Origin: Salinicola socius
GTDB lineage: Bacteria > Pseudomonadota > Gammaproteobacteria > Pseudomonadales > Halomonadaceae
Assembly: GCF_001937195.1 (NCBI RefSeq)
Contig: NZ_MSDO01000002.1
Location: 186,001-250,000 of the forward strand
Direction: 5' to 3'
DNA length: 64,000 bases
Part shown: one piece after another, positions 1 to 64,000 of the stretch
Numbering within the stretch: the stretch's first letter is position 1
Layout of the letters: every line of letters begins with the position of its first letter
Made by a program: the position numbers and the translations under genes
Notes under the pieces: model-generated
What the model saw: the letters and a program-made list of their open reading frames with translations, nothing else
Database searches by the model: none
What the model was told of the DNA's origin: nothing

Positions 1-3000
1 GCGGCGTTGGCGGCCCCATCCAGCACCCGTAGGAATGAGCTGACGGTGCGCGTCGTGGTCGTGGCATCGGGTAGGGCCGGGTTCCTGGCGTATCCATCCT
101 CGATGCCCTGCACGATCTTGCCTGTATCGGACTCGCTGAGATCCAGCTTCTGACTCAGTTTCTCGCGATCACCCACCGGGGCCTCGTCGATGATCTGCTC
201 GATATTCTCGACGAACTTGAGGCCCTTGCCCTCGGTGAACGGGCTGCCGCCGGCGGTGTCCCTGCCCCAGATCTGCGGCAGTGTCTTGTCCAGACCCAGC
301 ATGGCGTTGACGTTGGTGCCTTTGACCTTGTCGACGATGTTGCTGCCGAGATTGACGAAGTGCTGACTGGCGCCCAGGAAGCTGATGAACTCCTTGGCGA
401 TCGCCATGCGCTCTTCCATGGTGTCGGCGAGCGAGCCGCCCTTGCCGGCCAGTTGATAGATGCCCGAAGCGAGCGAGATCAGCCCGCCGGTCGAGCCCAG
501 TGCGCCGTTGCTGTTCAGCGTGCCGATCAGCGACATCATGCCGCCGTTGGTCTGCTCGTTGAGCGCCTTGTAGACGCCGTTCTTCATCAGGCCGTCGATG
601 TCCGACTGGGTGATGGCGCCATTCTTCTGGAAGCGATCACCGAGCTCCTGCAGCGCCTTTCCGAAATTCTTCGCCGTCTGCTGATCGTTGAGATACTCGT
701 TGACGAACTTGTCGATCGACTCCGCCGTGCGTCGTGGAATATCGACACCGGCACGCTTGAGCGCCGTCAACACCATCTTGACCACGTCCTGTGTCGCGGT
801 CGCGGTGTTGGCATCGTTGATCCGATCGGGATTGGCGATCAGGTCGTCGAGATCGGTGATCATCGAATCGAGCTGCAGGCTCTGGGCGAATTCGGCCGCC
901 TTGTCGCTCTCTTCGGTCGCCGGGAACAGCGCCGAGAGCGCATTGTAGGTCCGCGAGATATCCTGCTCGGCGAGTTCCCCCTGGCCGCTTTCGCGCAGGT
1001 CGTTGATGTAGTCGATGTATTCCTCGCCAAACGCGGTCTCTTCCAGTCGCGAAGCGATGCCGTCCTTGTCGGCGACCTTGTCGATCGCGCCTTCCTGGGC
1101 CGCCATGTAATCCTTCTGCACGGCATCGGAGGCGAACAGTTCGCCGAGGCTGGCATCGAGTGCTTCGCCATCGATGATCGACGACAGATCATCGCCGGTA
1201 ACGTGATCGAGGCTCAGCCCCTCCGAGATATCGAGGCCGACCAGATCCAGGCCGTTGTCGAGTGCGCCCTGGGCGCGCAGGGCGCGGTAGAACTGGGCGC
1301 GCTCGTCGTTCTTGTCGATGCTGCCGTCCTCGATGCCCGCTTTCCAGTCGGCTACCAGGTTTTGCCAGGTCAGTTCGCTGACGGTGAGCTTGCGCGAGCT
1401 GTCGTCCGGGTCGGTTTCGCTGGTTTCCATCGACTGGATGTCGACATCGCTGAAGGCCGGCAGATCGTGATCGCGACGCGCCGTATCCAGCTCCGCGTTG
1501 TCGGACAGACGCTGGACGTTGGTCTCGCCGCCGTGCCTCGACCAGTAACCGTCGAAGACATTCTGGACCGCCTTGCCGTCGTCCCCGGCCGCGCTCCCGA
1601 TCCGAGCGCGCAGGTCATCGTTGACCTGGGCGGTGGCATCCTGGCGGGAGACACCGTCGCTCACCTTGCTGTCGATCAGATTCTGGTAGAGCTGCGACAG
1701 CGTTTCCGAGCTTTCAATGTGCAGAATCTGGCGCGTGTCGGTCAGCGTACTGCCCGCCAGGCCGGATGCCAGTGCGTTGAGGTTGTCCTCGTAACTGGGG
1801 TTGTCGGTCACGGTGCTTTCGGCGAGGAAGTCGTCGTAGGCTGCGTAGCCGGCATCGATGGCGTCGTCCTTGCCGCCGTGACGCTCCCAGTAGCCATTGA
1901 ACACATCGAGTCCGTCCTTGCTGCCCTTGTCGGCCCCTTCTTTATCGACATTGGCCAGGGCGTTGCCGGTACGATCGAAGAGATCTTCCTTGGCGTCGTC
2001 GATGGCGGCCTGGAGATCCGGGGCGTCACCGCGCTCGCGCTGCTGATCGAGCTGATAGCCGACCAGCTGGCGGAATTTGTCGCCGGCGTCGCCGGTCAGG
2101 GCGTGAACGGTACGATTGTCGATATCGATACCGTCTGCCATGTCGCTGGCCAGCGAATTCAGGGTGTCGTCGTAGGCGATGTCGGCTTCGTCGCGGTTGG
2201 CCAGATAGCTCTCCTCGGCCAGCTTCTCGGTGTCTTCTTCGCCACCGTGACGTTTGAAGTAACCGTCGAAGACATTGGCGACGTCGCCACCGCCGACGCT
2301 GTCGATGCGCGAGCGTAGATCGTCGTTGACGTGATCCGTCGCTTCCTGGGGATCGTCGCCCTGATCGATCCGGTTCTGGATCAGATTCTTGTAAAGCTGG
2401 GAGAGCGTTTCCGAGCTTTCAATGTGCAGGATCTGGCGCGTGTCGGTCAGCGTACTGCCCGCCAGGCCGGATGCCAGCGCGTTGAGATTGTCTTCGTAGT
2501 CGACGTTGTCGGTCAGCGTGGTCTCTGCCAGAAAGCCGTCGTAGGCGTCATAACCGGCGTCGATCGCGGCATCCTGCCCACCATGACGCTTCCAGTAACC
2601 CTCGAAGACATCGAGACCCTTGTCGGCATCGCGGCCGTCATTCGTCAGCGCGTTACCGATACGATCGAACAGGGCGTCCTTGGCCTTGTCGATGGCGGCA
2701 CCCAGATCCGGTCCATCGCCTCGCTCGCGTTGGGCATTCAATTCGGCCGAGACGAGACGCTGGAACCGGCTGGCAGCCTCCCCCGTCAGCGGTCTCACGG
2801 TGCGCGTATCGGTATCGATCCCGCCGGCCATCGACACCGCCAGCTCGTTGAGTGCGTTCTCGTAGTCTTCGCTACCGGGCAGCAGCGGATCCTTGTTGCC
2901 GCCGTTGCTGGTGCTCTCGGCCAGACGGGTGGCGATACCCAGCGCGGAGGAGAAGGCGGTGCCGAAGCGAGACGACGGTGAATGCTGCTCGAGAGTGTCT

Positions 3001-3020
3001 GCGTCCTGACCAATGCGCAT
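1..3020 (-). CDS. Large repeat-containing T3SS protein, candidate HrpF/NolX/PopF-type translocator (partial, C-terminus beyond left edge)
   Basis: An uninterrupted minus-strand reading frame runs from an ATG at 3018-3020 to the left edge, at least 1006 residues. A strong AAGGAG ribosome site lies just upstream of the ATG. The N-terminal part carries four related units of about 113-123 residues, each with an RHGG motif. The later part is repeat-free and has a glycine-rich, mildly hydrophobic stretch (GGLISLASGIYQLAGKGG) followed by a region resembling, from memory, the C-terminal domain of NolX/HrpF. That family acts as pore-forming translocators of plant-type and rhizobial T3SS, is usually 600-800 aa, and HrpF has N-terminal repeats. 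The gene directly follows sctT, which fits a secreted substrate. It could instead be a large effector. Family assignment is inference; gene reality is near certain. Confidence 0.75.
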   Translation of the reverse strand, partial: MRIGQDADTLEQHSPSSRFGTAFSSALGIATRLAESTSNGGNKDPLLPGSEDYENALNELAVSMAGGIDTDTRTVRPLTGEAASRFQRLVSAELNAQRERGDGPDLGAAIDKAKDALFDRIGNALTNDGRDADKGLDVFEGYWKRHGGQDAAIDAGYDAYDGFLAETTLTDNVDYEDNLNALASGLAGSTLTDTRQILHIESSETLSQLYKNLIQNRIDQGDDPQEATDHVNDDLRSRIDSVGGGDVANVFDGYFKRHGGEEDTEKLAEESYLANRDEADIAYDDTLNSLASDMADGIDIDNRTVHALTGDAGDKFRQLVGYQLDQQRERGDAPDLQAAIDDAKEDLFDRTGNALANVDKEGADKGSKDGLDVFNGYWERHGGKDDAIDAGYAAYDDFLAESTVTDNPSYEDNLNALASGLAGSTLTDTRQILHIESSETLSQLYQNLIDSKVSDGVSRQDATAQVNDDLRARIGSAAGDDGKAVQNVFDGYWSRHGGETNVQRLSDNAELDTARRDHDLPAFSDVDIQSMETSETDPDDSSRKLTVSELTWQNLVADWKAGIEDGSIDKNDERAQFYRALRAQGALDNGLDLVGLDISEGLSLDHVTGDDLSSIIDGEALDASLGELFASDAVQKDYMAAQEGAIDKVADKDGIASRLEETAFGEEYIDYINDLRESGQGELAEQDISRTYNALSALFPATEESDKAAEFAQSLQLDSMITDLDDLIANPDRINDANTATATQDVVKMVLTALKRAGVDIPRRTAESIDKFVNEYLNDQQTAKNFGKALQELGDRFQKNGAITQSDIDGLMKNGVYKALNEQTNGGMMSLIGTLNSNGALGSTGGLISLASGIYQLAGKGGSLADTMEERMAIAKEFISFLGASQHFVNLGSNIVDKVKGTNVNAMLGLDKTLPQIWGRDTAGGSPFTEGKGLKFVENIEQIIDEAPVGDREKLSQKLDLSESDTGKIVQGIEDGYARNPALPDATTTTRTVSSFLRVLDGAANA
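1529..2590 (-). repeat. Four-unit internal repeat in the candidate translocator, arranged A-B-A-B
   Basis: RHGG-encoding motifs occur near 2585, 2247, 1878 and 1536, giving unit spacings of about 338, 369 and 342 bp. Units one apart are diverged, but units two apart are close. The segments beginning at 1701 and 2406 are offset by 705 bp and share about 80 bp with only two mismatches. This means the A-B pair was duplicated, or homogenised by gene conversion, fairly recently. Confidence 0.85.
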
Positions 3021-3157
3021 GGCTTTCTCCTTCCGACCGGGTTCGAGGATGGAAGGCCAGTGTGGAAAGCGGGTATGACGACCCGATGGCAACTTGGCAA
3101 CGCCGTGTAACTCTGTGTGTGGATTCGATGCTCGCAGGGCCGGGGCGTGATCCGCCA

Positions 3158-3976
3158 TCAGCGCATCGCACCCAGAATGGCTTCGAGTCGATCCATGTTG
3201 AGGCTGACGACGTCCAGCTGATCGATCATCAACGGGATCAGGAAGACCACGTAGATCAGCATCAGGAAGGCGAACAGCAGGTTCTTGATCGGCAGCGACA
3301 GGTCGAAGGCGTGAAGGTTCGGCGCCATCCTGGCGACGTAGGCCAGCATCAGATCGGCGATCAGCAGTGCGATGACGAGAGGAGCGATCATCAGCACGCC
3401 GATCTGCATCACCTGGTCGAGCAGACCGAGCACGGCCAGGGCGGAGGTTTGCGACAACAGCGGGACGAATTCCACGGCCGGCCACAGCGCGTAGCTACGA
3501 TAGAACCCGTCGAGCAGCAGCATGAAGCCACCGGTCATGAAGAACAGTGCCAGCAGCGTGATCGTCATCAATGTCGAGGTCACCCCGGACTCGGTGGCCC
3601 CCATCGGGTCGACGATCTGGGCCATGGTCGAGCCGCGTTGCAGATCGATCAGTTCTCCGGCGACCTCGGCGGCCCAGAATGGCACACCGAAGACCAGCCC
3701 GATCGCCACGCCGATCAGCAGCTCCTTGATCACCATGCCAGCGACGGTGACGGAGGAGAGCGACTCCGCGTTCACCATGGCATCGAAGAGCGGCACGATC
3801 AGTGGAATCGAGATCGTCACTGCCACGGCGGAACGGATCATGCCGGTCAGCCCCAGACGATTGAAAGCTGGCGTCACCAGTACCATGCCCAGCGCCCGCG
3901 CCACGCCGATGGCCGCCGCCGCGATCATTGGATAGGCGAACTGGGTCAGGAACTGGGCAAAATCGTCGTAATTCAT
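3158..3976 (-). CDS. sctT: T3SS export apparatus protein SctT (RhcT/YscT/FliR family)
   Basis: The 272-aa hydrophobic protein is a core subunit of the inner-membrane export gate, where SctR, SctS and SctT form the pseudo-helical export pore. About six membrane segments are visible, with the family's conserved EVAGELIDLQRG stretch near the middle and a long hydrophobic C-terminal segment before a short charged tail. Length matches the family (about 260-275 aa). It is the last export-gate gene of operon A and lies after sctS across a 76-bp gap, unlike the overlapping genes upstream. SctU, which normally follows SctT, is not found here. Confidence 0.95.
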   Translation of the reverse strand: MNYDDFAQFLTQFAYPMIAAAAIGVARALGMVLVTPAFNRLGLTGMIRSAVAVTISIPLIVPLFDAMVNAESLSSVTVAGMVIKELLIGVAIGLVFGVPFWAAEVAGELIDLQRGSTMAQIVDPMGATESGVTSTLMTITLLALFFMTGGFMLLLDGFYRSYALWPAVEFVPLLSQTSALAVLGLLDQVMQIGVLMIAPLVIALLIADLMLAYVARMAPNLHAFDLSLPIKNLLFAFLMLIYVVFLIPLMIDQLDVVSLNMDRLEAILGAMR

Positions 3977-4013
3977 AAGGGTCGTTCACAGGGCGTCTGG
4001 TACAAGGCGCTAT

Positions 4014-4044
4014 TTGAAAACCGGCGAGCGCAGCGAGTTTTCAA
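4014..4044 (-). repeat. Inverted repeat between sctS and sctT
   Basis: TTGAAAAC (4014-4021) and GTTTTCAA (4037-4044) form a perfect 8-bp inverted repeat. The 15-nt loop contains GCGAGCGCAGCGAG, itself nearly palindromic and similar in style to dispersed palindromic elements. It sits in the only sizeable gap inside the sctI-sctT run, so it could be a REP-like unit or an mRNA hairpin that lowers sctT expression. No T-tract follows, so it is a poor terminator. Confidence 0.5.
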
Positions 4045-4052
4045 GGAGAGAC

Positions 4053-4322
4053 TCAGCGCGACCAGGCGGCAAAATTGTCCAACACCTGATCGGTAATATT
4101 GACGATCTGCCCGGCCAGCAGCGGCCCTGAGACGATCAGCACCAGCAGCACCGCCACCAGCTTGACCGCCTGGGGCAGGGTCTGGTCCTGAATCTGGGTC
4201 AGCGCCTGCAGCAGGCCGACCCCGAATCCGACGGCGATCGCCACCAGCAGCGCGGGCGCCGATACCAGCAGCACCGTCCATAGCGCGTTCTTCATCAACG
4301 AGAGGAAGATGTCGTCCGTCAT
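4053..4322 (-). CDS. sctS: T3SS export apparatus protein SctS (RhcS/YscS/FliQ family)
   Basis: The 89-aa protein has two transmembrane helices (about residues 14-38 and 52-75), the standard FliQ/SctS hairpin, with the family motif LLQALTQIQDQTLP between them. SctS packs with SctR and SctT to form the export gate in the inner membrane. The start ATG lies one base after the sctR stop, and a GGAGG site sits inside the end of sctR, so the two genes are translationally coupled. Confidence 0.96.
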   Translation of the reverse strand: MTDDIFLSLMKNALWTVLLVSAPALLVAIAVGFGVGLLQALTQIQDQTLPQAVKLVAVLLVLIVSGPLLAGQIVNITDQVLDNFAAWSR

Positions 4323-4323
4323 C

Positions 4324-4983
4324 CTAGCCGCCTCCGTAACTCAGAATCAGGCCGTGCATCAGTCGTGACCAGCCATCCACGGCCACGAACAGGAAGATCT
4401 TCAACGGGATCGAGATCAGCGTCGGCGACACCATCATCATGCCCATCGCCATCAGCACGTTGGAAACGATCAGGTCGATGATCAGAAACGGAATATAGAG
4501 CAGGAAGCCGATCTCGAAGGCACGGGTCAGCTCGGAGCTGACGAAGGCCGGGATCAGCACGATCAGATCGTCGCTCTGCAGGTCCTCGCGCGCCTCGTCC
4601 GACCACAGCGTGCGAGTGGCATCGATGAAAAAAGCGCGCTCGTGCTCGCTGGCGTAGCGCGACAGATACGCCTGCAGCGGCCCGCGTATCGCCTCGCCGG
4701 CCTGCTTGATCTCCTCGACGCTGGCCAGCCCCGCCGAGCGCTGTTCGAATTCATGCGCCATCTCGCCCACCAGCGGCGTGGTGATATAGACGGTGAGAAT
4801 CAACGCGATGCCATAGAGCACGAGATTGGGGGGTGTCTGCTGAACGCCGAGGGCGTTGCGGATCAGGAACAGCACCACCGATATCTTGAGAAAGCCCGTC
4901 ATCGTGACCACCGCCAGCGGTACCAGGCCGATGGTGGCGACCACGATGATGATCGCGATCAGGTTGGGCTGGAACTCAGTCAT
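4324..4983 (-). CDS. sctR: T3SS export apparatus protein SctR (RhcR/YscR/FliP family)
   Basis: The 219-aa protein starts at MTEFQPN. The frame is open further upstream, but that part is only the antisense frame of sctQ, and this start gives the normal family length. Features seen are an N-terminal hydrophobic segment, the conserved TGFLKISVVLFLIRNALGVQ region, a central soluble part, and the conserved C-terminal FEIGFLLYIPFLIIDLIVSN and GMMMVSP motifs. It is the main subunit of the export gate (five copies in known structures). The start overlaps the end of sctQ by 8 bp, indicating coupled translation. Confidence 0.97.
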   Translation of the reverse strand: MTEFQPNLIAIIIVVATIGLVPLAVVTMTGFLKISVVLFLIRNALGVQQTPPNLVLYGIALILTVYITTPLVGEMAHEFEQRSAGLASVEEIKQAGEAIRGPLQAYLSRYASEHERAFFIDATRTLWSDEAREDLQSDDLIVLIPAFVSSELTRAFEIGFLLYIPFLIIDLIVSNVLMAMGMMMVSPTLISIPLKIFLFVAVDGWSRLMHGLILSYGGG

Positions 4984-6259
4984 CCCCGGCGCGTCCTTCC
5001 CCGAGCGCGAGCCTCTCGATCTGTACACCGATGGCATCGCCGATCGCGACCAGACGTCCACGCCCCATCGTCCGGCCGTTGACGACAAGGTCGACAGCCT
5101 GATCGGGGCGACGCTGAAGCGGCAGTACGCTGCCTTCGCCGAGCTGGCGAAGTTCGCCGAGAGACATCTCCAGGCGACCCAGCTCACAGGTCAGCCGCAC
5201 CGGCAGATCGTTCACGCCAGCACCATTGATGTCAGCACCGTTCATGTCAGCACCGTTGACGTTGGAACCGATCGCCGTCTCGTTCTTGAGGCTCGAGTCA
5301 TTCCGATCCCGGTCGGCGAGTGTCGTCTTGTCCACACCCGGTTCGGGTGGGGCGGTTGAGGTTTCGTTATCCACAGTGTCTTCGTCCTCATGGGTTGCCG
5401 TGACGTCGGGAGTCTCAATGGCGCGCGCTTCGCGTGGGGCGCTCGGGACCGGGCGGGGAGTCATCCGCTGCAGCGGCTCGCTCAGGCGCAGTCCGGTTTC
5501 GTGGAAACGAATGCGGCAACCGAATCGATCGGCCAGGTTCAAGCGTGCCTCATCGGCCGCCGCGGCCTCGAGCATGACCATGTCGCCGGGGCGCAGGCTG
5601 CGCCATTCGCCCAGCGTCAGCGTCTGTTCGCCAGTCTCGACCCGCAGGGTGGCAACGACGGCATTGGCCGGGGCTGGCTCGGCCACGAAAGCGCGATCGA
5701 ATAGCGGCAGCAGCATCTCGGCGGCGGAAAGCGGCAGATCGAGCGCCAGCGGGTGGGACTCATCACCGAGTTGGAAGACGACGCTGACGCGCATCGTGGG
5801 TTCCGACAGCACCGGTGGCGAGGGCGCCAGACGGATATCGGCGCCCAGCGTCGCTTCCAGTGGCTCCAGCCACTCGAGCCAGACCACTTCGAGCCACATC
5901 GCGGCCAGCTCGGGATCGACCTCGTCCAGGGTGCGCCGCCGGTCGGGATGCTGGCCGAGCCGATCGAAAGCACGAGCGCTACCGCTCAGTACCACCGACG
6001 TCTTACCCACCCGGATGGCGATCTTGCACGCCTCGGGGATATCCGCCGTGTCCGGCAGCAGGTGCAGGCTGGCGGCGCGGCCGTACCAGTCGAACGCGAG
6101 CGGCCGACGCGCCACGTGCAAGGCATTGTGCAGTGCCAGCCGGGCGGGATCGATCGACGGCAGGTCCGAGAGCGAAAGCGGTGCCGAGCGCGAGGATAGC
6201 CAATGGCCTGCAGGAGCAAGGTCGGAAGTGGAAGGGTCCGAAGCGAAGTCGATCGTCAT
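4976..6259 (-). CDS. sctQ: T3SS cytoplasmic ring (C-ring/sorting platform) protein SctQ
   Basis: The 427-aa protein has a C-terminal SpoA (FliN/FliM-like) domain, from about residue 345: LPVRLTCELGRLEMSLGELRQL through a VDLVVNGRTMGRG strand. A further SpoA-like region lies near residues 200-270 and a variable N-terminal domain precedes it. SctQ with SctK and SctL forms the sorting platform beneath the needle base. A low-complexity linker at about 325-345 repeats the NGAD motif and is encoded by a 15-bp tandem repeat. In related systems the C-terminal SpoA domain is also made from an internal start. An ATG lies in that linker, but I cannot show it is used. The gene overlaps sctO by 4 bp and sctR by 8 bp. 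Confidence 0.9.
   Translation of the reverse strand: MTIDFASDPSTSDLAPAGHWLSSRSAPLSLSDLPSIDPARLALHNALHVARRPLAFDWYGRAASLHLLPDTADIPEACKIAIRVGKTSVVLSGSARAFDRLGQHPDRRRTLDEVDPELAAMWLEVVWLEWLEPLEATLGADIRLAPSPPVLSEPTMRVSVVFQLGDESHPLALDLPLSAAEMLLPLFDRAFVAEPAPANAVVATLRVETGEQTLTLGEWRSLRPGDMVMLEAAAADEARLNLADRFGCRIRFHETGLRLSEPLQRMTPRPVPSAPREARAIETPDVTATHEDEDTVDNETSTAPPEPGVDKTTLADRDRNDSSLKNETAIGSNVNGADMNGADINGAGVNDLPVRLTCELGRLEMSLGELRQLGEGSVLPLQRRPDQAVDLVVNGRTMGRGRLVAIGDAIGVQIERLALGEGRAGDD
5217..5265 (-). repeat. 15-bp tandem repeat inside sctQ
   Basis: Three copies of a 15-bp unit occupy 5221-5235, 5236-5250 and 5251-5265, with a decayed fourth edge. They encode NGAD-type pentapeptides in the linker before the last SpoA domain. 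Multiples of three keep the frame, so copy number can change linker length without breaking the gene. Confidence 0.8.
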
Positions 6260-6738
6260 CTCCGGTCTCCTCGGCCCGGCGACATCTCTTCCATCTCCAG
6301 TTCCGCCAGGCGCTCGGCATCGACGATCCGAGCGTGATGACGGTCGTCCCCCAGTCGCTCCAGCGCTTGCTGAGCGCGCCGACGACGTGCCCAGTCGGCA
6401 GCCAGGCCGTCACGTTCCTGTTCGGCGGCGCGAAGGGTCTGTGCCTGGGTCCGGCGCTGCCGAATCAGCGATTCGCGATGCTCGGCGTCATCGGCCAGCG
6501 TCTGTTGCCACTCGGCCAGGGCGTTGGCATCGAGCGGCTGGTGCTGGCCGGCCTCGAAGTGGGTCTGTTCCCGTTGAGTGGATGTGCGCTGGTGTTCGAT
6601 CAGAGATGCTTCCAGCCTCTGGCGTTGTGCGGCAAGGTCGTGGCAGTGACGCTGACCCGCCGCCAGTGCCTCCTCGGCCAGACGCGTGCGCTGGCGCCGC
6701 AGTCGAATCAGACGCTCGAGCTGATGCGACGAGGTCAT
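6256..6738 (-). CDS. sctO: T3SS stalk protein SctO (YscO/Y4yJ/FliJ-like)
   Basis: The 160-aa protein is almost entirely charged coiled coil, rich in R, E, Q and A with heptad spacing and no membrane segment. It lies between the ATPase gene sctN and sctQ, the position of SctO/FliJ-like stalk proteins that link the ATPase to SctV. Sequence alone would not identify it, because this family is very divergent; size, coiled coil and gene order do. It overlaps sctN and sctQ by 4 bp at each end. Confidence 0.82.
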   Translation of the reverse strand: MTSSHQLERLIRLRRQRTRLAEEALAAGQRHCHDLAAQRQRLEASLIEHQRTSTQREQTHFEAGQHQPLDANALAEWQQTLADDAEHRESLIRQRRTQAQTLRAAEQERDGLAADWARRRRAQQALERLGDDRHHARIVDAERLAELEMEEMSPGRGDRR

Positions 6739-8120
6739 TGGGCGAGCTCCTTCAACCGCTTGAGTGTCTCCGCAAAATCGCTGTGGTCGTCCCGGGGCTG
6801 GCGCAGGAAGGCATCGATGGCGGCGTGTTTGTGAATCGCCTCATCGGTAGCCTTGTCGCTGCCCTCGCGGTATTCGCCCACCTGCAGAAGCAGTTCGACA
6901 TCGCGATAGCGTGCCATCAGATCACGAATCTTCGCGGCATCGCGGCGGTGCGCCTCATCGGCGACGCTCTCCATCAGGCGGCTGCGGCTGGCCAGTACGT
7001 CGATTGCCGGAAAGTGATCGCGGCGGGCGAGTTCGGCGCTCAATACGATATGGCCGTCGAGAATGGCGCGGGTCTCCTCGGCCACCGGGTCCAGCGTACC
7101 GTCGCCTTCGGTCAGCACCGTGTAGATCGCGGTGATGGTCCCGCCGGCGACACCACCGGGGCCGGCACGCTCGAGCAGGCGTGGCAGGGCGGCGAACAGC
7201 GACGGTGGGTAGCCGCGCCGGGTCGGCGGTTCGCCGGCAGCCAGACCGATCTCGCGCTGGGCGCGGGCAAAACGGGTGAGGCTGTCGACCAGCAGCAGCA
7301 CGTCGCGACCCTGATCGCGGAAGTACTCCGCCACGCTGGTGGCGACCAGCGCGGCGCGGGCGCGTTCGATCGCCGGCCGGTCCGAGGTCGAGACGACGCA
7401 CACCGTGCGGCTTCGGGCTTCGGCATCCAGCTGCACGTCGAGCAGTTCCCGGACTTCGCGCCCGCGCTCGCCGACGAGGCCGAGCACCACCACTTCCGCG
7501 CTGCTGCCTTTGACGATCGCCGAGAGCAGCGAGGATTTGCCCACTCCGGGCTCGCCGAACAGACCCACGCGCTGGCCTTTGGCGACGGTATTGAATGCAT
7601 CGATGGCGCGCACGCCCAGCGCCAGTGGATGTTCGATCAACTGGCGGCTCAACGGAGCCGGCGGCTCGGCATGCACCGGATATTCGCGCAGGGACGCAGC
7701 GCAAGCGCCGGCGGGTTGTGTAGGGCCAGCGGGTGTCGCTGCGTCGTCCAGCCACTCGCCCAGCGGGCTGATGACACGTCCGAGCAGGGCTTCGCCAACG
7801 CCCACGCCTTGAGCGCGGCCGGTGGCGATCACTTCGCTGCGGGTCGACAGGCCCTGCAGCTCGCCGATCGGCGACAGCACGGCATCCTCTTCCTCGAATC
7901 CGATCACTTCGGCAGCGATACGGCGGCCGCTGACAGGATCGCGGAGATAGCAGAGCTCGCCGATGCTCACGCCTTCGATACTGGCATGGATCAGCAGGCC
8001 CCGAATCCGGCGGACCCGGCCGTTGACCTGACGGGTTTCGGCGTGGGTGAGACGCGCACCGAGTTTCGGCAGCAGCCCCTCGAGTGTCGACAGCACGTCG
8101 TCAGGGGGTTCCATGCTCAT
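6735..8120 (-). CDS. sctN: T3SS ATPase SctN (RhcN/YscN/FliI family)
   Basis: The 461-aa ATPase energises chaperone release and unfolding of substrates at the cytoplasmic face. The Walker A motif GEPGVGKS is at about residues 189-196. The conserved LGLVGERGREV and LLLVDSLTRFARAQREIGL (Walker B region) follow, then the RRGYPPSLF segment of this family. The ATG at 8120 overlaps the sctL stop in an ATGA arrangement and gives normal length. A longer frame upstream exists but lies in sctL. Confidence 0.97.
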   Translation of the reverse strand: MSMEPPDDVLSTLEGLLPKLGARLTHAETRQVNGRVRRIRGLLIHASIEGVSIGELCYLRDPVSGRRIAAEVIGFEEEDAVLSPIGELQGLSTRSEVIATGRAQGVGVGEALLGRVISPLGEWLDDAATPAGPTQPAGACAASLREYPVHAEPPAPLSRQLIEHPLALGVRAIDAFNTVAKGQRVGLFGEPGVGKSSLLSAIVKGSSAEVVVLGLVGERGREVRELLDVQLDAEARSRTVCVVSTSDRPAIERARAALVATSVAEYFRDQGRDVLLLVDSLTRFARAQREIGLAAGEPPTRRGYPPSLFAALPRLLERAGPGGVAGGTITAIYTVLTEGDGTLDPVAEETRAILDGHIVLSAELARRDHFPAIDVLASRSRLMESVADEAHRRDAAKIRDLMARYRDVELLLQVGEYREGSDKATDEAIHKHAAIDAFLRQPRDDHSDFAETLKRLKELAQ

Positions 8121-8704
8121 GCCGGCTCCTGATCGCGCGACAGCGCCTGATGGAGGGCTTCCAACTGCGAGTCCACGCCGATATCCATCACCGCGATCGG
8201 GCTGACCAACAGGCACTGACTGGGTCCGAGCTGGGCATCCGCCTCGACCTGATAGTCGATCGCCGCCGGTGGCCGGTCGGCAAGCAGTGCGGCTACGCGG
8301 GTTTCCAGTGCCGGCGCGACCCGAATACGGAGACGGTGCTCGTGGCGCCATTCGCTCAAGGCGTGGCGCACGCAGCGGGCCAGCAGCTCGGCTTCATCGA
8401 ATTCGCCGAGGAGCCGGCGAACCAGATTCAGCGACAGTTCGGTCAGGGCCGGCTCGAGACTCCCCAGATAACGTGCGACGTCGCCCTGGGTCGTCGCCAG
8501 CAGCGCCGCGGCCTTGATTTCCCCATCGCGGCGACCCGCCTCGAAGCCTGCGGCGTAGGCGTCTTCCTGCGCTTTCTGAACGGTCTCTGTCTGCCTGGCC
8601 GCCTGCTGACGAGCCTGTTCGAGAAAGGCGTAGCCATCGATCCAGGCCTGCGCTTCTTCGGCGCGGAGAATGATCTTGCCGGGGCGGGGTGGAAGCGACT
8701 TCAT
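8117..8704 (-). CDS. sctL: T3SS ATPase regulator SctL (NolV/YscL/FliH family)
   Basis: The 195-aa soluble protein has an N-terminal segment, a coiled-coil region rich in A, Q and E (about 25-75, including AYAAGFEAGRRDG) and a compact C-terminal domain, as in FliH/YscL. It forms the spokes that connect the ATPase to the SctQ pods. The genes on both sides overlap it by 4 bp (sctK upstream, sctN downstream), so stoichiometric translation is likely. The order K-L-N is that of the rhizobial nolU-nolV-rhcN set. Confidence 0.9.
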   Translation of the reverse strand: MKSLPPRPGKIILRAEEAQAWIDGYAFLEQARQQAARQTETVQKAQEDAYAAGFEAGRRDGEIKAAALLATTQGDVARYLGSLEPALTELSLNLVRRLLGEFDEAELLARCVRHALSEWRHEHRLRIRVAPALETRVAALLADRPPAAIDYQVEADAQLGPSQCLLVSPIAVMDIGVDSQLEALHQALSRDQEPA

Positions 8705-9474
8705 GCCGGGTCGCTCCCTTGTCGCTCAAACCCTTGCTGCGCAATTCTGTGTCGATCACCCTCTTGTCGATCTCGACCGGGTCGATCGCGCGAGGTATCC
8801 ACTTCCTGATCCTCGGCGCGCGACTGCACGCAAGCTGCCGCCATACGCGCGATCTCCACGGCGTCGTCGGCCGCGTCGGCATCGGCGCCGTCGTCCGCCA
8901 GTTGACCAAGCCAACTCAAGCGCAACCAGGCGCGCAGTTCGGCAGGCTGCGAATCGCCCCACGCCCGCAGGCAACGTCTGCCGTCGCGTTCGAGTCTGGC
9001 CTCGAACGCCTCGATGTCGTCTCCCACCTTTTCGCCGACATGGCTGTGAGTGCGATGCGCCAGCGTCAGCGCGTAAAGATCATCACCGAGAAGCCGCTTG
9101 AGCGCTGCCACACGCGGGGCATGGATCTCCTGTGCCACGGCGTTGGCATGGGCGATGACGCCTGCGGTGCGGATACAGGCCGGCAAGGTATCGGCATCGA
9201 GCTGGCACAGCGTCCGATCGGCAGCATCCTGCCCAGGCAGGAGATCGATGGGCGCCAGGTCATGCCGGTAGCGCAGACGTTCTCGCAGACGGTGCTGGAA
9301 GCGCGGCTGGGACACCCATCGGTACAGTGTCGCTTCCGTAGCCATGCCGTCGAGGCTCTCGATCCATACCGCCGGGTCGATGTTCACCGGCAGTGGCGCA
9401 GCGGGCGACGAACCGGCGATCGACTCGGGCGCGTTCGCTTTGCCAAGGTCGCGATGTTCGGCAGCCGCCGTCAT
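8701..9474 (-). CDS. sctK: T3SS sorting platform accessory protein SctK (NolU-like)
   Basis: The 257-aa soluble protein has no signal or membrane segment. It is recognised mainly by position between sctJ and sctL and by size. SctK caps the sorting-platform pods and links them to SctD. A conserved-looking alpha-helical core (PRFQHRLRERLRYRHDL and following) resembles the YscK/NolU family. The C-terminal 50 residues are charged and probably disordered. It overlaps sctJ and sctL by 4 bp. Confidence 0.8.
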   Translation of the reverse strand: MTAAAEHRDLGKANAPESIAGSSPAAPLPVNIDPAVWIESLDGMATEATLYRWVSQPRFQHRLRERLRYRHDLAPIDLLPGQDAADRTLCQLDADTLPACIRTAGVIAHANAVAQEIHAPRVAALKRLLGDDLYALTLAHRTHSHVGEKVGDDIEAFEARLERDGRRCLRAWGDSQPAELRAWLRLSWLGQLADDGADADAADDAVEIARMAAACVQSRAEDQEVDTSRDRPGRDRQEGDRHRIAQQGFERQGSDPA

Positions 9475-10292
9475 GAGGGTGTCACCAGGGCGTACGGACG
9501 TTGACGACGCTGGCGCCAGATCAGCCAGCCCACCGCGCCGGACAGAATGACGACCGCCATGATCAGCAGACCGAAAAGCCAGCCGGCGCTGGCGACGCTG
9601 GCGGCCGGCATCGCGATGCCGAGGAAGGAGCTCATCACTGGCTGCGGCGCCGACCGCGTCTCTTCCGGCAAGTTGGAGACGACCGGCACCACCGAGACCT
9701 TGTCGTAGGAGAGCCCGGAGATGCCATTGGCGACCAGCGTCTTGATCTGAGGAATCAGCGGATCGATGTCCAGCGACGGGATGTAGCGTACGAAGACCGA
9801 TGCCGAAGAAGGCGTGCTGTTCTGTTGCAGCAGGTCATTGTCCGGAAGCACCACATGGACCCGCGCCGACAGAACGCCATCGATCTGGGATACGGTGTGG
9901 GAGAGCTCCTGGCTCAGGGCGTAGATCATCTGAGCGCGCTCCTGAACCGGCGACGAGACCAGACCGTTGCCCTGGAACACCTCTCCGAGGTTGGCGAACT
10001 TGCGCTCGGGCAGGCCAGCGCGATCGAGCACATCGACCGCCTCGGCGAAGCGGTCCTCGTCGACCGTCACCTTCATCCGGCCTTCGTCTTCGGCCTGTCG
10101 ACTGGCGGGGATGCCGTTGCGTGCCAGCGTTGCCACGATGACGTTGGCCTCGCGCTCGTCGAGACGGGTGTAGAGATCGGTATCACAGGCCTGCAGCAGC
10201 AGCGCCATGAGAACCAGCGTGATGGCCTGCAGCATGAGCCTTGAGCGGCCCGGAGGCCTACGCTTTCCGCTAGCGCGTCGATCGAGAGACAA
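9471..10292 (-). CDS. sctJ: T3SS inner-membrane ring lipoprotein SctJ (RhcJ/NolT/YscJ/FliF-like)
   Basis: The protein forms the inner-membrane ring on the periplasmic side. A lipobox LLLQAC (Cys36 in the 273-aa version) is followed by the ring-building domains (LDEREANVIVATLARNGIPA; SQELSHTVSQIDGVLSARVHVVLP) and a C-terminal transmembrane helix before an arginine-rich tail. The start is uncertain. A TTG at 10290-10292, 4 nt after the sctI stop, gives a basic n-region before the signal. An ATG at 10235 has an AAGG site but leaves almost no n-region. Confidence 0.94.
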   Translation of the reverse strand: MSLDRRASGKRRPPGRSRLMLQAITLVLMALLLQACDTDLYTRLDEREANVIVATLARNGIPASRQAEDEGRMKVTVDEDRFAEAVDVLDRAGLPERKFANLGEVFQGNGLVSSPVQERAQMIYALSQELSHTVSQIDGVLSARVHVVLPDNDLLQQNSTPSSASVFVRYIPSLDIDPLIPQIKTLVANGISGLSYDKVSVVPVVSNLPEETRSAPQPVMSSFLGIAMPAASVASAGWLFGLLIMAVVILSGAVGWLIWRQRRQRPYALVTPS

Positions 10293-10295
10293 GTG

Positions 10296-10751
10296 TCATT
10301 GACCTTTGAGCAGAGTGTTGGCCGAACCGGAAACCTGAGTGGCACCGCGCACCACCATGGTGGTTTCGATGGAGTGGTCGAAGACCTGGCTCAGCGAGTC
10401 GACGACCCGGGTCATCTTGTCGTCGCCGAGCGCGGAGGGGATATCACCGGCATCGGGGGCCGGCGACGCCTCTTGTGTCGTCACCTTGGCGAAGCGGTCT
10501 GGCGCCTGGGTGTCCGATACCCTGGCCTGCTGCGCAAACGTGTTGACCCGGTCGACGAAGCCGTCGAGGTTGTCGATCAGGTTGGAACCCAGTTCGCCGG
10601 GGCTCGCGCCGGCGGGAGCGGCACCGGCCTGACTGGCCATGTGCTCGAACAGATTCTGCGATGCCAGCGCCTTGGCGCTCGTATCGGATGTCGGTAGCGC
10701 GGGTGTCGGCGTCAGGGCCCCAGCACTCGGTGGTGTCACGGGAGTCATCAT
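10296..10751 (-). CDS. sctI: T3SS inner rod protein SctI (NolB/YscI-like)
   Basis: The protein is 151 aa, or 150 from the second ATG, which is better spaced from the GAGGTGA ribosome site. It has a Pro/Ala-rich N-terminus and an amphipathic C-terminal helix ending TLLKGQ, the usual end of rod proteins of this family, which polymerise between the export gate and the needle. It lies immediately before sctJ, as nolB precedes nolT in rhizobia. No signal peptide is present, as expected for a T3SS substrate. Confidence 0.85.
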   Translation of the reverse strand: MMTPVTPPSAGALTPTPALPTSDTSAKALASQNLFEHMASQAGAAPAGASPGELGSNLIDNLDGFVDRVNTFAQQARVSDTQAPDRFAKVTTQEASPAPDAGDIPSALGDDKMTRVVDSLSQVFDHSIETTMVVRGATQVSGSANTLLKGQ

Positions 10752-10842
10752 TCACCTCATCATCTGGCTCGTGGCGAACGGCGGCAACCGACAGTCGTGT
10801 CGATCTCGAATGACGGTTGCCGCCAGCGATGGCAATTTTGTG

Positions 10843-11040
10843 TCAGTCCTCACCGCCCGACATGGCCTCGCTTAGAAGATCCTTCATCATCGGCATGAGG
10901 ATCAACTGCCCGCCGACCTGGACCATTCCCTCGCTCATCGCCTCCTGAAACTGGGCATTGTCGATGGCGTCGTCGAAAGCCTGGGAATCGGTCGTCGACT
11001 CGCCAGTAACGTTGCCGTTGCCTACTGCATCGATAGCCAT
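10843..11040 (-). CDS. Small (65 aa) T3SS-operon protein, possible needle or early substrate
   Basis: MAIDAVGNGN starts at 11040 after a good AAGGAG site 8 nt upstream; a longer in-frame version lacks such a site. The N-terminus is Ser/Thr/Asn/Gly-rich, like secreted T3SS substrates. The C-terminal half, with FQEAMSEGMVQVGGQLILMPMMKDLL, is amphipathic and Met-rich. It sits between the RhcC1 gene and sctI. Needle subunits (SctF) are 60-90 aa helical proteins, so this is one of two needle candidates in the cluster, the other being at 18998-19171. I do not recognise a precise family. Confidence 0.75.
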   Translation of the reverse strand: MAIDAVGNGNVTGESTTDSQAFDDAIDNAQFQEAMSEGMVQVGGQLILMPMMKDLLSEAMSGGED

Positions 11041-11193
11041 GTGTTGTCTCCTTCGGGTTTCGCATTGACCGATCGGCAAGTGTGCCATCGGCGAGTCATC
11101 GCGCAGCTCCCAGGAACGGCGCTTCAGAAACGGCCAGCCATGATCGATAACGGCCGTCTACCGCGTTTTCATCTGTCCGCAATGCTCATTCGC

Positions 11194-11880
11194 TCATTCG
11201 CTCGCCGTCGGCGCTGCCACGCTGCCGCGAAAGACCCTGACCTCTCCCGGCGTCGAGGGCGAGGGTGTTCGACGAAGTGATTCGACGCGCTGCGCCACCT
11301 CCTCGAGCCAGGATGGCGGGCCCATCGCCTCCAGCCGATCGCGGCCGTCGAGAAAGTCGATACTCAACGGTGCGCCGATCGCTGCCGCCTCGAGGTCGTC
11401 TCTGAGAAGCGGTATTTCCACGTCATCGAGATCGAAGCTGCGCCGGGCCAGCTCTTCACGCGCGGCAACGTGCAGCACGTACCCATCGAAAAACCACGCC
11501 AGGCCGTTGGACTGGCAGACCTTCTCCAGAAACTCCCCGGCAGTGGTGGCATGGATATCGCCACGCACCTCGCCGTCCACGGCAGCGCTGACTTCGACCG
11601 GGAGCGACAGGTTGCGGCCGAATTCCTGAAGCACATCGCGCACGCTCTGGTCGATCACCACATAGCGGTAGCTGCGTTCCGCCCAAGGTGCCTGCGCTGC
11701 CAGCGCGCTGCCCCAGGGGGCCGTCAGCATCGTCAGTAGCAGCAGGATGGCGGCTGACATCGATCGACGACGCCGATTTTCTACCCTAGCAAGATCGCGG
11801 TGACCGTTTTGCGGCGGCTTGTATCTCTTTTCGTGGCTTTCGCTTATGTTTTGTAACGGTGCGTCACGGTTCATTGACAT
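11194..11880 (-). CDS. RhcC1/NolW-like N-terminal half of a split T3SS secretin
   Basis: The protein has a signal segment (RRRRS basic stretch, SAAILLLLTMLTAPWGSALAA) followed by one secretin N0-type domain (YRYVVIDQSVRDVLQEFGRN) and a second small domain (LSIDFLDGRDRLEAMGPPSWL resembling the N1 repeat), then it stops. No pore domain is present. This is the layout of rhizobial RhcC1/NolW, where the secretin is split into two genes. The start is uncertain: ATG 11880 gives 228 aa with a basic n-region, while ATG 11760 removes that region. It is the first gene of operon A and diverges from the TadD-like gene. Confidence 0.85.
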   Translation of the reverse strand: MSMNRDAPLQNISESHEKRYKPPQNGHRDLARVENRRRRSMSAAILLLLTMLTAPWGSALAAQAPWAERSYRYVVIDQSVRDVLQEFGRNLSLPVEVSAAVDGEVRGDIHATTAGEFLEKVCQSNGLAWFFDGYVLHVAAREELARRSFDLDDVEIPLLRDDLEAAAIGAPLSIDFLDGRDRLEAMGPPSWLEEVAQRVESLRRTPSPSTPGEVRVFRGSVAAPTASE

Positions 11881-11954
11881 GCCGTCTCGCCCCAAGCGAC
11901 GGGTTCTCGGGTACGCTGTCTTCCCCTCTCTCTTGCTGCTGGACTGACTCACGG

Positions 11955-12779
11955 ATGAAGGCATTTTTGACGCATTCTCGGATTGATGATTCTCGCGTGA
12001 AGTGCACGCTGACGGCACTCTGCCTGAGCCTTGTGCTCTCTGCCTGTGCGTCGACGCCTACCGACAGCAGCGAAGCCCGTCTGCTCAAGCTGGCCGACGA
12101 TATCGATCAACGTGGCGATCACGCCACGGCGGCGGCGATGTACCAACGCGCCCTGGCGCAGAACGGTGCCTCTCCCGACATTCAGATTCGTCTGGGCAAC
12201 GCGCGCCTTGCTGCCGGTGAGCCCGCTGCGGCCGCAGAGGCCTTTCGCGCAGCGTTGAGCGACGATATCGATCTGGCGCCGGCACTGCTCGGTCTGGGGA
12301 CGGCGCAATTGCGGCTTGGCGAGCCCGAAAGTGCGCTGCGAAGCCTGTCTCGCGCCGCTCCCGACGTCGACAGTGTGGCCGGATGGAGCCGGCTCGGCGC
12401 TGCGCAGGCCCTGGTGGGGCGCCCCTCGCAGGCCGTCGAGGCGTTCTCCAGAGCCCGGGCGCTCGCACCGCGAGACCTGGATGTGCTGGCCAATCTGGCG
12501 CTGGCCGAGTCGCTGGCCGGTGATCACGCCGAGGCGATTGCCGCGATGCGCCAGATCACCGACTCCCCGTTGGCCGAAGCGCGTCATTACCGCAACCTCA
12601 TTCTGGTACTGGTGCTCGCCGGCCAGACCGATCAGGCACGTCGGATCGAAATTCCCGACCTGGCGATCGCGAAGCGTGAATCGCTGATTGCCAGCGCCGA
12701 ACGCCTCGCCGCACTGCCCGGCGCTGCCGAGCGTGCCCAGGCGCTGGGCATGGCCATGGCCTCCTTCAACGAGCCTTGA
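11955..12779 (+). CDS. TadD-like TPR lipoprotein next to split secretin genes
   Basis: The 274-aa protein has a lipoprotein signal ending LSAC (Cys31 from the first ATG). A GTG at 11997 gives a more compact signal and may be the true start. The rest is five to six TPR-like helical repeats, for example the DHATAAAMYQRALAQNGASP, EPAAAAEAFRAAL and RPSQAVEAFSRARALAP stretches. Size, lipidation and repeats match TadD of Tad pili, which helps secretin assembly. Here it lies between the RhcC1 gene (divergent) and the CpaD-like and CpaC-like genes (convergent), so a pilotin-like role for the T3SS secretin is inferred. Confidence 0.8.
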   Translation: MKAFLTHSRIDDSRVKCTLTALCLSLVLSACASTPTDSSEARLLKLADDIDQRGDHATAAAMYQRALAQNGASPDIQIRLGNARLAAGEPAAAAEAFRAALSDDIDLAPALLGLGTAQLRLGEPESALRSLSRAAPDVDSVAGWSRLGAAQALVGRPSQAVEAFSRARALAPRDLDVLANLALAESLAGDHAEAIAAMRQITDSPLAEARHYRNLILVLVLAGQTDQARRIEIPDLAIAKRESLIASAERLAALPGAAERAQALGMAMASFNEP

Positions 12780-12826
12780 GCGGGGATCGGGCCGGCCATC
12801 CGTCGTGCAGCTCATGTCCCGAGCCT

Positions 12827-13276
12827 TCACAGGCCACCGGTCGTCGCGGTATTGCCCATGGCACTGCGGGCTTCGTTTTCCAGCATGGCGCGCCGCTCGT
12901 TGGCACGGGCGCGATCATCGAGGCGCTCGCTGGCGGCCTTGGCGACCGGTCCCGCCATCGCCGGTCCCATGTCTCGACCGTGGGTCAAGTCCCGGGGATC
13001 GGCGACCATCAACTGAAGATTGAGATCGTTGGCGCAGCCCGGAGGGAGCGTGATCAACCCCTCGTCCTCCGGCTGCGACTGGCAGAGATTGGGCAGCGTC
13101 GCCATCTGCCCGACCGTGACGTCAGCCGATTGTGGATTGGCCACGGCCACCTGGCGATAGCCGCTGGTCCAGCTCATCGGCCCCATCGAAGACTGGCAGC
13201 CGGCCAGTAGCGTCAGCACCAGCAGCGGTGCCAGGCGTCGGCTCACCTCGGCCGACAGGATCAATACTCGAGACAT
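12827..13276 (-). CDS. CpaD-like lipoprotein downstream of the T3SS secretin
   Basis: The 149-aa protein has a lipobox LLAGC (Cys27). The start ATG at 13276 has a GGAG site. The body carries a pattern typical of CpaD pilus-biogenesis lipoproteins: GCANDLNLQLMVADPRDL, then GPAMAGPVAKAASERL. CpaD/RcpB is an outer-membrane partner of the CpaC/RcpA secretin in Tad pili. The gene follows the CpaC-type secretin at 13338. In rhizobial T3SS a lipoprotein gene also follows rhcC2. The assignment rests on motif memory, not a search. Confidence 0.78.
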   Translation of the reverse strand: MSRVLILSAEVSRRLAPLLVLTLLAGCQSSMGPMSWTSGYRQVAVANPQSADVTVGQMATLPNLCQSQPEDEGLITLPPGCANDLNLQLMVADPRDLTHGRDMGPAMAGPVAKAASERLDDRARANERRAMLENEARSAMGNTATTGGL

Positions 13277-13337
13277 GAGGGGTTCTCCTCGGTCATTGCG
13301 GTGTCTCTCATCGCCACTCGCTGTATCGCCACTCGTC

Positions 13338-14660
13338 TCATCGCAGGTAGAAGCCGAAGGGATCGTCGGCGCCCGCCGACCTCGCGTGCTGCGCCGGGTC
13401 ATCTCCCAATCGCGGATCACGACTGACCCGGGCCTGATCCAGCGGCGTTCTCGGGGCCGGCGAGGAGGAGGGGCGGACCAGGTACGGCGTGATCAGGATC
13501 ACCAGTTCGGTCTCGTTGCGCTGGAAGCGGCGTGACCGGAACAGCTGGCCCAGAATCGGGATATCGCCCAGCACCGGGACGCGCTCGATCTCGTTGGAAG
13601 CCTGGCGCTGGAACAGCCCGGCGATGGCGAAGGTCTGGCCGCTGCCGACTTCGACCACGGTGTCGGCCCGCCGCACCTGCAACGATGGCACGTCGTAGCC
13701 GGCGATCTGGACATTGTCGCTGGTCAGGCTGCTGACCTCTGGCCGGACTTCCATCGAGATGCGGCCGTTAGGCAGCAGCGTCGGCGTGCTCAACAGAGAG
13801 ACACCGAATTGCTTGTACTGGATGCCTACCAGATCACTGTTGACCGGTACCGGGATCGGCACCTCGCCGCCGGCCAGGAAACTCGCCGTCTGCCCCGAGA
13901 CCGTGGTGATATTGGGTTCGGCGAGAATCTGCAGCAGATTGTTCTGCTGCAGAGCCTGCAGCAGGCCATCGACGCCCTCACTGGTCGGCGAGCTGGCGAT
14001 ATTGCTGGTCAGCACGCCGAACGAGAACGAACCGTTGTTGATCAGCGCATTCCAGCTGATGCCGTAGCTCAGCAGCTCCTCACGGGCGACCTCGGCAAAA
14101 CGCACCCGGATATTGATCTGGTTGGCGCCCTCAAAGGTCGAGCGGTTGAGGGCGCCGCCGGCTGGCGACTGGGCGTCGAGCGTCGACTGTGTCGCCATGG
14201 CGCCATCGACCGAGGCGCTACTGCCATCGGCCACCAGCTGATTGCCGGCCATGTGTAGCCGGACCTGACTGTCGCCATCGAGCCCCCGCAAGGCCTGTCG
14301 GGCTTGCCCATCGCCGTCGCGGACCAGCAGGCGCAAAGACGCCTGGCTCTCGTCGTCGGCGCCGAGGGCGATCAGATTGGTATCGCCACTCTGCTTGCCG
14401 AACAGGTAGATCACACCGGGGGAGACCACCTGCACATCGGCGATTGCCGGGTTGGCGACGAACACCGAAGCGACCTGCCGATCGAATCGCAAGACACGCC
14501 CCTGGCCGGTCTCCAGCGTCATGGCTCCGCCCGCATCATCGATGGCGACGTCGCCGCTGGCGGGCAAGGCGACAACGGTGATCAGCAGGATCAACAATTG
14601 CGTGAGGAGGCGCACGCTCGTCTCGATGAAACTCGCGCCGGAGATTGCGCCTGCTTTCAT
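13338..14660 (-). CDS. RhcC2-like C-terminal secretin half of CpaC/RcpA (Tad) type
   Basis: The protein is about 440 aa from the ATG at 14660; an upstream in-frame ATG lacks a ribosome site. After a signal peptide it has the pilus-secretin N-terminal domain (RVLRFDRQVASVFVANPAIAD, then SPGVIYLFGKQSGDTNLIAL). Next come a secretin signature region (FAEVAREELLSYGISWNAL) and the pore domain (LAEPNITTVSGQTASFLAGG, then VPVLGDIPILGQLFRSRRF and ETELVILITPYLV). This order is that of CpaC/RcpA. It forms the outer-membrane ring, presumably with the RhcC1-like protein. Confidence 0.9.
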   Translation of the reverse strand: MKAGAISGASFIETSVRLLTQLLILLITVVALPASGDVAIDDAGGAMTLETGQGRVLRFDRQVASVFVANPAIADVQVVSPGVIYLFGKQSGDTNLIALGADDESQASLRLLVRDGDGQARQALRGLDGDSQVRLHMAGNQLVADGSSASVDGAMATQSTLDAQSPAGGALNRSTFEGANQINIRVRFAEVAREELLSYGISWNALINNGSFSFGVLTSNIASSPTSEGVDGLLQALQQNNLLQILAEPNITTVSGQTASFLAGGEVPIPVPVNSDLVGIQYKQFGVSLLSTPTLLPNGRISMEVRPEVSSLTSDNVQIAGYDVPSLQVRRADTVVEVGSGQTFAIAGLFQRQASNEIERVPVLGDIPILGQLFRSRRFQRNETELVILITPYLVRPSSSPAPRTPLDQARVSRDPRLGDDPAQHARSAGADDPFGFYLR

Positions 14661-14700
14661 GAAGCTTTCTGCCACTGTGTCACGAGCGTATTCCATCCCT

Positions 14701-14732
14701 GTCGTTGTCCATCGCTGTCGTTGTCCATCGCT
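14701..14732. repeat. 16-bp direct tandem repeat upstream of the secretin gene
   Basis: The unit GTCGTTGTCCATCGCT occurs twice without a gap (14701-14716 and 14717-14732), between the sctV end and the secretin start. It appears to be a simple slippage duplication; no function is visible. Confidence 0.8.
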
Positions 14733-14812
14733 AGTTGCGTTATCGCGGCTCGGCAACGCGCGCGTAGTCGAGCTTCGACACCGGAATCCAGAGTCCTGTC
14801 ATCATGTTACGG

Positions 14813-14866
14813 CTTTGTCAGCGCTTTCTGTCACTTTGTCAGCGCTTTTTATCCCTTTGTCTGAGC
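14813..14866. repeat. 21-bp tandem repeat spanning the sctV stop codon
   Basis: Two and a half copies of a 21-bp unit beginning CTTTGTCAGCGCTTT start at 14813, 14834 and 14855. The sctV stop codon (14849-14851) lies inside the second copy, so the repeat supplies the last residues (QTKG) of SctV and the following untranslated DNA. Gain or loss of a unit would alter the SctV tail. Confidence 0.75.
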
Positions 14867-17017
14867 CTCGGTCTCTCTTCTCGGCGTCGGCTTCGGCAGC
14901 CGTACCTGGGCGATGGCCTGAAGACTGAATTCGGGGGCGATTTCGGTCCAGGCCATGGCCGCGAGGTCGATCTCCTGTTGCTTGAGCCATTGTTGCAGCG
15001 ACGCGCGGACGTCGCCGGCGACCACGACGACCGGCTGCAGGTCGTTATCGAGAGCCGCCAGCTGCTGTTGGAACCAGGCGCCTAGCGCTCGAGACAGCGG
15101 TGCCGGTAACCCGCTGCGCAGCGGCTGATCCTCGGCATGCCGTTGGGCGGCGCGCAGCGCTTCTTCCAGCGGTCGGGTGGCGACCCAGGCCGGTAGCACT
15201 CTGTCGCTCCGTGCATGGCGGTGACAGATTTGGCGCGCCATGGCAACGCGGATGCGATCGGCGAGCCTTGCGCTGCTGGATTCCTGCGGTCCCCAGGTCA
15301 CCATCGCCTCGAGAATGGTGCGCATCGAGCGGACAGGGACCCCTTCGTTGACCAGGCGCCGCAGGATCTCCGCCATCTTCTGCAGCGAGACGACGCGAAC
15401 CGCTTCGGTGACCAGTTCGGCGTAATCCGTTTCCATTCGGGCGAGCAGCGCACGCGCTTCCTGAATACCGACAAAGTCACCGGCGTAGCGCGTCAGCGTG
15501 CGCTCCAGGCAGTGCTCCAGTACCTGATCCGGCGTGCGGTAGCGCACGCCAGCATCAAAGAGTGCGGTGCCAGCGGAGGACGGTAGCCACTGCCAGGTGC
15601 CGCGGCCGACCAGCGCCGGCTCGGTTTCCGGCGTCAGCTCGAGGAGCTCCAGTGTGCTGGCGTCGTCATCCAGCAGCAGCCGAGATGCCGCCAGCTCGCC
15701 GTTGAGCACCGGCACTTCGTCCAGCTCGACGGCGAAGCGGCGGGCGGCAAGGCCCGGCTCGATTCTCAGTCCGACCGAGGGAATGGCAATTCCCAGGTCG
15801 CGCTCGACGCGCTCGCGGGCGGCCTGCACGCCTTCCCGCAGGACATCCAGCGATAGCGTGTCGGCCAGCCCGGCACCCAGGCACAGCATGACGCGATGTT
15901 GGCGGGGATCGTCATCGGCCTGCCGGGAAGAGGCGTCGCCCTGCGACTCGGCGGCGGCATCACCGGAGGTCGACGATGCGCCGTGGTCGGCATCGGTGTC
16001 GCTCTGATCGGCTTGCTCGGCCGCCTGCTCGCGCAGATGGCGTCGGCGCAGGAAGTAAGCGGCGCTGCCCAGCAACCCCGCCAGGGCCAGGAACACGCCG
16101 GTGGCGAAGCCCGGCACGAAAGCGGCGCAGAACAGTACCGCGGCGGTCAGGCCCAGCGCTCTGGCGTTGCTACCCAACTGGCCGACGATCTCGCTACCCA
16201 GGTCGCTGGCATTGTCGGAACTGACGCGGGTCACCACGGTGCCGGCGCCGATCGAGATCAGTAGCGCCGGGATCTGGGCGATCAAGCCATCGCCGACGGT
16301 CAGCAGCGAGTAGGTTTCCACCGCATCGCCGAATGGCATGTCGTGCTCCAGCATCCCGATCAGCAAGCCGCCGATCAGGTTGACGAAGAGAATCACCAGT
16401 CCGGCAATGGCGTCGCCCTTGACGAACTTCATCGCCCCGTCCATGGCCCCGTAGAGCTGGCTTTCGCTCTCCAGCAGCGAGCGTCGCCGGCGAGCCTCGA
16501 CGTTGTCGATGTCGCCGTTGCGCAGTTCGTTGTCGATGCTCATCTGCTTGCCGGGCATGGCATCGAGGGTAAATCGGGCGGCGACCTCGGCGACGCGCTC
16601 CGAGCCTTTGGTGATGACCAGGAACTGGGCCACCGTGATGATCAAGAACACCACCATGCCGATGACGACTTCTCCGGCAATGACGAAGTTGCCGAAGGCG
16701 TTGACGATCTGGCCGGCATCGCCTTCGAGCAGGATCAGCCGGGTCGTGGTGATCGACAGGGCCAGACGAAACAGCGTCGCCAGCAGGATGATCGGCGGCA
16801 GCGAGGAGAACTCCACCGGGTGCGAGATGTAGAACGCCACGATCAGAATCAGCAGACTGAAACCGATGTTGATGCCGATCAGCGCATCCACCATGGCAGT
16901 GGGGAGCGGAATGATCATCATCACCACTGCCAGCACCATGAACGCGGCGATCACCACGTCGCTGCGCTGGGAGGCGCGGCGGGCCAAGGTGTTGAGGCGA
17001 CCGAGAAATTTGTTCAT
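14849..17017 (-). CDS. sctV: T3SS major export gate protein SctV (RhcV/YscV/FlhA family)
   Basis: The 722-aa protein has an N-terminal membrane domain of about eight helices with the conserved segments TLFRLALSITTTRLIL and GSERVAEVAARFTLDAMPGKQMSID. A charged linker (about 330-370, rich in D, S and Q) follows, then the cytoplasmic ring domain that receives substrates and chaperones. Nine copies form the export gate's cytoplasmic ring in known systems. The ATG overlaps the stop of the preceding TPR gene by 4 bp. Confidence 0.97.
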   Translation of the reverse strand: MNKFLGRLNTLARRASQRSDVVIAAFMVLAVVMMIIPLPTAMVDALIGINIGFSLLILIVAFYISHPVEFSSLPPIILLATLFRLALSITTTRLILLEGDAGQIVNAFGNFVIAGEVVIGMVVFLIITVAQFLVITKGSERVAEVAARFTLDAMPGKQMSIDNELRNGDIDNVEARRRRSLLESESQLYGAMDGAMKFVKGDAIAGLVILFVNLIGGLLIGMLEHDMPFGDAVETYSLLTVGDGLIAQIPALLISIGAGTVVTRVSSDNASDLGSEIVGQLGSNARALGLTAAVLFCAAFVPGFATGVFLALAGLLGSAAYFLRRRHLREQAAEQADQSDTDADHGASSTSGDAAAESQGDASSRQADDDPRQHRVMLCLGAGLADTLSLDVLREGVQAARERVERDLGIAIPSVGLRIEPGLAARRFAVELDEVPVLNGELAASRLLLDDDASTLELLELTPETEPALVGRGTWQWLPSSAGTALFDAGVRYRTPDQVLEHCLERTLTRYAGDFVGIQEARALLARMETDYAELVTEAVRVVSLQKMAEILRRLVNEGVPVRSMRTILEAMVTWGPQESSSARLADRIRVAMARQICHRHARSDRVLPAWVATRPLEEALRAAQRHAEDQPLRSGLPAPLSRALGAWFQQQLAALDNDLQPVVVVAGDVRASLQQWLKQQEIDLAAMAWTEIAPEFSLQAIAQVRLPKPTPRRETEAQTKG

Positions 17018-17388
17018 GGCGCGGATTCTCCGCAGGCGGTGTCATCGTGACGGCGCTGTTCGAGGTAACGCTGGAAATGACGTCGGGCCAAAGCGCGCTC
17101 GCCGGTCAGCCATTCGGCACGGCTGCGCAGCAGGATCAGCGTGGCGTCGTGTTCGTGGTTCGCCTCGAGCCGCGCTATCACGTTGAGCGCGCGCGCGCCA
17201 TTGCCGCTGGCCAGAAACCCCCGGCATAGCGCGCGCAGAACGCCGGCGTGATCCGGCGCCATGCGATTGGCGATCAGCAACATGACCATGCCGCGTCGAG
17301 TCTGGCCGCTTTTAAGATAGAGATGGCCCATCAGGTGCAGCAGATCGACGGCGTCGCGATCGTTGACCGAGCCAGGGGACTGGTTCAA
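17014..17388 (-). CDS. Small TPR-like T3SS protein (Y4yS/SctY-like position)
   Basis: The 124-aa soluble protein has helical repeat segments of TPR type (LLHLMGHLYLKSGQTRRGMV, VLRALCRGFLASGNGARAL, then AEWLTGERALARRHFQRYL). It overlaps sctV by 4 bp and the gene upstream by 4 bp, so it is part of the same translational unit. In rhizobia a TPR protein (y4yS) is encoded beside rhcV, and in Yersinia YscY works with SctV. A chaperone or SctV-partner role is therefore likely but inferred. Confidence 0.75.
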   Translation of the reverse strand: MNQSPGSVNDRDAVDLLHLMGHLYLKSGQTRRGMVMLLIANRMAPDHAGVLRALCRGFLASGNGARALNVIARLEANHEHDATLILLRSRAEWLTGERALARRHFQRYLEQRRHDDTACGESAP

Positions 17389-17798
17389 GTGAAACGCTCC
17401 TCGTCGAGATCGTCGCCTGCCGGGGCGAGTGTGGCGTCGGTCAGGCGGCTCTCCCAGGCCTGACGCCAGTCGAGTTCTTCACCCATGATGATCCTGGCCG
17501 TGGAGACGGTGTCATCGTCTGCATCCATCGAGGGCAGGACACTATCGATCACATGCTGAAGGAGTTCGATGCTGCGCTGATTGTCGTAGCTGCGAGCATC
17601 GTTGGCCTCGGGGCTCGCCAGGGCATCGAGGCGCTCGGCCAGGGCGGGGCGGTCGGCGTCGCGTCCTCGGGCCTTGCTGGCCGCGCGGGTGAAAGCCTCA
17701 TCGCGGGCCGCGGTCCTGTCGGCGTGCCGAGTCGATGTGACCTCGACGCTCGTGGCGCGATGGCGATCATCGGGAATCGGTCGATCGGTGATCTTCAT
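17385..17798 (-). CDS. Hypothetical T3SS operon protein, 137 aa
   Basis: The protein is highly charged and soluble, with a basic, probably disordered N-terminal half (many R, D and T) and a short helical C-terminal part (SIELLQHVIDSVLPSMDAD, then IIMGEELDWRQAWESRLTD). I do not recognise the family. It lies between sctD and the TPR gene and overlaps the latter by 4 bp, so it is almost surely translated. A secreted regulator or chaperone is possible; nothing in the sequence decides. Confidence 0.65.
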   Translation of the reverse strand: MKITDRPIPDDRHRATSVEVTSTRHADRTAARDEAFTRAASKARGRDADRPALAERLDALASPEANDARSYDNQRSIELLQHVIDSVLPSMDADDDTVSTARIIMGEELDWRQAWESRLTDATLAPAGDDLDEERFT

Positions 17799-17838
17799 GA
17801 GGCGGTAGCCAGGTCAATGCATCAATCGTGGTTGTCGT

Positions 17839-18792
17839 TCAGAGCGTTAGCGCGAACTGGTCGTCACCGCGACGCAACAACACCTGCTCGGGTTGAATGG
17901 CGGAAATCACCCAGCCCGATGCCAGCGCCGCGCCGGGATAGAGCCGTTTTCCCCGGTTGTCGATGACGTAGGGGTTGGTTCCAAGCCAGACGGCTTGCAG
18001 TTTCAGGTCGGGCCGGGCAGGAGCCACTCGTGGCCGCGCGGTGTTGAGCAGCACCTGGTGGCTTCCGAAGTGCTGATCGAACCAGCGCTGCGTCTGATGC
18101 CAGGCGTCGACCTGATTCGCGGCGTAGTCACCGGACACGCTGAGATAGGCGCCGTGGTCGGTCACGGAGAGCGAGGCGAGACCGGCATCGGCCAGGTGCT
18201 GGCGCAGCGCTTCTGCCGGGCCCGGGCGCGCGTCGGCTACCATCTGGCTGACCCCCTCGAGCACCTGTGGATCCAGCTTGGCCCTGAGGGGGTAGCCGCC
18301 GATGTTGGCACCCGCCTGATTGACGTCGATGAATTCATAGACCGCCAGCACCCCCAGCGTCGCCACGAGAGCGAGCATCGTCGCGCCACGGTTAAGGGAG
18401 GTTCGCCAGCGTGGCGACAACGGCGGTAGCCTGGGCAGCGTCGGCATTATCGCGGGTGCCTCGGGTCGCGATAACGTCAGCGTCACGCCACCACAGCACA
18501 GTTCTGCGGGGAGCTCGCTACGCAGCCCAGTGCCTTGAGTGACGGTTCGACCGTTGATGACGATATCGCCGCCGACGGCCTCGACGGCCATTTGCCGGCC
18601 GTGAAAACGCAGCACCAGGTGCTCTGGCGCTATTCCGGCGTCGCTGAGCAGGACGTCGGCAGTGTCTTGGCTGCCGATCCGACAGACGGTGTCGGTCAGA
18701 TCTACCGCGGCGCCACGATGCAAGCCGGCGGTAACGGTGAGCGTCGTAACGATTTCGCGTGCCGACGCCAGAGAGGAGGTGACGGATTCCAT
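17839..18792 (-). CDS. sctD: T3SS inner-membrane ring protein SctD
   Basis: The 317-aa protein has a cytoplasmic FHA-like domain (about 15-110, with RIGSQDTADVLLSDAGIAPEH), a proline-rich linker, one transmembrane helix near residue 140 (GATMLALVATLGVLAVYEFI) and periplasmic ring-building domains after it. This order is diagnostic for SctD/YscD, which surrounds SctJ and contacts the secretin. No clear Shine-Dalgarno precedes the ATG, so the start is tentative. Confidence 0.88.
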   Translation of the reverse strand: MESVTSSLASAREIVTTLTVTAGLHRGAAVDLTDTVCRIGSQDTADVLLSDAGIAPEHLVLRFHGRQMAVEAVGGDIVINGRTVTQGTGLRSELPAELCCGGVTLTLSRPEAPAIMPTLPRLPPLSPRWRTSLNRGATMLALVATLGVLAVYEFIDVNQAGANIGGYPLRAKLDPQVLEGVSQMVADARPGPAEALRQHLADAGLASLSVTDHGAYLSVSGDYAANQVDAWHQTQRWFDQHFGSHQVLLNTARPRVAPARPDLKLQAVWLGTNPYVIDNRGKRLYPGAALASGWVISAIQPEQVLLRRGDDQFALTL

Positions 18793-18997
18793 GCGGTTAA
18801 CTCGCTAATGTCGTACGAAGCAGTGAGAGATCCCTTGGCTATTCGTGCCGCAATCACCGGGCGGATAGCCAAGAAAACTCCGAAGAACGGTATCCTTTTC
18901 GCCACTCGACCTGGTCGCCTCGATCGCGAGGGCCACGACGCAAGGTGTGGTCGATAGGGCGTCGCGGGCAGCGTGGCGCTCCCCGCGACTTTCCGCA

Positions 18998-19171
18998 TCA
19001 GTTCTGCGGGCGCTGCTTGGTCGCGTCGAGCATGGTTTTCTTCTCGGTCGTGACCTTGGTGATTTCCGCGGATTTCTCGATTGCCTGATCGAAGACTGCC
19101 TTCAACTGACTGATGGAAGAGTCAGCGCTGTCATTCGAAGTTGACGGATCGATTGCAGGAGTATCAGCCAT
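18998..19171 (-). CDS. 57-aa protein, candidate T3SS needle/pilus subunit
   Basis: MADTPAIDPS starts at 19171 after an AGGAGA site. The first 20 residues are Ser/Asp/Thr-rich. The rest is one amphipathic helix (SISQLKAVFDQAIEKSAEIT and following) ending KQRPQN. Small helical proteins of this kind, without a signal peptide and encoded first in a sctD-sctV operon, are needle or pilus subunits (SctF, NopA, HrpA classes), which diverge too fast for confident recognition. It could also be a secreted helper. Confidence 0.7.
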   Translation of the reverse strand: MADTPAIDPSTSNDSADSSISQLKAVFDQAIEKSAEITKVTTEKKTMLDATKQRPQN

Positions 19172-19917
19172 GGTATTTCTCCTAATAGCGTGAGATTCAA
19201 AGTCCGCAGTATCCGCGGCTCGACAAAGAACGCCAGAATGATTCCCAGCTCTCGGCGAATAATCAGGAATCCAATCTAACAGGATCAAGACTACTGGGTA
19301 GCCATGACATCGCAGCGGCCAGGAAGTAAAACTTTGATGTGTTGTGTGTTTTTGGGTAACCAAAAGAAATCCTAGGATATTCTTCAAGTGTCTAAAAATT
19401 AATATTTTTATCTTTTTTGAATGCTCGTTCAACTCCCGCTGGGTATGCAATAATTACAGGATATGACATTTAAATGAGCGTTTAAATTGCCTGTCGAGCC
19501 ATCTATGCCGATTCCGATTTGTGGAATCGCTACCGAGTTTGTGCAGTAAAATGCGCAAATGGATGAATTCCTGGTGCGGGAAGTGACGGCTCATTTAAAT
19601 AATCATAATTTTCTTAATTAGCAGAATTCATTTCTCGGATAGCTGTCTTTAATGGCAGACAATTGGCGATGGGGCGTGTCGTTCAATGGCGTCACTCGAG
19701 GATTTATGATCTGCACGAGTCGAGGGCAGGCGTAACGAGACATCCGTCTGAGGCCGTACCAATGCTCTCCCGTTGCCGCGTCGACCTATCGTTCTTGCCG
19801 GAGGCTTCCTGCCGATCGTCTGCAACCTCGTCATCAATGTCCAACCGACGTTAACTTGATTAACGTCAACGACACGAATTAACCGTGGTGAATTTTGTCT
19901 TTAAATTCAATCATTTA
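19172..19917. other. AT-rich intergenic region between T3SS operon B and mntP
   Basis: About 750 bp without a convincing gene. GC content drops sharply compared with both sides, especially at 19320-19640. It must hold the promoter of operon B (minus strand), but no rhizobial tts box or HrpL-type box could be made out. Visible elements: a 12-bp inverted repeat, ATTTAAATGAGC at 19468-19479 with its complement at 19589-19600; a 10-bp palindrome ATCCTAGGAT at 19369-19378; and the 21-bp palindrome at 19847-19867. Confidence 0.6.
19847..19867. promoter_or_regulatory. 21-bp interrupted palindrome, operator-like
   Basis: GACGTTAA-cttga-TTAACGTC is a perfect 8-bp inverted repeat with a 5-nt spacer, 51 bp upstream of the mntP promoter -35 box. 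Its symmetry suggests a dimeric regulator site. Whether it serves mntP or the divergent T3SS operon B is unknown. Confidence 0.5.
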
Positions 19918-19946
19918 TTGATGTTCGTGTGAGGCGTGTCTATAGT
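19918..19946 (+). promoter_or_regulatory. Sigma-70 promoter of mntP
   Basis: TTGATG (19918-19923), a 17-nt spacer and TATAGT (19941-19946) form a good housekeeping promoter. The predicted transcription start, about 19953, falls exactly at the 5' side of the manganese riboswitch. Confidence 0.75.
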
Positions 19947-19952
19947 CGAACT

Positions 19953-20104
19953 CCTCCTTGGGGAGTAGCCGATCACCGCTGCGTCAAATGCTGGCGGTGA
20001 TGCTCGTGTCAACAGACCCGGCAATGCCGTGGCACGAACGCCGAGTCCGGTTGGCGAGACCATGGACACCCGCAGCGCAAAGTCGGTCTTTGCGGGTGTC
20101 GTGG
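19953..20104 (+). ncRNA. yybP-ykoY (manganese) riboswitch in the mntP leader
   Basis: The leader contains the class hallmarks: the GGGGAGTAGCCGATC segment near 19960-19974, GTCAAC in the middle, GTGGCACGAACG, and the 3' GGCGAGACCATG segment near 20053-20064. A strong hairpin follows (GACACCCGC and GCGGGTGTC arms, 20064-20100) with no T-tract, suggesting control of ribosome access rather than termination. Mn2+-sensing riboswitches of this class commonly precede mntP exporters and raise expression in excess manganese. Confidence 0.88.
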
Positions 20105-20128
20105 CGACATTACCGGCTGGACAAGACC

Positions 20129-20710
20129 ATGAACCCTGCATCCCTCCTGTTGCTCGCTTTCGCCATGTCGACCGATGCCTTCGCCGCATCGATCGGCAAG
20201 GGAGCGGCCCTCAAGCGTTCGCGCTTTCCTGAAGCGCTGCGAATCGGCGTCATCTTCGGCACCGTCGAAACGATTACACCGGTTATCGGCTGGGCCATCG
20301 GCCTGGCGGCGACGCGATTCGTCTCCGAGTGGGATCACTGGATCGCTTTCGTGCTGCTGGGCGCGCTCGGGGCGCACATGATCCGGGAAGGATTCAAGAC
20401 GGCCGACAGCGAGACGGATGAACAGGAGGCGCCGGCGCGTAAATCGGTCTGGCTGCTCGCGGTGACCGCGCTCGCGACCAGTATCGATGCCATGGCGGTC
20501 GGGGTGACGCTGGCATTCGCCGACGTCAACATCCTGGTCGCGGCAGCGGCTATCGGCATCGCGACCACGGTCATGGTGACTGCCGGCATCATGCTCGGAC
20601 GGGTGATCGGCGCGATCATCGGCAAGCGCGCCGAGATCGCGGGCGGATTCGTGCTGATCGCGATCGGCATCGCTGTCCTCTACGAGCACCTGTTCGCCCA
20701 TATGGGCTGA
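20129..20710 (+). CDS. mntP: Manganese efflux pump MntP
   Basis: The 193-aa membrane protein has six predicted helices. The two halves each carry the family signature, [16 protein letters not shown] near the N-terminus and [17 protein letters not shown] in the second half, which contribute acidic residues for Mn2+ transport. The start ATG at 20129 follows the riboswitch hairpin. The frame is open further upstream, but that sequence is leader RNA. It exports excess Mn2+ across the inner membrane. Confidence 0.95.
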
Positions 20711-20842
20711 CGCCCGTCATCCGGCCCACCAGCATCTGCCACGGCTGTTGAATCCGGGCACCGCTCGTTCTGGGTCGACGACTCGCGCGCTGCCGCCGCG
20801 CCCCGGCTATGCTTAACCGTGATTCCATCATGGAGTGGCGCC

Positions 20843-21445
20843 ATGCCGTCCTCGCTCTGGCGACAATCGCTCGCCGATTTCCAGCACGCCGTTGAGACCC
20901 GTTCCACGCCGGGTTGTGGTGCCGCTGCGGCAGTCAATGGCTGCCTGGGATTGTCATTGGTCCTCAAGGGGGTGCGGCTGCATCGCGGCGAACCGCAAGC
21001 GGATCGGCAGCGTCTCGTCGCCGAGGGGGATGCGCTCCAGAGAGCACTGGCTGAAGCTGTCGACGATGACGCTGCGGCGTTCGCCAAGTATCTCGAAGCG
21101 CAGCGCCTGCCGAGCGATACCGACGCCGAATCGAACCAGCGCGAGAGCGCCTTGAACGAAGCCCGCGACGCTTCGATCCGGATTCCGCTGGCGGCTGCCG
21201 AGCGGTGTCAGAAAGCATTGGAGCTGGCGGTCGAGGCGCTGTCCCTGACCTCTCGGGCGATGCGTAGCGACACGCTGGCAGGTGCGACGATGCTCAGGGC
21301 CGCGCTGGACGCGCTATTGATCGGTATCGAGGCCAATCTTGAGGCGCTGCCCGATCAAGGCAAGCGTCGCGAGCTCGAGATTCGTTGTGGCGAGCTCCGC
21401 GATAGCGCCCAAGCCCAATGCCAGCGACTTGGTCTCGCCGGCTGA
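20843..21445 (+). CDS. Cyclodeaminase/cyclohydrolase (FchA-like) family protein
   Basis: The 200-aa protein is helical, with the family N-terminal glycine/alanine motif (STPGCGAAAAVNGCLGLSLV, about 18-37) and a C-terminal helical bundle. The family includes formiminotetrahydrofolate cyclodeaminase and methenyl-tetrahydrofolate cyclohydrolase, acting in one-carbon metabolism. No folate or histidine-degradation partner gene is next to it, so the exact reaction is open. A GGAG site precedes the ATG at 20843. It is convergent with rhtA. Confidence 0.85.
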   Translation: MPSSLWRQSLADFQHAVETRSTPGCGAAAAVNGCLGLSLVLKGVRLHRGEPQADRQRLVAEGDALQRALAEAVDDDAAAFAKYLEAQRLPSDTDAESNQRESALNEARDASIRIPLAAAERCQKALELAVEALSLTSRAMRSDTLAGATMLRAALDALLIGIEANLEALPDQGKRRELEIRCGELRDSAQAQCQRLGLAG

Positions 21446-21468
21446 TCCATTTCCCCGGCGCCGGCGGC

Positions 21469-22362
21469 TCAGTCCGGCACCGGCGTCTCGAAGGTGTCGC
21501 GCCGCCGGATCGACAGCGTCGTGCCGATCGACGCGGCAATCACCAGCCCGATCGCCATCCATTGCAGGGTGCTCAGCAACTGACCCAGGAACAGCAGCCC
21601 TGAGAGGGCGCCAACTGCTGGCTCCAGGCTCATCAGCGTGCCAAAGGTCTGCGTCGGCAGCCGCGGCATCGCGATCATCTCGAGCGTGTAAGGCAGCGCG
21701 GTGGAGAGCACCGCCACCGCCAGCGCGTAGGGCAGCACCTCCGGCGCGAACATCGCCGTGCCTACATCCAGCAACCCCACCGGAGCGATGACGACGGCGG
21801 CGATGGTGATGCCAAGCGTGGCGCTCTGGGCGCCGTTGATGGCCCCGGCCTTCTGTCCAAACAGAATGTAGAGCGCCCAGCAGACGCCGGCGCCGAGGGC
21901 GCAGGCCGCGCCATAAGGGTCGATCGGGCCGCTGCCGCCATCGCCCAGCAGCAGCAGGCAGATCAGGCCGAGTACCGCGAGTGCCACCCATAGCAGGTCC
22001 AGCCAGCGCCGCGACGAGAGCATCGCCACCGCCAGCGGCCCGGTGAATTCCAGCGCCACGGCGATACCCAGCGGTACGGTCCGCAAGGCCTGGTAGAAGA
22101 GGAGATTCATGACGCCGAGGGAGACGCCGTAGATCAGCGTCGATTTCCAGGCGCGACGGCTCAGCGGCTGGCGCCAGGGTCGCATGACGATCAGCAGCAG
22201 CAGGGCGGCGATGATCAGGCGAATCGAGGTCGTGCCGGTGGCACCGATGACCGGGAACAGCGACTTGGCGACAGAAGCGCCGCTCTGGATCGAGCACATC
22301 GCCACGATCAGCATGGCCACCGGCCAGATCCTGGCAAGCATTTCGCGCATGGCGACTGACAT
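21469..22362 (-). CDS. rhtA: EamA-family exporter, RhtA-like (threonine/homoserine efflux)
   Basis: The 297-aa protein has ten predicted helices in two EamA repeats, with the family features VPLGIAVALEFTGPLAVAML in the first half and ALPYTLEMIAMPRLPTQTFG in the second, as in E. coli RhtA. The start at 22362 (MSVAMREML) has a GGGG-type site upstream; the next ATG at 22350 does not. It diverges from an XRE-cupin regulator, which probably controls it. Confidence 0.88.
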   Translation of the reverse strand: MSVAMREMLARIWPVAMLIVAMCSIQSGASVAKSLFPVIGATGTTSIRLIIAALLLLIVMRPWRQPLSRRAWKSTLIYGVSLGVMNLLFYQALRTVPLGIAVALEFTGPLAVAMLSSRRWLDLLWVALAVLGLICLLLLGDGGSGPIDPYGAACALGAGVCWALYILFGQKAGAINGAQSATLGITIAAVVIAPVGLLDVGTAMFAPEVLPYALAVAVLSTALPYTLEMIAMPRLPTQTFGTLMSLEPAVGALSGLLFLGQLLSTLQWMAIGLVIAASIGTTLSIRRRDTFETPVPD

Positions 22363-22456
22363 GACACCCCCTGACGTCTGCGGCATGATGGCTCGCCAGA
22401 CGTTGCCATTCGCCGCCGGTGGCGAGTGGCATTCGACGAGAGCCGCGATTGTACGG

Positions 22457-23029
22457 ATGGGCAATATATTGCACAAGTCTAACGAGCGTCCCGACGTACT
22501 GGTCCACGTGGCTGCCAATGTCAGGCGTCGGCGCCAGGCCGCGGGGCTGAGCCAGCAGGCGCTGGCCGATCAGGCCGGGGTGAGCCGACGCATGCTGGTC
22601 AATATCGAAAAGGGCGATGTCAACGTCAGCCTGAACACGCTCGATCGCCTGGCCGAAGTCTTGGGAGTGCTGTTCTATGCGCTGGTCCAGCCGCCCGATA
22701 GCGAGGACTCCGCGCGTATCGACGAGGTCGCCTGGGTGGGAGCGCACCCCGACAGTCGTGCTCGACTGCTGGCGAGCAAGCCGGCACGGCAGGAGGTCGA
22801 ACTGTGGTCGTGGTCGCTGGAGCCGGGAGACGTCTACGAATCGGCTGCGGACGACGCCGGCTGGCACGAGATGCTGGTGGTGATCGAGGGGACGCTGACC
22901 CTGAACCTCGGCGAGCGTGAGGTGACGATCGAGGCCGGCGACTTCCACGTCTATCCCAGCGACCAGCCCTATCGCTATCGCAACGATGGGGCTGGTCGAC
23001 TGCGCTTCATTCGCAACGTGGTGTATTGA
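22457..23029 (+). CDS. XRE-family regulator with C-terminal cupin domain
   Basis: The 190-aa protein has an N-terminal helix-turn-helix (NVRRRRQAAGLSQQALADQA, then GVSRRMLVNIEKGDVNVSL) and a C-terminal cupin (LEPGDVYESAADDAGWHEML, then VEAGDFHVYPSDQPYRYRND-like strand). Such proteins sense a small ligand and usually repress a neighbouring transporter or catabolic gene, here the divergent rhtA-like exporter. The start is uncertain: the ATG at 22457 places a 12-bp palindrome inside the first codons, so translation may begin further in, for example at a GTG just before AANVRRRR. Confidence 0.88.
   Translation: MGNILHKSNERPDVLVHVAANVRRRRQAAGLSQQALADQAGVSRRMLVNIEKGDVNVSLNTLDRLAEVLGVLFYALVQPPDSEDSARIDEVAWVGAHPDSRARLLASKPARQEVELWSWSLEPGDVYESAADDAGWHEMLVVIEGTLTLNLGEREVTIEAGDFHVYPSDQPYRYRNDGAGRLRFIRNVVY
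22461..22472. promoter_or_regulatory. Perfect 12-bp palindrome at the XRE-cupin gene start
   Basis: GCAATATATTGC is fully symmetric and AT-rich in its core. It lies about 100 bp upstream of the divergent rhtA start and at the 5' end of the regulator gene. It is a plausible operator for autoregulation and control of rhtA. Confidence 0.55.
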
Positions 23030-23060
23030 AGCCGAGCTGCGAGCGCGGGCGATACCGACT

Positions 23061-23537
23061 CTACAGCCCGGCCTTGTCCAGTCCGAATGCCTTGTCGGCG
23101 GAGCCGGGAATCGCCTGGAAGGCGATGCTGAGGCGATTCCAGCCGTTGATGGCGACGATCAGGAAGGTCAGGTCCGAGAGCTCCGCTTCGGAGAAGTGGC
23201 TGCGAACGTGGTCGTAGGCGCCGTCATCGACCCCATGCTCGGGCAGCCGGGTCAGCGTTTCGGTCCATGCCAGGGCGGCGCGCTCGCGCGGGGTGAACAG
23301 CGTCGATTCCCGCCACAGCGCAACGTGGTGCAGGCGCAATTCGCGCTCGCCGTCGATCTTCGCCTCCTTGACGTGCATGTCGACGCAGAAGGCGCAGCCG
23401 TTGAGCTGGGACGCGCGCAGCGTCACCAGATGCTTGATCTCCTTGATCACGTCGCTCTGCGACAGCGCCATGTTGAAATCGATGTACTTCTGGGCGGCCT
23501 GGGGAGAGGTCTGGTAGTAGTTCACTCGGGCTTTCAT
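23061..23537 (-). CDS. Carboxymuconolactone decarboxylase/AhpD-like peroxidase family protein
   Basis: The 158-aa protein has the AhpD-core motif with redox cysteines (QLNGCAFCVDMHVKEA; Cys48 and Cys51) and a downstream proton-relay histidine region. Length and the motif TETLTRLPEHG match the alkylhydroperoxidase-like subgroup, which reduces peroxides with thiol cofactors. It is transcribed on the same strand as the MocR gene but 130 bp after it. Confidence 0.9.
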   Translation of the reverse strand: MKARVNYYQTSPQAAQKYIDFNMALSQSDVIKEIKHLVTLRASQLNGCAFCVDMHVKEAKIDGERELRLHHVALWRESTLFTPRERAALAWTETLTRLPEHGVDDGAYDHVRSHFSEAELSDLTFLIVAINGWNRLSIAFQAIPGSADKAFGLDKAGL

Positions 23538-23666
23538 GTCGCTTACCTGTCTGGGTCATGGGAGTTGAGATTTGAGTACCGAGACAGGATGAAATGCGGG
23601 AAGGCGTTCTCACAGAGCCAAAAACGGTGGCGATTTCTGGGCCATCGCGAGACGACCTGCGATGCG

Positions 23667-25073
23667 TCACGCCATGAGCGCGGCCAGCCGGGCGGCCAGC
23701 GCGTCGGCGTGGGCGGTATCGGTGACGTTGGTGAAGCTCAGCAGCAGCCCGGACTGTCGTGTCGGGATCAGGGACCACTCGGACAGCGCGTGCCCACCTA
23801 GCCCGGCGCTGGCGGCCCGGTTCGCGATGGCCACGTCGTCGGTGCCGTCGGGAAGACGGGCCAGCAGGTGCATTCCGCCGGCTTGCAGATCGATGTGAAT
23901 CCGATCGCCCAGATGGTGCTCGAGCGTCTGGCGAAGATTTTCACGGCGCTCTTTGTAGAGCGCCCGCATCCGCTTGAGGTGGCGGGCAAAATGGCCTTCG
24001 TCGATGAAATCCGCGACCACCGCCTGAGTCAGCGTCGGGCAGCCATGGCTCAGGCGCCGCATCGCACGCTGAAAGATCGCGACCTGAGAGAGTGGAACCA
24101 CCAGATAGGCCAGTTTGATGGCGGGGAATAGCACCTTGCTGAACGTGCCGGCATAGAGCACGCGCCCATCGTGATCGAGACTCTTCAATGCCGGTACGGG
24201 ATGGCCGTGGTAGCGATATTCGCTGTCGTAGTCGTCCTCGATCACCCAGGCATCCTCACGACACGCCCACCCCAGCAAGGCCTGGCGTCGGGCCAGCGTC
24301 ATCGTCACCCCGGTGGGGCTCTGGTGGGTGGGCGTGACGACGGCGAAACGGGCTTGGGCGGCGCGGGAATCTCCTTCTTCGACGTTCAGTCCCTCGGCGT
24401 CGACGCCCACCGGCGTCAGGTGCATCCCGTCGTTCAGCAGTCTTTCACGCGCCATCACATAGCCCGGCTCCTCGAACCATCCGCTGTCGCCGGGTTTCAG
24501 CAGTGCCCGACAGATCAGGCCAAGCGTGTCGCGGTAGCTGTCGGTGATGAAAATCTGTTCGGGCTGGCAGGCGATGCCTCGCGACACGCCGAGGTAGCTC
24601 ACCAGCGCGCGCTTCAGCGCCGGGTGGCCGGTCGGCGGCGGGTAGTTGAGTTCGGCGCTGGTCTGGGCCCTGAGTCGGCGATGGGTCAGGCGGGTCCACA
24701 ACTTGTCGGGGAAGGCGTCCAGCGCCGGCAGCCCCAGTTGGAAGGGTAGCGGCGGTTCGAGATCAGGCTTTGGTTCCTGCCCGGTCGCCGCCTCCAATGT
24801 CGCCGCCGGTCCCGTGGCATCGGGCAGGTGTGGGGAGACGATGGTTCCCGCCGGCCCTCGCGGCAGAAAATACCCTTCGCTGACCAGCAGCTGATAGGCC
24901 AGCTCGACCGTGCCGCGCGACAGGTTCAGCTCACTGGCGAGGCTGCGTACCGAGGGCACCCGTTTGCCGGGTGGCAGGCGCCCGTCCGTCATCGCTTCGC
25001 GCAGGCGCTGATAGAGCTGCCGGTAGATCGGCACGTTCTGCGTGCGGTCGAGCCGAAGTGGGGTATTGGACAT
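23667..25073 (-). CDS. MocR-family (GntR-HTH plus aminotransferase) PLP-dependent regulator
   Basis: The 468-aa protein has an N-terminal winged helix (PIYRQLYQRLREAMTDGRLP, then KRVPSVRSLASELNLSRGTV) and a fold-type-I aminotransferase-like domain. That domain carries the PLP-binding pattern YAGTFSKVLFPAIKLAYLVV, where the Lys forms the Schiff base. Members such as PdxR and GabR control vitamin B6 or amino-acid genes. The divergent GNAT-azoreductase pair is the likely target. Confidence 0.93.
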   Translation of the reverse strand: MSNTPLRLDRTQNVPIYRQLYQRLREAMTDGRLPPGKRVPSVRSLASELNLSRGTVELAYQLLVSEGYFLPRGPAGTIVSPHLPDATGPAATLEAATGQEPKPDLEPPLPFQLGLPALDAFPDKLWTRLTHRRLRAQTSAELNYPPPTGHPALKRALVSYLGVSRGIACQPEQIFITDSYRDTLGLICRALLKPGDSGWFEEPGYVMARERLLNDGMHLTPVGVDAEGLNVEEGDSRAAQARFAVVTPTHQSPTGVTMTLARRQALLGWACREDAWVIEDDYDSEYRYHGHPVPALKSLDHDGRVLYAGTFSKVLFPAIKLAYLVVPLSQVAIFQRAMRRLSHGCPTLTQAVVADFIDEGHFARHLKRMRALYKERRENLRQTLEHHLGDRIHIDLQAGGMHLLARLPDGTDDVAIANRAASAGLGGHALSEWSLIPTRQSGLLLSFTNVTDTAHADALAARLAALMA

Positions 25074-25100
25074 GTCGATGTCCCAGAAGATCGAAGACGT

Positions 25101-25115
25101 CTTGGCGCTGCCAAG
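25101..25115. promoter_or_regulatory. Inverted repeat in the MocR-GNAT divergent promoter
   Basis: CTTGGC-gct-GCCAAG, a perfect 6-bp inverted repeat, lies midway in the 89-bp intergenic region. It could be an operator, though MocR proteins usually bind direct repeats. Confidence 0.35.
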
Positions 25116-25162
25116 CGGGTCCGTCCGATTCTACCCTGGCTGCTCTATCAGGAGGATGTCCG

Positions 25163-25615
25163 ATGACGACCGTTCGACTATTACTGGTGACCACGGAGCA
25201 GGAGTGTCTGCGCTGCTTCGATGTCATGCGCGAGCTTCGCCCGCATCTCGATGCACCGCAGACCTTCGTCAGCCGGATCATGGGCCAGATGGCCATGGGG
25301 TATCGGCTGCTGGCGGCGTGGGAGGCGAATCGGGTCGTCGGACTGGCGGGCTATCGCCTGACCGAAAACCTGCTGTATGGCCGCTTCGTCTATGTCGACG
25401 ATCTCGTCGTCAGCGCAGCAGGGCGACGCCACGGTTTGGGGGCGCGGCTGATCGCGGCCGTGCGCGAGGAGGCGAGAACCCTGGCGTGTCGCCATCTGGT
25501 GCTGGATACCGGGCTGGGCATGGCGCTGGCACAGCGCTTCTACTTTCGGCAGGGCCTGCTTTCCCGAGGCATGCACTTCGTGGAAGCCTTGAGCGTCGAG
25601 GAGATGGCATCGTGA
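25163..25615 (+). CDS. GNAT-family N-acetyltransferase
   Basis: The 150-aa protein has the GNAT fold. Motif A is seen as YVDDLVVSAAGRRHGLGARL with the acetyl-CoA pyrophosphate-binding RRHGLG loop near residue 95. The ATG at 25163 follows an AGGAGG site. Substrate is unknown. It overlaps the next gene by 4 bp, so the two form one operon divergent from the MocR regulator. Confidence 0.9.
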   Translation: MTTVRLLLVTTEQECLRCFDVMRELRPHLDAPQTFVSRIMGQMAMGYRLLAAWEANRVVGLAGYRLTENLLYGRFVYVDDLVVSAAGRRHGLGARLIAAVREEARTLACRHLVLDTGLGMALAQRFYFRQGLLSRGMHFVEALSVEEMAS

Positions 25616-26205
25616 CGATACCCACACTGCTCGTGACCGCCAGTCCGCATCGCGACGAGGCTCTGGGTAACCGTCTGGCGCGGCAGATCGCGGCGCGAAA
25701 GGGAGGCGACCTGCTGGTACGGGATCTCGCCGCCGAGCCGCTGCCGCCGTTGACGGTGGACTACGCCCGGGCGCTGACGCTGCGCGATCCCTTGCCTCGC
25801 TCGAACGCGACGCTTGAGTTATCCGAGCGCCTGATCGAAGAGCTCGAATCCACCGACCGGCTGATCATCGCGACCCCCATGCATAATTTCGGCATGCCCG
25901 CGGCGCTGAAGCTCTGGGTCGATTACGTGCTGCGCATTCATCGAACCTTCGCGCCGACCCCGCAGGGCAAGGTGGGCCTGCTGGCGGCCCGGCCGACACT
26001 GGTCATCGTCAGCTCCGGTGGCTTTCACCGCGCCGGAGAGTCGAAACAGCCCAATTTCCTCACCCCGCATCTCGAAGCCGTGCTGAGTACGCTAGGCATT
26101 CGAGCGCCGGAATTCGTGTATCTGGAAGGGCTGGTCGGCCGACGCGCCACTCCCGAGGCGATGATCGCAGAGGCGGTTGCCGTGCTGGGCGACGCCTGGT
26201 ACTGA
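25612..26205 (+). CDS. FMN-dependent NADH-azoreductase-like flavodoxin-fold oxidoreductase
   Basis: The 197-aa protein starts with GTG at 25612, overlapping the GNAT stop. The flavodoxin-like fold shows the phosphate-binding start (TASPHRDEALGNRLARQIA), the FMN-contacting PMHNFGMPAALKLWVDYVLR segment and an SSGG loop, as in AzoR. These enzymes reduce quinones and azo compounds with NADH. Gene coupling to an acetyltransferase under MocR control suggests xenobiotic or quinone stress handling (inference). Confidence 0.9.
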   Translation: MTIPTLLVTASPHRDEALGNRLARQIAARKGGDLLVRDLAAEPLPPLTVDYARALTLRDPLPRSNATLELSERLIEELESTDRLIIATPMHNFGMPAALKLWVDYVLRIHRTFAPTPQGKVGLLAARPTLVIVSSGGFHRAGESKQPNFLTPHLEAVLSTLGIRAPEFVYLEGLVGRRATPEAMIAEAVAVLGDAWY

Positions 26206-26270
26206 CGGCGGCCGACCCCCTCGAACAGCCCATCATCACGTCGACGGGCAGATCCCCGACGCATTCGGCA

Positions 26271-26867
26271 TCAAGGACCGCACTGCCACTCGCCTTCCAG
26301 TGTGCGCTGGGCGCCGTCGGCGCGGTCGTAGGTCAGCGTCGCCGGCCGAGCGGGCGACTCGCCGCCACCGCTGGGTTCGCCGGTCACCTCGATTCGGAGG
26401 GTCTTGCCCTTGCCCTCGAAAGTCGGGTTGCCGGTCATGCCGTCGAATCCGCCGGGCGCCGAGACCCGCTCCACGTAGCCGGAGACCTTGACCACCCCTT
26501 GCGCCGCCGATGACGAGTCGACATTCCCCTTCGCGACCAGCAGCGGCGAGGCTTGCGCCGTCGAGAACTGGCAGCCCAGCTCGCCCGGGAGGTTGGCCTC
26601 GCCGATATCCGACGCCGTCAGGGCGTCCAGGGTTATCGTCGAACCGTCCCCGCCCCGGGTTCCTCCACCAATGCCCGGCGTCGGCTCGTCGGTGGTCTGG
26701 TCCTGGCGTGTCGGTTCCTGGGCGGTGGGCTGTTCCGCCGATGACGCCTGGCCGCTGGCGGCGTCGTCCTTGTCCGAAGACGAATCCGAGCAACCGGCCA
26801 GCATCAGCGTCAGCAGGCTGGCAGCGACGATACCGGCTCGATATCTCTTTCCCTGGGTGAACTCCAT
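26271..26867 (-). CDS. Hypothetical lipoprotein
   Basis: The 198-aa protein starts MEFTQGKRYR at 26867 after a strong AGGAGG site. A lipoprotein signal ends LMLAGC. A Ser/Asp/Gln/Thr-rich linker (to about residue 80) follows, then a beta-rich domain with strands ending EGEWQCGP. Two Cys in the mature domain could pair. The family is not recognised. It is convergent with the azoreductase gene. Confidence 0.8.
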   Translation of the reverse strand: MEFTQGKRYRAGIVAASLLTLMLAGCSDSSSDKDDAASGQASSAEQPTAQEPTRQDQTTDEPTPGIGGGTRGGDGSTITLDALTASDIGEANLPGELGCQFSTAQASPLLVAKGNVDSSSAAQGVVKVSGYVERVSAPGGFDGMTGNPTFEGKGKTLRIEVTGEPSGGGESPARPATLTYDRADGAQRTLEGEWQCGP

Positions 26868-27134
26868 GTTTCCTCCTGGAACGTTTTCTCCTGGAACCAT
26901 CGATGGGACTCACGATGACCACGCCTGAACTCTACCGCGAGTGGTTAGTCGATGGGTAATGACCTCCCTGCTACCTTGGGAATCCGTACTGCTGTCGCCA
27001 CCGCGCAGGCTCGTCCGTCTTGCATTGGTTTTTCTGATCCCAAAGAACGGATAACAATATTTTAACGATGCATCATACGTCTTTAGTGTTAGGTGAAGGG
27101 CATCAATAACAACTTCACGCACGCTGGAGCCACA

Positions 27135-28457
27135 ATGAGCACTTCCACCGACACGCTCGTGGTCGGCGCCGGGCAAGCTGGCATTGCCATGAGCGAACAC
27201 CTGAGCCGACACGGCGTTCCCCATCTGGTACTCGAGCGCGATCGCATCGCCGAACGCTGGCGAACGGCGCGCTGGGACTCGCTGGTGGCCAATGGCCCAG
27301 CCTGGCATGACCGCTTTCCTGGGCTGACCTTTCCCGCCATCTCGCCGGACGGCTTCGTGCCGAAGGAAGAGGTGGCGGACTATTTCGAAGCCTATGCGCG
27401 GAAATTCGACGTTCCCGTTCGCACTGGTGTCGAGGTCACTCGCGTGACACCGAATCAGGGACGGCCGGGATTCACGGTGGAAACCTCTCAGGGCACGATC
27501 GACGCACAGCGGGTGGTCGCAGCGACTGGCGCCTTCCAGACGCCGGTCATCCCCGCCATCGCGCCTCAGGACGAGCGCTTCACGCAGCTGCACACGGCCG
27601 ATTATCGAAACCCCGAGCAGCTTCCCGAGGGCGCCGTTCTGGTCGTCGGGGCCGGCTCGTCAGGCACCCAGGTGGCGGCAGAGCTCAATCGTGCAGGACG
27701 TCAGGTTTACTTGTCAGTGGGGCCGCATAACCGCCCGCCGCGGGCCTACCGCGGTCGGGATTTCTGCTGGTGGCTCGGCGTGCTGGGTGAGTGGGACAAC
27801 GAGGTTCGCAGGCCCGGATCGGAACACGTCACCATCGCCGTCACCGGTGCGCGTGGCGGCTACACCATCGATTTCCGTGAGCTGGCGCATGCGGGCGTGA
27901 CGCTGGTAGGACGCACCGAGTCCTTCGTCGACGGCGTGGCGCGATTCGCCTCCGACCTCCGCGCCAACCTCGATGCCGGCGATGCCAATTATCTGGCCTT
28001 GCTGGACGACGCCGATGCCTATGCCGAGCGCAACGGGCTCGACTTGCCGCCGGAGCCGGAAGCCCGAGTGATCCCGCCCGATCCGGATTGCGTCTCCAAC
28101 CCGCTTGCCGAACTCGACCTGGCGAAAGCCGGCATCACCACCATCATCTGGGCGGCCGGGTTCTCGCAGGATTATCGTTGGCTGGAAGTCGATGCCTTCG
28201 ATGCGGATGGCAAGCCAAGCCACCAGCGCGGGGTCTCGAGCGAGCCCGGCGTCTACTTCCTGGGCCTGCCGTGGCTCTCCCGTCGCGGCTCCAGTTTCAT
28301 CTGGGGCGTCTGGCACGACGCCAAGCTCATCGCCGATCACATCGCCAAGATGCGTGACTATCTCGCCCGCTACGACTCACCCGGTTCCGTCTCGGCGACG
28401 CCGTCAGCCAGCGATGCCGCGTCCTCGACCGATTCTCGTCCTCGGAGGGTCAGCTAA
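27135..28457 (+). CDS. Flavin-containing monooxygenase / CzcO-like FAD-NAD(P) oxidoreductase
   Basis: The 440-aa protein has two dinucleotide-binding motifs, GAGQAG (11-16) for FAD and GAGSSG (172-177) for NAD(P)H, and a WRTARWDSL stretch typical of the CzcO/FMO-like group. Such enzymes oxygenate N or S atoms or ketones. It is the first gene of a co-directional block: its TAATG junction overlaps ridA, followed by DUF1028 and dioxygenase genes. Substrate is unknown; a nitrogenous small molecule is inferred from the RidA neighbour. Confidence 0.9.
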   Translation: MSTSTDTLVVGAGQAGIAMSEHLSRHGVPHLVLERDRIAERWRTARWDSLVANGPAWHDRFPGLTFPAISPDGFVPKEEVADYFEAYARKFDVPVRTGVEVTRVTPNQGRPGFTVETSQGTIDAQRVVAATGAFQTPVIPAIAPQDERFTQLHTADYRNPEQLPEGAVLVVGAGSSGTQVAAELNRAGRQVYLSVGPHNRPPRAYRGRDFCWWLGVLGEWDNEVRRPGSEHVTIAVTGARGGYTIDFRELAHAGVTLVGRTESFVDGVARFASDLRANLDAGDANYLALLDDADAYAERNGLDLPPEPEARVIPPDPDCVSNPLAELDLAKAGITTIIWAAGFSQDYRWLEVDAFDADGKPSHQRGVSSEPGVYFLGLPWLSRRGSSFIWGVWHDAKLIADHIAKMRDYLARYDSPGSVSATPSASDAASSTDSRPRRVS

Positions 28458-28876
28458 TGCCGACGCATACGCGCATCCGCATGTTCAACACCCAGGAAAC
28501 CTACCCCAATCAGGCCCTGGACAACGATCTGTGCCAGGCCGTCCGAGCAGGAAACACCGTTTACGTACGCGGTCAGGTGGGAACGGACTTTCACGGCAAT
28601 CTGGTCGGGCTGGGCGATCCTGGCGCCCAGGCCGAGCAGGCGATGAAGAACGTCAAGCAACTGCTCGAAGAAGCCGGCAGCGATCTTTCGCACATCGTCA
28701 AGACGACCACTTATATCACCGATCCGCGCTTTCGCGAGCCGGTCTACCGTGAAGTCGGCCAGTGGCTGCGTGGGGTCTTCCCGATCTCGACCGGACTGGT
28801 CGTCGCCGGTCTGGCGCAGCCGGAGTGGCTGATGGAGATCGACGTGATCGCGGTGATTCCCGAGGAGGACGCATGA
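28457..28876 (+). CDS. RidA/YjgF-family imine deaminase-like protein
   Basis: The 139-aa protein has the RidA fold with the trimer-interface and ligand motif (GNTVYVRGQVGTDFHGN; QAEQAMKNVKQLLEEAGSDL, and HIVKTTTYITDPRFRE). RidA proteins hydrolyse reactive enamine/imine intermediates. Many catabolic clusters carry a dedicated paralogue next to an amine-oxidising enzyme, here the flavin monooxygenase. The start codon overlaps the previous stop and the end overlaps the DUF1028 gene by 4 bp. Confidence 0.93.
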   Translation: MPTHTRIRMFNTQETYPNQALDNDLCQAVRAGNTVYVRGQVGTDFHGNLVGLGDPGAQAEQAMKNVKQLLEEAGSDLSHIVKTTTYITDPRFREPVYREVGQWLRGVFPISTGLVVAGLAQPEWLMEIDVIAVIPEEDA

Positions 28877-29544
28877 CCTTTTCGATCGCGGCGCGCTGTG
28901 CCGAGACGGGCGAAACCGGCTGTGCGGTCAGCTCATCGAGCATCTGCGTGGCGGCGCGCTGCGCCTTCGCCGGCCCCGGCGGCGCGGTACTGACGCAGAA
29001 CGTCACCAATCCGGCACTGGGGCCCGAGGGATTGGCGCTCATGGCACAGGGCCTGTCGCCGCAGGCGGCGTTGGCGCGGCTGATCGAGGGGGAGCCTGCC
29101 CCGCAGTATCGGCAGTTGCTGCTGATCGACGGTGAGGGCCGCACTGCCGTCTATGACGGTGACAATGCCCTCGGCGTGGTCGGCCGTGCCGATGGCCTCG
29201 ACTGCGTGGCAGCCGGCAATCTATTGGCCGATGCCGAGGTGCCACGGGCCATGGTCTCGGCGTTCGAGCAGAGCGAAGGGCCGCTGGCGGAGCGGCTTCT
29301 GGTCGCCATGGAGGCAGGCCTGGCCGCTGGCGGCGAAGCTGGCGCGGTGTTTTCTGCCGGCCTGGTGGTGGCGCGCCCCGAGGCGTCCTGGCCCGTCGTC
29401 GACTTGCGCGTCGATTGGCATGACGCCCCGATCGCTGAACTGCGTGGGCTGTGGACGCGCTACGCGCCAAAGCTCGAGGCCTATGTCACGCGCGCGCGCC
29501 AGCCGGATGCGGCGCCGAGTTACGGCGTCCCGGGGGATCAGTGA
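28873..29544 (+). CDS. DUF1028-family protein
   Basis: The 223-aa protein starts MTFSIAARC, with the characteristic GETGCAVSSSSICVAARCAF and NVTNPALGPEGLALMAQGLS segments of DUF1028 (an Ntn-hydrolase-like fold). The family is commonly found beside RidA and amidohydrolases, but its reaction is not established. A GAGGAGG site precedes the ATG and overlaps the ridA end, showing tight coupling. Confidence 0.9.
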   Translation: MTFSIAARCAETGETGCAVSSSSICVAARCAFAGPGGAVLTQNVTNPALGPEGLALMAQGLSPQAALARLIEGEPAPQYRQLLLIDGEGRTAVYDGDNALGVVGRADGLDCVAAGNLLADAEVPRAMVSAFEQSEGPLAERLLVAMEAGLAAGGEAGAVFSAGLVVARPEASWPVVDLRVDWHDAPIAELRGLWTRYAPKLEAYVTRARQPDAAPSYGVPGDQ

Positions 29545-29591
29545 GGCAGACCCCGACAAACTTCCGAATTGACAAGAAAATGGGTGACAAC

Positions 29592-30461
29592 ATGTTGACC
29601 GAATCTCAGATCGAACAATTCCAACGAGATGGCTATCTGGTCGTCGAGAATGTCCTCAGTGCCAACGAGCTCGAAGCGCTCAATGTCGAGTTCAATGGCT
29701 GGGTCGATGGGAGTCGCGAGCAGACCGCGGCCTATGGTGAAACGCTGGATCATCGGCCGCGTTTCGACGTCGGTGGCGATCACAGTGCCGAGCACCCCTC
29801 GCTGCGCCGGGTGGCATCGCCGACCGAGATCTCGCCGGCCTATCTGCAGGTGGCGACGGATTCGCGCATGACCGACATGGTGCACGCGCTGATCGGGGCG
29901 GGTGGCGTGCGTCTCCACCACAGCAAGATCAACTCCAAGCTGCCGGGCACCGAGACCCAGGTGAAGTGGCACCAGGATTTCCTCTTCACGCCTCATAGCA
30001 ACGACGATCTGGTCACTGCACTGCTGATGGTGGGCGAGGTGACGGCCGAGAATGGCCCGCTCCAGGTCATTCCGGGCAGTCACAGGCAGCCGCTTTACTC
30101 CCATTGGCAGGGCGGCCGCTTCACCGGCAGCGTCGACGACGAGGTGGTCAGCCGCGAATGTCAGTCACCGGTCGAATGCGTGGGTCCGGCAGGTTCGGTC
30201 TGCTTCATGCATACCCGCCTGCTGCATGCTTCCGCACCGAACGCCTCGACGCTGCCGCGAACGCTGTTCATCACGGTCTACGCGGCGGAAGATGCGCTCC
30301 CTTACGGCGAGAATCCCTTGCCGAGTCAGCACCAGGGCATGTTGCTACGCGGCAATGAGAGTGGCGAGGTCCGCACCACGGCCAACGTGATGAAGCTGCC
30401 GCAGAAGCCGAAAGGAGCCTCGTTCTTCGTGCAGCAGGCAGGTATGGACGCCACGATGTGA
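29592..30461 (+). CDS. Phytanoyl-CoA dioxygenase (PhyH)-family Fe(II)/2-oxoglutarate oxygenase
   Basis: The 289-aa protein has the cupin-fold iron site: HQD (His127, Asp129, within KWHQDFLFTPHSNDD) and a distal His in FMHTRLLHASAPN, followed by an Arg (PRTLF) for 2-oxoglutarate. The ATG at 29592 is chosen over the one at 29580 because GGGTG lies at the right distance. PhyH relatives hydroxylate small molecules such as ectoine (EctD) or betaines. It lies within the FMO-RidA-DUF1028 unit and just before an ABC importer. Confidence 0.88.
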   Translation: MLTESQIEQFQRDGYLVVENVLSANELEALNVEFNGWVDGSREQTAAYGETLDHRPRFDVGGDHSAEHPSLRRVASPTEISPAYLQVATDSRMTDMVHALIGAGGVRLHHSKINSKLPGTETQVKWHQDFLFTPHSNDDLVTALLMVGEVTAENGPLQVIPGSHRQPLYSHWQGGRFTGSVDDEVVSRECQSPVECVGPAGSVCFMHTRLLHASAPNASTLPRTLFITVYAAEDALPYGENPLPSQHQGMLLRGNESGEVRTTANVMKLPQKPKGASFFVQQAGMDATM

Positions 30462-30526
30462 TCTGGCGTTATCGAACAACTGGTTAGGTAGCACCCCAAC
30501 AACGATAAAACCCGGTGGAACGAACC

Positions 30527-31342
30527 ATGAAAAAATTGGCAGCAGCAACGCTCTTGATCGCACTTGGTGCCTCGGCAATGGCGTCGGCTCAGGCGGATAC
30601 GCTCGATGACGTCAAGGCGCGCGGCGTGCTCCGCGTCGGCACCGAGATGCAGTTTGCGCCGTTCGACTATCTGGAAAACGGCAAGCAGACAGGATTCAAC
30701 AAGGCGGTCTTCGAGGAGGTCGGCAAGGCGCTGGGCGTCGAGGTCGGATTCGTCGACCTGCCGTGGCCGAGCGTTTTGCCCGGCCTGGAGGCGGACAAGT
30801 ACGATATGGTCGCCGGCCCGCTGATCATCACCAAAGAGCGCATGCAGCGTTATCGCTTTACCGACCCCGTTGCCGAAAGCTCCGTTGCGTTGATGGTCCG
30901 TGCCAATGACGACGACATCTCGGCACCGGAGGATATCGCCGGCAAGACCGTCGGTGCCGGCAAGGCATCGGCTCAGTTGACGACATTGCAAGCCTATGCC
31001 GAGTCGCTCGATCCGCCGGTCGACATCCGGGAGTACGTCGACAATAACCAGGCCTACGCCGACCTGGCTGCAAGGCGTCTTGATGCCGTGGCGAACTCCC
31101 TGCCCAATATTGCCTATCTCGCCAAGCAGCGACCCTCGTTGTTCAAGGTCGTGACCCCGTCCTTCGGACCCAAGAGCTATTTTGCCTACATCGGTCGTGG
31201 CGATGACGACTCCCGACGGCTGATCGACACATTCAACGATGTGCTGGCCAAGATGCGCGACGACGGTCGATTGGCCGAGCTGCAGGAACAATGGATCGGT
31301 CAGAAGATGGACGTACCCGATCATCCGGTGGCTGCCCAGTAA
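30527..31342 (+). CDS. ABC transporter substrate-binding protein, polar amino-acid type
   Basis: The 271-aa protein has a Sec signal peptide (MKKLAAATLLIALGASAMAS) and a type II periplasmic binding fold (GVLRVGTEMQFAPFDYLENG; DKYDMVAGPLIITKERMQRY; GKTVGAGKAS). It delivers a polar amino acid or related compound to the permease pair encoded directly downstream. The context suggests the ligand is the substrate of the upstream oxygenases. Confidence 0.93.
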   Translation: MKKLAAATLLIALGASAMASAQADTLDDVKARGVLRVGTEMQFAPFDYLENGKQTGFNKAVFEEVGKALGVEVGFVDLPWPSVLPGLEADKYDMVAGPLIITKERMQRYRFTDPVAESSVALMVRANDDDISAPEDIAGKTVGAGKASAQLTTLQAYAESLDPPVDIREYVDNNQAYADLAARRLDAVANSLPNIAYLAKQRPSLFKVVTPSFGPKSYFAYIGRGDDDSRRLIDTFNDVLAKMRDDGRLAELQEQWIGQKMDVPDHPVAAQ

Positions 31343-31354
31343 CGGGGACATTCG

Positions 31355-32011
31355 ATGTTCGATCTTGCGCTGTTGGTCCAGGGTCTGCCGCTGCTGCTGG
31401 CAGGCCTCTGGAACACGGTCTGGCTGTCGGCCTGCGGACTGGCGCTGGGCTTCCTGATCGGGATCGGGGTCTGCTCGCTGAAGCTCTCCGAGCGAGGCGC
31501 CCTGCGGCGGCTCGGAGGGGCTTATATCAGCGTGTTCCGAGGCATTCCGCTACTGATCCAGTTGCTCTTCATCTATTACCTGCTACCTCGTCTGGGGCTC
31601 GATGTCCCCGCCTGGGTGGCGGCGATCGCCGGACTGGCCTTGTGTAGCGGCGCCTACCTGGCCGAAATCCTGCGGGGTGGTCTGCTGACACTGCCGGTAG
31701 GGCAGGTCGAGGCCGCCCGGTTGCTGGGGCTCAGTGGTCGCACCACCCTGACCCGAATCAAGCTGCCGCAGGCGTTGCGCGCCACGCTGCCCGCGCTGCT
31801 CAACGAGGTGATACTGCTGATCAAGGCCTCCTCGCTGATCTCGGCGGTCGGGCTGGCGGAGTTGACCCGCACTGCACAGAATCTCGCGGCCAGCAGCTTC
31901 CTTCAGTTGCAGTTCTATCTCGCCGCGGCGGTGCTCTACTGCGTCGTCAACATCAGCCTGGCGTTACTTGCCGGGCGGCTGGAACGTCGCTTCGCGAAGG
32001 GGAGAGCGTAA
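31355..32011 (+). CDS. ABC transporter permease, HisM/HisQ family (first)
   Basis: The 218-aa protein has about five membrane helices. It carries the EAA-type cytoplasmic loop that docks the ATPase (GQVEAARLLGLSGRTTLTRI KLPQALR region) and the family opening motif NTVWLSACGLALGFLIGIG. It forms a heterodimeric channel with the next gene product; their TAATG junction is coupled. Confidence 0.93.
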   Translation: MFDLALLVQGLPLLLAGLWNTVWLSACGLALGFLIGIGVCSLKLSERGALRRLGGAYISVFRGIPLLIQLLFIYYLLPRLGLDVPAWVAAIAGLALCSGAYLAEILRGGLLTLPVGQVEAARLLGLSGRTTLTRIKLPQALRATLPALLNEVILLIKASSLISAVGLAELTRTAQNLAASSFLQLQFYLAAAVLYCVVNISLALLAGRLERRFAKGRA

Positions 32012-32712
32012 TGGACTTCACCGTTCTGACCGATCATGCCAGCGAGATCGGCAGCGGCTTTCTCGTCACGCTCTGGACCTGGGGTGGCGGGGTGCTTGCC
32101 GGTGTGATCGCGGGGCTGGTCATTGCCGTGATTCAACTCAGCGCCGGTCCTTGGGTTCGTGGCGTGCTGCGTTGCTATATCGAGGTGATTCGAGCGACGC
32201 CCTTCCTGGTGCAGCTGTTCCTGCTCTACTACGGGGGGCCGAGTCTTGGTCTCTCGCTGTCACCCATGACTGCGGGCCTGGTCGGCCTGGGGATCTATGG
32301 CAGCGTCTACTTCGCCGAGATCTTTCGCACCGGCTTCACGTCGATTCCGCGTGGACAGCAGGAAGCGGCCGCCATGCTGGGGATGACCGCCTGGCAGATC
32401 ATCTGGCGCGTACAGATACCGCAAATGCTGGTCCTCATCCTGCCGGCGCTGGTCAACTTCACCACGATCCTGGGCAAGGAGACGCCGGTGCTGTCGATCA
32501 TCACGGTGCCTGAACTGACCTTTGTCCTCACGGGCGTCGGTGCCGAGACCTTCGCCTATGTCGAAACCCTGCTGGCGCTCTGTGTCGGTTACTTTCTTCT
32601 GGCCGAGCTCTGCTCTCGTCTGGGCCAGTGGCTCGAGCGCAGAGCCAGTCGTTATCTCACCCAGGGTGTGCAGCAACGACGCGCCCTCAAGCCGCGGGAG
32701 TCAGCCGCATGA
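32011..32712 (+). CDS. ABC transporter permease, HisM/HisQ family (second)
   Basis: The 233-aa protein has the same fold as its neighbour, with the EAA loop [24 protein letters not shown] and the conserved [20 protein letters not shown] segment. It is the partner half of the inner-membrane channel. The end overlaps the ATPase gene by 4 bp. Confidence 0.93.
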
Positions 32713-33554
32713 ATCATTCAGCAGCGAAGCGGGGAGGCGGCGACGTCATGCTCGAAGCCAGGGGCATGAGCAAGCGGTTCGGCGAGCATACGGTGCTGCA
32801 GGACATCAACCTGTCGATCCAGCGTTCCGAGGTCGTCTGTCTGATCGGGCCTTCCGGATCGGGTAAAAGCACGCTACTTCGCAGCCTCGCCTTTCTCGAA
32901 AATTACGATGACGGCGAAGTGTTCGTCGAAGGGGAGCTGCTGGGCTACGACCGCGCAAGCGACGGCCGTCGCGTGCGCTCGCGTCCCTCTCGCTTGAGCG
33001 ACGTGCGTCGCAACATGGGTATGGTTTTCCAGCAGTTCAATCTATGGCCGCACCTGAGCGTTCTCGAGAACGTCATGGAAGCGCTGCTGCGAGTGCGCGG
33101 AATGAAAAAAGACGCGGCCCGCCGACTGGCACTGGCGACGCTGGAGAAGGTGGGGCTGGCCGAAAAGGCCGATGCCTGGCCGAATCGTCTCTCCGGCGGG
33201 CAGCAGCAGCGCGTCGCCATCGCGCGTTCCCTGGCGATGTCGCCGGCCATCATGCTGTTCGACGAGCCGACCTCGGCGCTCGACCCCGAACTGGTCGGTG
33301 AGGTGTTGCAGGTCATGAGACAGCTCGCCGAAGAGGGCATGACGATGGTGGTCGTGACGCATGAAATGGGCTTCGCCGCCAGGGTCGCCGATCGCGTGCT
33401 GTTTCTCGATCAAGGGCATATCGTGGAACAAGGCCCACCCATGACACTGTTTAAAAACCCCCAGTCACCCAGGCTTGCGCAGTTCCTCGGCAACTATCTG
33501 GAAAGGAATTCCCTGTTCGAGGCGGCGCCAGCGTTGAACCGTGTCGATGACTGA
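32709..33554 (+). CDS. ABC transporter ATP-binding protein, HisP/GlnQ family
   Basis: The 281-aa protein has Walker [10 protein letters not shown], signature LSGGQQQR, Walker [13 protein letters not shown] and the switch His ([13 protein letters not shown]). An insert near residues 75-100 ([19 protein letters not shown]) lies between Walker A and the Q-loop [10 protein letters not shown]. It powers the polar amino-acid importer encoded by the three genes before it. A second ATG ([11 protein letters not shown]) could be the real start. Confidence 0.93.
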
Positions 33555-33674
33555 GCAGGGACGGGATTGGCATGGACGCCCCACCAGCGGGGGCGCAAGA
33601 TGCTGAAACGCATCGTCATCTCCACGCGAGATGATGCCCGTTTCCATCACTCCAGGCTGTGCCAGGGAGCCCAG

Positions 33675-34586
33675 ATGCTGCATGCCACCCTGAAGCAATT
33701 GCGATACTTCGTCGTTGCCGGTGAACTGAAAAGCGTCACTCGCGCGGCGGAACAGCTACACGTGTCTCAGCCCTCGATCTCGGCCGCGATCGCTCACCTC
33801 GAGGAGGCCTCCGGCGTTCAACTCTTTGTCAGGCACCATGCACAGGGGCTGTCGCTGACCACGGCGGGTACGCAGTTGCTGGGGCGGGCGCGCAGCCTGC
33901 TCTACGATGCCGACAGCCTGATGCAGTTCGCGATATCGCTGGGTGAAGAGATTGCCGGTCCGCTGAACATGGCGGCGTTTCACACCTTCGCGCCCATTTT
34001 CATGCCGCGCTTGATGCAGTCATTCCTTACCCAGTTCCCCCGGGTCGTGCCCCAATGCGACGAGGGGCATCAGGTCGATATCGTGGAGGGGTTGCGGGAA
34101 GGTCGATATGAACTCGGGCTGATCTACGACATGCAGGTGCCGGAGGATATCGAGTTTCAACCGCTGTGCCGCTTTCCACCCTACGCGGCGGTCGCCCCCG
34201 ATCACCCGCTGGCCGCGCATGAGCGGCTGACCATCGACATGCTCAGCGAGTATCCGATGGTGCTGCTCGACTGGCCCATGAGTCGGGACTACTTCCTGTC
34301 GCTGTTCATCGATGCGCCACGCCAGCCAAAGATCGCACATCGCGCCACATCGCTCGGCATGGTGCGTGGCCTCGTGGCCAATGGTTTCGGCTTCTCGCTG
34401 CTCAACGTGCCACCGGGTCGACATCTGGCGCTGGATGGCAAGTCGTTCCGCACGATCCCGCTGGACGGAGAGGTCCGCGCGCTGACCGTCGGCATGGCCA
34501 CGTTGAAGGGCGTTCGCTCGAGTCCGGCCGCTCAGGCCATGGGCGAGTTTCTCAAGCACAGCGAGTTGAGTCAGGCCGAGACATGA
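33675..34586 (+). CDS. LysR-family transcriptional regulator
   Basis: The 303-aa protein has an N-terminal winged helix (LKQLRYFVVAGELKSVTRAA, then LHVSQPSISAAIAHLEEASG) and a C-terminal inducer-binding domain of periplasmic-binding type. It sits between the two ABC importer units on the same strand, so it may control either or both. The ATG at 33675 is chosen because the HTH begins at the usual distance from it. Confidence 0.93.
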   Translation: MLHATLKQLRYFVVAGELKSVTRAAEQLHVSQPSISAAIAHLEEASGVQLFVRHHAQGLSLTTAGTQLLGRARSLLYDADSLMQFAISLGEEIAGPLNMAAFHTFAPIFMPRLMQSFLTQFPRVVPQCDEGHQVDIVEGLREGRYELGLIYDMQVPEDIEFQPLCRFPPYAAVAPDHPLAAHERLTIDMLSEYPMVLLDWPMSRDYFLSLFIDAPRQPKIAHRATSLGMVRGLVANGFGFSLLNVPPGRHLALDGKSFRTIPLDGEVRALTVGMATLKGVRSSPAAQAMGEFLKHSELSQAET

Positions 34587-34733
34587 GCCCGAGGCGTGGA
34601 TAGGAAAAACTGATGCCGAAGAGCGAATAAAGATATTTTAAAAAATCAACGCGGCTCAGTAGCGTGACAGCAGTGAGACGAAAGTCGATAGGTGTTCGAC
34701 TGCGTCACCAGAACAATGACAAGGATCTCCATC

Positions 34734-35474
34734 ATGTCCAACGTGTCGCTCCCCGATGAAACGCAGCTCCGTATCGACATGGCGGCGCTGTTCCGTATCG
34801 TCGCTAGGCAAGGTCTCCACGAGGCCGTCGCCAACCATTTCAGTGCAGCGGTGTCCGCAGACGGTCGCCGCTTTCTGATGAACCCCAAGTGGAGGCACTT
34901 CTCCCGCATCCGCGCCAGCGATCTGGTGCTGTTCGATCTCGATGGCGAGGCCCCGGATCTCGACAAGGTCGTCGATCCGACGGCCTGGGCCATTCACGGC
35001 CAGATGCATCGCCTGATGCCGCAGGCGCGGGTCGTCCTGCATCTGCATCCCCCTTATGCCACCACGGTCGCGACACTGAAGAACCCGACGGTATTGCCGA
35101 TCGACCAGAACACGGCGCGCTATTTCAACCGTATCGCCATCGACAGTGGCTTCAGCGGCATGGCCAACAGCGAGGCGGAGGGAGAGCGGCTGGCAGCGCT
35201 GCTCGGTGACAAGACGCGTCTGATGATGGGTAATCACGGCGTGATGGTCGCGGCGCAGACCGTGGGCGAAGCGTTCGACGACATGTACACCCTCGAGCGC
35301 GGATGCCGCACGCTGGTGCAGGCGTATGCGACCGGCCAGCCGCTGAACGTGTTGCCTGACGACGTCGCCGAAGCCACGGCGCGCGACTGGGAATCGATCC
35401 GCGATTTCTCGATGGCGCATTTCGAAGAGATGAAAGCCATCCTGGATCGCGAGGATCCTTCCTACGCGGATTGA
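34734..35474 (+). CDS. Class II aldolase/adducin-family protein
   Basis: The 246-aa protein has the metal-binding histidines in HLHPPYATTV and a later MGNHGVMVAA motif, plus an ANHFSAAVSADGRRFLMNP start typical of the fuculose-phosphate aldolase family. Members cleave or epimerise sugar phosphates, or act as decarboxylases. The specific substrate is unknown. The gene lies alone between the LysR gene and the second ABC importer, with AT-rich DNA (34620-34650) before it that may carry its promoter. Confidence 0.9.
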   Translation: MSNVSLPDETQLRIDMAALFRIVARQGLHEAVANHFSAAVSADGRRFLMNPKWRHFSRIRASDLVLFDLDGEAPDLDKVVDPTAWAIHGQMHRLMPQARVVLHLHPPYATTVATLKNPTVLPIDQNTARYFNRIAIDSGFSGMANSEAEGERLAALLGDKTRLMMGNHGVMVAAQTVGEAFDDMYTLERGCRTLVQAYATGQPLNVLPDDVAEATARDWESIRDFSMAHFEEMKAILDREDPSYAD

Positions 35475-35628
35475 ACGTACGACCGCTGCGGCAGTTGTTC
35501 TGCGGCAGCGTCCCGCTTTACGGCAATACCATGATGCTTATCGAGCAGGTGCCCGGCGGGCACGCGCTGCCGGCCGGCCATGCGCGCTGTTCGCCAACCT
35601 CAAGTGACAGTCCACAGCGAGAACAACA

Positions 35629-36663
35629 ATGAGATTACAAAGCCAATCCTCGAACGCTCCGATCAACCCGAAGCTTCCGCCTTCGACATGGAGGCTGAGG
35701 GCGCTCGGCTTCGCGGGTGCTGCCGTGCTGGGGCTGTCCAGCGTGGCGGCCCAGGCCGGCACGCTGTCGATCGGACACACCACCTGGGTGGGTTACGGTA
35801 CGCTCTACCTGGCGCAGGCTAAGGGGTTCTTCAAGGAAAATGGATTGACGGTCGAGCTACCGACCTTCGAAGACTCCTCCTCCTACATGGCGGCTCAAGC
35901 CGCTGGCCATCTGGATGGCTCGGCAGGCACCATCGCCGAGCTGCTCAAATATCGCTCACCGGATTTCTGCTTCAAGACGGTGGTCGTGCTGGATGGCAGC
36001 AACGGTGGCGACGGTGTGCTGACCGACGACGCCGTGACCTCCGTCGAGCAGCTCAAGGGTCAGACGGTCGCCATGAATGAGGGATCGGCCACCCAATTCT
36101 GGCTTTCGTATCTGCTCAAGCAGCATGGTCTCTCGCTCAGCGACGTCACGGTTCAGAACATGTCCGCCGATGCCGCTGCCGCCGCTTTCATCGCCGGCCG
36201 CGTGCCGGTGGCGGTGACGTGGGAGCCGAATCTCAGTTTCGTGCGAAGTCATGACGTGGGTCACGTGCTGGTCGATAGCAGCGCGACGCCAGGGGTCATC
36301 ATCGACGTCGTCGCCCTGAGTTGTGATGTCATCGATAACCAGCCCGATGACGTCAAGGCGCTGGTTGCCGGTCTGTACCAGGCTGTCGACTATCTGAAGT
36401 CCCACCCGGAAGCGTCTTATCGACTCATGGCAGCAGGGGTTGGCGGCTACCTCAAGGACCCCGCGGATCTAGCCGAGGCGACGAAAGGCGTCGAATTCTA
36501 CGGCGAGCCAGGCAATCGGCGCATTCTCGGCACCCAGGAAGAGCCCGGTTCCATCTCCGCCCTGATCGATGTTGCCCGCGACACCTGGAATCAGCTCGAG
36601 GACCGCGATATCAGTGCCACTTACGCCGATATTGTCGACCCCACCTACGTCGAGCAACCGTGA
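35629..36663 (+). CDS. ABC transporter substrate-binding protein, NrtA/SsuA/TauA type
   Basis: The 344-aa protein has a long basic n-region and a hydrophobic signal (ALGFAGAAVLGLSSVAAQAG). The fold of the NMT1/SsuA-like group is visible (TLSIGHTTWVGYGTLYLAQA KGFFKENGL; later FIAGRVPVAVTWEPNL). This group binds nitrate, sulfonates, taurine, pyrimidine precursors and other small organic anions. It heads a three-gene importer operon. Confidence 0.91.
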   Translation: MRLQSQSSNAPINPKLPPSTWRLRALGFAGAAVLGLSSVAAQAGTLSIGHTTWVGYGTLYLAQAKGFFKENGLTVELPTFEDSSSYMAAQAAGHLDGSAGTIAELLKYRSPDFCFKTVVVLDGSNGGDGVLTDDAVTSVEQLKGQTVAMNEGSATQFWLSYLLKQHGLSLSDVTVQNMSADAAAAAFIAGRVPVAVTWEPNLSFVRSHDVGHVLVDSSATPGVIIDVVALSCDVIDNQPDDVKALVAGLYQAVDYLKSHPEASYRLMAAGVGGYLKDPADLAEATKGVEFYGEPGNRRILGTQEEPGSISALIDVARDTWNQLEDRDISATYADIVDPTYVEQP

Positions 36664-36673
36664 GGGCATCACA

Positions 36674-37474
36674 ATGGCTCACGCTTCTTTATGGCAACGC
36701 TGCCTCACGCCAAGAGCGACGATCCCGAAGACGCTGACCTGGAGCGCGGGCATCGGTGTCTGGCTTGTCGTGATTGCGCTTTGGGCGCTGGTCACCTATA
36801 GCGGTCTGGTTCGATCGATCTTTCTGCCCACGCCAACCGCGGTGTTGTCGGCCGCGGTCAGCATGATCGGCGATGGTTCGCTGTGGAAAGATATCTGGTC
36901 GAGCGCGCAGGTCGTCCTCTACGGTTTCCTGCTGTCGTCCGCGATCGCGATTCCGCTCGGCATCCTGATGGGCAGCTTTCGTCTTGCTCAGGCGTTTCTC
37001 GACCCGCTGGTCAATTTCATGCGCTACCTGCCGGTCACGGCGTTCGTCCCGCTCTTCATCCTGTGGATTGGCATCGGCATCGAGCAGCGAGTGACGGTGA
37101 TCTTTTTCGGTATCTTTTTCCAACAGCTGGTCATGATTGCCGACATATCGCGTGGGGTCTCGCAAGATCTCATCAATGCCTCTTACACGCTTGGCGCCAA
37201 GCGCCGGGACGTCGTCACGCATGTCCTGTTTCCCGCCTGTCTGCCGGGGGTGATCGACATGATGCGAGTCACCATGGGATGGGCCTGGACGTTTGTCGTG
37301 GTCGCCGAGCTCGTCGCGGCCAACAGTGGATTGGGCTACATCAGCCTCAAGGCGATGAGAGGCTTTCAGGTCGATGTGATCTTTTTATCCATCGGGCTGA
37401 TCGGCCTGCTCGGGTTGGTGACGGATCAGTTTTTCCGACTTCTCCGCAAGAGGCTGACATCATGGGCGCTTTGA
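36674..37474 (+). CDS. ABC transporter permease, SsuC/TauC type
   Basis: The 266-aa protein has about six helices, the family motif FMRYLPVTAFVPLFILWIGI and the EAA loop INASYTLGAKRRDVVTHVLFP. It is the transmembrane part of the importer with the genes on both sides. The end overlaps the ATPase start by 13 bp. Confidence 0.93.
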   Translation: MAHASLWQRCLTPRATIPKTLTWSAGIGVWLVVIALWALVTYSGLVRSIFLPTPTAVLSAAVSMIGDGSLWKDIWSSAQVVLYGFLLSSAIAIPLGILMGSFRLAQAFLDPLVNFMRYLPVTAFVPLFILWIGIGIEQRVTVIFFGIFFQQLVMIADISRGVSQDLINASYTLGAKRRDVVTHVLFPACLPGVIDMMRVTMGWAWTFVVVAELVAANSGLGYISLKAMRGFQVDVIFLSIGLIGLLGLVTDQFFRLLRKRLTSWAL

Positions 37475-38292
37475 ACGATGGCGAGATAACGCGGGGCGGC
37501 GTTCGGATCCCGGCACTCAATGCGGGGCCGCGAACCTGTCTCGATATCCGGCAGATCGGGCTGACGTTCTCCTCGGGCCAGAAGTCCGTGACCGCGCTAG
37601 AGGACATTTCCCTGCAGGTGGCCGAGAACGAATTCGCGGTCATTGTCGGACCCTCCGGCTGCGGCAAGTCGAGTCTGCTCTATCTCACCGCAGGTCTGCT
37701 CGAGCCCACTTCCGGCGAGATTCGAGTCAACGACAAGAGGATCGACGGGCCTGGCGCCGACCGGGGCATGGTATTTCAGGCCTATACGCTGTTTCCCTGG
37801 CTCAACGTGCGCGACAACGTGGAATATGGTTTGAAGCGACGTCGCCTGCCAGCCGCTCAGCGCCAGGAAATCGTCGAATACTATCTCCGCGAAGTGGGGC
37901 TGGAGCGCTTTGCCGATGCCTGGCCACGCCAGCTATCCGGGGGCATGATGCAGCGGGTGGCGATTGCGCGTGCGCTGGCCAACGACCCCGATATCCTGCT
38001 GATGGATGAGCCGTTCGGTGCGCTCGACAGTCAGACCCGGCTCTCCATGCAGCAACTTTTGCTCAATGTCTGGGGGCACAACAGCAAGACCGTGCTTTTC
38101 GTCACTCATGATATCGATGAAGCGATCCTGCTCGCCGACCGTATCTATGTCATGAGTGGGCGCCCCGGGGTCATCAGTCGAACCCTCGAAGTGCATCTGC
38201 CACGGCCGCGCACATCGGAGATCGTGATGGAAAAGCACTTCCTCGATATCAAGCGCGAGATACTGGGCATCCTTCACCATGACGACACCTAG
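37462..38292 (+). CDS. ABC transporter ATP-binding protein, SsuB/TauB type
   Basis: The 276-aa protein has Walker [11 protein letters not shown]-loop [11 protein letters not shown], signature LSGGMMQR, Walker [13 protein letters not shown] and the switch His in [13 protein letters not shown]. This pattern, with [10 protein letters not shown] and the [11 protein letters not shown] tail, is typical of nitrate/sulfonate/taurine importers. It closes the operon, and 36 bp later the truncated-gene scar begins. Confidence 0.94.
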
Positions 38293-38328
38293 CCTCGGGA
38301 GGCTTGCCGAGGTGCTCGGACAGGCAAT

Positions 38329-38535
38329 TCAGTCCGTGCTGCCCCGGATTCCTCCCAGACAGGTCATCAGGCAGGCGCCGGGCAGGTGGGGAATGCGCAG
38401 CGGCAGATAGTCGAACTCGCGGTTGGTGCCGTCCGGCATTCGCATCGCCTTGCGGCCAATGGCCAGGTCGAGCACGCCCTGCTCGGCCCAGCGTTCGCGG
38501 AAGGCATCGCTGGCCTCGAGCAGATCATCGATCAA
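38329..38535 (-). pseudogene. C-terminal remnant of an XRE/MmyB-type transcription regulator
   Basis: About 68 residues ([20 protein letters not shown], then [20 protein letters not shown] and ACLMTCLGGI) match the end of the MmyB-like ligand-binding domain found in HTH regulators. No HTH domain and no normal start precede it; the frame begins at a TTG in unrelated sequence. The truncation point is near 38530-38535, exactly where an oxidoreductase fragment on the other strand begins. Confidence 0.7.
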
Positions 38536-38627
38536 CCGGCGTCGGCGCGGCGGTGGCCAACGCGGTCTACAACGCCTGCGGCAAGCGCGTCCGCAATCTG
38601 CCGATCACGCTGGACAAGCTGCTGTAG
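38532..38627 (+). pseudogene. C-terminal remnant of a xanthine-dehydrogenase-type molybdopterin subunit
   Basis: The plus-strand frame reads [20 protein letters not shown] then [11 protein letters not shown] and a TAG at 38625-38627. This is the usual C-terminal end of isoquinoline-1-oxidoreductase/aldehyde-oxidase large subunits. Only about 31 codons remain. The break coincides with that of the opposing MmyB remnant, which points to one deletion. Confidence 0.7.
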
Positions 38628-38734
38628 CCGATCGACGACGGTTTCGGTTTGCCCGGTTTTTGCGCATGATTGGCGGCACCGTTTTCGCGCCCGACGATGC
38701 CCGTCGGCGCGCACTGCCGAGGATCGTTATCGTC

Positions 38735-39922
38735 ATGAAAGGAATCGCGCTAGGGGTGTCGTTGCTGCTGCTGGGTTCTTCGACCGCCGTATCGGCGCAG
38801 AGCGCCGGGACGGACATGGAGGGCGTCATCGATCCGATCGTCGAATCGCTGATGCGCCAGCAGAGCATTCCCGGCATGGCGGTGGCGGTGGTTCGACCGC
38901 AGGGGACGCAGATTTTGAATTACGGCGTCGCCGATCGTGACGACGGCACACCGGTCGACGACGAGACGCTGTTCGAGATCGGCTCGCTCAGCAAGACATT
39001 CACCGCCACGCTGGCGTCACTTGCCGCCGTCGAGGGCAAGCTCGATCTCGAGGCGCCGGTCAGCCGTTATCTGCCGGCGCTCGAGGGCAGCGCGTTCGAC
39101 GAGATATCAGGGCGCAACCTGGGCACCCACACCACCGGCGGGCTGCCGCTGTTCGTGCCTGACGAGGTGACGGACCGCGACTCGCTGATGACCTGGTATC
39201 GGCAGTGGCAGCCCACCGAGGCGATCGGCAAGGTGCGCACCTACTCCAACCTGGGCATCGGCCTGCTGGGCGTCGAGACCGCCGCCAGTCTCGATCAGGC
39301 GTTCGTGCCGGCGATGCGGGCCCACGTGCTGGAGCCGCTGGGTTTGCAGCACACCTGGTACGACGTCCCCGAGGCGCAGATGGCGCATTACGCCATGGGC
39401 GAAGACAAGCAGGGCAAGCCGATTCGCGTGGCGCCCGGCGTGCTCGATGACGAGGCCTACGGCGTCAAGACCACCGCCGGCGACCTGGCCCGGCTGGTCC
39501 AGGCCAACCTCGGTCTGCTCGAGATCGACGACGACCTGCAGCAGGCGATCGACGTCACGCGCCAGGGCAATTTTCAGATTGGCAACATGACCCAGGATCT
39601 GATCTGGGAGCAGTACCCGCTGCCGGTCTCGCTGGATACGCTGCTGGCGGGCAACGGCTACGACATGATCCTGAAACCCAACGCGGCCGAGGCAATCGGG
39701 CCATCTCACTCCTCGCAAGTTCAGGCGCCGCGAAACGACGTCTGGGTCAACAAGACCGGCTCCACCAACGGCTTCGGCGGCTACGTGGTCCTGGTGCCCG
39801 GCAAGCAGGCCGGACTGGTGATGCTGGCTAACCGCAACTATCCCAACGATGCGCGCGTTGAGGCGGCCTACGAGATGCTGTCGAAGCTTGGCGTGATCCA
39901 GCGGGTCGCGGCGACGCACTAG
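38735..39922 (+). CDS. ampC: Class C (AmpC-type) beta-lactamase
   Basis: The 395-aa protein has a signal peptide ([21 protein letters not shown]). The three active-site motifs are present: SLSK at 84-87 (nucleophile Ser84), YSN at 170-172 (YAN in most AmpC) and KTG at 340-342. The tail [20 protein letters not shown] is typical for AmpC. It hydrolyses cephalosporins and penicillins in the periplasm. No divergent ampR regulator is present; upstream is the deletion scar, so the promoter region may have been altered. Confidence 0.92.
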
Positions 39923-40003
39923 GCGCATCGCGTGGGTCGCAGACCCTGAGAGCCGGCTGCAAATCGCCGGCTCGGCCAACACCCGTCCTGCTGTCAGCTC
40001 ATG

Positions 40004-41086
40004 TCACACGTCTGGCGCGAAGCCAGTTCCCTGTGTGTTGACGAAAATCGCGTAAAGGGAGTGACTGCTGGCCATGAAAAGGCGGTTGCCCTGAGCGCCG
40101 CCAAAGCAGACGTTAGCGCAGCGCTCGGGTAGGTGGATGTGCCCGATAGCTTTGCCATCAGAGTTGAAAATCCTGACGCCGTCGAGTGCTTCCGGATTGC
40201 CTTCCGGGGAGCCACTGCTCCCCCATCCTGCCCAGATATTGCCATGAATGTCACAGGCGATTCCGTCAATGGCTCCATGGTTTTTCGCTTCTATCAGTTT
40301 TTTCTTGTTGCCCAATTTTCCGTTGTCGTGCTGAAATTCCCATAGGATCCGGTTAGGCTTGGCCCTACCTTCGACGAGAAAGAATCGACTCTCGTCCTGA
40401 GAAAAAGCGAGGCCATTAGGGCCGGCAATATCGTCCAATATCTTGTTTAGCTCGCCCGTTTTTCCATCGATACGATAGACCGCAGCCGGCAACTCCTGCT
40501 TCACGATGCGACCTTCATAGTTGTTACCCAACTGGAAGGGCGGATCGGTAAACCAGATGTCGCCATTGCGAGTGCACACTACATCATTGGGAGAGTTGAA
40601 CGGCTTGCCATCGTATTGATCCGCGAGGACAGTGATGCTCCCGTTATACTCCGTGCGAGTGATTCGGCGACCGATGGAACCCTCGCAGGTGATCAAGCGC
40701 CCGACGTTGTCTCGTGTATTCCCATTGGAGTAATTGGACGGCTCGCGAAAGGTGGACAGCACTCCTGACGTTTCGTCCCATCGAATTAATCGGTTGTTAG
40801 CGATGTCGCTGGCAAGTAGGTATCTCCCATCACCGAACCAAACCGGGCCTTCCAGCCATCGGAAGCCGGTGGCAAGGCGTTCGACACTAGCGTTGAACAG
40901 GCGGTAGTCGAGAAATGATGGGTCGAGAATTTCGATCGCGGGATCTGGATAGCGCAGCGACGGTGACCAGTCTGCACGAGCCTGATCGATACCGAAGGCC
41001 GCCGTTGCGGATAGCGCGGCACCGGCTGTTAAAATCTGGCGCCGTGAAAGAAGATTCGATGGTGTAAGCGTTTCCGATTCTTTCAT
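40004..41086 (-). CDS. SMP-30/gluconolactonase-family protein with Tat-type signal
   Basis: The 360-aa protein has a twin-arginine motif (LLSRRQILTAGAALSATAAF) and six-bladed propeller features: GFRWLEGPVWFGDGRYLLAS with the metal-binding Glu, NSPNDVVCTRNGDIWFTDPP and GPNGLAFSQDESRFFLVEG. These enzymes hydrolyse sugar lactones with a divalent metal. Its GC content and codon choice differ from neighbours, being clearly more AT-rich over 40.0-41.25 kb. It is a lone gene between ampC and mqo, consistent with horizontal gain. Confidence 0.88.
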   Translation of the reverse strand: MKESETLTPSNLLSRRQILTAGAALSATAAFGIDQARADWSPSLRYPDPAIEILDPSFLDYRLFNASVERLATGFRWLEGPVWFGDGRYLLASDIANNRLIRWDETSGVLSTFREPSNYSNGNTRDNVGRLITCEGSIGRRITRTEYNGSITVLADQYDGKPFNSPNDVVCTRNGDIWFTDPPFQLGNNYEGRIVKQELPAAVYRIDGKTGELNKILDDIAGPNGLAFSQDESRFFLVEGRAKPNRILWEFQHDNGKLGNKKKLIEAKNHGAIDGIACDIHGNIWAGWGSSGSPEGNPEALDGVRIFNSDGKAIGHIHLPERCANVCFGGAQGNRLFMASSHSLYAIFVNTQGTGFAPDV

Positions 41087-41095
41087 GGCGGTAAT

Positions 41096-41139
41096 CTCTC
41101 TGAGGAAGTTTTGATTGTGATTGGTTTGATTTCAGAGAG
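41096..41139 (-). promoter_or_regulatory. Inverted repeat in the 5' untranslated region of the SMP-30 gene
   Basis: CTCTCTGA (41096-41103) and TCAGAGAG (41132-41139) can pair. In the minus-strand mRNA the arm nearer the ATG contains the only purine-rich ribosome-site candidate (AGAGAG), so the hairpin could limit translation, or the repeat could be an operator. Confidence 0.35.
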
Positions 41140-41426
41140 GTTAAAGGTTTACCCATTTTCTGGGAATAGCGCAAAAGTCGTACAAAGTTTTGGCGGCTTC
41201 TTGCAGATTGCTGAGACCGCTTCTGAGGCGTTGACACGATCGGGTATCAGCCGCTGATCGGCATGACAGGATCTACGGGAATGTGTCCAGCGACCGATGA
41301 GATGGCAGTGGCGAGTGGGTCGAATTGATCGGAAGCTCCCGGCATGTCATTCGTCATGCTGGTGTTGCAGCTCCAAGGCAGGTAGTACGCGGAAAGGTGA
41401 CGCATTCTCTTGCTGCTGAAAACACG
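41140..41426. other. Intergenic stretch between the SMP-30 gene and mqo
   Basis: With the flanking elements this is a 396-bp gap (41087-41482). The part next to the SMP-30 gene is AT-rich; the rest has normal GC. A 52-codon minus-strand frame (41247-41405) exists but has no ribosome site or recognisable sequence. No other gene or repeat is seen. Confidence 0.5.
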
Positions 41427-41456
41427 GAACGCCCGCCTTGGTGAAGACGGGCGTTC
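41427..41456 (-). terminator. Hairpin terminator downstream of mqo
   Basis: GAACGCCCG and CGGGCGTTC arms pair, and the pairing extends inward past a T-G wobble to a 4-nt loop, giving a stem of about 13 bp. On the minus strand it is followed by CGTGTTTTC, a weak T-tract. It lies 26 bp after the mqo stop. Confidence 0.75.
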
Positions 41457-41482
41457 TGTCGCTTGCCGAGGTCCGATCCGGC

Positions 41483-43087
41483 TCAGCTGCTGCTGATTTC
41501 CGTTTCGGACTCCGTCGCGGGCGTCGTGGTCAGATCCGGCTCGCTCAGCTCCAGCAGTTCGCGTGACATGGCGCGAACCTCGTAGAGCAGTTGCGGGTTG
41601 TCGGTCAGGGCCTTGCCGTAGGAGGGAATCATCGCCTTCAACTTGGCCTGCCACTCTTCGCTGGCGACCTGCTCGGGGAAGACTTTCGCGAGCAGCGTCA
41701 GCATGATCGAGGGAGCCGTCGAGGCGCCGGGAGACGCGCCCAGCAGCGCGGCGATGGAGCCTTCGGCACCGGTCACCAGTTCGGTGCCGAACTGCAGGGT
41801 ACCGCCCTTGCCTTCGATATCCTTGATCGTCTGAACCCGCTGACCGGCGGTCCACAGCTTCCAGTCGTCGCGGTTGGCTTGCGGATAGTAGTTCTGAAGC
41901 TCCTTGAACTGGCCGCTCTCGGACATGCGCAGCTGGCTGATCAGATACCGCACCAGATCCAGGTTGTTGATGCCGACCTTGGTCATCGGCCACAGATTGT
42001 TGGGCGTGATCGAGCGCATCAGATCGGTCCAGGAACCGTTCTTCAGGAACTTGCTCGAGAACGTCGCGAACGGGCCGAACATGATCGCCGGCGTGCCGTC
42101 GAGAATGCGCTTGTCGATGTGCGGTACTGACATCGGCGGCGAGCCGGCGGGTGCCAGGCCATAGACCTTGGCGTCGTGTTTGGCGACGATTTCTGGATTG
42201 GTGGTGAACAGGAACTGGCCGCCCACCGGGAAACCGCCGTACTGCCGCGCTTCGGGAATACCGGATTTCTGCAGCAGCGGCAGCGCCGCGCCTCCTGCAC
42301 CAATGAATACGAAACGGGCATTGACGCTACGCTCGTTCTCGCCGTCGCTGGTATTGGCGACAGTCACTTTCCAGCTGCCGTCCGCATTGCGCTTGAGATC
42401 GCGCACCTGCGTGTTGACGGAAAGGTGGAAATTATCGCGGCGAGCCAACGAGTTCATCATCTGGCGGGTAATCTCGCCGAAATTGACCTCGGTGCCGATC
42501 GGCATGCGCGTCGCGGCCACGGGTTCGTCGGTATCGCGGCCCGTCATGACCAGCGGTATCCATTCCGAGATCTTGTTCGGATCGTCGGAGTAGTCCATGC
42601 CGGCGTAGAGCGGGTTCTGGCGCATCGCCTCGAAGCGCGTCTTCAGGAACGACACGCGTTCGCCGCTCCAGACGAAGCTCAGGTGCGGGACGGTGTTGAT
42701 GAAGGAGCGCGGGTTGGCCAGCACGCCTTCACGAACCTGGCTTGCCCAGAATTGCCGGGAAACCTCGAACTGCTCGGTAATGGTGATGGCGCGCTGAATG
42801 TCCACGCTGCCGTCAGGCTGAGGCGAGGTGTAATTCATCTCGGCAAAGGCCGAATGGCCCGTGCCGGCGTTGTTCCAGACGTTGGAACTCTCTTCGGCCG
42901 CCTTGTCCAGGCGCTCGTAGAGATGAATGGTCCAATCGGGCTGCAGTGACTGGAGCAGGGTTCCCAAGGTGGCACTCATGGTACCGCCGCCGATGAGAAC
43001 GACGTCGACGTTTTGGGTGTCGCTGGATTCGGCTCCAGACTGGGTCTGCAGGCTGGAACAGAATGTCATGCCGTGGCGCAATTTCAT
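41483..43087 (-). CDS. mqo: Malate:quinone oxidoreductase
   Basis: The 534-aa protein has an N-terminal FAD-binding motif (VVLIGGGTMSATLG, 29-42) and the family segments NNAGTGHSAFAEMNYTS, PHLSFVWSGERVSFLKTRF and GASPGASTAPSIMLTLL. Length and motifs match Mqo. This membrane-associated enzyme oxidises malate to oxaloacetate and passes electrons to quinone, replacing or complementing malate dehydrogenase in the TCA cycle. It is a single-gene unit with its own terminator. Confidence 0.97.
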   Translation of the reverse strand: MKLRHGMTFCSSLQTQSGAESSDTQNVDVVLIGGGTMSATLGTLLQSLQPDWTIHLYERLDKAAEESSNVWNNAGTGHSAFAEMNYTSPQPDGSVDIQRAITITEQFEVSRQFWASQVREGVLANPRSFINTVPHLSFVWSGERVSFLKTRFEAMRQNPLYAGMDYSDDPNKISEWIPLVMTGRDTDEPVAATRMPIGTEVNFGEITRQMMNSLARRDNFHLSVNTQVRDLKRNADGSWKVTVANTSDGENERSVNARFVFIGAGGAALPLLQKSGIPEARQYGGFPVGGQFLFTTNPEIVAKHDAKVYGLAPAGSPPMSVPHIDKRILDGTPAIMFGPFATFSSKFLKNGSWTDLMRSITPNNLWPMTKVGINNLDLVRYLISQLRMSESGQFKELQNYYPQANRDDWKLWTAGQRVQTIKDIEGKGGTLQFGTELVTGAEGSIAALLGASPGASTAPSIMLTLLAKVFPEQVASEEWQAKLKAMIPSYGKALTDNPQLLYEVRAMSRELLELSEPDLTTTPATESETEISSS

Positions 43088-43455
43088 GAAGGTTCTCTGT
43101 CTGATGGATACGGACAGGCGCGAACGCGACTAGGACGACAGTTTAATGAGGTCGTGGCGTAAGTGCCATGACTATGACGGGGGCAGGCGCAAGGAAACGG
43201 GGGGCTCGACACCTTTTTGCGATGGTTTATCAAACAGTTGTAGGTCAATGACGAAGTTTTTACCACATTGAAGGGAACGCGGCGCGCATGCCATCGAAAG
43301 GGGGTAGGCTGGCGCTGACGCATGTGGCATTCAAAACCTCAGCATTTGACACATCTATCCTGCACGATTGGATCGAGCCGCCGGTCATTTTCGCCTGCCG
43401 GTCCGGCCAATCGGGCACTCAATCGGGCTCCCCCCACGAAACGTCGAGGAACTTC
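43088..43455. other. Intergenic region between mqo and the DUF6438 gene
   Basis: A 368-bp divergent gap that must hold both promoters. An AT-richer part (43200-43270) contains TTGACC on the minus strand but no well-spaced -10 box could be assigned. No open frame with a ribosome site is seen. Confidence 0.5.
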
Positions 43456-43965
43456 ATGAAACGACAAACGGCATGCTCTCTGACGACGGCGATCACGATC
43501 CTGCTGGTGGCTGGATGCACCCAGCAGCCAACGCGCTCGAGCGTCGAATCGGCAGGCAGCGCTTCCCCCGTGACCGACATTCGCTATCAGGTCGGACCGT
43601 GTCATGGCACGTGCCCGGTGTACAGCGTCGATATCGGCGCAGACGGTACGACTCGATTTTCGGGCGAGCAGTTCACGGCGGTGGACGGCGAGCGGGTGCG
43701 TGCCAACGACCCCGAGCGCTTCGCCCTTGTCAGACGCCAACTTTCCTCATGGCAGCCAGCCATGGGAACCACGATCGATACGCCGGACTGTGGCCCTAGA
43801 GCCACGGATCTTTCCCATTACACGGTGACGTGGACGAGCCGGGAGGGGCAGCAGGCCGTGCTGAACCATGACAGTGGATGCCGCGCGGAAGACGCCCGCC
43901 AACTGACGGATAGCCTGCGTTCTCTGCCGCAGGCATTGGGTATCGATAGCTGGGTCGGGCATTGA
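43456..43965 (+). CDS. DUF6438-like lipoprotein
   Basis: The 169-aa protein has a lipobox LLVAGC. The mature part opens with a conserved pattern (GPCHGTCPVYSVDIGADGTT RFSGEQF), as in DUF6438 proteins, and has further Cys (DCGPRATDL, SGCRAEDAR) that may form disulfides. Function is unknown; the location is the periplasmic side of a membrane. It has no operon partner. Confidence 0.82.
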   Translation: MKRQTACSLTTAITILLVAGCTQQPTRSSVESAGSASPVTDIRYQVGPCHGTCPVYSVDIGADGTTRFSGEQFTAVDGERVRANDPERFALVRRQLSSWQPAMGTTIDTPDCGPRATDLSHYTVTWTSREGQQAVLNHDSGCRAEDARQLTDSLRSLPQALGIDSWVGH

Positions 43966-44033
43966 TCTGCGATGGGCAACGCCAGGAACCCGACGAGATG
44001 AGGCCTTTTCGAGCTTGACGAATGGCAATTCGT

Positions 44034-44045
44034 TTAGCATGCTAA
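44034..44045. promoter_or_regulatory. Perfect 12-bp palindrome upstream of a small secreted-protein gene
   Basis: TTAGCATGCTAA lies 52 bp before the start codon and 13 bp after a TTGACG -35-like box (44015-44020), so it overlaps the expected -10 area. MarR-type regulators use sites of similar symmetry. It is a likely operator. Confidence 0.5.
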
Positions 44046-44096
44046 TAAGGCGTCGCGACAAAACGTCGCAGGGCGCTCTATTTTCAAGGAGTGGTC

Positions 44097-44270
44097 ATGA
44101 AAGCGTTCAACAAACTGTTTTCGATGTTGGCCGCCATCGTTGTCTCCGCGGTATTGCCGTTTTCCATGGCAGCGGAGAGCGAAGCCAGCCAGCATCAGAG
44201 TTCCTACAGCGGCACCAGCGTTACCTCTTCCGTGACCAGCGAGGACAAGCAGGACGACGAGTCGGCCTGA
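44097..44270 (+). CDS. Small secreted protein, 57 aa
   Basis: The protein starts MKAFNKLFSMLAAIVVSAVL after an AAGGAG site. The signal peptide likely ends at FSMAAES. The mature part is about 30 residues, Ser/Thr/Glu/Asp-rich and without Cys (SGTSVTSSVTSEDKQDDESA). Start, ribosome site, palindrome-containing promoter and a downstream hairpin together support a real gene. No family is recognised; a periplasmic stress peptide is possible. Confidence 0.65.
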   Translation: MKAFNKLFSMLAAIVVSAVLPFSMAAESEASQHQSSYSGTSVTSSVTSEDKQDDESA

Positions 44271-44353
44271 GCCGCGAGTGCGTGATTCCGAGCGAACTAT
44301 TCTGAACCGGCTATGGTGAATTAGCGGCTCTGAACCAGCTGCTCCAGGCGAGT

Positions 44354-44392
44354 GACGAGGCCCCGGCGTCGATCCGACATCGGGGCCTCGTC
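44354..44392 (+). terminator. Strong hairpin after the small secreted-protein gene
   Basis: GACGAGGCCCCG (44354-44365) and CGGGGCCTCGTC (44381-44392) pair perfectly over 12 bp, and the loop can form an inner GTCG/CGAC stem. No T-tract follows, so it may be a factor-dependent terminator or a 3' stabiliser. Confidence 0.55.
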
Positions 44393-44516
44393 GTCAATCA
44401 GGGATTCGATATTGCAACGCCGATGCCGAGTCTCGGATGTCTGTGGCTAAAGTCGGCTGGCAGTGCGTGCCGACGCGAGCGAGGATGACATTCACTGTTC
44501 TGCCGGAGTCGTGCCC

Positions 44517-45053
44517 ATGTCTGTCTATGCCTATTTCGATGCGGCGCCGACGCTGCCCGACAAGGCGCGCTACTGGATCGCGCCGGGGGCCCACGTCATT
44601 GGCCAGGTCGAACTCGGCGAAGACGTGGGTATCTGGTTCAACGTGGTGATTCGCGGCGATAATGACCGCATCGTGATCGGCGAGGGCAGCAATATTCAGG
44701 AAGGCAGCATGCTGCACACCGATCCTGGCTTCGTCCTGCGTGTCGGTCGAGGTTGTACCATCGGACATCATGCGATCCTCCACGGCTGCACCCTGGGCGA
44801 CAACACGCTGATCGGCATGGGAGCCACCGTGCTCAACGGTGCCGAAATCGGCAACAACTGCCTGGTCGGCGCCAACGCCCTGGTGACCGAAGGCAAATCC
44901 TTTCCCGACAATTCGCTGATCGTCGGCGCACCGGCGAAAGCGGTGCGTACGCTGGACGATAAAGCGGTCGAGGGATTGAAAGCGTCGGCAGCGCACTACG
45001 TCGAACGCTGGCAGGCATTCGCCCGCGGGCTGAAACGCCTCGACATCGATTGA
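44517..45053 (+). CDS. Gamma-carbonic-anhydrase-like hexapeptide-repeat protein
   Basis: The 178-aa protein is a left-handed beta-helix of hexapeptide repeats, with the family motifs VVIRGDNDRIVIGEGSNIQE GSMLHTD and GHHAILHGCTLGDNTLIGMG, including the three metal-ligand histidines. It is related to YrdA/CaiE. It may hydrate CO2 or serve as an acyl-carnitine-type partner; many members show little carbonic anhydrase activity. Confidence 0.93.
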   Translation: MSVYAYFDAAPTLPDKARYWIAPGAHVIGQVELGEDVGIWFNVVIRGDNDRIVIGEGSNIQEGSMLHTDPGFVLRVGRGCTIGHHAILHGCTLGDNTLIGMGATVLNGAEIGNNCLVGANALVTEGKSFPDNSLIVGAPAKAVRTLDDKAVEGLKASAAHYVERWQAFARGLKRLDID

Positions 45054-45248
45054 GACGCCGCCAGACGAGACGCCACTGAGACCCCGCCGTCTACCGATAT
45101 CGCCGGCTGGTGCCATCTTCCGGTCGACGCTTCGGCATTATCCCGACAAGCCTTTCGCTACCGACGAGGGTCTTGTCGTTTACCGCTACATTGGTCTTTC
45201 ACCGCTACAGTGTCGTAAGGACGAGACAATCACGTTCAAGGAGCGAGC

Positions 45249-45575
45249 ATGACAAGCGACTACACGACCGACGAGCCCAGCCGCAGTTCGCTTTACGACA
45301 TTCGCGGCCCGGCAGTCGTCGAGTTCGGCGCGCCCTGGTGCCCCTGGTGTCAGGCCGCCCAGCCGCTGATCGCGAAGGCGTTCGAAGGGCTCGATGATCT
45401 GCCGCACGTCAAGATCGAGGACGGCAAGGGCCGACCGCTCGGACGGGCATTTGGCGTCAAACTCTGGCCGACGCTGATCTTTCTTCATGACGGCGAGGAG
45501 ATTGTGCGCTGTGTGCGGCCGGAGTCGGCAGAACCCTTGAAGCAGGCGTTGGCGAAAATCGTCACGTCTCCTTGA
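45249..45575 (+). CDS. Thioredoxin-family protein with CPWC active site
   Basis: The 108-aa protein has the thioredoxin fold, with active site WCPWC (Cys31 and Cys34) and the cis-Pro loop at WPTLIF. The CPWC dipeptide differs from the CGPC of housekeeping thioredoxin. It is cytoplasmic (no signal) and followed closely by the DUF808 gene. Confidence 0.92.
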   Translation: MTSDYTTDEPSRSSLYDIRGPAVVEFGAPWCPWCQAAQPLIAKAFEGLDDLPHVKIEDGKGRPLGRAFGVKLWPTLIFLHDGEEIVRCVRPESAEPLKQALAKIVTSP

Positions 45576-45635
45576 GAATTTCCGCTACGCTTGGCGCTCT
45601 CGCCCGTTTCTTGACCGACCGACAGAGGATTCTTC

Positions 45636-46568
45636 GTGGCCGCAGGCAGTCTACTGACACTACTCGACGATATCGCCACGTTGCTCGACGACGTCTCCCT
45701 CATGACCAAGGTGGCCGCCAAGAAGACGGCAGGCGTGCTGGGCGACGATCTGGCGCTCAACGCCCAGCAGGTCACCGGCGTCCGCGCCAACCGTGAGCTG
45801 CCGATCGTATGGGCAGTCGCGAAAGGGTCGCTACGCAACAAGCTGATTCTGGTGCCGGCGGCGCTGTTGATCAGCGTGATAGCCCCCTGGCTGATCACGC
45901 CGCTGCTGATGGTGGGCGGCGCGTTTCTCTGCTACGAAGGCGCGGAAAAGCTGGCACACAAGTTCCTGCAGGGTGGCGCAGAAGCGAGCAAGGAGGACGT
46001 CCGAGCGGCCGCGCAGCTGAAATCGAAAGAGGAGCGGCTGGCGTTCGAGAAGGACAAGATCAAGGGTGCCGTACGGACCGATTTCATTCTCTCGGCGGAA
46101 ATCATCGCCATCACGCTCGGTTCGGTGGCCAGTGCCAGTTTCACCCAGCAGGTCGTGGTCCTGGCGATCATTGCGATTGCCATTACTGCGGTCGTCTACG
46201 GTCTGGTAGCGGGGATCGTCAAGCTCGACGATCTCGGTGTCTATCTCACCGAGCGGACCACCCAATTCGCGCAGTCGATCGGTCGGGGGATTCTGTGGGC
46301 GGCGCCCTATCTGATGAAGCTGCTGTCGATCGTCGGCACCATCGCGATGTTCCTGGTCGGCGGAAGCATCCTGACGCATGGCGTCCCCTTCATTCACCAT
46401 GCCATCGAGGATCTTGCCGAGTTGCCCGGTGATATCCCGGGCGTCGGCGCGATCATTCAACCGCTGACGCCGATGCTGTTGAACTTCGGCTGCGGTCTGA
46501 TCGCTGGTGCGGTCGTTCTCGGCGTGGTGCAACTGATCAAGAAACTCAGGTCCGGCAGCGGGCACTGA
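45636..46568 (+). CDS. DUF808 family inner-membrane protein (YedI-like)
   Basis: The 310-aa protein starts with GTG at 45636. The N-terminus [20 protein letters not shown] with [20 protein letters not shown] is the family hallmark. At least five hydrophobic segments follow, ending in a helix before the basic tail KKLRSGSGH. Function of the family is not established. Confidence 0.93.
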
Positions 46569-46612
46569 AGAATGGCCTGGTCACCCACCGTGGGAGTGAT
46601 CGGAGACACCCC

Positions 46613-47188
46613 TCACTCCGCGAGCAGGGCGCGTTCGAGGGCAAACACATGGGCGTCCTCGAACCCCAGCTCTCGCAACGCCGCGGCCAGGTTGAGCAGA
46701 TAGTCGCGGTTGGGGCCGCTGGGGCCATGCGATTCGGCAATCTGTCGGGCGATGGCCGCTTCCTCGGCGGGCCCGAGGTAGGCCGCGTTATCCTCGCCTG
46801 CCAGATACACTACACCCTCGGCCTGTTCGACACCGTCTGCGGCACCATCTTCGAAGGTCATATCCGTCACGACGCGCAAATAGCCGTTCTTCTCGCGGAT
46901 ATCCAGCGGCTCGAACACGCGAGGAGGAATGCGATAGGCCATGCCGTGACAGGTGGCCCCGGCGTCCGCCACCAGCGTCACTACTCGCCCCGGCGCCTCC
47001 GGCGTGCCGCGGTGATCGTGCGAACCCTGCCAGAAGCGTCGCACCCAGCCGCGAATCGAGGCCGGCCGACGCTCCAGATAGTCGAAGTCCGCTTTCCAGA
47101 TCAGCGAACCGTAACCGAACAGCCATACCGATTCATGCTCGTCGAAGTAGGTCATCCGGCGGTTGTGGGCAGTGGTATCGAAAGACAT
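46613..47188 (-). CDS. Gamma-glutamylcyclotransferase, ChaC family
   Basis: The 191-aa protein has the ChaC glycine motif GYGSLIW (25-31), RRFWQGSHDHRGTPEAPGRV, and the catalytic Glu in REKNGYL (Glu99). ChaC enzymes degrade glutathione to 5-oxoproline and Cys-Gly in the cytosol. Confidence 0.95.
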   Translation of the reverse strand: MSFDTTAHNRRMTYFDEHESVWLFGYGSLIWKADFDYLERRPASIRGWVRRFWQGSHDHRGTPEAPGRVVTLVADAGATCHGMAYRIPPRVFEPLDIREKNGYLRVVTDMTFEDGAADGVEQAEGVVYLAGEDNAAYLGPAEEAAIARQIAESHGPSGPNRDYLLNLAAALRELGFEDAHVFALERALLAE

Positions 47189-47348
47189 GGGACTCCGGTG
47201 TGGAACGCTGATGAACGGGCAATATGCGGCGTCGAGCGGGCTATCTCAAGAGGATGCGAGCGACTGTTTTCTTCCGTGACGGGTCCAGGACGTCATCTGC
47301 CGATTTGACAGTCGGCGCGGCGATGCCATGTTGAAACTCTGTCAGCAT

Positions 47349-47390
47349 CATCGTTGCAGTGCTGTCATCGTTGCAGTGCTGTCATCGTTG
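47349..47390. repeat. 17-bp tandem repeat upstream of the HhH-GPD gene
   Basis: Unit CATCGTTGCAGTGCTGT at 47349-47365 and 47366-47382, with a partial third copy to 47390. The repeat ends 30 bp before the start codon, so copy-number change would shift promoter-to-gene spacing. Confidence 0.85.
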
Positions 47391-47419
47391 AAACCGAGTC
47401 ATCGCTTCCGGGAGCCATC

Positions 47420-48070
47420 ATGGCCAGTCAGAAACGGATCATCGAGGCGCTGATGCAGCGTCATGGCCGAACCTTCGCCAGTGAGCTGGGCGTCGATCTG
47501 GGCAGGAACACGCCGTCACCGCTGTTCCGGCTGCTCTGCTACTCGCTGTTGACAAGTGCGCCGATCAGTGCCGACCTGGCGATGCGCGGTGCCAGGGCGA
47601 TGGCCAGGGCCGGCTGGACGACGCCGCGGAAACTGGCAGCGAGCGACTGGGCGGCGCGAGCGCGAGTGCTCAACGAGTCCGGCTACGCGCGCGTCGACGA
47701 AAAGACGGCGACCCAGTTGGCGGACATGAATGGCGCGTTGCTGGAGACCTACGGCGGCGATCTACGCAAGCTGCGTGAAGCGGCGGAGGGCAGCCCCAAG
47801 GCGTTGCGAAAGCGGCTCAAGGCGTTCAAGGGCATCGGTGGCACCGGCGCCGATATCTTTCTGCGCGAGATCCAGCTGGTGTGGGACGAATGCTACCCCT
47901 ATGCCGACAAGGCGGCACTTTCGGCCGCCGAGAAACTGGGGCTCAAGGCCGATGCCGCCAAGCTCGCCAACAAGGTCTCCCGCGAGGATTACCCCCGGCT
48001 GATGGCCGCGCTGGTGCGTTGCAAATTGGCCAAGGACTCCCGAGAGGTGCTGAAAGCGGCCTCGGAGTGA
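47420..48070 (+). CDS. HhH-GPD/endonuclease III-like protein without iron-sulfur cluster cysteines
   Basis: The 216-aa helical protein has a helix-hairpin-helix (LKAFKGIGGTGADIFLREIQ, about 135-155) followed by an Asp (YPYADKAAL) where the DNA glycosylase catalytic Asp lies. The C-terminal Cys cluster of endonuclease III is absent. A DNA glycosylase-like role is likely; substrate unknown. A GGAG site precedes the ATG. Confidence 0.82.
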   Translation: MASQKRIIEALMQRHGRTFASELGVDLGRNTPSPLFRLLCYSLLTSAPISADLAMRGARAMARAGWTTPRKLAASDWAARARVLNESGYARVDEKTATQLADMNGALLETYGGDLRKLREAAEGSPKALRKRLKAFKGIGGTGADIFLREIQLVWDECYPYADKAALSAAEKLGLKADAAKLANKVSREDYPRLMAALVRCKLAKDSREVLKAASE

Positions 48071-48074
48071 TTCT

Positions 48075-48347
48075 CTACCACCGGCGCTGCGAGTCGTTCA
48101 GCCATTGGCTCGCCGGTCCGATGCCATCGGTGCACCAGGGCTCGCTCAACCGGGTAATGAAGAACCGGGTCTGGTTGCCGAATGCCCGACTCAACCGCGA
48201 GCGCAGAAACTCGATCGGGTCGGTCGACTCGATCAGCCAGGTCGTGCGAAACAGCGGAATGGATTCGAACCGTCTCAGCATCGACTCCAGCCGGTGACAG
48301 TCCATTCTTCCCAATGGCTTGTCGAAGGTCAGGCAGTAGATACCCAT
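48075..48347 (-). CDS. Hypothetical protein, 90 aa, possible Cas2/SinR-like ferredoxin fold
   Basis: MGIYCLTFDKPLGRMDCHRL starts after a GGAG site. The pattern of a strand, a helix, a second strand ending WLIESTDPIEFLRSRL, then TRFFITRLSEPW, is like small Cas2-fold SinR-type proteins found outside CRISPR loci. No CRISPR array or cas gene is near. It lies tail-to-tail with the HhH-GPD gene with a 4-bp gap. Confidence 0.7.
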   Translation of the reverse strand: MGIYCLTFDKPLGRMDCHRLESMLRRFESIPLFRTTWLIESTDPIEFLRSRLSRAFGNQTRFFITRLSEPWCTDGIGPASQWLNDSQRRW

Positions 48348-48467
48348 GGCATGCTCCTTGCTGCCGAATTAGCCAGATCCCGTTCAGGGTAGCCCGTCCG
48401 GGGATCGATTGTCCTTGTCGCGGATGAAATCGCCAACTCCCCGCTGAAGGCCGCAGGGCGATGCGGC

Positions 48468-49847
48468 TCAGGACTCGGTAGGATCCGCCGCTGCGGCCTC
48501 GTCGTCCGCCCTGGGCAGAATCAGGTTGAGAATGATCGAAGCCAGTGCGCCGGGGATCAGGCCCGACTCCAGCAGTACGCCGATCTGTTGCGGTGCACCC
48601 TGGTAGAGCCCGCTCTGGGCCGGCAGGCCGATCGCCAGGGCCAGGGATATGCCGACGATCAGCATGTTGCGCTTGTTGAAGGCAGCGTGGGAGAGCATTT
48701 TCACTCCGGCGCTGGCGATCATGCCGAACATGATGATTACCGCTCCGCCCAGTACGGCGGCCGGGATCGCCGATACCAGCGCGCCCAGTTTGGGAAACAG
48801 GCCCGCCAGGACGAGAACCCCGCCGCCGATGGCGACGACGAAGCGGCTGGCGACACCGGTGAGGGCGACCAGACCCACGTTCTGACTGAAGCTGATCTGC
48901 GGGAAGGCGCCGAAGAGTGCCGCGAAGCTGCTGGAAAGACCGTCCGCCATCACGCCACCGGACAGTTCGCGCCTGGTGGCCTCGCGCTCGGCACCGCCGA
49001 TCGCCGTTCCCGAGATGTCGCCGATCGATTCGGCGCAGGTAACCACCGACATCAGTGTGATCGCCACAATCGCCGCCGGATCGAAGGAAAGGCCGATCTC
49101 GAACGGTATCGGAAGCTGGAACCAGTCGGCTTCGGCGACGGGGGCGAAGTCGAGCAGCCCCATCGGGGCCGCCGCCACGCAGCCGACCAGGATGCCAATC
49201 AGTACGGCCGCCTCGGAGAGAAAGCCGCGGCAGAACTGGTGAAACGCGACGGTAACGGCGAACACCAGCGTTGCCAGCAACAGATGATGCGGTGCCCCGA
49301 AGTCCTCGGCTCCGATGCCGCCGCCGACGTAGGCGAAACCCACCGGCAGCAGCAGGATACCGATCAGCAGTACGAAGGTGCCGGAGACCACCGGCGGGAA
49401 GAAGACGCTCAGGCGTTTGTAGCAGAGCCCTACCACGGCCATGGCCAGGCCGCCGATCAGTGCGCCGCCAAAGACCGCCGGCAGGCCCTGGGCGGCGGCG
49501 ATCGGAATCATCACCGGAACGAATCCGAAACTGGTACCCATGACGATCGGCAGGCGCGCGCCCAGCGGCCCGATGACCAGCGTCTGGACCAGCGTGGCGA
49601 TCCCCGCCACGAACATCGCCATCTGCACCAGAAACACCGTATCCGTGCCGGAAAGGCCCGCTGCACCGGCAATGATCAGCGGCACCGCGGCATTGCTGAC
49701 GAACATTGCCAGCACGTGTTGTATACCCAGAGGAATGGCCTTTCGCAGCGGCGGGAGATAGTCGACGTCTCGTAGGCGATCACTGCCGGCACCGGCGTGT
49801 CGACGTTTGCCCAACCGGCGAGGCGCCGAGGTCTTGTCCTGGTTCAT
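48468..49847 (-). CDS. Nucleobase:cation symporter-2 (uracil/xanthine permease family)
   Basis: The 459-aa protein has 12-14 predicted helices and the NCS2 signature region near GGVMADGLSSSFAALFGAFP QISFSQNVGLVALTGVASRF. The conserved QHVLAMFVSNAAVPLII start and the TCAESIGDISGTAIG helix are present. The Gln/Ser pattern suits purines such as xanthine or uric acid, but the exact substrate cannot be read. It probably works with the M20 and amidase genes that lie 850 bp away. Confidence 0.92.
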   Translation of the reverse strand: MNQDKTSAPRRLGKRRHAGAGSDRLRDVDYLPPLRKAIPLGIQHVLAMFVSNAAVPLIIAGAAGLSGTDTVFLVQMAMFVAGIATLVQTLVIGPLGARLPIVMGTSFGFVPVMIPIAAAQGLPAVFGGALIGGLAMAVVGLCYKRLSVFFPPVVSGTFVLLIGILLLPVGFAYVGGGIGAEDFGAPHHLLLATLVFAVTVAFHQFCRGFLSEAAVLIGILVGCVAAAPMGLLDFAPVAEADWFQLPIPFEIGLSFDPAAIVAITLMSVVTCAESIGDISGTAIGGAEREATRRELSGGVMADGLSSSFAALFGAFPQISFSQNVGLVALTGVASRFVVAIGGGVLVLAGLFPKLGALVSAIPAAVLGGAVIIMFGMIASAGVKMLSHAAFNKRNMLIVGISLALAIGLPAQSGLYQGAPQQIGVLLESGLIPGALASIILNLILPRADDEAAAADPTES

Positions 49848-49901
49848 CGCATACTCCGCGGTCTATTGTTGTTGGCTCTTCTTGGAGAACGACTCTAGAG
49901 C

Positions 49902-49919
49902 TTTTTTGTGTACAAAAAA
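49902..49919. promoter_or_regulatory. GntR-type operator-like palindrome before the nucleobase permease
   Basis: TTTTTTGT-GT-ACAAAAAA is a perfect 8-bp inverted repeat with a TTGTGTACAA core, 55 bp upstream of the permease start. The TGTnnACA core is typical of GntR/FCD regulator sites. A similar core is present before the M20 hydrolase gene. Confidence 0.55.
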
Positions 49920-49953
49920 ACCGCTGCCCCTCAACTCGGCGACAGCAACGGTT

Positions 49954-50460
49954 TCAGGGGGCGTGGTCGCCCGGCCACCAGCGCGCCAGGGCAGACTCCG
50001 CCTGACGCTTGACGTCTTCATCGATGTAGATCGATACCGCCACCAGCGCGGCGGCCAGTACGCTGGCATCGTCGGTATAACCGACACCAGCGATGAAATC
50101 GGGAATCGCATCCAGCGGCGAGATGAAATAGCCGAGCGCCCCGATGATGGTCGACTTGGCCCACAACGGGACATCGGGACGCTTCAACACGAAGTAGAGC
50201 TGCAGCGCCTTCAACGTCACCTCACGGCCGGCGCGTTTGCCGAAGCGGATCATCTTTCGCCAGAAACGCTCGTCGCTGTAGATGTCGTGATGCGAACTCA
50301 CGTCCTGGGGGCCGACGGTCTGTTTACCCCCGGTCTGTGTATCGAGATTTTGTGTCTCGACGGCATGTGTCGGCAGCCGAATGGTGTCGTCGTGCACGAT
50401 ATCGCCCGGGGATTCGGGCGTTCGCCCGCGAAAAAGTCGGTCACGGTTAAACAGAGGCAT
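49954..50460 (-). CDS. YkvA/DUF1232-family membrane protein
   Basis: The 168-aa protein has a long hydrophilic N-terminus and then the DUF1232 core (KALQLYFVLKRPDVPLWAKS, then ALGYFISPLDAIPDF and GYTDDASVLAAALV). Function is unknown; the family is usually a small inner-membrane protein. Confidence 0.9.
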   Translation of the reverse strand: MPLFNRDRLFRGRTPESPGDIVHDDTIRLPTHAVETQNLDTQTGGKQTVGPQDVSSHHDIYSDERFWRKMIRFGKRAGREVTLKALQLYFVLKRPDVPLWAKSTIIGALGYFISPLDAIPDFIAGVGYTDDASVLAAALVAVSIYIDEDVKRQAESALARWWPGDHAP

Positions 50461-50632
50461 GATGGTGATCCGTCGTGGCAGGCAATGGCCACAGTCTAGT
50501 TAGCACGGCGGGGACAGCACAACGATCCCCCGGAAAGCGTCGATCAGGCCTGGCCGTGTGAAATCGGCGTTCGTCGACCGGCGTCGGCCATGAATGGAAC
50601 CGCGAGGACATGCTAATGTGGAAAATGACGTC

Positions 50633-50657
50633 GACTGTCGACAACTTGCAAACAGTC
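50633..50657. promoter_or_regulatory. Operator-like element upstream of the M20 hydrolase gene
   Basis: The palindrome TGTCGACA (50636-50643) lies inside a wider inverted repeat, GACTGT and ACAGTC (50633-50638 and 50652-50657), about 40 bp before the start codon. The TGTnnACAA core matches that before the nucleobase permease, suggesting a shared GntR-type regulator. Confidence 0.45.
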
Positions 50658-50695
50658 GGCTCGAATCGATAGAGACCCATAACAAGGATAATCGC

Positions 50696-51961
50696 ATGAC
50701 CATTGCATCGACCGGTATGCCCCCGATACAGGCCGCCATCGATGGCGAACGCCTCTGGCAGACATTGATGGATCTGGCCGTGATCGGCGCAACGCCCAAG
50801 GGTGGCTGTAATCGCCAGGCGCTGACCGATCTCGATCGAGAAGGGCGCGAGCTTTTGATCCGCTGGTGCAAAGCGGAGGGGCTGGCCGTGCGCTTCGATG
50901 CCATCGGCAATGTTTTCGCGCGTCGCAATGGCAGCAACGCCGCCGCCGACCCGATCGTCATCGGCAGCCATATCGACACACAGCCCACCGGGGGCAAGTA
51001 CGACGGTTGTTTCGGCGTGTTGGCGGCACTGGAGGTCATTCGAACGCTCAACGCGAACGGCATCGAAACCGAACGGCCGATCGAACTGGTTTCCTGGACC
51101 AACGAGGAGGGCTGCCGCTTTGCCCCCTGCATGATGGGTTCCGGTGTGTTTTCCGGCCAGCTTACCCTGGAAGATGCACTGTCGCGCACCGACGTCAATG
51201 GCGTCACGGCGGGCGCGGCGCTCGAGGCGATCGGCTATGTGGGGGACGACGCCGATCGCCCCGGCCGGTTCGCCGCCTATCTCGAAGCGCATATCGAGCA
51301 GGGGCCGATTCTCGAAGACACCGGCGACACCATTGGCGTGGTCACCGGGGCGCTGGGATTGAAGTGGTTCGATGTCACCGTGACCGGCATGGCGGCCCAC
51401 TCCGGCTCGACGCCGATGCATCTGCGTCAGGATGCGCTGCTGGGCGCGACCCGGGTGGTCGAAGCGGTCAACCGGATCGCGCTGGCGCATCAGCCCGACG
51501 GCCGCGGGACGGTAGGAGCGTTCCAGCTGCTGCCCAATTCACGCAACGTGATTCCCGGCCAGGTGATGCTGAGCGTCGACTTCCGGCACAGCCAGGCCGA
51601 GGTGCTGGATACGATCGTCGCTGAATTTCGCCAGACCCTGGACGCCATCGCCCGCGAGACCGGACTTTCCATCGAGATCGCAACCACCGCCGATTATCCG
51701 CCGCAGCATTTCGACGCTGACTGCATCGCCGCGGTGCGCCAGGGAGCCCGGGCCAACGGTTACGCGCATCGGGATATCGTCAGCGGCGCTGGCCACGACG
51801 CCGTGTTCATCGGCGATATCGCGCCGACAGCGATGATCTTCATTCCCTGTGAAAAGGGGATCAGTCACAACGAGAGCGAATACGCCACCCCGGAAGATGT
51901 CACCGCCGGTGCCAATGTATTGCTGCATGCGACGCTGAGCCTGGCTGGAGTGGCCCGATGA
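50696..51961 (+). CDS. M20-family Zn-dependent amidohydrolase (N-carbamoyl-amino acid hydrolase/ureidopropionase type)
   Basis: The 421-aa protein has the metal site motif GSHIDTQPTGGKYDG, the catalytic Glu region VSWTNEEGCRFAPCMMGSG, the dimerisation-domain motif AAHSGSTPMHLRQDAL and a C-terminal ISHNESEYATPEDV. This subgroup hydrolyses N-carbamoyl-L-amino acids, beta-ureidopropionate or allantoate. The 3' end overlaps the amidase start by 4 bp. With the nearby nucleobase permease this suggests pyrimidine, hydantoin or purine breakdown (inference). Confidence 0.92.
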   Translation: MTIASTGMPPIQAAIDGERLWQTLMDLAVIGATPKGGCNRQALTDLDREGRELLIRWCKAEGLAVRFDAIGNVFARRNGSNAAADPIVIGSHIDTQPTGGKYDGCFGVLAALEVIRTLNANGIETERPIELVSWTNEEGCRFAPCMMGSGVFSGQLTLEDALSRTDVNGVTAGAALEAIGYVGDDADRPGRFAAYLEAHIEQGPILEDTGDTIGVVTGALGLKWFDVTVTGMAAHSGSTPMHLRQDALLGATRVVEAVNRIALAHQPDGRGTVGAFQLLPNSRNVIPGQVMLSVDFRHSQAEVLDTIVAEFRQTLDAIARETGLSIEIATTADYPPQHFDADCIAAVRQGARANGYAHRDIVSGAGHDAVFIGDIAPTAMIFIPCEKGISHNESEYATPEDVTAGANVLLHATLSLAGVAR

Positions 51962-52059
51962 GCAGACGGGATAACGACGTGAGCGATATAGCGACCACTG
52001 CCATGGCCGATCTCACCGCCCTCGAAGCGCTGGCGCTGTTCGAGCGGGGCGAGCTCTAG
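51958..52059 (+). pseudogene. 5' piece of the amidase gene, ended by an in-frame amber codon
   Basis: The ATG at 51958 overlaps the M20 stop and opens a frame of 33 codons ending LALFERGEL then TAG at 52057-52059. The frame continues as PVELTQDCLARIERHNPSVN, a normal amidase N-terminus. Amidases usually read GELSPVE here, so a TCG-to-TAG change would explain the stop. Confidence 0.75.
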
Positions 52060-52062
52060 CCG

Positions 52063-53394
52063 GTGGAATTGACCCAGGACTGCCTGGCACGAATCGAGCG
52101 CCACAATCCCAGCGTCAATGCGCTCTGTCACGTCGACCACGACGGCGCACTGGCGGCGGCGCGAGCCTCGGAAACCCGCTGGCAGCGCGGCGAACCTGTC
52201 GGTCCGCTGGATGGCGTGCCCAGTACGATCAAGGACCTGACGCTCACCGTCGGCATGCCGACTCGAAAGGGCTCGACGACGACGTCGCCGGATGGCCCCT
52301 GGGAAATCGATGCGCCTTTCACGGCGCGGATGCGCGAGGCCGGTGCCGTGCTGCTGGGCAAGACCACCACGCCGGAGTTCGGCTGGAAAGGCGTCACCGA
52401 CAACCCGCTCTACGGCATCACCCGCAATCCGTGGAATCTCGAGCTGACCGCCGGCGGCTCGTCCGGCGGCGCCGGCGCCGCCGCGGCGCTCAACCTGGGC
52501 ATGCTGCATCAGGGCAGCGATGCCGGCGGCTCGATTCGGATTCCGTGTGCCTTCACCGGCACTTTCGGCATCAAGCCGACCTTCGGCTGGATACCGCAGT
52601 GGCCGGCCAGCGCCATGACGACCCTGTCGCACCTGGGGCCGATGACGCGCACCGCCGCCGATAGCGCGCTGATGCTCTCGGTGATTGCCCAGCCGGATGC
52701 GAGGGATGGCTACGCCGGCCCGAGCTGTCCGCTCGACTGGCTGGCCGCCGCGCCGACCCGCCTCGACGGCATGCGAATCGCCTACAGTCGTGACCTGGGC
52801 TACGTCTCGGTGACACCGGATATCCTGGGTGCAGTGGATGCCGCCGTCGAACGACTGACGGCGTTGGGGGCGGAAGTGATCGACGTCGATCCGGGGTTCA
52901 GCTCGCCCAAGGCGACTTTCGATACGCTCTGGCACGCCGGTGCCTCGCGGCTGCTGGATGGTTTGAGCGACGCGCAGATCGACGCGCTCGACCCCGGCCT
53001 GCGTGCCATCGCCAAGCATGGCAAGACGCTGTCGCTGACGGACTATCTGATCGCTCGCGAGGCGCGCGCGGCATTGATCGCACAGATGGCCGAATTCCAC
53101 CGCGAATTCGATCTGCTAGTGACGCCGACGCTGCCATTGTCGGCCTTTGCCGCCGGTCATGAAGTGCCTCCCGGCAGCGACTATGTCGACTGGGTGGACT
53201 GGACCCCGTTCAGCTACCCCTTCAATCTCACCCAGCAACCCGCCGCCTCGTTGCCCTGCGGCATGGACGAGGCTGGCTTGCCGGTTGGCCTGCATCTGGT
53301 GGGGCCGCGCTATCGTGACGATATCGTCATGATCGTGGCCCGGTTGCTGGAGACGCAACTGCCCAGGCTGGTGCCGCCGATGGCGATGGCGTGA
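52063..53394 (+). CDS. Amidase signature family enzyme (restart after amber codon, or disrupted gene)
   Basis: The downstream frame can start at GTG 52063, giving 443 residues. The catalytic elements are intact: Lys in TIKDL, the GGSSGGAG loop and the serine segment GSDAGGSIRIP. Only the first 33 codons and the amber codon lie upstream, so a restarted protein would lose one N-terminal helix. It hydrolyses a C-N amide bond; the substrate is probably linked to the M20 enzyme. No good ribosome site precedes the GTG. It may be a pseudogene, a coupled restart or a sequencing error. Confidence 0.75.
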   Translation: MELTQDCLARIERHNPSVNALCHVDHDGALAAARASETRWQRGEPVGPLDGVPSTIKDLTLTVGMPTRKGSTTTSPDGPWEIDAPFTARMREAGAVLLGKTTTPEFGWKGVTDNPLYGITRNPWNLELTAGGSSGGAGAAAALNLGMLHQGSDAGGSIRIPCAFTGTFGIKPTFGWIPQWPASAMTTLSHLGPMTRTAADSALMLSVIAQPDARDGYAGPSCPLDWLAAAPTRLDGMRIAYSRDLGYVSVTPDILGAVDAAVERLTALGAEVIDVDPGFSSPKATFDTLWHAGASRLLDGLSDAQIDALDPGLRAIAKHGKTLSLTDYLIAREARAALIAQMAEFHREFDLLVTPTLPLSAFAAGHEVPPGSDYVDWVDWTPFSYPFNLTQQPAASLPCGMDEAGLPVGLHLVGPRYRDDIVMIVARLLETQLPRLVPPMAMA

Positions 53395-53411
53395 CCCGGA
53401 AGGCATGGTCG

Positions 53412-54389
53412 TCAGCCGCCCCGAGCCTCGCCCGGCGTCTTGCCGGTGGCGCGTTTGAAGGCGCGGCTGAAGGCAGCCTGGGAGCCGTAGCCCAGACGCC
53501 AGGCGATCTGGTCGATGGAGAGCTGCCGCTCGGTGATCCACTGCGTGGCCAGGCGCATGCGTAGTTGGGTGACGTAGCCGAGCGGCGAGACGCCCAGCGA
53601 GCCGCGGAAGCGTTCGGCGAACACCGAGCGGGAGCAGCCCATCTCCGCCGCCATCGCAGCGACCGTCCAGTCGCGTCCGGGCTCGCGGTGGACGGCGGCG
53701 ATGACCTTGCCCAGGCGCGGGTCGCGCAGTGCCTCGATCCAGCCGTCGATATCGGCGCAGTCGCACTCGACCCAGCCGCGCACGATGCTGGCAGCCACCA
53801 CGTCGGCCAGCCGGGACAGAATGCCGGCGGCGCCGGCCCGTTCGAGACTCGCTTCGCGCACCATCGCCTCCAGCATCGGCAGCATCTCCGGGTAGCGGGA
53901 GAGCAGCGTGCCCACGTGCATCACCGCCGGCATCAGCGTCATCAGCGGCTGCATCCCGCCCAGATCGAACTGCATGCAGCCGCTGAACAGGCGCACCGGC
54001 GGCACCCCGTCGGGGATGTCGACACATTCGTCGACGCAGCTGAAATCATTGCACAACGGCAATGAATCGATCTGCTCGATGTCGCGACTCTGTACCTCCG
54101 GCGAGGAGAGCAGGCAGTGCTGCCCGCCCCGGGGCAGCAGAACGGCATCACCGGACGCCAGGATCTGTTCGTCGTCGCCGAGCCGCAGCAGAACGGGCCC
54201 CTGGGCGACGAAGTGAAACTGCGCGCAGCTGGCATCGGTATCGAAGCGAATGCCGAAGGGCGGTGCCATCTGGACGCGGCGATAGCTGAGCCCGGAAAGA
54301 CGCATGCCGAGGAGCAGTTCGTTGATCCACTCGCTGGAGCTGGTTTCAGCGCCTTGGGTGGCTTCAATTTCGGACTTTTGATCAAACAT
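53412..54389 (-). CDS. AraC-family regulator with N-terminal cupin
   Basis: The 325-aa protein has an N-terminal cupin_6-type ligand domain (LGDDEQILASGDAVLLPRGG QHCLLSSP) and a C-terminal double helix-turn-helix (TVAAMAAEMGCSRSVFAERF; IDQIAWRLGYGSQAAFSRAF KRATG). It is divergent from an MFS efflux gene and probably controls it, an arrangement common for this subgroup. Confidence 0.93.
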   Translation of the reverse strand: MFDQKSEIEATQGAETSSSEWINELLLGMRLSGLSYRRVQMAPPFGIRFDTDASCAQFHFVAQGPVLLRLGDDEQILASGDAVLLPRGGQHCLLSSPEVQSRDIEQIDSLPLCNDFSCVDECVDIPDGVPPVRLFSGCMQFDLGGMQPLMTLMPAVMHVGTLLSRYPEMLPMLEAMVREASLERAGAAGILSRLADVVAASIVRGWVECDCADIDGWIEALRDPRLGKVIAAVHREPGRDWTVAAMAAEMGCSRSVFAERFRGSLGVSPLGYVTQLRMRLATQWITERQLSIDQIAWRLGYGSQAAFSRAFKRATGKTPGEARGG

Positions 54390-54415
54390 GTCGGAGTTTT
54401 AGTGATAGAAGATCC

Positions 54416-54447
54416 TGGGATACTACTTTAGTCTACGCGCTATCCCA
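54416..54447. promoter_or_regulatory. Inverted repeat in the AraC-MFS divergent promoter
   Basis: TGGGATA (54416-54422) and TATCCCA (54441-54447) are perfect complements 18 nt apart within the 80-bp intergenic region, a likely regulator site. Confidence 0.4.
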
Positions 54448-54469
54448 AGTCTTGATCGGAAATCTCGAA

Positions 54470-55720
54470 ATGACGACACAAGAAACTTCACCCCCGACGC
54501 ACGATTCGCCAACGCCGTCACGCTGGGTGGCCGTGTTCTCGCTGACGATGGGCGTGTTCAGCCTGGTGATGGCCGAATTCCTGCCGGCGAGTTTGCTGAC
54601 GCCGATGGCGGATTCGCTCATGATCAGTGAAGGTCAGGCCGGACAGGCCGTCACGGTGACAGCCGTGGTGGCGCTGCTCTCCGGCTTGCTGGTGACCGCC
54701 GTCACGCAGCGACTCGATCGCCGCCACGTGCTGCTGGCGTTCTCCGTGCTGATGATCGCCGCCAATCTGGTGGTTGCCTTCGCACCGCACATGGGTTGGC
54801 TGCTGGTCGGACGGGTGCTGCTCGGCGTGGCGCTGGGCGGGTTCTGGGCGCTCTCCGCGGCCACCGTCATGCGGCTGGTGTCGGAGCACGACGTGCCGCG
54901 GGCGCTGTCGCTGCTGTTCACCGGCGTTCCCATCGCTACCATCAGCGCCGCCGCGCTGGGCAGCTACCTTGGCGACATGATCGGCTGGCGCAACGTCTTC
55001 CTGCTGGCGACTGCGCTCTCGGTAGTCACTCTGGTCATGCAGTATGTCACCCTGCCGCGAATGGAACCCGGACGGCCGACACCGCTGGGGACGCTGGTGA
55101 GCGTAATGAAGCGACCGGGCATGGCGGTCGGCATCGTCGCCATCCTGCTGGTGTTCTGCGGCCACTTCGCCTTTTTCACTTACGTTCGACCGTTTCTCGA
55201 AGGCGTGTCGCGGATGGGCATCAACGAGCTCTCATCGACGCTGCTGGCATTCGGCGTGGCCAACTTCGTCGGCACCCTGGCTGCGGGTTATCTGCTCGAG
55301 CGCAGCCTGCGCCTGACGCTGCTGCTGATGCCGCTGGTCATGGGGGTGCTGGGCTGGTTGCTGGCCACGCTGGGCGGCTTCTCGATGGGCACCGATGCCG
55401 TCATGGTCGCGCTGTGGGGCTTCGCTTTCGGGGCAGTGCCGGTCGCCTGGTCGACCTGGATCACCCGCGTCGTGCCAGATGAAGCCGAAAGCGGCGGCGG
55501 CCTCATCGTTGCTTCGATCCAGCTGGCGATCGCACTGGGCGCTGCCGTCGGCGGGGTGATGTTCGACATCAGCGGCGTTCTGGGTGTCTGCGCGACAGCC
55601 GGCACGCTGCTGCTGGCCGCTGCCGCGCTGGTACTGGTCGGCGTGAGAACGCGACCGGCCGCAATGGCCGATGACGACACCGCGGTAACGGGTATCAGTC
55701 AAGCGACTTCGTGCCGGTGA
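54470..55720 (+). CDS. MFS efflux transporter, DHA1 family (NepI/PbuE/AraJ-like)
   Basis: The 416-aa protein has 12 predicted helices. Motifs seen are the DHA1 start (TMGVFSLVMAEFLPASLLTP), QRLDRRHVLLAFSVLM between helices 2 and 3 and GRVLLGVALGGFWALSAATV in helix 4-5. Relatives export purine ribonucleosides or arabinose-like sugars. The ATG at 54470 is preceded by GGAAA; a TTG at 54452 could add six residues. Likely controlled by the divergent AraC regulator. Confidence 0.9.
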   Translation: MTTQETSPPTHDSPTPSRWVAVFSLTMGVFSLVMAEFLPASLLTPMADSLMISEGQAGQAVTVTAVVALLSGLLVTAVTQRLDRRHVLLAFSVLMIAANLVVAFAPHMGWLLVGRVLLGVALGGFWALSAATVMRLVSEHDVPRALSLLFTGVPIATISAAALGSYLGDMIGWRNVFLLATALSVVTLVMQYVTLPRMEPGRPTPLGTLVSVMKRPGMAVGIVAILLVFCGHFAFFTYVRPFLEGVSRMGINELSSTLLAFGVANFVGTLAAGYLLERSLRLTLLLMPLVMGVLGWLLATLGGFSMGTDAVMVALWGFAFGAVPVAWSTWITRVVPDEAESGGGLIVASIQLAIALGAAVGGVMFDISGVLGVCATAGTLLLAAAALVLVGVRTRPAAMADDDTAVTGISQATSCR

Positions 55721-55818
55721 GGCGATCACTTCCGTGGAAAAGCGATCGCTTCAGGTCAGAAGGAACGGTCCGCCAACCGGCCGAGCAGGGCGGCGGGGGA
55801 GCAGGTAGTGAAGGTTGC

Positions 55819-55861
55819 TTGTCGGTCGGGGATGATGGTCTGCTATAAGGAACATCATCCC
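55819..55861 (+). promoter_or_regulatory. pgm promoter with flanking inverted repeat
   Basis: TTGTCG (55819-55824), an 18-nt spacer and CTATAA (55843-55848) form a promoter. GGGATGAT (55829-55836) and ATCATCCC (55854-55861) flank the -10 box symmetrically, so a bound regulator would block it. Confidence 0.5.
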
Positions 55862-55884
55862 AAGACCATCGAAAGGAACCGACG

Positions 55885-57549
<1,665 letters not shown>

Positions 57550-57561
57550 GCGGCGAACCGT

Positions 57562-59325
57562 ATGTCGGCGCGCAGCAAAGAGCGCTGGCGGCAACGCCTG
57601 CGAGAGATGGCCAGCTATCGGGAGGTGCTGTTGCGCTTCCCGGTGGTCATCGCTTGGCTTATGGCCGCGACGTTCGTCGCCAACCTGTTGATCGAAGAGA
57701 TCGGTCCGGCGGATGCCACGTGGCGAGTGCTGGTGGGCCTTGCGTGTGCCGCGGCCGCCGCGCTGTCGGCCACGCTGGGTTTCGAGGCCGTGACGCGCCG
57801 GCGCGAGGTGATCGGGCCGCGGGGGCGCCAGCTCGCGGCGGCGATCGCCGGGGCATGCGGGTTCTGCCTGGTCTGGTTTCAGGACGCGTTGCACACCTCG
57901 ACGTGGCTGCTGGCGTTCGCGCTTGTCGCGCTGATTCCGGTCGCTCCCTACCTGGCGGGAGGCAGCGGGGAAGCGTTTCGAGGGTTGCTGGGTCGCCTGA
58001 CCTTCGCCTTGCTGCTCTCCGCCATTGGCTGGAGTCTGCTCGGGGGCGGTATCTCGCTGGTTCTCGTCAGTCTGAACCTGCTGTTCGGGCTCGAGGTGCC
58101 GTTCGAGCTTTACGCGCACCTGGCGGCGATGACGGCGCTGCTGTTAGCCCCCCTGTTCTGGTTGGCATTGATACCTCGGAGATTCGATCTCGCCGCTGAC
58201 TGCCGTCTCGATACGCTGTCGGCCAGAGCGGTCAGCGTGCTCGGCGAGTGGGTCGCCGCGCCGCTGATTCTCGTCTACGCCGTGATCCTGCATGTCTATG
58301 CCGCGAAATGTCTGCTGGTTGGTGCGCTCCCCAGCGGTCAGAGCGGCTGGCTTGTCTCCGGGTTCGGTATCTGTCTGGTGACTGTGCTGGTGATCTGCCG
58401 GCCGTTCATGCGCGAGACGCGGGTGCTAACGGGTGCTTTCCTGCGCTACTGGCCGTGGTTGTTGCCGGTGCCGCTGCTGTTGCTGACCATGGCGGTGACA
58501 CTGCGTATCGGAGCCTACGGCGTGACACCGGAGCGCTATCTGCTGGCGGCGCTGGCGCTGGTGCTGGCGATCATCGCGGCGTTGCAGAGTTTTCCGCGTT
58601 GGCGAGGCGATATTCGGCCGATGGCCGCGATTCCCGTGCTGGCAATGCTGCTGGCGAGCTTCGGCCCGCAGGGTGCCGAGTGGACATCGATTCGCAGCCA
58701 GAGCGAGCGCTTTCTGGCGATCGTCGAGCAGCCCGCGAGAAATCCGCAGCAGGCCGGCGAAGCCCTGGCGGCGCTGGGTTATCTTCGGAATGTCGATGCG
58801 CTGGCGCGGGCGGCACCGGCCGGGGCCAAATTATCGAACGACACGTCATCGAACGGCACGTCGTCGAGCGAGGAGGCGCCGAGCCTGGAAACGGTGGCGC
58901 GAGCCTGGGGGCTCGAGCCGTCGACGGTCGGGGGTGCCGGCAGCGGATCCCCCTACTTCTCCCGCGTCTATTCAGGCGCTGCGGGGATCGCGCTGGAGGG
59001 CTTCGATCTGCTGCTGAGCGGCGTCGATGTGTCCGCAGGGCGTGTCGCCGAGGTGCCCTTGCCATCGGGGCAGGTGCTGCGCTTGCAGTTGGAGGGGAGA
59101 GCGTTGCGGATCTCTTCGGCGAACACGACATCGCGTTTCGATCTGCCTCCCGAGGTGACCGCGATATCGAGCGGCCCTGACAGCGAGCCAGAGTTGATCA
59201 CGCTGCGCCAGGACGGTGTGCGGCTGGGGCTGGTGCTGGAAACGGTCAGCGGTTCCCACAACCCCGAGCCGACGCTGGATCATCTCTCCGCCACGATACT
59301 GGTGAACGCGAAGGAGTGGCGCTGA
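57562..59325 (+). CDS. DUF4153-type polytopic membrane protein
   Basis: The 587-aa protein has about ten to twelve hydrophobic segments in the first 390 residues (for example LLRFPVVIAWLMAATFVANL) and a soluble C-terminal part with a Ser/Thr/Asn-rich linker around residue 425. It resembles DUF4153 proteins, whose function is unknown. It lies 12 bp after pgm and is probably cotranscribed. Confidence 0.82.
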   Translation: MSARSKERWRQRLREMASYREVLLRFPVVIAWLMAATFVANLLIEEIGPADATWRVLVGLACAAAAALSATLGFEAVTRRREVIGPRGRQLAAAIAGACGFCLVWFQDALHTSTWLLAFALVALIPVAPYLAGGSGEAFRGLLGRLTFALLLSAIGWSLLGGGISLVLVSLNLLFGLEVPFELYAHLAAMTALLLAPLFWLALIPRRFDLAADCRLDTLSARAVSVLGEWVAAPLILVYAVILHVYAAKCLLVGALPSGQSGWLVSGFGICLVTVLVICRPFMRETRVLTGAFLRYWPWLLPVPLLLLTMAVTLRIGAYGVTPERYLLAALALVLAIIAALQSFPRWRGDIRPMAAIPVLAMLLASFGPQGAEWTSIRSQSERFLAIVEQPARNPQQAGEALAALGYLRNVDALARAAPAGAKLSNDTSSNGTSSSEEAPSLETVARAWGLEPSTVGGAGSGSPYFSRVYSGAAGIALEGFDLLLSGVDVSAGRVAEVPLPSGQVLRLQLEGRALRISSANTTSRFDLPPEVTAISSGPDSEPELITLRQDGVRLGLVLETVSGSHNPEPTLDHLSATILVNAKEWR

Positions 59326-59349
59326 TCCACGTTGTCGATCGACGATGTT

Positions 59350-59398
59350 CGAATCAACGCCGCCGAATCAACGCTGCTGGATCAACGCTACCGGGTCA
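59350..59398. repeat. Degenerate 17-18 bp tandem repeat at the 3' end of stpA
   Basis: Three to four copies of an ATCAACGC-containing unit (59353, 59367, 59381 and a decayed GTCAGCGC) occupy the convergent gap between the DUF4153 gene and stpA, ending at the stpA stop codon. Confidence 0.6.
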
Positions 59399-60673
59399 GC
59401 GCCGCGCGGCCAGTTCACAGAAGAAGTCGATGTACTGGGTATGGCCCAACGGGAAAATGACATCCAGTGTCAGGGGATCCTCGGCGTCGCTGATCCCCTC
59501 GAGCGCCGGCCAGACTTCGGGGCTCGAATCCTCGCCGTGTCGCGCCAGCCGTTCGGCATCGACGCCGGCGCGGCGAACCTCGCCACCGCTGCTGTCGACA
59601 TAGAGCACCCGATTGCCGCTGTCGAAAGCGTCTCCCAACTGTTGAACCAGGGTCAGGAAGCCGCGGTCGCTGCCACCGCGCAGGCGCTGTGATCCGCTCT
59701 CTGTCTTGTCGGTGTAGGACGTCACGGTGTCGCCGACGCCGACGATGCGGGGCATCACCGCGGGATCGAAACGATCGCGAGCCAGTGCCAGCAGCGCAGC
59801 GTGATCGCGAGGCGCCTGCCGGGCGTTGAAGCCTTCGCCCAGCGGATAGCGGCCGGTATGGCGGTGGTAATAGCGATTGAGAATGACCAGCACGCCGACT
59901 TCCTTGACCGCACCTCGCAGCATCAGCTGAAAGTCGGTGGTGCCGGCCGTCCCTTCACCGCTGCTGCCATCGCTTTCTCGCAGGCGTTCGTTGCCGTGCT
60001 CGTCCTGACCGGCATTGGGGGCGTAATGCACGAAAAAGGCGTCATCGAGATCGGCCTGACGGGCGGCGTCCAGGCGCTCGCGCATGAAGCCGGCAACGGC
60101 GTTCTGTAGCGTGCGATAGGTCGCGGGATCATTTTGCCAGTGACGGTAGAAGCCATTGAGGTTGAGCGTCGGCGACGCCAGGTTGTCGAGCACGGCGGCG
60201 GCGATCAGGTCCCGTCGCACGTCGACCGGCAAGTCGTAAGGGGGGCGGGACAGCAGCGACTCGAGAAACGCTTCGGCCTGATCGGGAAACGCTTTGAGGA
60301 ACGCCAGTTCCGCATCGCTGACACCCGGATGGCTGACGCTGCCGAAGCGGTCCTGCCACTGCACGCCGCCGGCCGCCAGACCGGGCAGATAACGACCCTG
60401 CTCGGCGGCACGATCGGGCGTCTCGAACAGCGTCTCGACGATGCCGTTCACGCCACGCGAGCCGATGTGCTCACCGTTGGTCAGCACATAGAAGTGACCA
60501 TCGAACTGACGCGCGGCATCGAGATAGCGGCGCTCCAGGCGCCGGGTCAGCGGATCACCGACCAGGCCCATGCAGACGCCATCGAGGTCCTGAATGATGA
60601 GCAGGTTGTCGGTAGCCGCCAGTTCGTCCAGCAGGGCGGCGTGGTCGAGCGAGAAGGGGCGAGTCAGGGGCAT
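59396..60673 (-). CDS. stpA: Glucosylglycerol 3-phosphatase
   Basis: The 425-aa protein has an N-terminal NLLIIQDLDGVCMGLVGDPLTR stretch (Asp29 and Asp31 as HAD-type nucleophile and acid), followed by RYLDAARQFDGHFYVLTNGE, the pattern of StpA. The ATG at 60673 is preferred over upstream frames because the family begins there. StpA dephosphorylates glucosylglycerol-3-phosphate to glucosylglycerol, an osmoprotectant. The synthase gene ggpS is not adjacent, which is unusual. This gene is the clearest osmoadaptation marker in the window. Confidence 0.88.
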   Translation of the reverse strand: MPLTRPFSLDHAALLDELAATDNLLIIQDLDGVCMGLVGDPLTRRLERRYLDAARQFDGHFYVLTNGEHIGSRGVNGIVETLFETPDRAAEQGRYLPGLAAGGVQWQDRFGSVSHPGVSDAELAFLKAFPDQAEAFLESLLSRPPYDLPVDVRRDLIAAAVLDNLASPTLNLNGFYRHWQNDPATYRTLQNAVAGFMRERLDAARQADLDDAFFVHYAPNAGQDEHGNERLRESDGSSGEGTAGTTDFQLMLRGAVKEVGVLVILNRYYHRHTGRYPLGEGFNARQAPRDHAALLALARDRFDPAVMPRIVGVGDTVTSYTDKTESGSQRLRGGSDRGFLTLVQQLGDAFDSGNRVLYVDSSGGEVRRAGVDAERLARHGEDSSPEVWPALEGISDAEDPLTLDVIFPLGHTQYIDFFCELAARR

Positions 60674-60918
60674 GAGTAGGCGTCTTGATCGGAGGCGATG
60701 GGAAGTGGATCGAGAACCGGGATTCGCCACCAGTATAACGAGTGTCATCGCGAGGAATAGCGTCGGTTTGCCCCACCGGCAAGCCGCGACTAGGCTTCTA
60801 CCAAGCGCCCTGGCTGCAGGACGTGATGGAAGCTGCAGGACGCTCACGCCCGGATGGCGTGATGACAGCCCCGACGAGGGAGAATCCCTGGAAAGGGCAA
60901 CATTAGCAGGAGGCAACG

Positions 60919-61407
60919 ATGTCCAGTCCCGAACACAAGCAGAAAATCTGGAAGCTGATCGAGAAGATCAAGGTCGGCATGTTGGTCACGCTCGACGATG
61001 GCGTTCCCCGCTCCCGCCCCATGCACCTGGTGCAGGATGCCTACGACGGCACGCTCTGGTTCTATACGCGTCGTAGCGCCGAGAAGTCGTTCGAAGCGAA
61101 GCAGGATCAGGATGTCTGTCTCACGTTTTCGGATCACGACGATGGCATCTACGTATCCATGTCGGGCACGGCGCGACTCAACGACGACCCCGGGCTGATC
61201 GAGAAATACTGGAATCCGTTCGTGGCCGCCTGGTTTACCGGTGGCAAGGAAGATCCAGACATCACCATGATGGAGATCGATATCGATTTCGGTGAGCACT
61301 GGCAGTCGCGGGAGAGCAAGACCTTCCAGCTCTACGAATTCGCCAAGGCCAACATCAAGAAGGATCACAAGCCGGATATCGGTGAAAACGAGAAGTTCGG
61401 GCACTGA
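60919..61407 (+). CDS. Pyridoxamine-5'-phosphate-oxidase-like general stress protein
   Basis: The 162-aa protein has the split-barrel flavin fold: KVGMLVTLDDGVPRSRPMHL, then LWFYTRRSAEKSFEAKQDQD and YVSMSGTARLNDDPGLIEKY WNPFVAAWF. This matches the general-stress PPOX subgroup that binds FMN or F420-like cofactors. An AGGAGG site precedes the ATG and a strong hairpin follows the gene. Confidence 0.92.
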   Translation: MSSPEHKQKIWKLIEKIKVGMLVTLDDGVPRSRPMHLVQDAYDGTLWFYTRRSAEKSFEAKQDQDVCLTFSDHDDGIYVSMSGTARLNDDPGLIEKYWNPFVAAWFTGGKEDPDITMMEIDIDFGEHWQSRESKTFQLYEFAKANIKKDHKPDIGENEKFGH

Positions 61408-61469
61408 CCTGTGTCTTCTCGTTCCACCCGCCGTCGGCTTGTCTAGTATCGGCGTCTATGTCTACCCGG

Positions 61470-61503
61470 TGCTGCCAACGTCGAAGCGACGTTGGCAGCA
61501 TTT
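61470..61503 (+). terminator. Rho-independent-like terminator after the PPOX gene
   Basis: TGCTGCCAACGTCG (61470-61483) and CGACGTTGGCAGCA (61487-61500) pair perfectly over 14 bp around AAG, followed by TTT. The T-tract is short but the stem is very stable. It lies about 60 bp after the stop. Confidence 0.75.
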
Positions 61504-61575
61504 GCACGTCTGATCATTGACAGTGATGTACCAAGTCTGGATAAAGAGTCCTCACAAGTCACATAGCGACCCCCC

Positions 61576-62613
61576 ATGTTTCTGTTGACGGCATTCGTCG
61601 TTCTCTCGATCGGTTTTTCCTTCATCTGTTCGGTGCTGGAAGCCGCGCTGCTCTCGCTGACACCGAGCTATATCGCGCAGCTCAAGGACACCCGTCCCCA
61701 GCTTCACGACAGGCTCAACAAGCTCAAGTCCAATATCGATCGTCCGCTGGCGGCGATCCTGACGCTCAATACCATCGCGCACACCGTGGGCGCCACCGGT
61801 GTCGGGGCGCAGGTCGCGGTGGTGTTCGGCGATGCCCACGTGGCGATCGCCTCGGCACTGATGACGTTCGGTATTCTGGTGTTCTCTGAAATCATCCCCA
61901 AGACCATCGGCGCCAGCCACTGGCGTACGTTGGCACCACTGTTGCCGCGAATTCTGCGCTTCATGGTCTGGGTGCTGCTGCCGTTCATCTGGCTCTCGGA
62001 GATGATCACCAACCGCATCGCCAAGAACGAACAGGACGTCGACATGCGTGGCGAAATCAAGGCGCTGGCGCGAATCGGTCTGGAAGAGAAAGCGCTGGAT
62101 GCCGACGAAACGCGCACCATCACCAATATTCTCAACCTGCATGAGATCCCGGTGAAGAGCGTGATGACGCCGCGCACCGTGTGCGAAACGGTGACGCCCG
62201 ACATGACCGTGGCCGAGTTCGATCAGCGCTATGGCAAGACCCAGTTCACTCGCTTTCCGATCATGGACGGCGCCGAGGATGCGCTAGGTTATATCCACAA
62301 GTCGGATACCTACCACGCCGAAGACGAGCAGACGCTCAAGGCGCTGATGCATCCGGTCGCGATCGTCGATGAAGCCGATAGCGTCGAGCATGTCTTTGCC
62401 GCCATGCTCAAGGATCACAATCACCTGCGAGTGGTCTACGACGATCATGGCAACTGGGTGGGCTTGATCACCATGGAAGACGTGATCGAAACGATCCTGG
62501 GGCAGGACATCGTCGACGAGACCGACAACGTGCACAACCTGAGAAAGTACGCCAAGCAGCGTTGGCTGAAGCGTATCAAACGCGGCGAATCCGTCCAGCC
62601 GCCGCCGGGCTGA
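61576..62613 (+). CDS. CNNM/CorC-type transporter with DUF21 and CBS domains
   Basis: The 345-aa protein has an N-terminal DUF21 membrane domain with three to four helices (EIIPKTIGASHW is its signature) and an acidic helix region, then a CBS pair beginning HEIPVKSVMTPRTVCETVTP and ending GNWVGLITMEDVIETILGQD. It probably exports or transports Mg2+ or Co2+ across the inner membrane. The C-terminal CorC_HlyC domain is missing, as in some shorter members. Confidence 0.92.
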   Translation: MFLLTAFVVLSIGFSFICSVLEAALLSLTPSYIAQLKDTRPQLHDRLNKLKSNIDRPLAAILTLNTIAHTVGATGVGAQVAVVFGDAHVAIASALMTFGILVFSEIIPKTIGASHWRTLAPLLPRILRFMVWVLLPFIWLSEMITNRIAKNEQDVDMRGEIKALARIGLEEKALDADETRTITNILNLHEIPVKSVMTPRTVCETVTPDMTVAEFDQRYGKTQFTRFPIMDGAEDALGYIHKSDTYHAEDEQTLKALMHPVAIVDEADSVEHVFAAMLKDHNHLRVVYDDHGNWVGLITMEDVIETILGQDIVDETDNVHNLRKYAKQRWLKRIKRGESVQPPPG

Positions 62614-62630
62614 TGCCGGCGGCAGCGTCC

Positions 62631-62690
62631 TCATGGCGGGGCAAGTTCTGTCATGGCAGGACACCTTCTTTCTTTCATGGCAGGGCAAGC
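62631..62690. repeat. Degenerate repeat between the CNNM gene and phnE
   Basis: Three copies of a TCATGGCrGGrCA motif begin near 62631, 62651 and 62675, in the convergent gap. It is another of the short duplications seen at gene ends in this window. Confidence 0.5.
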
Positions 62691-62707
62691 TCCCGGTCGC
62701 GGGGCAA

Positions 62708-63520
62708 TCAGATGACCTTCTTGCGCAGCCAGGCGGCCAGCGCTTCGCCCAGGATGACCAACGCGATGATCGCCAGCAGAATGGTCGCCACGGTCTGCCA
62801 GGCGAGCGTATCGATGGCGCCCTGCAGGATCACGCCGATTCCGCCGGCGCCGACCAGACCCAGCACGGTCGACTCGCGCAGGTTGATGTCCCAGCGCAGC
62901 ACGCTGACCGCGAAGAAGGTCGGAATGACCTGCGGCACGATCGCGTAGAGCACCACCTTGGCGCGCGAGGCGCCGGTCGCTTCCAGCGCTTCCACCGGGC
63001 GGCGGTCGATCTCCTCGATCGCTTCGCCCAGCAGCTTGCCCAGAAAGCCGATCGAGCGAAACATGATCGCGATGATCCCCGCCAGCACGCCGGGGCCGAA
63101 GATCGCCACGAACAGCAGCGCCCAGATCAGCGTATTGACCGAGCGGCTCGAGACCAGGATGAAACGCCCCAGCCACAGGGTGAAACGGTTGGGCGTGGTG
63201 TTCTGGGCCGCGATATAGGCGATCGGCAGCGACACGAAAACGGCGACGAACGTGGCGATCGTGGCGATATTGAGCGTCTCGACCAGGGCCCACAGGATGG
63301 CCTGTAGATTGCTCACATCCGGCGGCACCATGCGTCCGAACAGATCGCCGACCTGGGCCGGGGCATCCCACACCCACGGCCAGATGATATCGATGCTCTC
63401 CACTGCCCATACCACGGCAGCGGCAACCACCAGCATCGTGGCAAAGCGCTTCCAGCGTTGCTGCGGGGTGTAGCGGGCCCAGGTGCGCTCGGCAACGGTC
63501 GTGGTCGTCTGTAGGGTCAT
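62708..63520 (-). CDS. phnE: PhnE-like ABC permease, phosphonate-type (second of pair)
   Basis: The 270-aa protein has about six helices, the family segments LPIAYIAAQNTTPNRFTLWL GRFILVSSRSVNTLIWALLF, the EAA-type loop PVEALEATGASRAKVVLYAIVPQ and GLVGAGGIGVILQGAIDTL. It is the inner-membrane channel of a phosphonate/phosphate-type importer. It overlaps the upstream permease gene by 4 bp. The binding-protein and ATPase genes lie beyond the right edge. Confidence 0.93.
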   Translation of the reverse strand: MTLQTTTTVAERTWARYTPQQRWKRFATMLVVAAAVVWAVESIDIIWPWVWDAPAQVGDLFGRMVPPDVSNLQAILWALVETLNIATIATFVAVFVSLPIAYIAAQNTTPNRFTLWLGRFILVSSRSVNTLIWALLFVAIFGPGVLAGIIAIMFRSIGFLGKLLGEAIEEIDRRPVEALEATGASRAKVVLYAIVPQVIPTFFAVSVLRWDINLRESTVLGLVGAGGIGVILQGAIDTLAWQTVATILLAIIALVILGEALAAWLRKKVI

Positions 63521-64000
63521 CCGATGTTCCTCCTGATTCGACCACTGACCGCTTCGCTGACCAGAATCACCCCGATGATGACCAGCGTGATCGCCAGGGC
63601 GAAATCGTAATCGTAACGGCCGAAAGCGTTCATCAGCGTGGAGCCGATGCCGCCGGCACCGACGATGCCGACGACTGCCGAGGCGCGCAGGTTGCTGTCG
63701 AGCTGATAGATGCCGAGGCCGATCTGGCGCGGCATGATCTGCGGCAGCACGGCGAACTGCAGCACACCGATATAGCGTGTGCCGCTGGCACGAAGCGCTT
63801 CCACCTGACCCCAGTCGATCTCCTCGATCCGCTCGGCCAGCATCTTGGCGACGAAGCCGATCGAGTAGAGCGTCAGCGTCAGAATGCCGGCGACCGGGCC
63901 GAACCCGACGGCCTTGACGAACAGGATCGCCACGATCACCGGATGGAAGCTGCGGGCGAGGATGATGATCGCTCGTCCGATCAGGTAGATCGGTTTGGCG
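63517..64000 (-). CDS. phnE: PhnE-like ABC permease, phosphonate-type (first of pair, 5' end cut by window edge)
   Basis: The frame is open from the right edge (AKPIYLIGRAIIILARSFHP) to the stop at 63517. Only the last 160 residues or so are visible: the EAA loop QVEALRASGTRYIGVLQFAVLP and the VGIVGAGGIGSTLMNAFGRY segment that the second permease also has. Tandem phnE genes are common in phn clusters. Confidence 0.92.
   Translation of the reverse strand, partial: AKPIYLIGRAIIILARSFHPVIVAILFVKAVGFGPVAGILTLTLYSIGFVAKMLAERIEEIDWGQVEALRASGTRYIGVLQFAVLPQIMPRQIGLGIYQLDSNLRASAVVGIVGAGGIGSTLMNAFGRYDYDFALAITLVIIGVILVSEAVSGRIRRNIG

Follow-up and report, generated by a model that had tools for sequence, protein, structure and literature searches.

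A type III secretion system of the Rhc-II type with candidate Tad-like outer-membrane partners in halophilic Salinicola

Which kind of type III secretion system (T3SS) does a genome of Salinicola (Halomonadaceae) carry on a chromosomal island, and what might it serve for? The locus lies in a stretch of DNA of 64,000 nucleotides, the whole of which is called the window here. It looks like a complete non-flagellar T3SS with all core genes present, at positions 1 to 19171 of the window and with SctU just beyond its edge (Table 1). The first-pass annotation, made from the sequence alone, had proposed a T3SS in a gammaproteobacterial halophile, and both points were upheld, as the core families were recognized at significant E values that speak against a chance cluster and the genome is that of a Salinicola. 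The gene order given there was also borne out, the full series on the minus strand being D-x-Y-V-C2-lipoprotein and then C1-x-I-J-K-L-N-O-Q-R-S-T. When profiles of 18 cluster genes were compared, a set made without SctV, SctR and SctS, 17 matched one or more Rhc-II loci of rhizobia or Pseudomonas-like genomes (E <0.01), the sole profile without a match being that of the large protein between SctT and SctU.

Table 1. Features of the T3SS island, in window coordinates (negative positions lie outside the window)
Feature	Position	Strand	Basis or remark
Island	-1656..19821		21,478 bp (~21.5 kb), chromosomal; part inside the window 1..19821; empty-site alignment
SctU	about -1616..-567		outside the window, after the large protein; absent from the first-pass gene list
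Large T3SS-linked protein, 1186 aa	-540..3020	-	runs past the window edge; no family
SctT	3158..3976	-	TIGR01401 6.6e-59
SctS	4053..4322	-	PF01313 5.6e-23
SctR	4324..5187	-	NF009438 2.3e-86; true start probably about 4980
SctQ	4976..6259	-	TIGR02551 1e-37
SctO	6256..6738	-	PF07321 3.6e-5, 24.2 bits, below the cut-off of 28.8 (weak); position
SctN ATPase	6735..8351	-	NF005391 5.3e-174, TIGR01026 above cut-off; tree; true start probably about 8060
SctL	8117..8704	-	TIGR02499 2.1e-23
SctK (NolU position)	8701..9474	-	profile match to NGR234a NolU 5e-12
SctJ	9471..10292	-	TIGR02544 5e-68
Inner-rod candidate SctI (NolB/NopB position)	10296..10751	-	hhalign to NolB family 62%, E 7e-5; position
Small protein, role unassigned	10843..11088	-	conserved in Pseudomonas-like and some rhizobial Rhc-II clusters
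SctC1, T3SS-type N0 remnant of secretin	11194..12018	-	TIGR02516 7.8e-18, PF21304 1.6e-5; true start probably about 11860
TPR lipoprotein, PilW/TadD-like, candidate secretin pilotin	about 11955..12779	+	TPR_1 1.4e-17, type_IV_pilW 3.1e-7, visible lipobox
Shortened CpaD-like outer-membrane lipoprotein, 149 aa	12827..13276	-	PF09476 1.5e-7, 31.8 bits against a cut-off of 31.1
SctC2, Tad-type secretin	13338..14756	-	pilus N domain PF13629 1.3e-19, secretin domain PF00263 2.2e-46
SctV	14849..17017	-	TIGR01399 6.9e-227; trees
SctY chaperone	17014..17388	-	NF052415 1.8e-20
SctX-position protein (PSPPH_2518 position), between SctY and SctD	17385..17798	-	conserved in Rhc-II loci; no Pfam family found
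SctD (Y4yQ type)	17839..18792	-	PF23893 Y4YQ_C 7.8e-20, PF16697 (YscD domain) 8.5e-14
Needle/pilus subunit candidate (NopA position), 56 aa	18998..19168	-	hhalign

In four Salinicola genomes, alignment of occupied and empty sites showed a precise absence of the island. No mobility gene was seen on it, the two 500-base junction stretches had no common word of 10 bases or more, and a scan of its predicted proteins found no regulator family and identified no effector. The dN/dS ratio was below 1 in all 16 island genes tested in one species pair and at most 0.351 in 15 of them; SctK gave 0.68 in one species pair. Purifying selection seems to act on the genes tested, whose ratios, together with the conserved frames, are consistent with a functional system. 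At least 13 named loci hold the system and, among the matches listed, carriers outside Salinicola are Vreelandella titanicae, Litchfieldella and Modicisalibacter. In a tree of eight proteins, V. titanicae was nested in Salinicola (91/92); this position does not establish that the island passed from Salinicola to V. titanicae, as the AU test did not reject a monophyletic Salinicola (p 0.148).

The annotation had further placed the system in the Rhc family and suggested SctV and SctN phylogenies as the check, and both proteins fell inside the Rhc clade. In a careful SctV tree of 64 rows, Rhc-I and Rhc-II formed a clade of 36 rows (100/99), the Rhc-II side comprised 26 rows (100/98) and the gammaproteobacterial branch 20 (100/99). 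Before the SctV trees were built, near-duplicates and repeat loci (nine named duplicates) were removed, as were loci without SctV and the window's own copies. A further 19 codes were dropped from one tree, and 41 from two others to reach 64 rows; the 41 comprised near-duplicates, flagellar rows that were long or surplus, and the long-branched Rhc-III row L079. The tree contains long branches (the Klebsiella plasmid, Providencia and L105), and long branches meet near the outgroup; the reference rows that we take to be Hrp1, Ysc and SPI-1 are labelled in part from record annotation. A quick SctN tree agreed (Rhc-II side 99; union of Rhc-I, Rhc-II and Rhc-III only 82), as did a quick, unrooted C2 secretin tree with long branches for Paracoccus, Klebsiella and Tad. 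The Salinicola system thus grouped with pNGR234b and not with pNGR234a, and its branch mates were a Pseudomonas-like genus and the Klebsiella plasmid. Relatives whose SctV is 53-57% identical occur in 20 of 199 sampled genomes of that genus (g72, within family f21), which we infer to be Pseudomonas within Pseudomonadaceae; this suggests that the system recurs among gammaproteobacteria and is more than an oddity of rhizobia. Gene content pointed the same way: the Rhc family was represented by a two-gene secretin, a Y4yQ-type SctD and the lack of an SctP gene between SctO and SctQ, which overlap, and Rhc-II by the V-C2-x block with an opposite-facing TPR gene. Collectively, these data support a T3SS of the Rhc family on its Rhc-II side. 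The closest layout is that of Rhc-II and not, as first proposed, the nolW-B-T-U-V set of pNGR234a, and the view that such systems otherwise typify symbionts has been overtaken, Rhc-II being published from Pseudomonas syringae and present in the Pseudomonas-like genomes.

Taken as a whole, the locus is in our judgement best explained, and with good probability, as a complete-looking Rhc-II T3SS with a chimeric T3SS/Tad outer-membrane gate, probably for delivery of proteins into a eukaryotic partner. That partner would most plausibly be salt-marsh plants, halophytes being our leading guess for the host. The role of Rhc-II is called unknown in the accessible parts of PMC3973906 and PMC8780523, which leaves room for an intact system that serves microbe-microbe, fungal or protist interactions, or extracellular secretion, in place of plants. 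We regard such a role as a serious, if less than probable, alternative, and the carriers outside Salinicola named above, among the matches listed, count in its favor. So does one Salinicola carrier, S. acroporae, with a name that refers to a coral. Against it, the carriers S. halimionae, S. halophyticus and S. lusitanus are, according to the title of a study cited in PMC9027204, among five species described from the endosphere of a salt-marsh plant, a record of isolation source only. Delivery into plants remains our preferred reading. One Salinicola species has served as a plant-growth inoculant (PMC9027204), and Salinicola species could serve for probing the role of Rhc-II.

The substrate side of the system may involve the large protein, which had been taken for a NolX/HrpF-like translocator at the end of the cluster. 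This identity was rejected, as neither a NolX nor an HrpK1 domain was found in its 1186 residues, BLASTP against NopX and two HrpK-domain proteins stayed at noise level, and PF16937 (HrpK1) gave no match, the same model detecting the Phyllobacterium and Klebsiella proteins. An HrpK-like putative translocator is an optional feature of some Rhc-II systems only and is not seen here; of the Rhc-I traits, NopX/NolX was not matched by the large protein, and no regulator family that could stand for ttsI was found among the scanned island proteins. The protein has repeats in its N-terminal half and a hydrophobic stretch near the C-terminus: an identical stretch occurs twice in the translation and a relative aligns off the diagonal, while a BLASTP self-comparison listed no repeats. 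Homologues were found at 78-87% in Salinicola and Halomonas/Vreelandella clusters, at 31-33% in two of four Pseudomonas-like loci and at 22% in a Paracoccus cluster; none was found in five loci compared (Phyllobacterium, Klebsiella, NGR234b and Ensifer). It is probably the translocator or a main secreted substrate.

According to the part of PMC3973906 available, the Rhc-II clusters of several sinorhizobia are without NopA and NopB, and the two candidates at these positions bear on that statement. The needle candidate matched six NopA-position ORFs in hhalign at 94.6% (E 7e-8), three of the six having been selected by the needle profile itself, and matched the three picked by position alone at 65% (E 6e-5). 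An intended control, the needle candidate against the small protein of unassigned role, reached 39.7%, and because of this the rod match to the NolB family counts as only moderate. Neither candidate profile matched a solved needle or rod protein, respectively, in the PDB. There is moderate support, at the level of profile comparison, for a NopA-like needle candidate in Rhc-II clusters.

The first-pass description of a split secretin was right in that two genes, C1 and C2, are present; they are, however, not halves of one gene, as C1 corresponds to the T3SS N0 domain and C2 is Tad-type. The best PDB chain for C2 was RcpA (8odn, 2.6e-64), the T3SS secretin MxiD reaching only 1.2e-6. The lipoprotein gene next to C2 carries the C-terminal motif, the lipobox and the position immediately after the secretin that mark the CpaD family, and lacks the full length with its N-terminal part. 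It matched real Tad CpaD in hhalign at 83% (E 9e-6), with seven control families at 0.2% or less, in a comparison that left out the Tad locus L254 (no clear CpaD frame), Bosea (Rhc-I), and Paracoccus and G573 (both Rhc-II). The Rhc-II match spans 54 columns only, and PF09476 covers the lipoprotein only at profile positions 160-192 of 200, with scores that clear the cut-off narrowly for the Salinicola protein and its Klebsiella plasmid counterpart but fall under it for the other Rhc-II relatives examined. That the protein is non-functional debris from the capture of a Tad secretin could explain why Rhc-II versions fall some 100 residues short of Tad CpaD and lack its N-terminal part, yet we consider it improbable: an alignment of 12 sequences that spans Halomonadaceae, Pseudomonas-like genomes and rhizobia shows no variation in the motif core or at the lipobox cysteine, dN/dS for two species pairs was 0.24 and 0.36, and in 24 of the 25 listed loci with a C2 match the gene comes immediately after C2. 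The minus-strand ORF 11949-12830, on the other hand, was discarded as a spurious antisense frame, the real gene being the plus-strand TPR lipoprotein that had been missed earlier; in the relatives compared, matches to this ORF run antisense to the TPR gene. Homologues of the TPR lipoprotein are present in Rhc-II clusters, its profile matches TPR proteins in general in a PDB search, and mutual TPR matches are generic. We infer that Rhc-II clusters retain Tad-type outer-membrane partners, a conserved CpaD fragment and the TPR lipoprotein, which bear on a question left open in PMC4500985, namely which protein acts as pilotin for the Tad-type secretin in systems without y4yS. No earlier report of CpaD in Rhc-II was found in the open-access papers searched.

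In the chimeric Rhc-II system that we favor, the SctRSTUV export gate, the SctK/L/N/O/Q ATPase complex and the SctD/SctJ inner rings would drive substrates through the rod and a short needle. SctC1 would keep the T3SS N0 ring, docking on the inner ring, and the Tad-type SctC2 would form the gate. The shortened CpaD is predicted to clasp the secretin through its conserved C-terminal motif, the TPR lipoprotein may act as its pilotin, as in Tad pili, and the large protein would be the translocator or a main substrate. In a broader and more tentative synthesis, to which we give not quite even credence, Rhc T3SSs took over a Tad outer-membrane module (secretin, CpaD and TadD-like TPR lipoprotein) and not the secretin alone, CpaD was pared in Rhc-II to a lipid anchor and a clasp motif, and a cryptic NopA-like needle and NolB-like rod would make Rhc-II systems complete injectisomes, here in halophyte-associated Salinicola. 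If true, the question of the pilotin of the Rhc-II secretin would find its answer in the pared CpaD together with the TPR lipoprotein. No report of an Rhc-family T3SS in Salinicola or Halomonas was found in the open-access literature, represented in part by titles and the beginnings of abstracts. The family is already known outside rhizobia, and its Halomonadaceae carriers extend the range of Rhc-II to these halophiles.

Direct gain of a classical Rhc-I system from a rhizobium, the nolW-B-T-U-V set with NolX, has the split secretin, gene order and Y4YQ-type SctD in its favor but is highly improbable, as the SctV, SctN and C2 trees set Rhc-I in a separate, well-supported clade and refute it barring long-branch effects, the V-C2-x block and opposite-strand TPR gene fit Rhc-II, and neither NolX nor a regulator was found among the scanned island proteins. 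The Rhc-I system of pNGR234a (L043) shares C1 with a Tad-type C2, a CpaD-family lipoprotein after C2 and the Y4yQ type of SctD; it differs in having C2 in a segment of its own, an annotated NopX, a longer CpaD that covers the whole Pfam profile, and a TPR gene after SctV (the Y4yS position), the Salinicola-type TPR lipoprotein not being found there. The pNGR234b T3SS of Sinorhizobium fredii NGR234 (L071) gave profile matches for D, the X-position protein, Y, C2, CpaD, C1, the rod candidate, J, K, L, N, Q, T, U, the needle candidate and the TPR lipoprotein, with SctV 47% identical, but its D-to-CpaD block, with SctU next to it, is inverted with respect to C1-to-T, and SctO, the small protein and the large protein gave no match. 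Rhc-II has been known outside rhizobia since 2012 from P. syringae T3SS-2 (Gazi 2012, PMC3574062), and the Salinicola island, compared with the published description as far as available, resembles it in the D-x-Y-V-C2-x block, the opposite-facing TPR gene between C2 and C1, the C1-to-T genes that come next, and the presence of SctO with no SctP between O and Q. It differs in its Halomonadaceae host, in that no regulator was found, and in having a large protein without an HrpK1 domain in the place of the HrpK-like protein. The Tad module CpaC-CpaD of Caulobacter, for which a published model pairs CpaD with the Tad secretin at the outer membrane (PMC13170226), shares the secretin type and the adjoining CpaD gene, whereas the Salinicola version is built into a T3SS, with CpaD cut to a lipid anchor and a C-terminal motif.

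The DNA, from a Salinicola (Halomonadaceae), encodes a real type III secretion system (T3SS) of the Rhc-II side with all core genes. Profile matches recognised SctT, SctR, SctQ, SctN, SctL, SctJ, SctV, SctY, SctS and the two secretins, SctC1 (C1) and SctC2 (C2), together with a weakly matching SctO and an SctD that carries the Rhc-type Y4YQ_C domain. The reading frames of the identified Sct genes were all open, and the flagellar export genes were found apart from the island, on contig C83. Frame 11949-12830 was rejected as antisense noise, the gene there being that of the TPR lipoprotein. In a related cluster, a PLSDB entry labelled rphA (rifampin phosphotransferase; L077:15660-15995) coincides with a match to the SctY chaperone and looks mislabelled.

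Features of the T3SS island in window positions (negative values lie before the window start)
Feature	Position	Strand	Length	Remarks
SctU	about -1616 to -567			just past the window edge
Large protein	-540 to 3020		1186 aa	between SctT and SctU
TPR lipoprotein	about 11955-12779	+		between C2 and C1, opposite-facing; visible lipobox
Lipoprotein after C2				matches Pilus_CpaD
Needle candidate	18998-19168		56 aa	upstream of sctD; conserved in 15 Rhc-II-side rows

The first-pass annotation had assigned the system to the Rhc family, and the SctV, SctN and C2 trees bore this out by placing it on the Rhc-II side. In a careful SctV tree of 64 rows (UFBoot/SH-aLRT), with which the quick SctV trees concurred, the window fell inside the Rhc I+II clade (36 rows, 100/99), on its Rhc-II side (28 rows, 99/98; 26 rows, 100/98), within a gammaproteobacterial branch shared with Pseudomonas-like genomes and a Klebsiella plasmid (20 rows, 100/99) and within a Halomonadaceae clade (11 rows, 100/100). 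The quick SctN tree (50 rows) recovered the Rhc-II side (19 rows, 99) and the gammaproteobacterial branch (13 rows, 99), with the union of Rhc I, II and III supported at only 82. In an unrooted quick C2 tree (41 rows), the window grouped with Rhc-II, and the Rhc-I and Tad secretins each formed one side of a branch supported at 100. The window SctV was 47% identical to that of pNGR234b and 41% to that of pNGR234a (Rhc-II and Rhc-I, respectively, of Sinorhizobium fredii NGR234). The best SctV of the rhizobial order over most of the length, that of Phyllobacterium zundukense, reached only 51%, so the system closely duplicates none of the rhizobial systems found.

The layout had also been regarded as otherwise typical of symbionts. 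Such exclusivity did not hold, as SctV matches at 1e-138 were obtained in 31 of 199 genomes of a genus that we take to be Pseudomonas, 20 of them being 53-57% identical. Among the 18 Salinicola genomes, 11 had a close SctV (>1000 bits), truncated at a contig end in one case; outside Salinicola, 1 of the 19 Halomonadaceae genomes compared had one. A scan of named records yielded at least 13 loci, 8 of them under Salinicola names and 1 from another gammaproteobacterium; Litchfieldella anticariensis, Halomonas heilongjiangensis, Vreelandella titanicae and Modicisalibacter muralis were among the matches listed. At E 1e-116 or better, SctV was matched in 31/390 genomes of the order, 23/398 of the phylum and 9/369 of the class, each count including the window's own genome, and many of these matches fell in other T3SS families in the trees. 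An Rhc-II-side T3SS was also seen on Klebsiella plasmids (L040 and hits H65 and H66); the first, K. pneumoniae plasmid pS270-1-6, is typed as conjugative, has IS elements nearby and carries a T3SS that forms a long branch in the trees.

The island is flanked by mntP and a DUF533 gene, with some 23.5 kb between them in this genome. In four T3SS-free Salinicola genomes (G001, G009, G010 and G012), the DNA matched up to contig positions C2:184295-184343 and, after 62-109 bp, again from C2:205822-205842; from these empty-site alignments, the island therefore measures about 21,478 bp. The island's detected genes belonged to the T3SS, with no mobility gene found among them and no regulator gene found within the island, and the junction stretches shared no 10-base word. 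mntP and the DUF533 gene are likewise close together in G004 and G005, the latter having its T3SS elsewhere, and in G003 the site is occupied and colinear. Another Salinicola genome without this island, G007, carries a different non-flagellar T3SS (G007:C6:20615-21682, L175; SctV 53% over 352 residues), in which SctD, N, O, Q, T and U were matched and C2 and CpaD were without match. Three rhizobial-order Rhc-II clusters have an L,D-transpeptidase gene after SctU (L069:25971-26594, L070:26044-26595 and L078:21871-22533), a gene that was not observed in the island of Salinicola. Elsewhere in the window, 59396-60916 encodes a glucosylglycerol-phosphate phosphatase (Salt_tol_Pase), consistent with a halophile.

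In gene sets that exclude SctV, R, S, T and U and have uncurated start codons, which can inflate the values, dN/dS between S. acroporae and S. lusitanus was 0-0.351 in 15 of the 16 genes tested (SctK, 0.68), and between S. halimionae and S. halophyticus it was 0.08-0.41 in all 11. SctU came in more than one frame piece in two relatives (L074:36815-37863 and L269, the S. tamaricis F01 cluster), as did SctT and the large protein in L269. These split frames could be sequencing errors or decay, and because of them not every copy is demonstrably intact.

The large protein had been called a NolX/HrpF-like translocator, a reading that we abandon: profile scans detected no NolX, HrpK1 or other family in it, and its BLASTP matches to NopX, and to the Phyllobacterium and Klebsiella proteins that the HrpK1 model does detect, were at noise level. 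A T3SS-linked protein of its own kind, it has homologues in 10 Salinicola and Halomonas/Vreelandella loci (78-87%; 2 of these loci partial or split), in 2 of the 4 loci from Pseudomonas-like genomes (31-33%) and in a Paracoccus cluster (22%); the loci compared from Phyllobacterium, Klebsiella, pNGR234b and Ensifer had none. In translation, its N-terminal half is repetitive, one identical stretch being present twice, and a hydrophobic segment is located around residues 1036-1087. The Paracoccus homologue, a 1326-aa 'hypothetical' protein of plasmid pKON1 (L042:24946-28926), sits in another T3SS cluster, branching just outside Rhc I+II.

According to a review (PMC3973906), several sinorhizobia have Rhc-II and Rhc-III clusters without NopA, NopB and NopC. 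The needle candidate matched, at 94.6% (E 7e-8), the NopA-position ORFs from six Rhc-I loci, three of the six having been selected with the needle profile itself; against only the three selected by position it scored 65% (E 6e-5), and no more than 0.1% against any of six other families. The rod candidate, encoded before SctJ, matched NolB at 62% (E 7e-5). The other eight pairs of the comparison gave 0.1-5.5%, save one at 39.7%, because of which we rate the rod match as moderate. No needle or rod protein of solved structure was matched by either profile. A small protein (10843-11088) with a conserved C-terminal stretch is encoded between C1 and the rod candidate; it is kept in the Rhc-II clusters of Pseudomonas-like genomes and in some of the rhizobial ones.

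C2 combines a pilus-type N domain (PF13629) with a secretin domain, and its profile matched the Tad secretin RcpA (8odn) at 2.6e-64, compared with 1.2e-6 for the T3SS secretin MxiD, in agreement with the view put forward in PMC3459982 that RhcC2 derived from a Tad locus and that RhcC1 is a T3SS remnant. Our analysis adds that Rhc-II systems in general have a CpaD-like gene immediately following C2. C2 was matched in 25 of the 32 loci listed, with a CpaD-like match directly downstream in 24; the exception was the Rhc-I locus of Bosea, where a lipoprotein frame follows C2 too. Using 9 Tad, 7 Rhc-I and 24 Rhc-II rows, real Tad CpaD was matched over 189 columns by Rhc-I CpaD (98.5%, E 1.8e-15), over 54 columns only by Rhc-II CpaD (83%, E 9e-6) and at most at 0.2% by seven other T3SS families serving as controls. 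The Rhc-II rows span 117-163 residues, as opposed to 223-333 in Tad, and retain the lipobox cysteine and a GC-x-N-x-x-NL-x-x-M motif (12 rows). For the window and the Klebsiella plasmid, the Pfam CpaD score was barely over the cut-off; for the other Rhc-II relatives examined it was below, and genomes G1205 and G573 gave no Pfam CpaD match reaching E 0.01. PMC4311626 briefly mentions CpaD homology of a Rhc-I protein from M. loti. Because CpaD was modelled as a ring partner of the Caulobacter Tad secretin in a 2026 tomography study (PMC13170226), the CpaD-like protein is predicted, by analogy, to clasp SctC2. The TPR lipoprotein occurred in 31 loci including the query, from Halomonadaceae and other Rhc-II-side loci, and in no Rhc-I or Paracoccus-type locus of the same search at 1e-6. 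A commentary (PMC4500985) reports Rhc-II to be without y4yS and leaves the pilotin open; the TPR lipoprotein and the CpaD fragment are candidate pilotins of Rhc-II.

As for the host, halophyte plants would be our leading guess, since a work cited in PMC9027204 describes five species from the Halimione portulacoides endosphere, among them S. halimionae, S. halophyticus and S. lusitanus.

This kind of T3SS is already known, and no report of it from this group was found in the open-access literature searched. What is most new here is the conserved Tad-derived outer-membrane set, with the needle candidate, across the whole Rhc-II branch. The placing of the TPR gene has a parallel in the T3SS-2 of P. 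syringae as described in PMC3574062, in which, as in the window, an opposite-facing TPR gene stands between C2 and C1.
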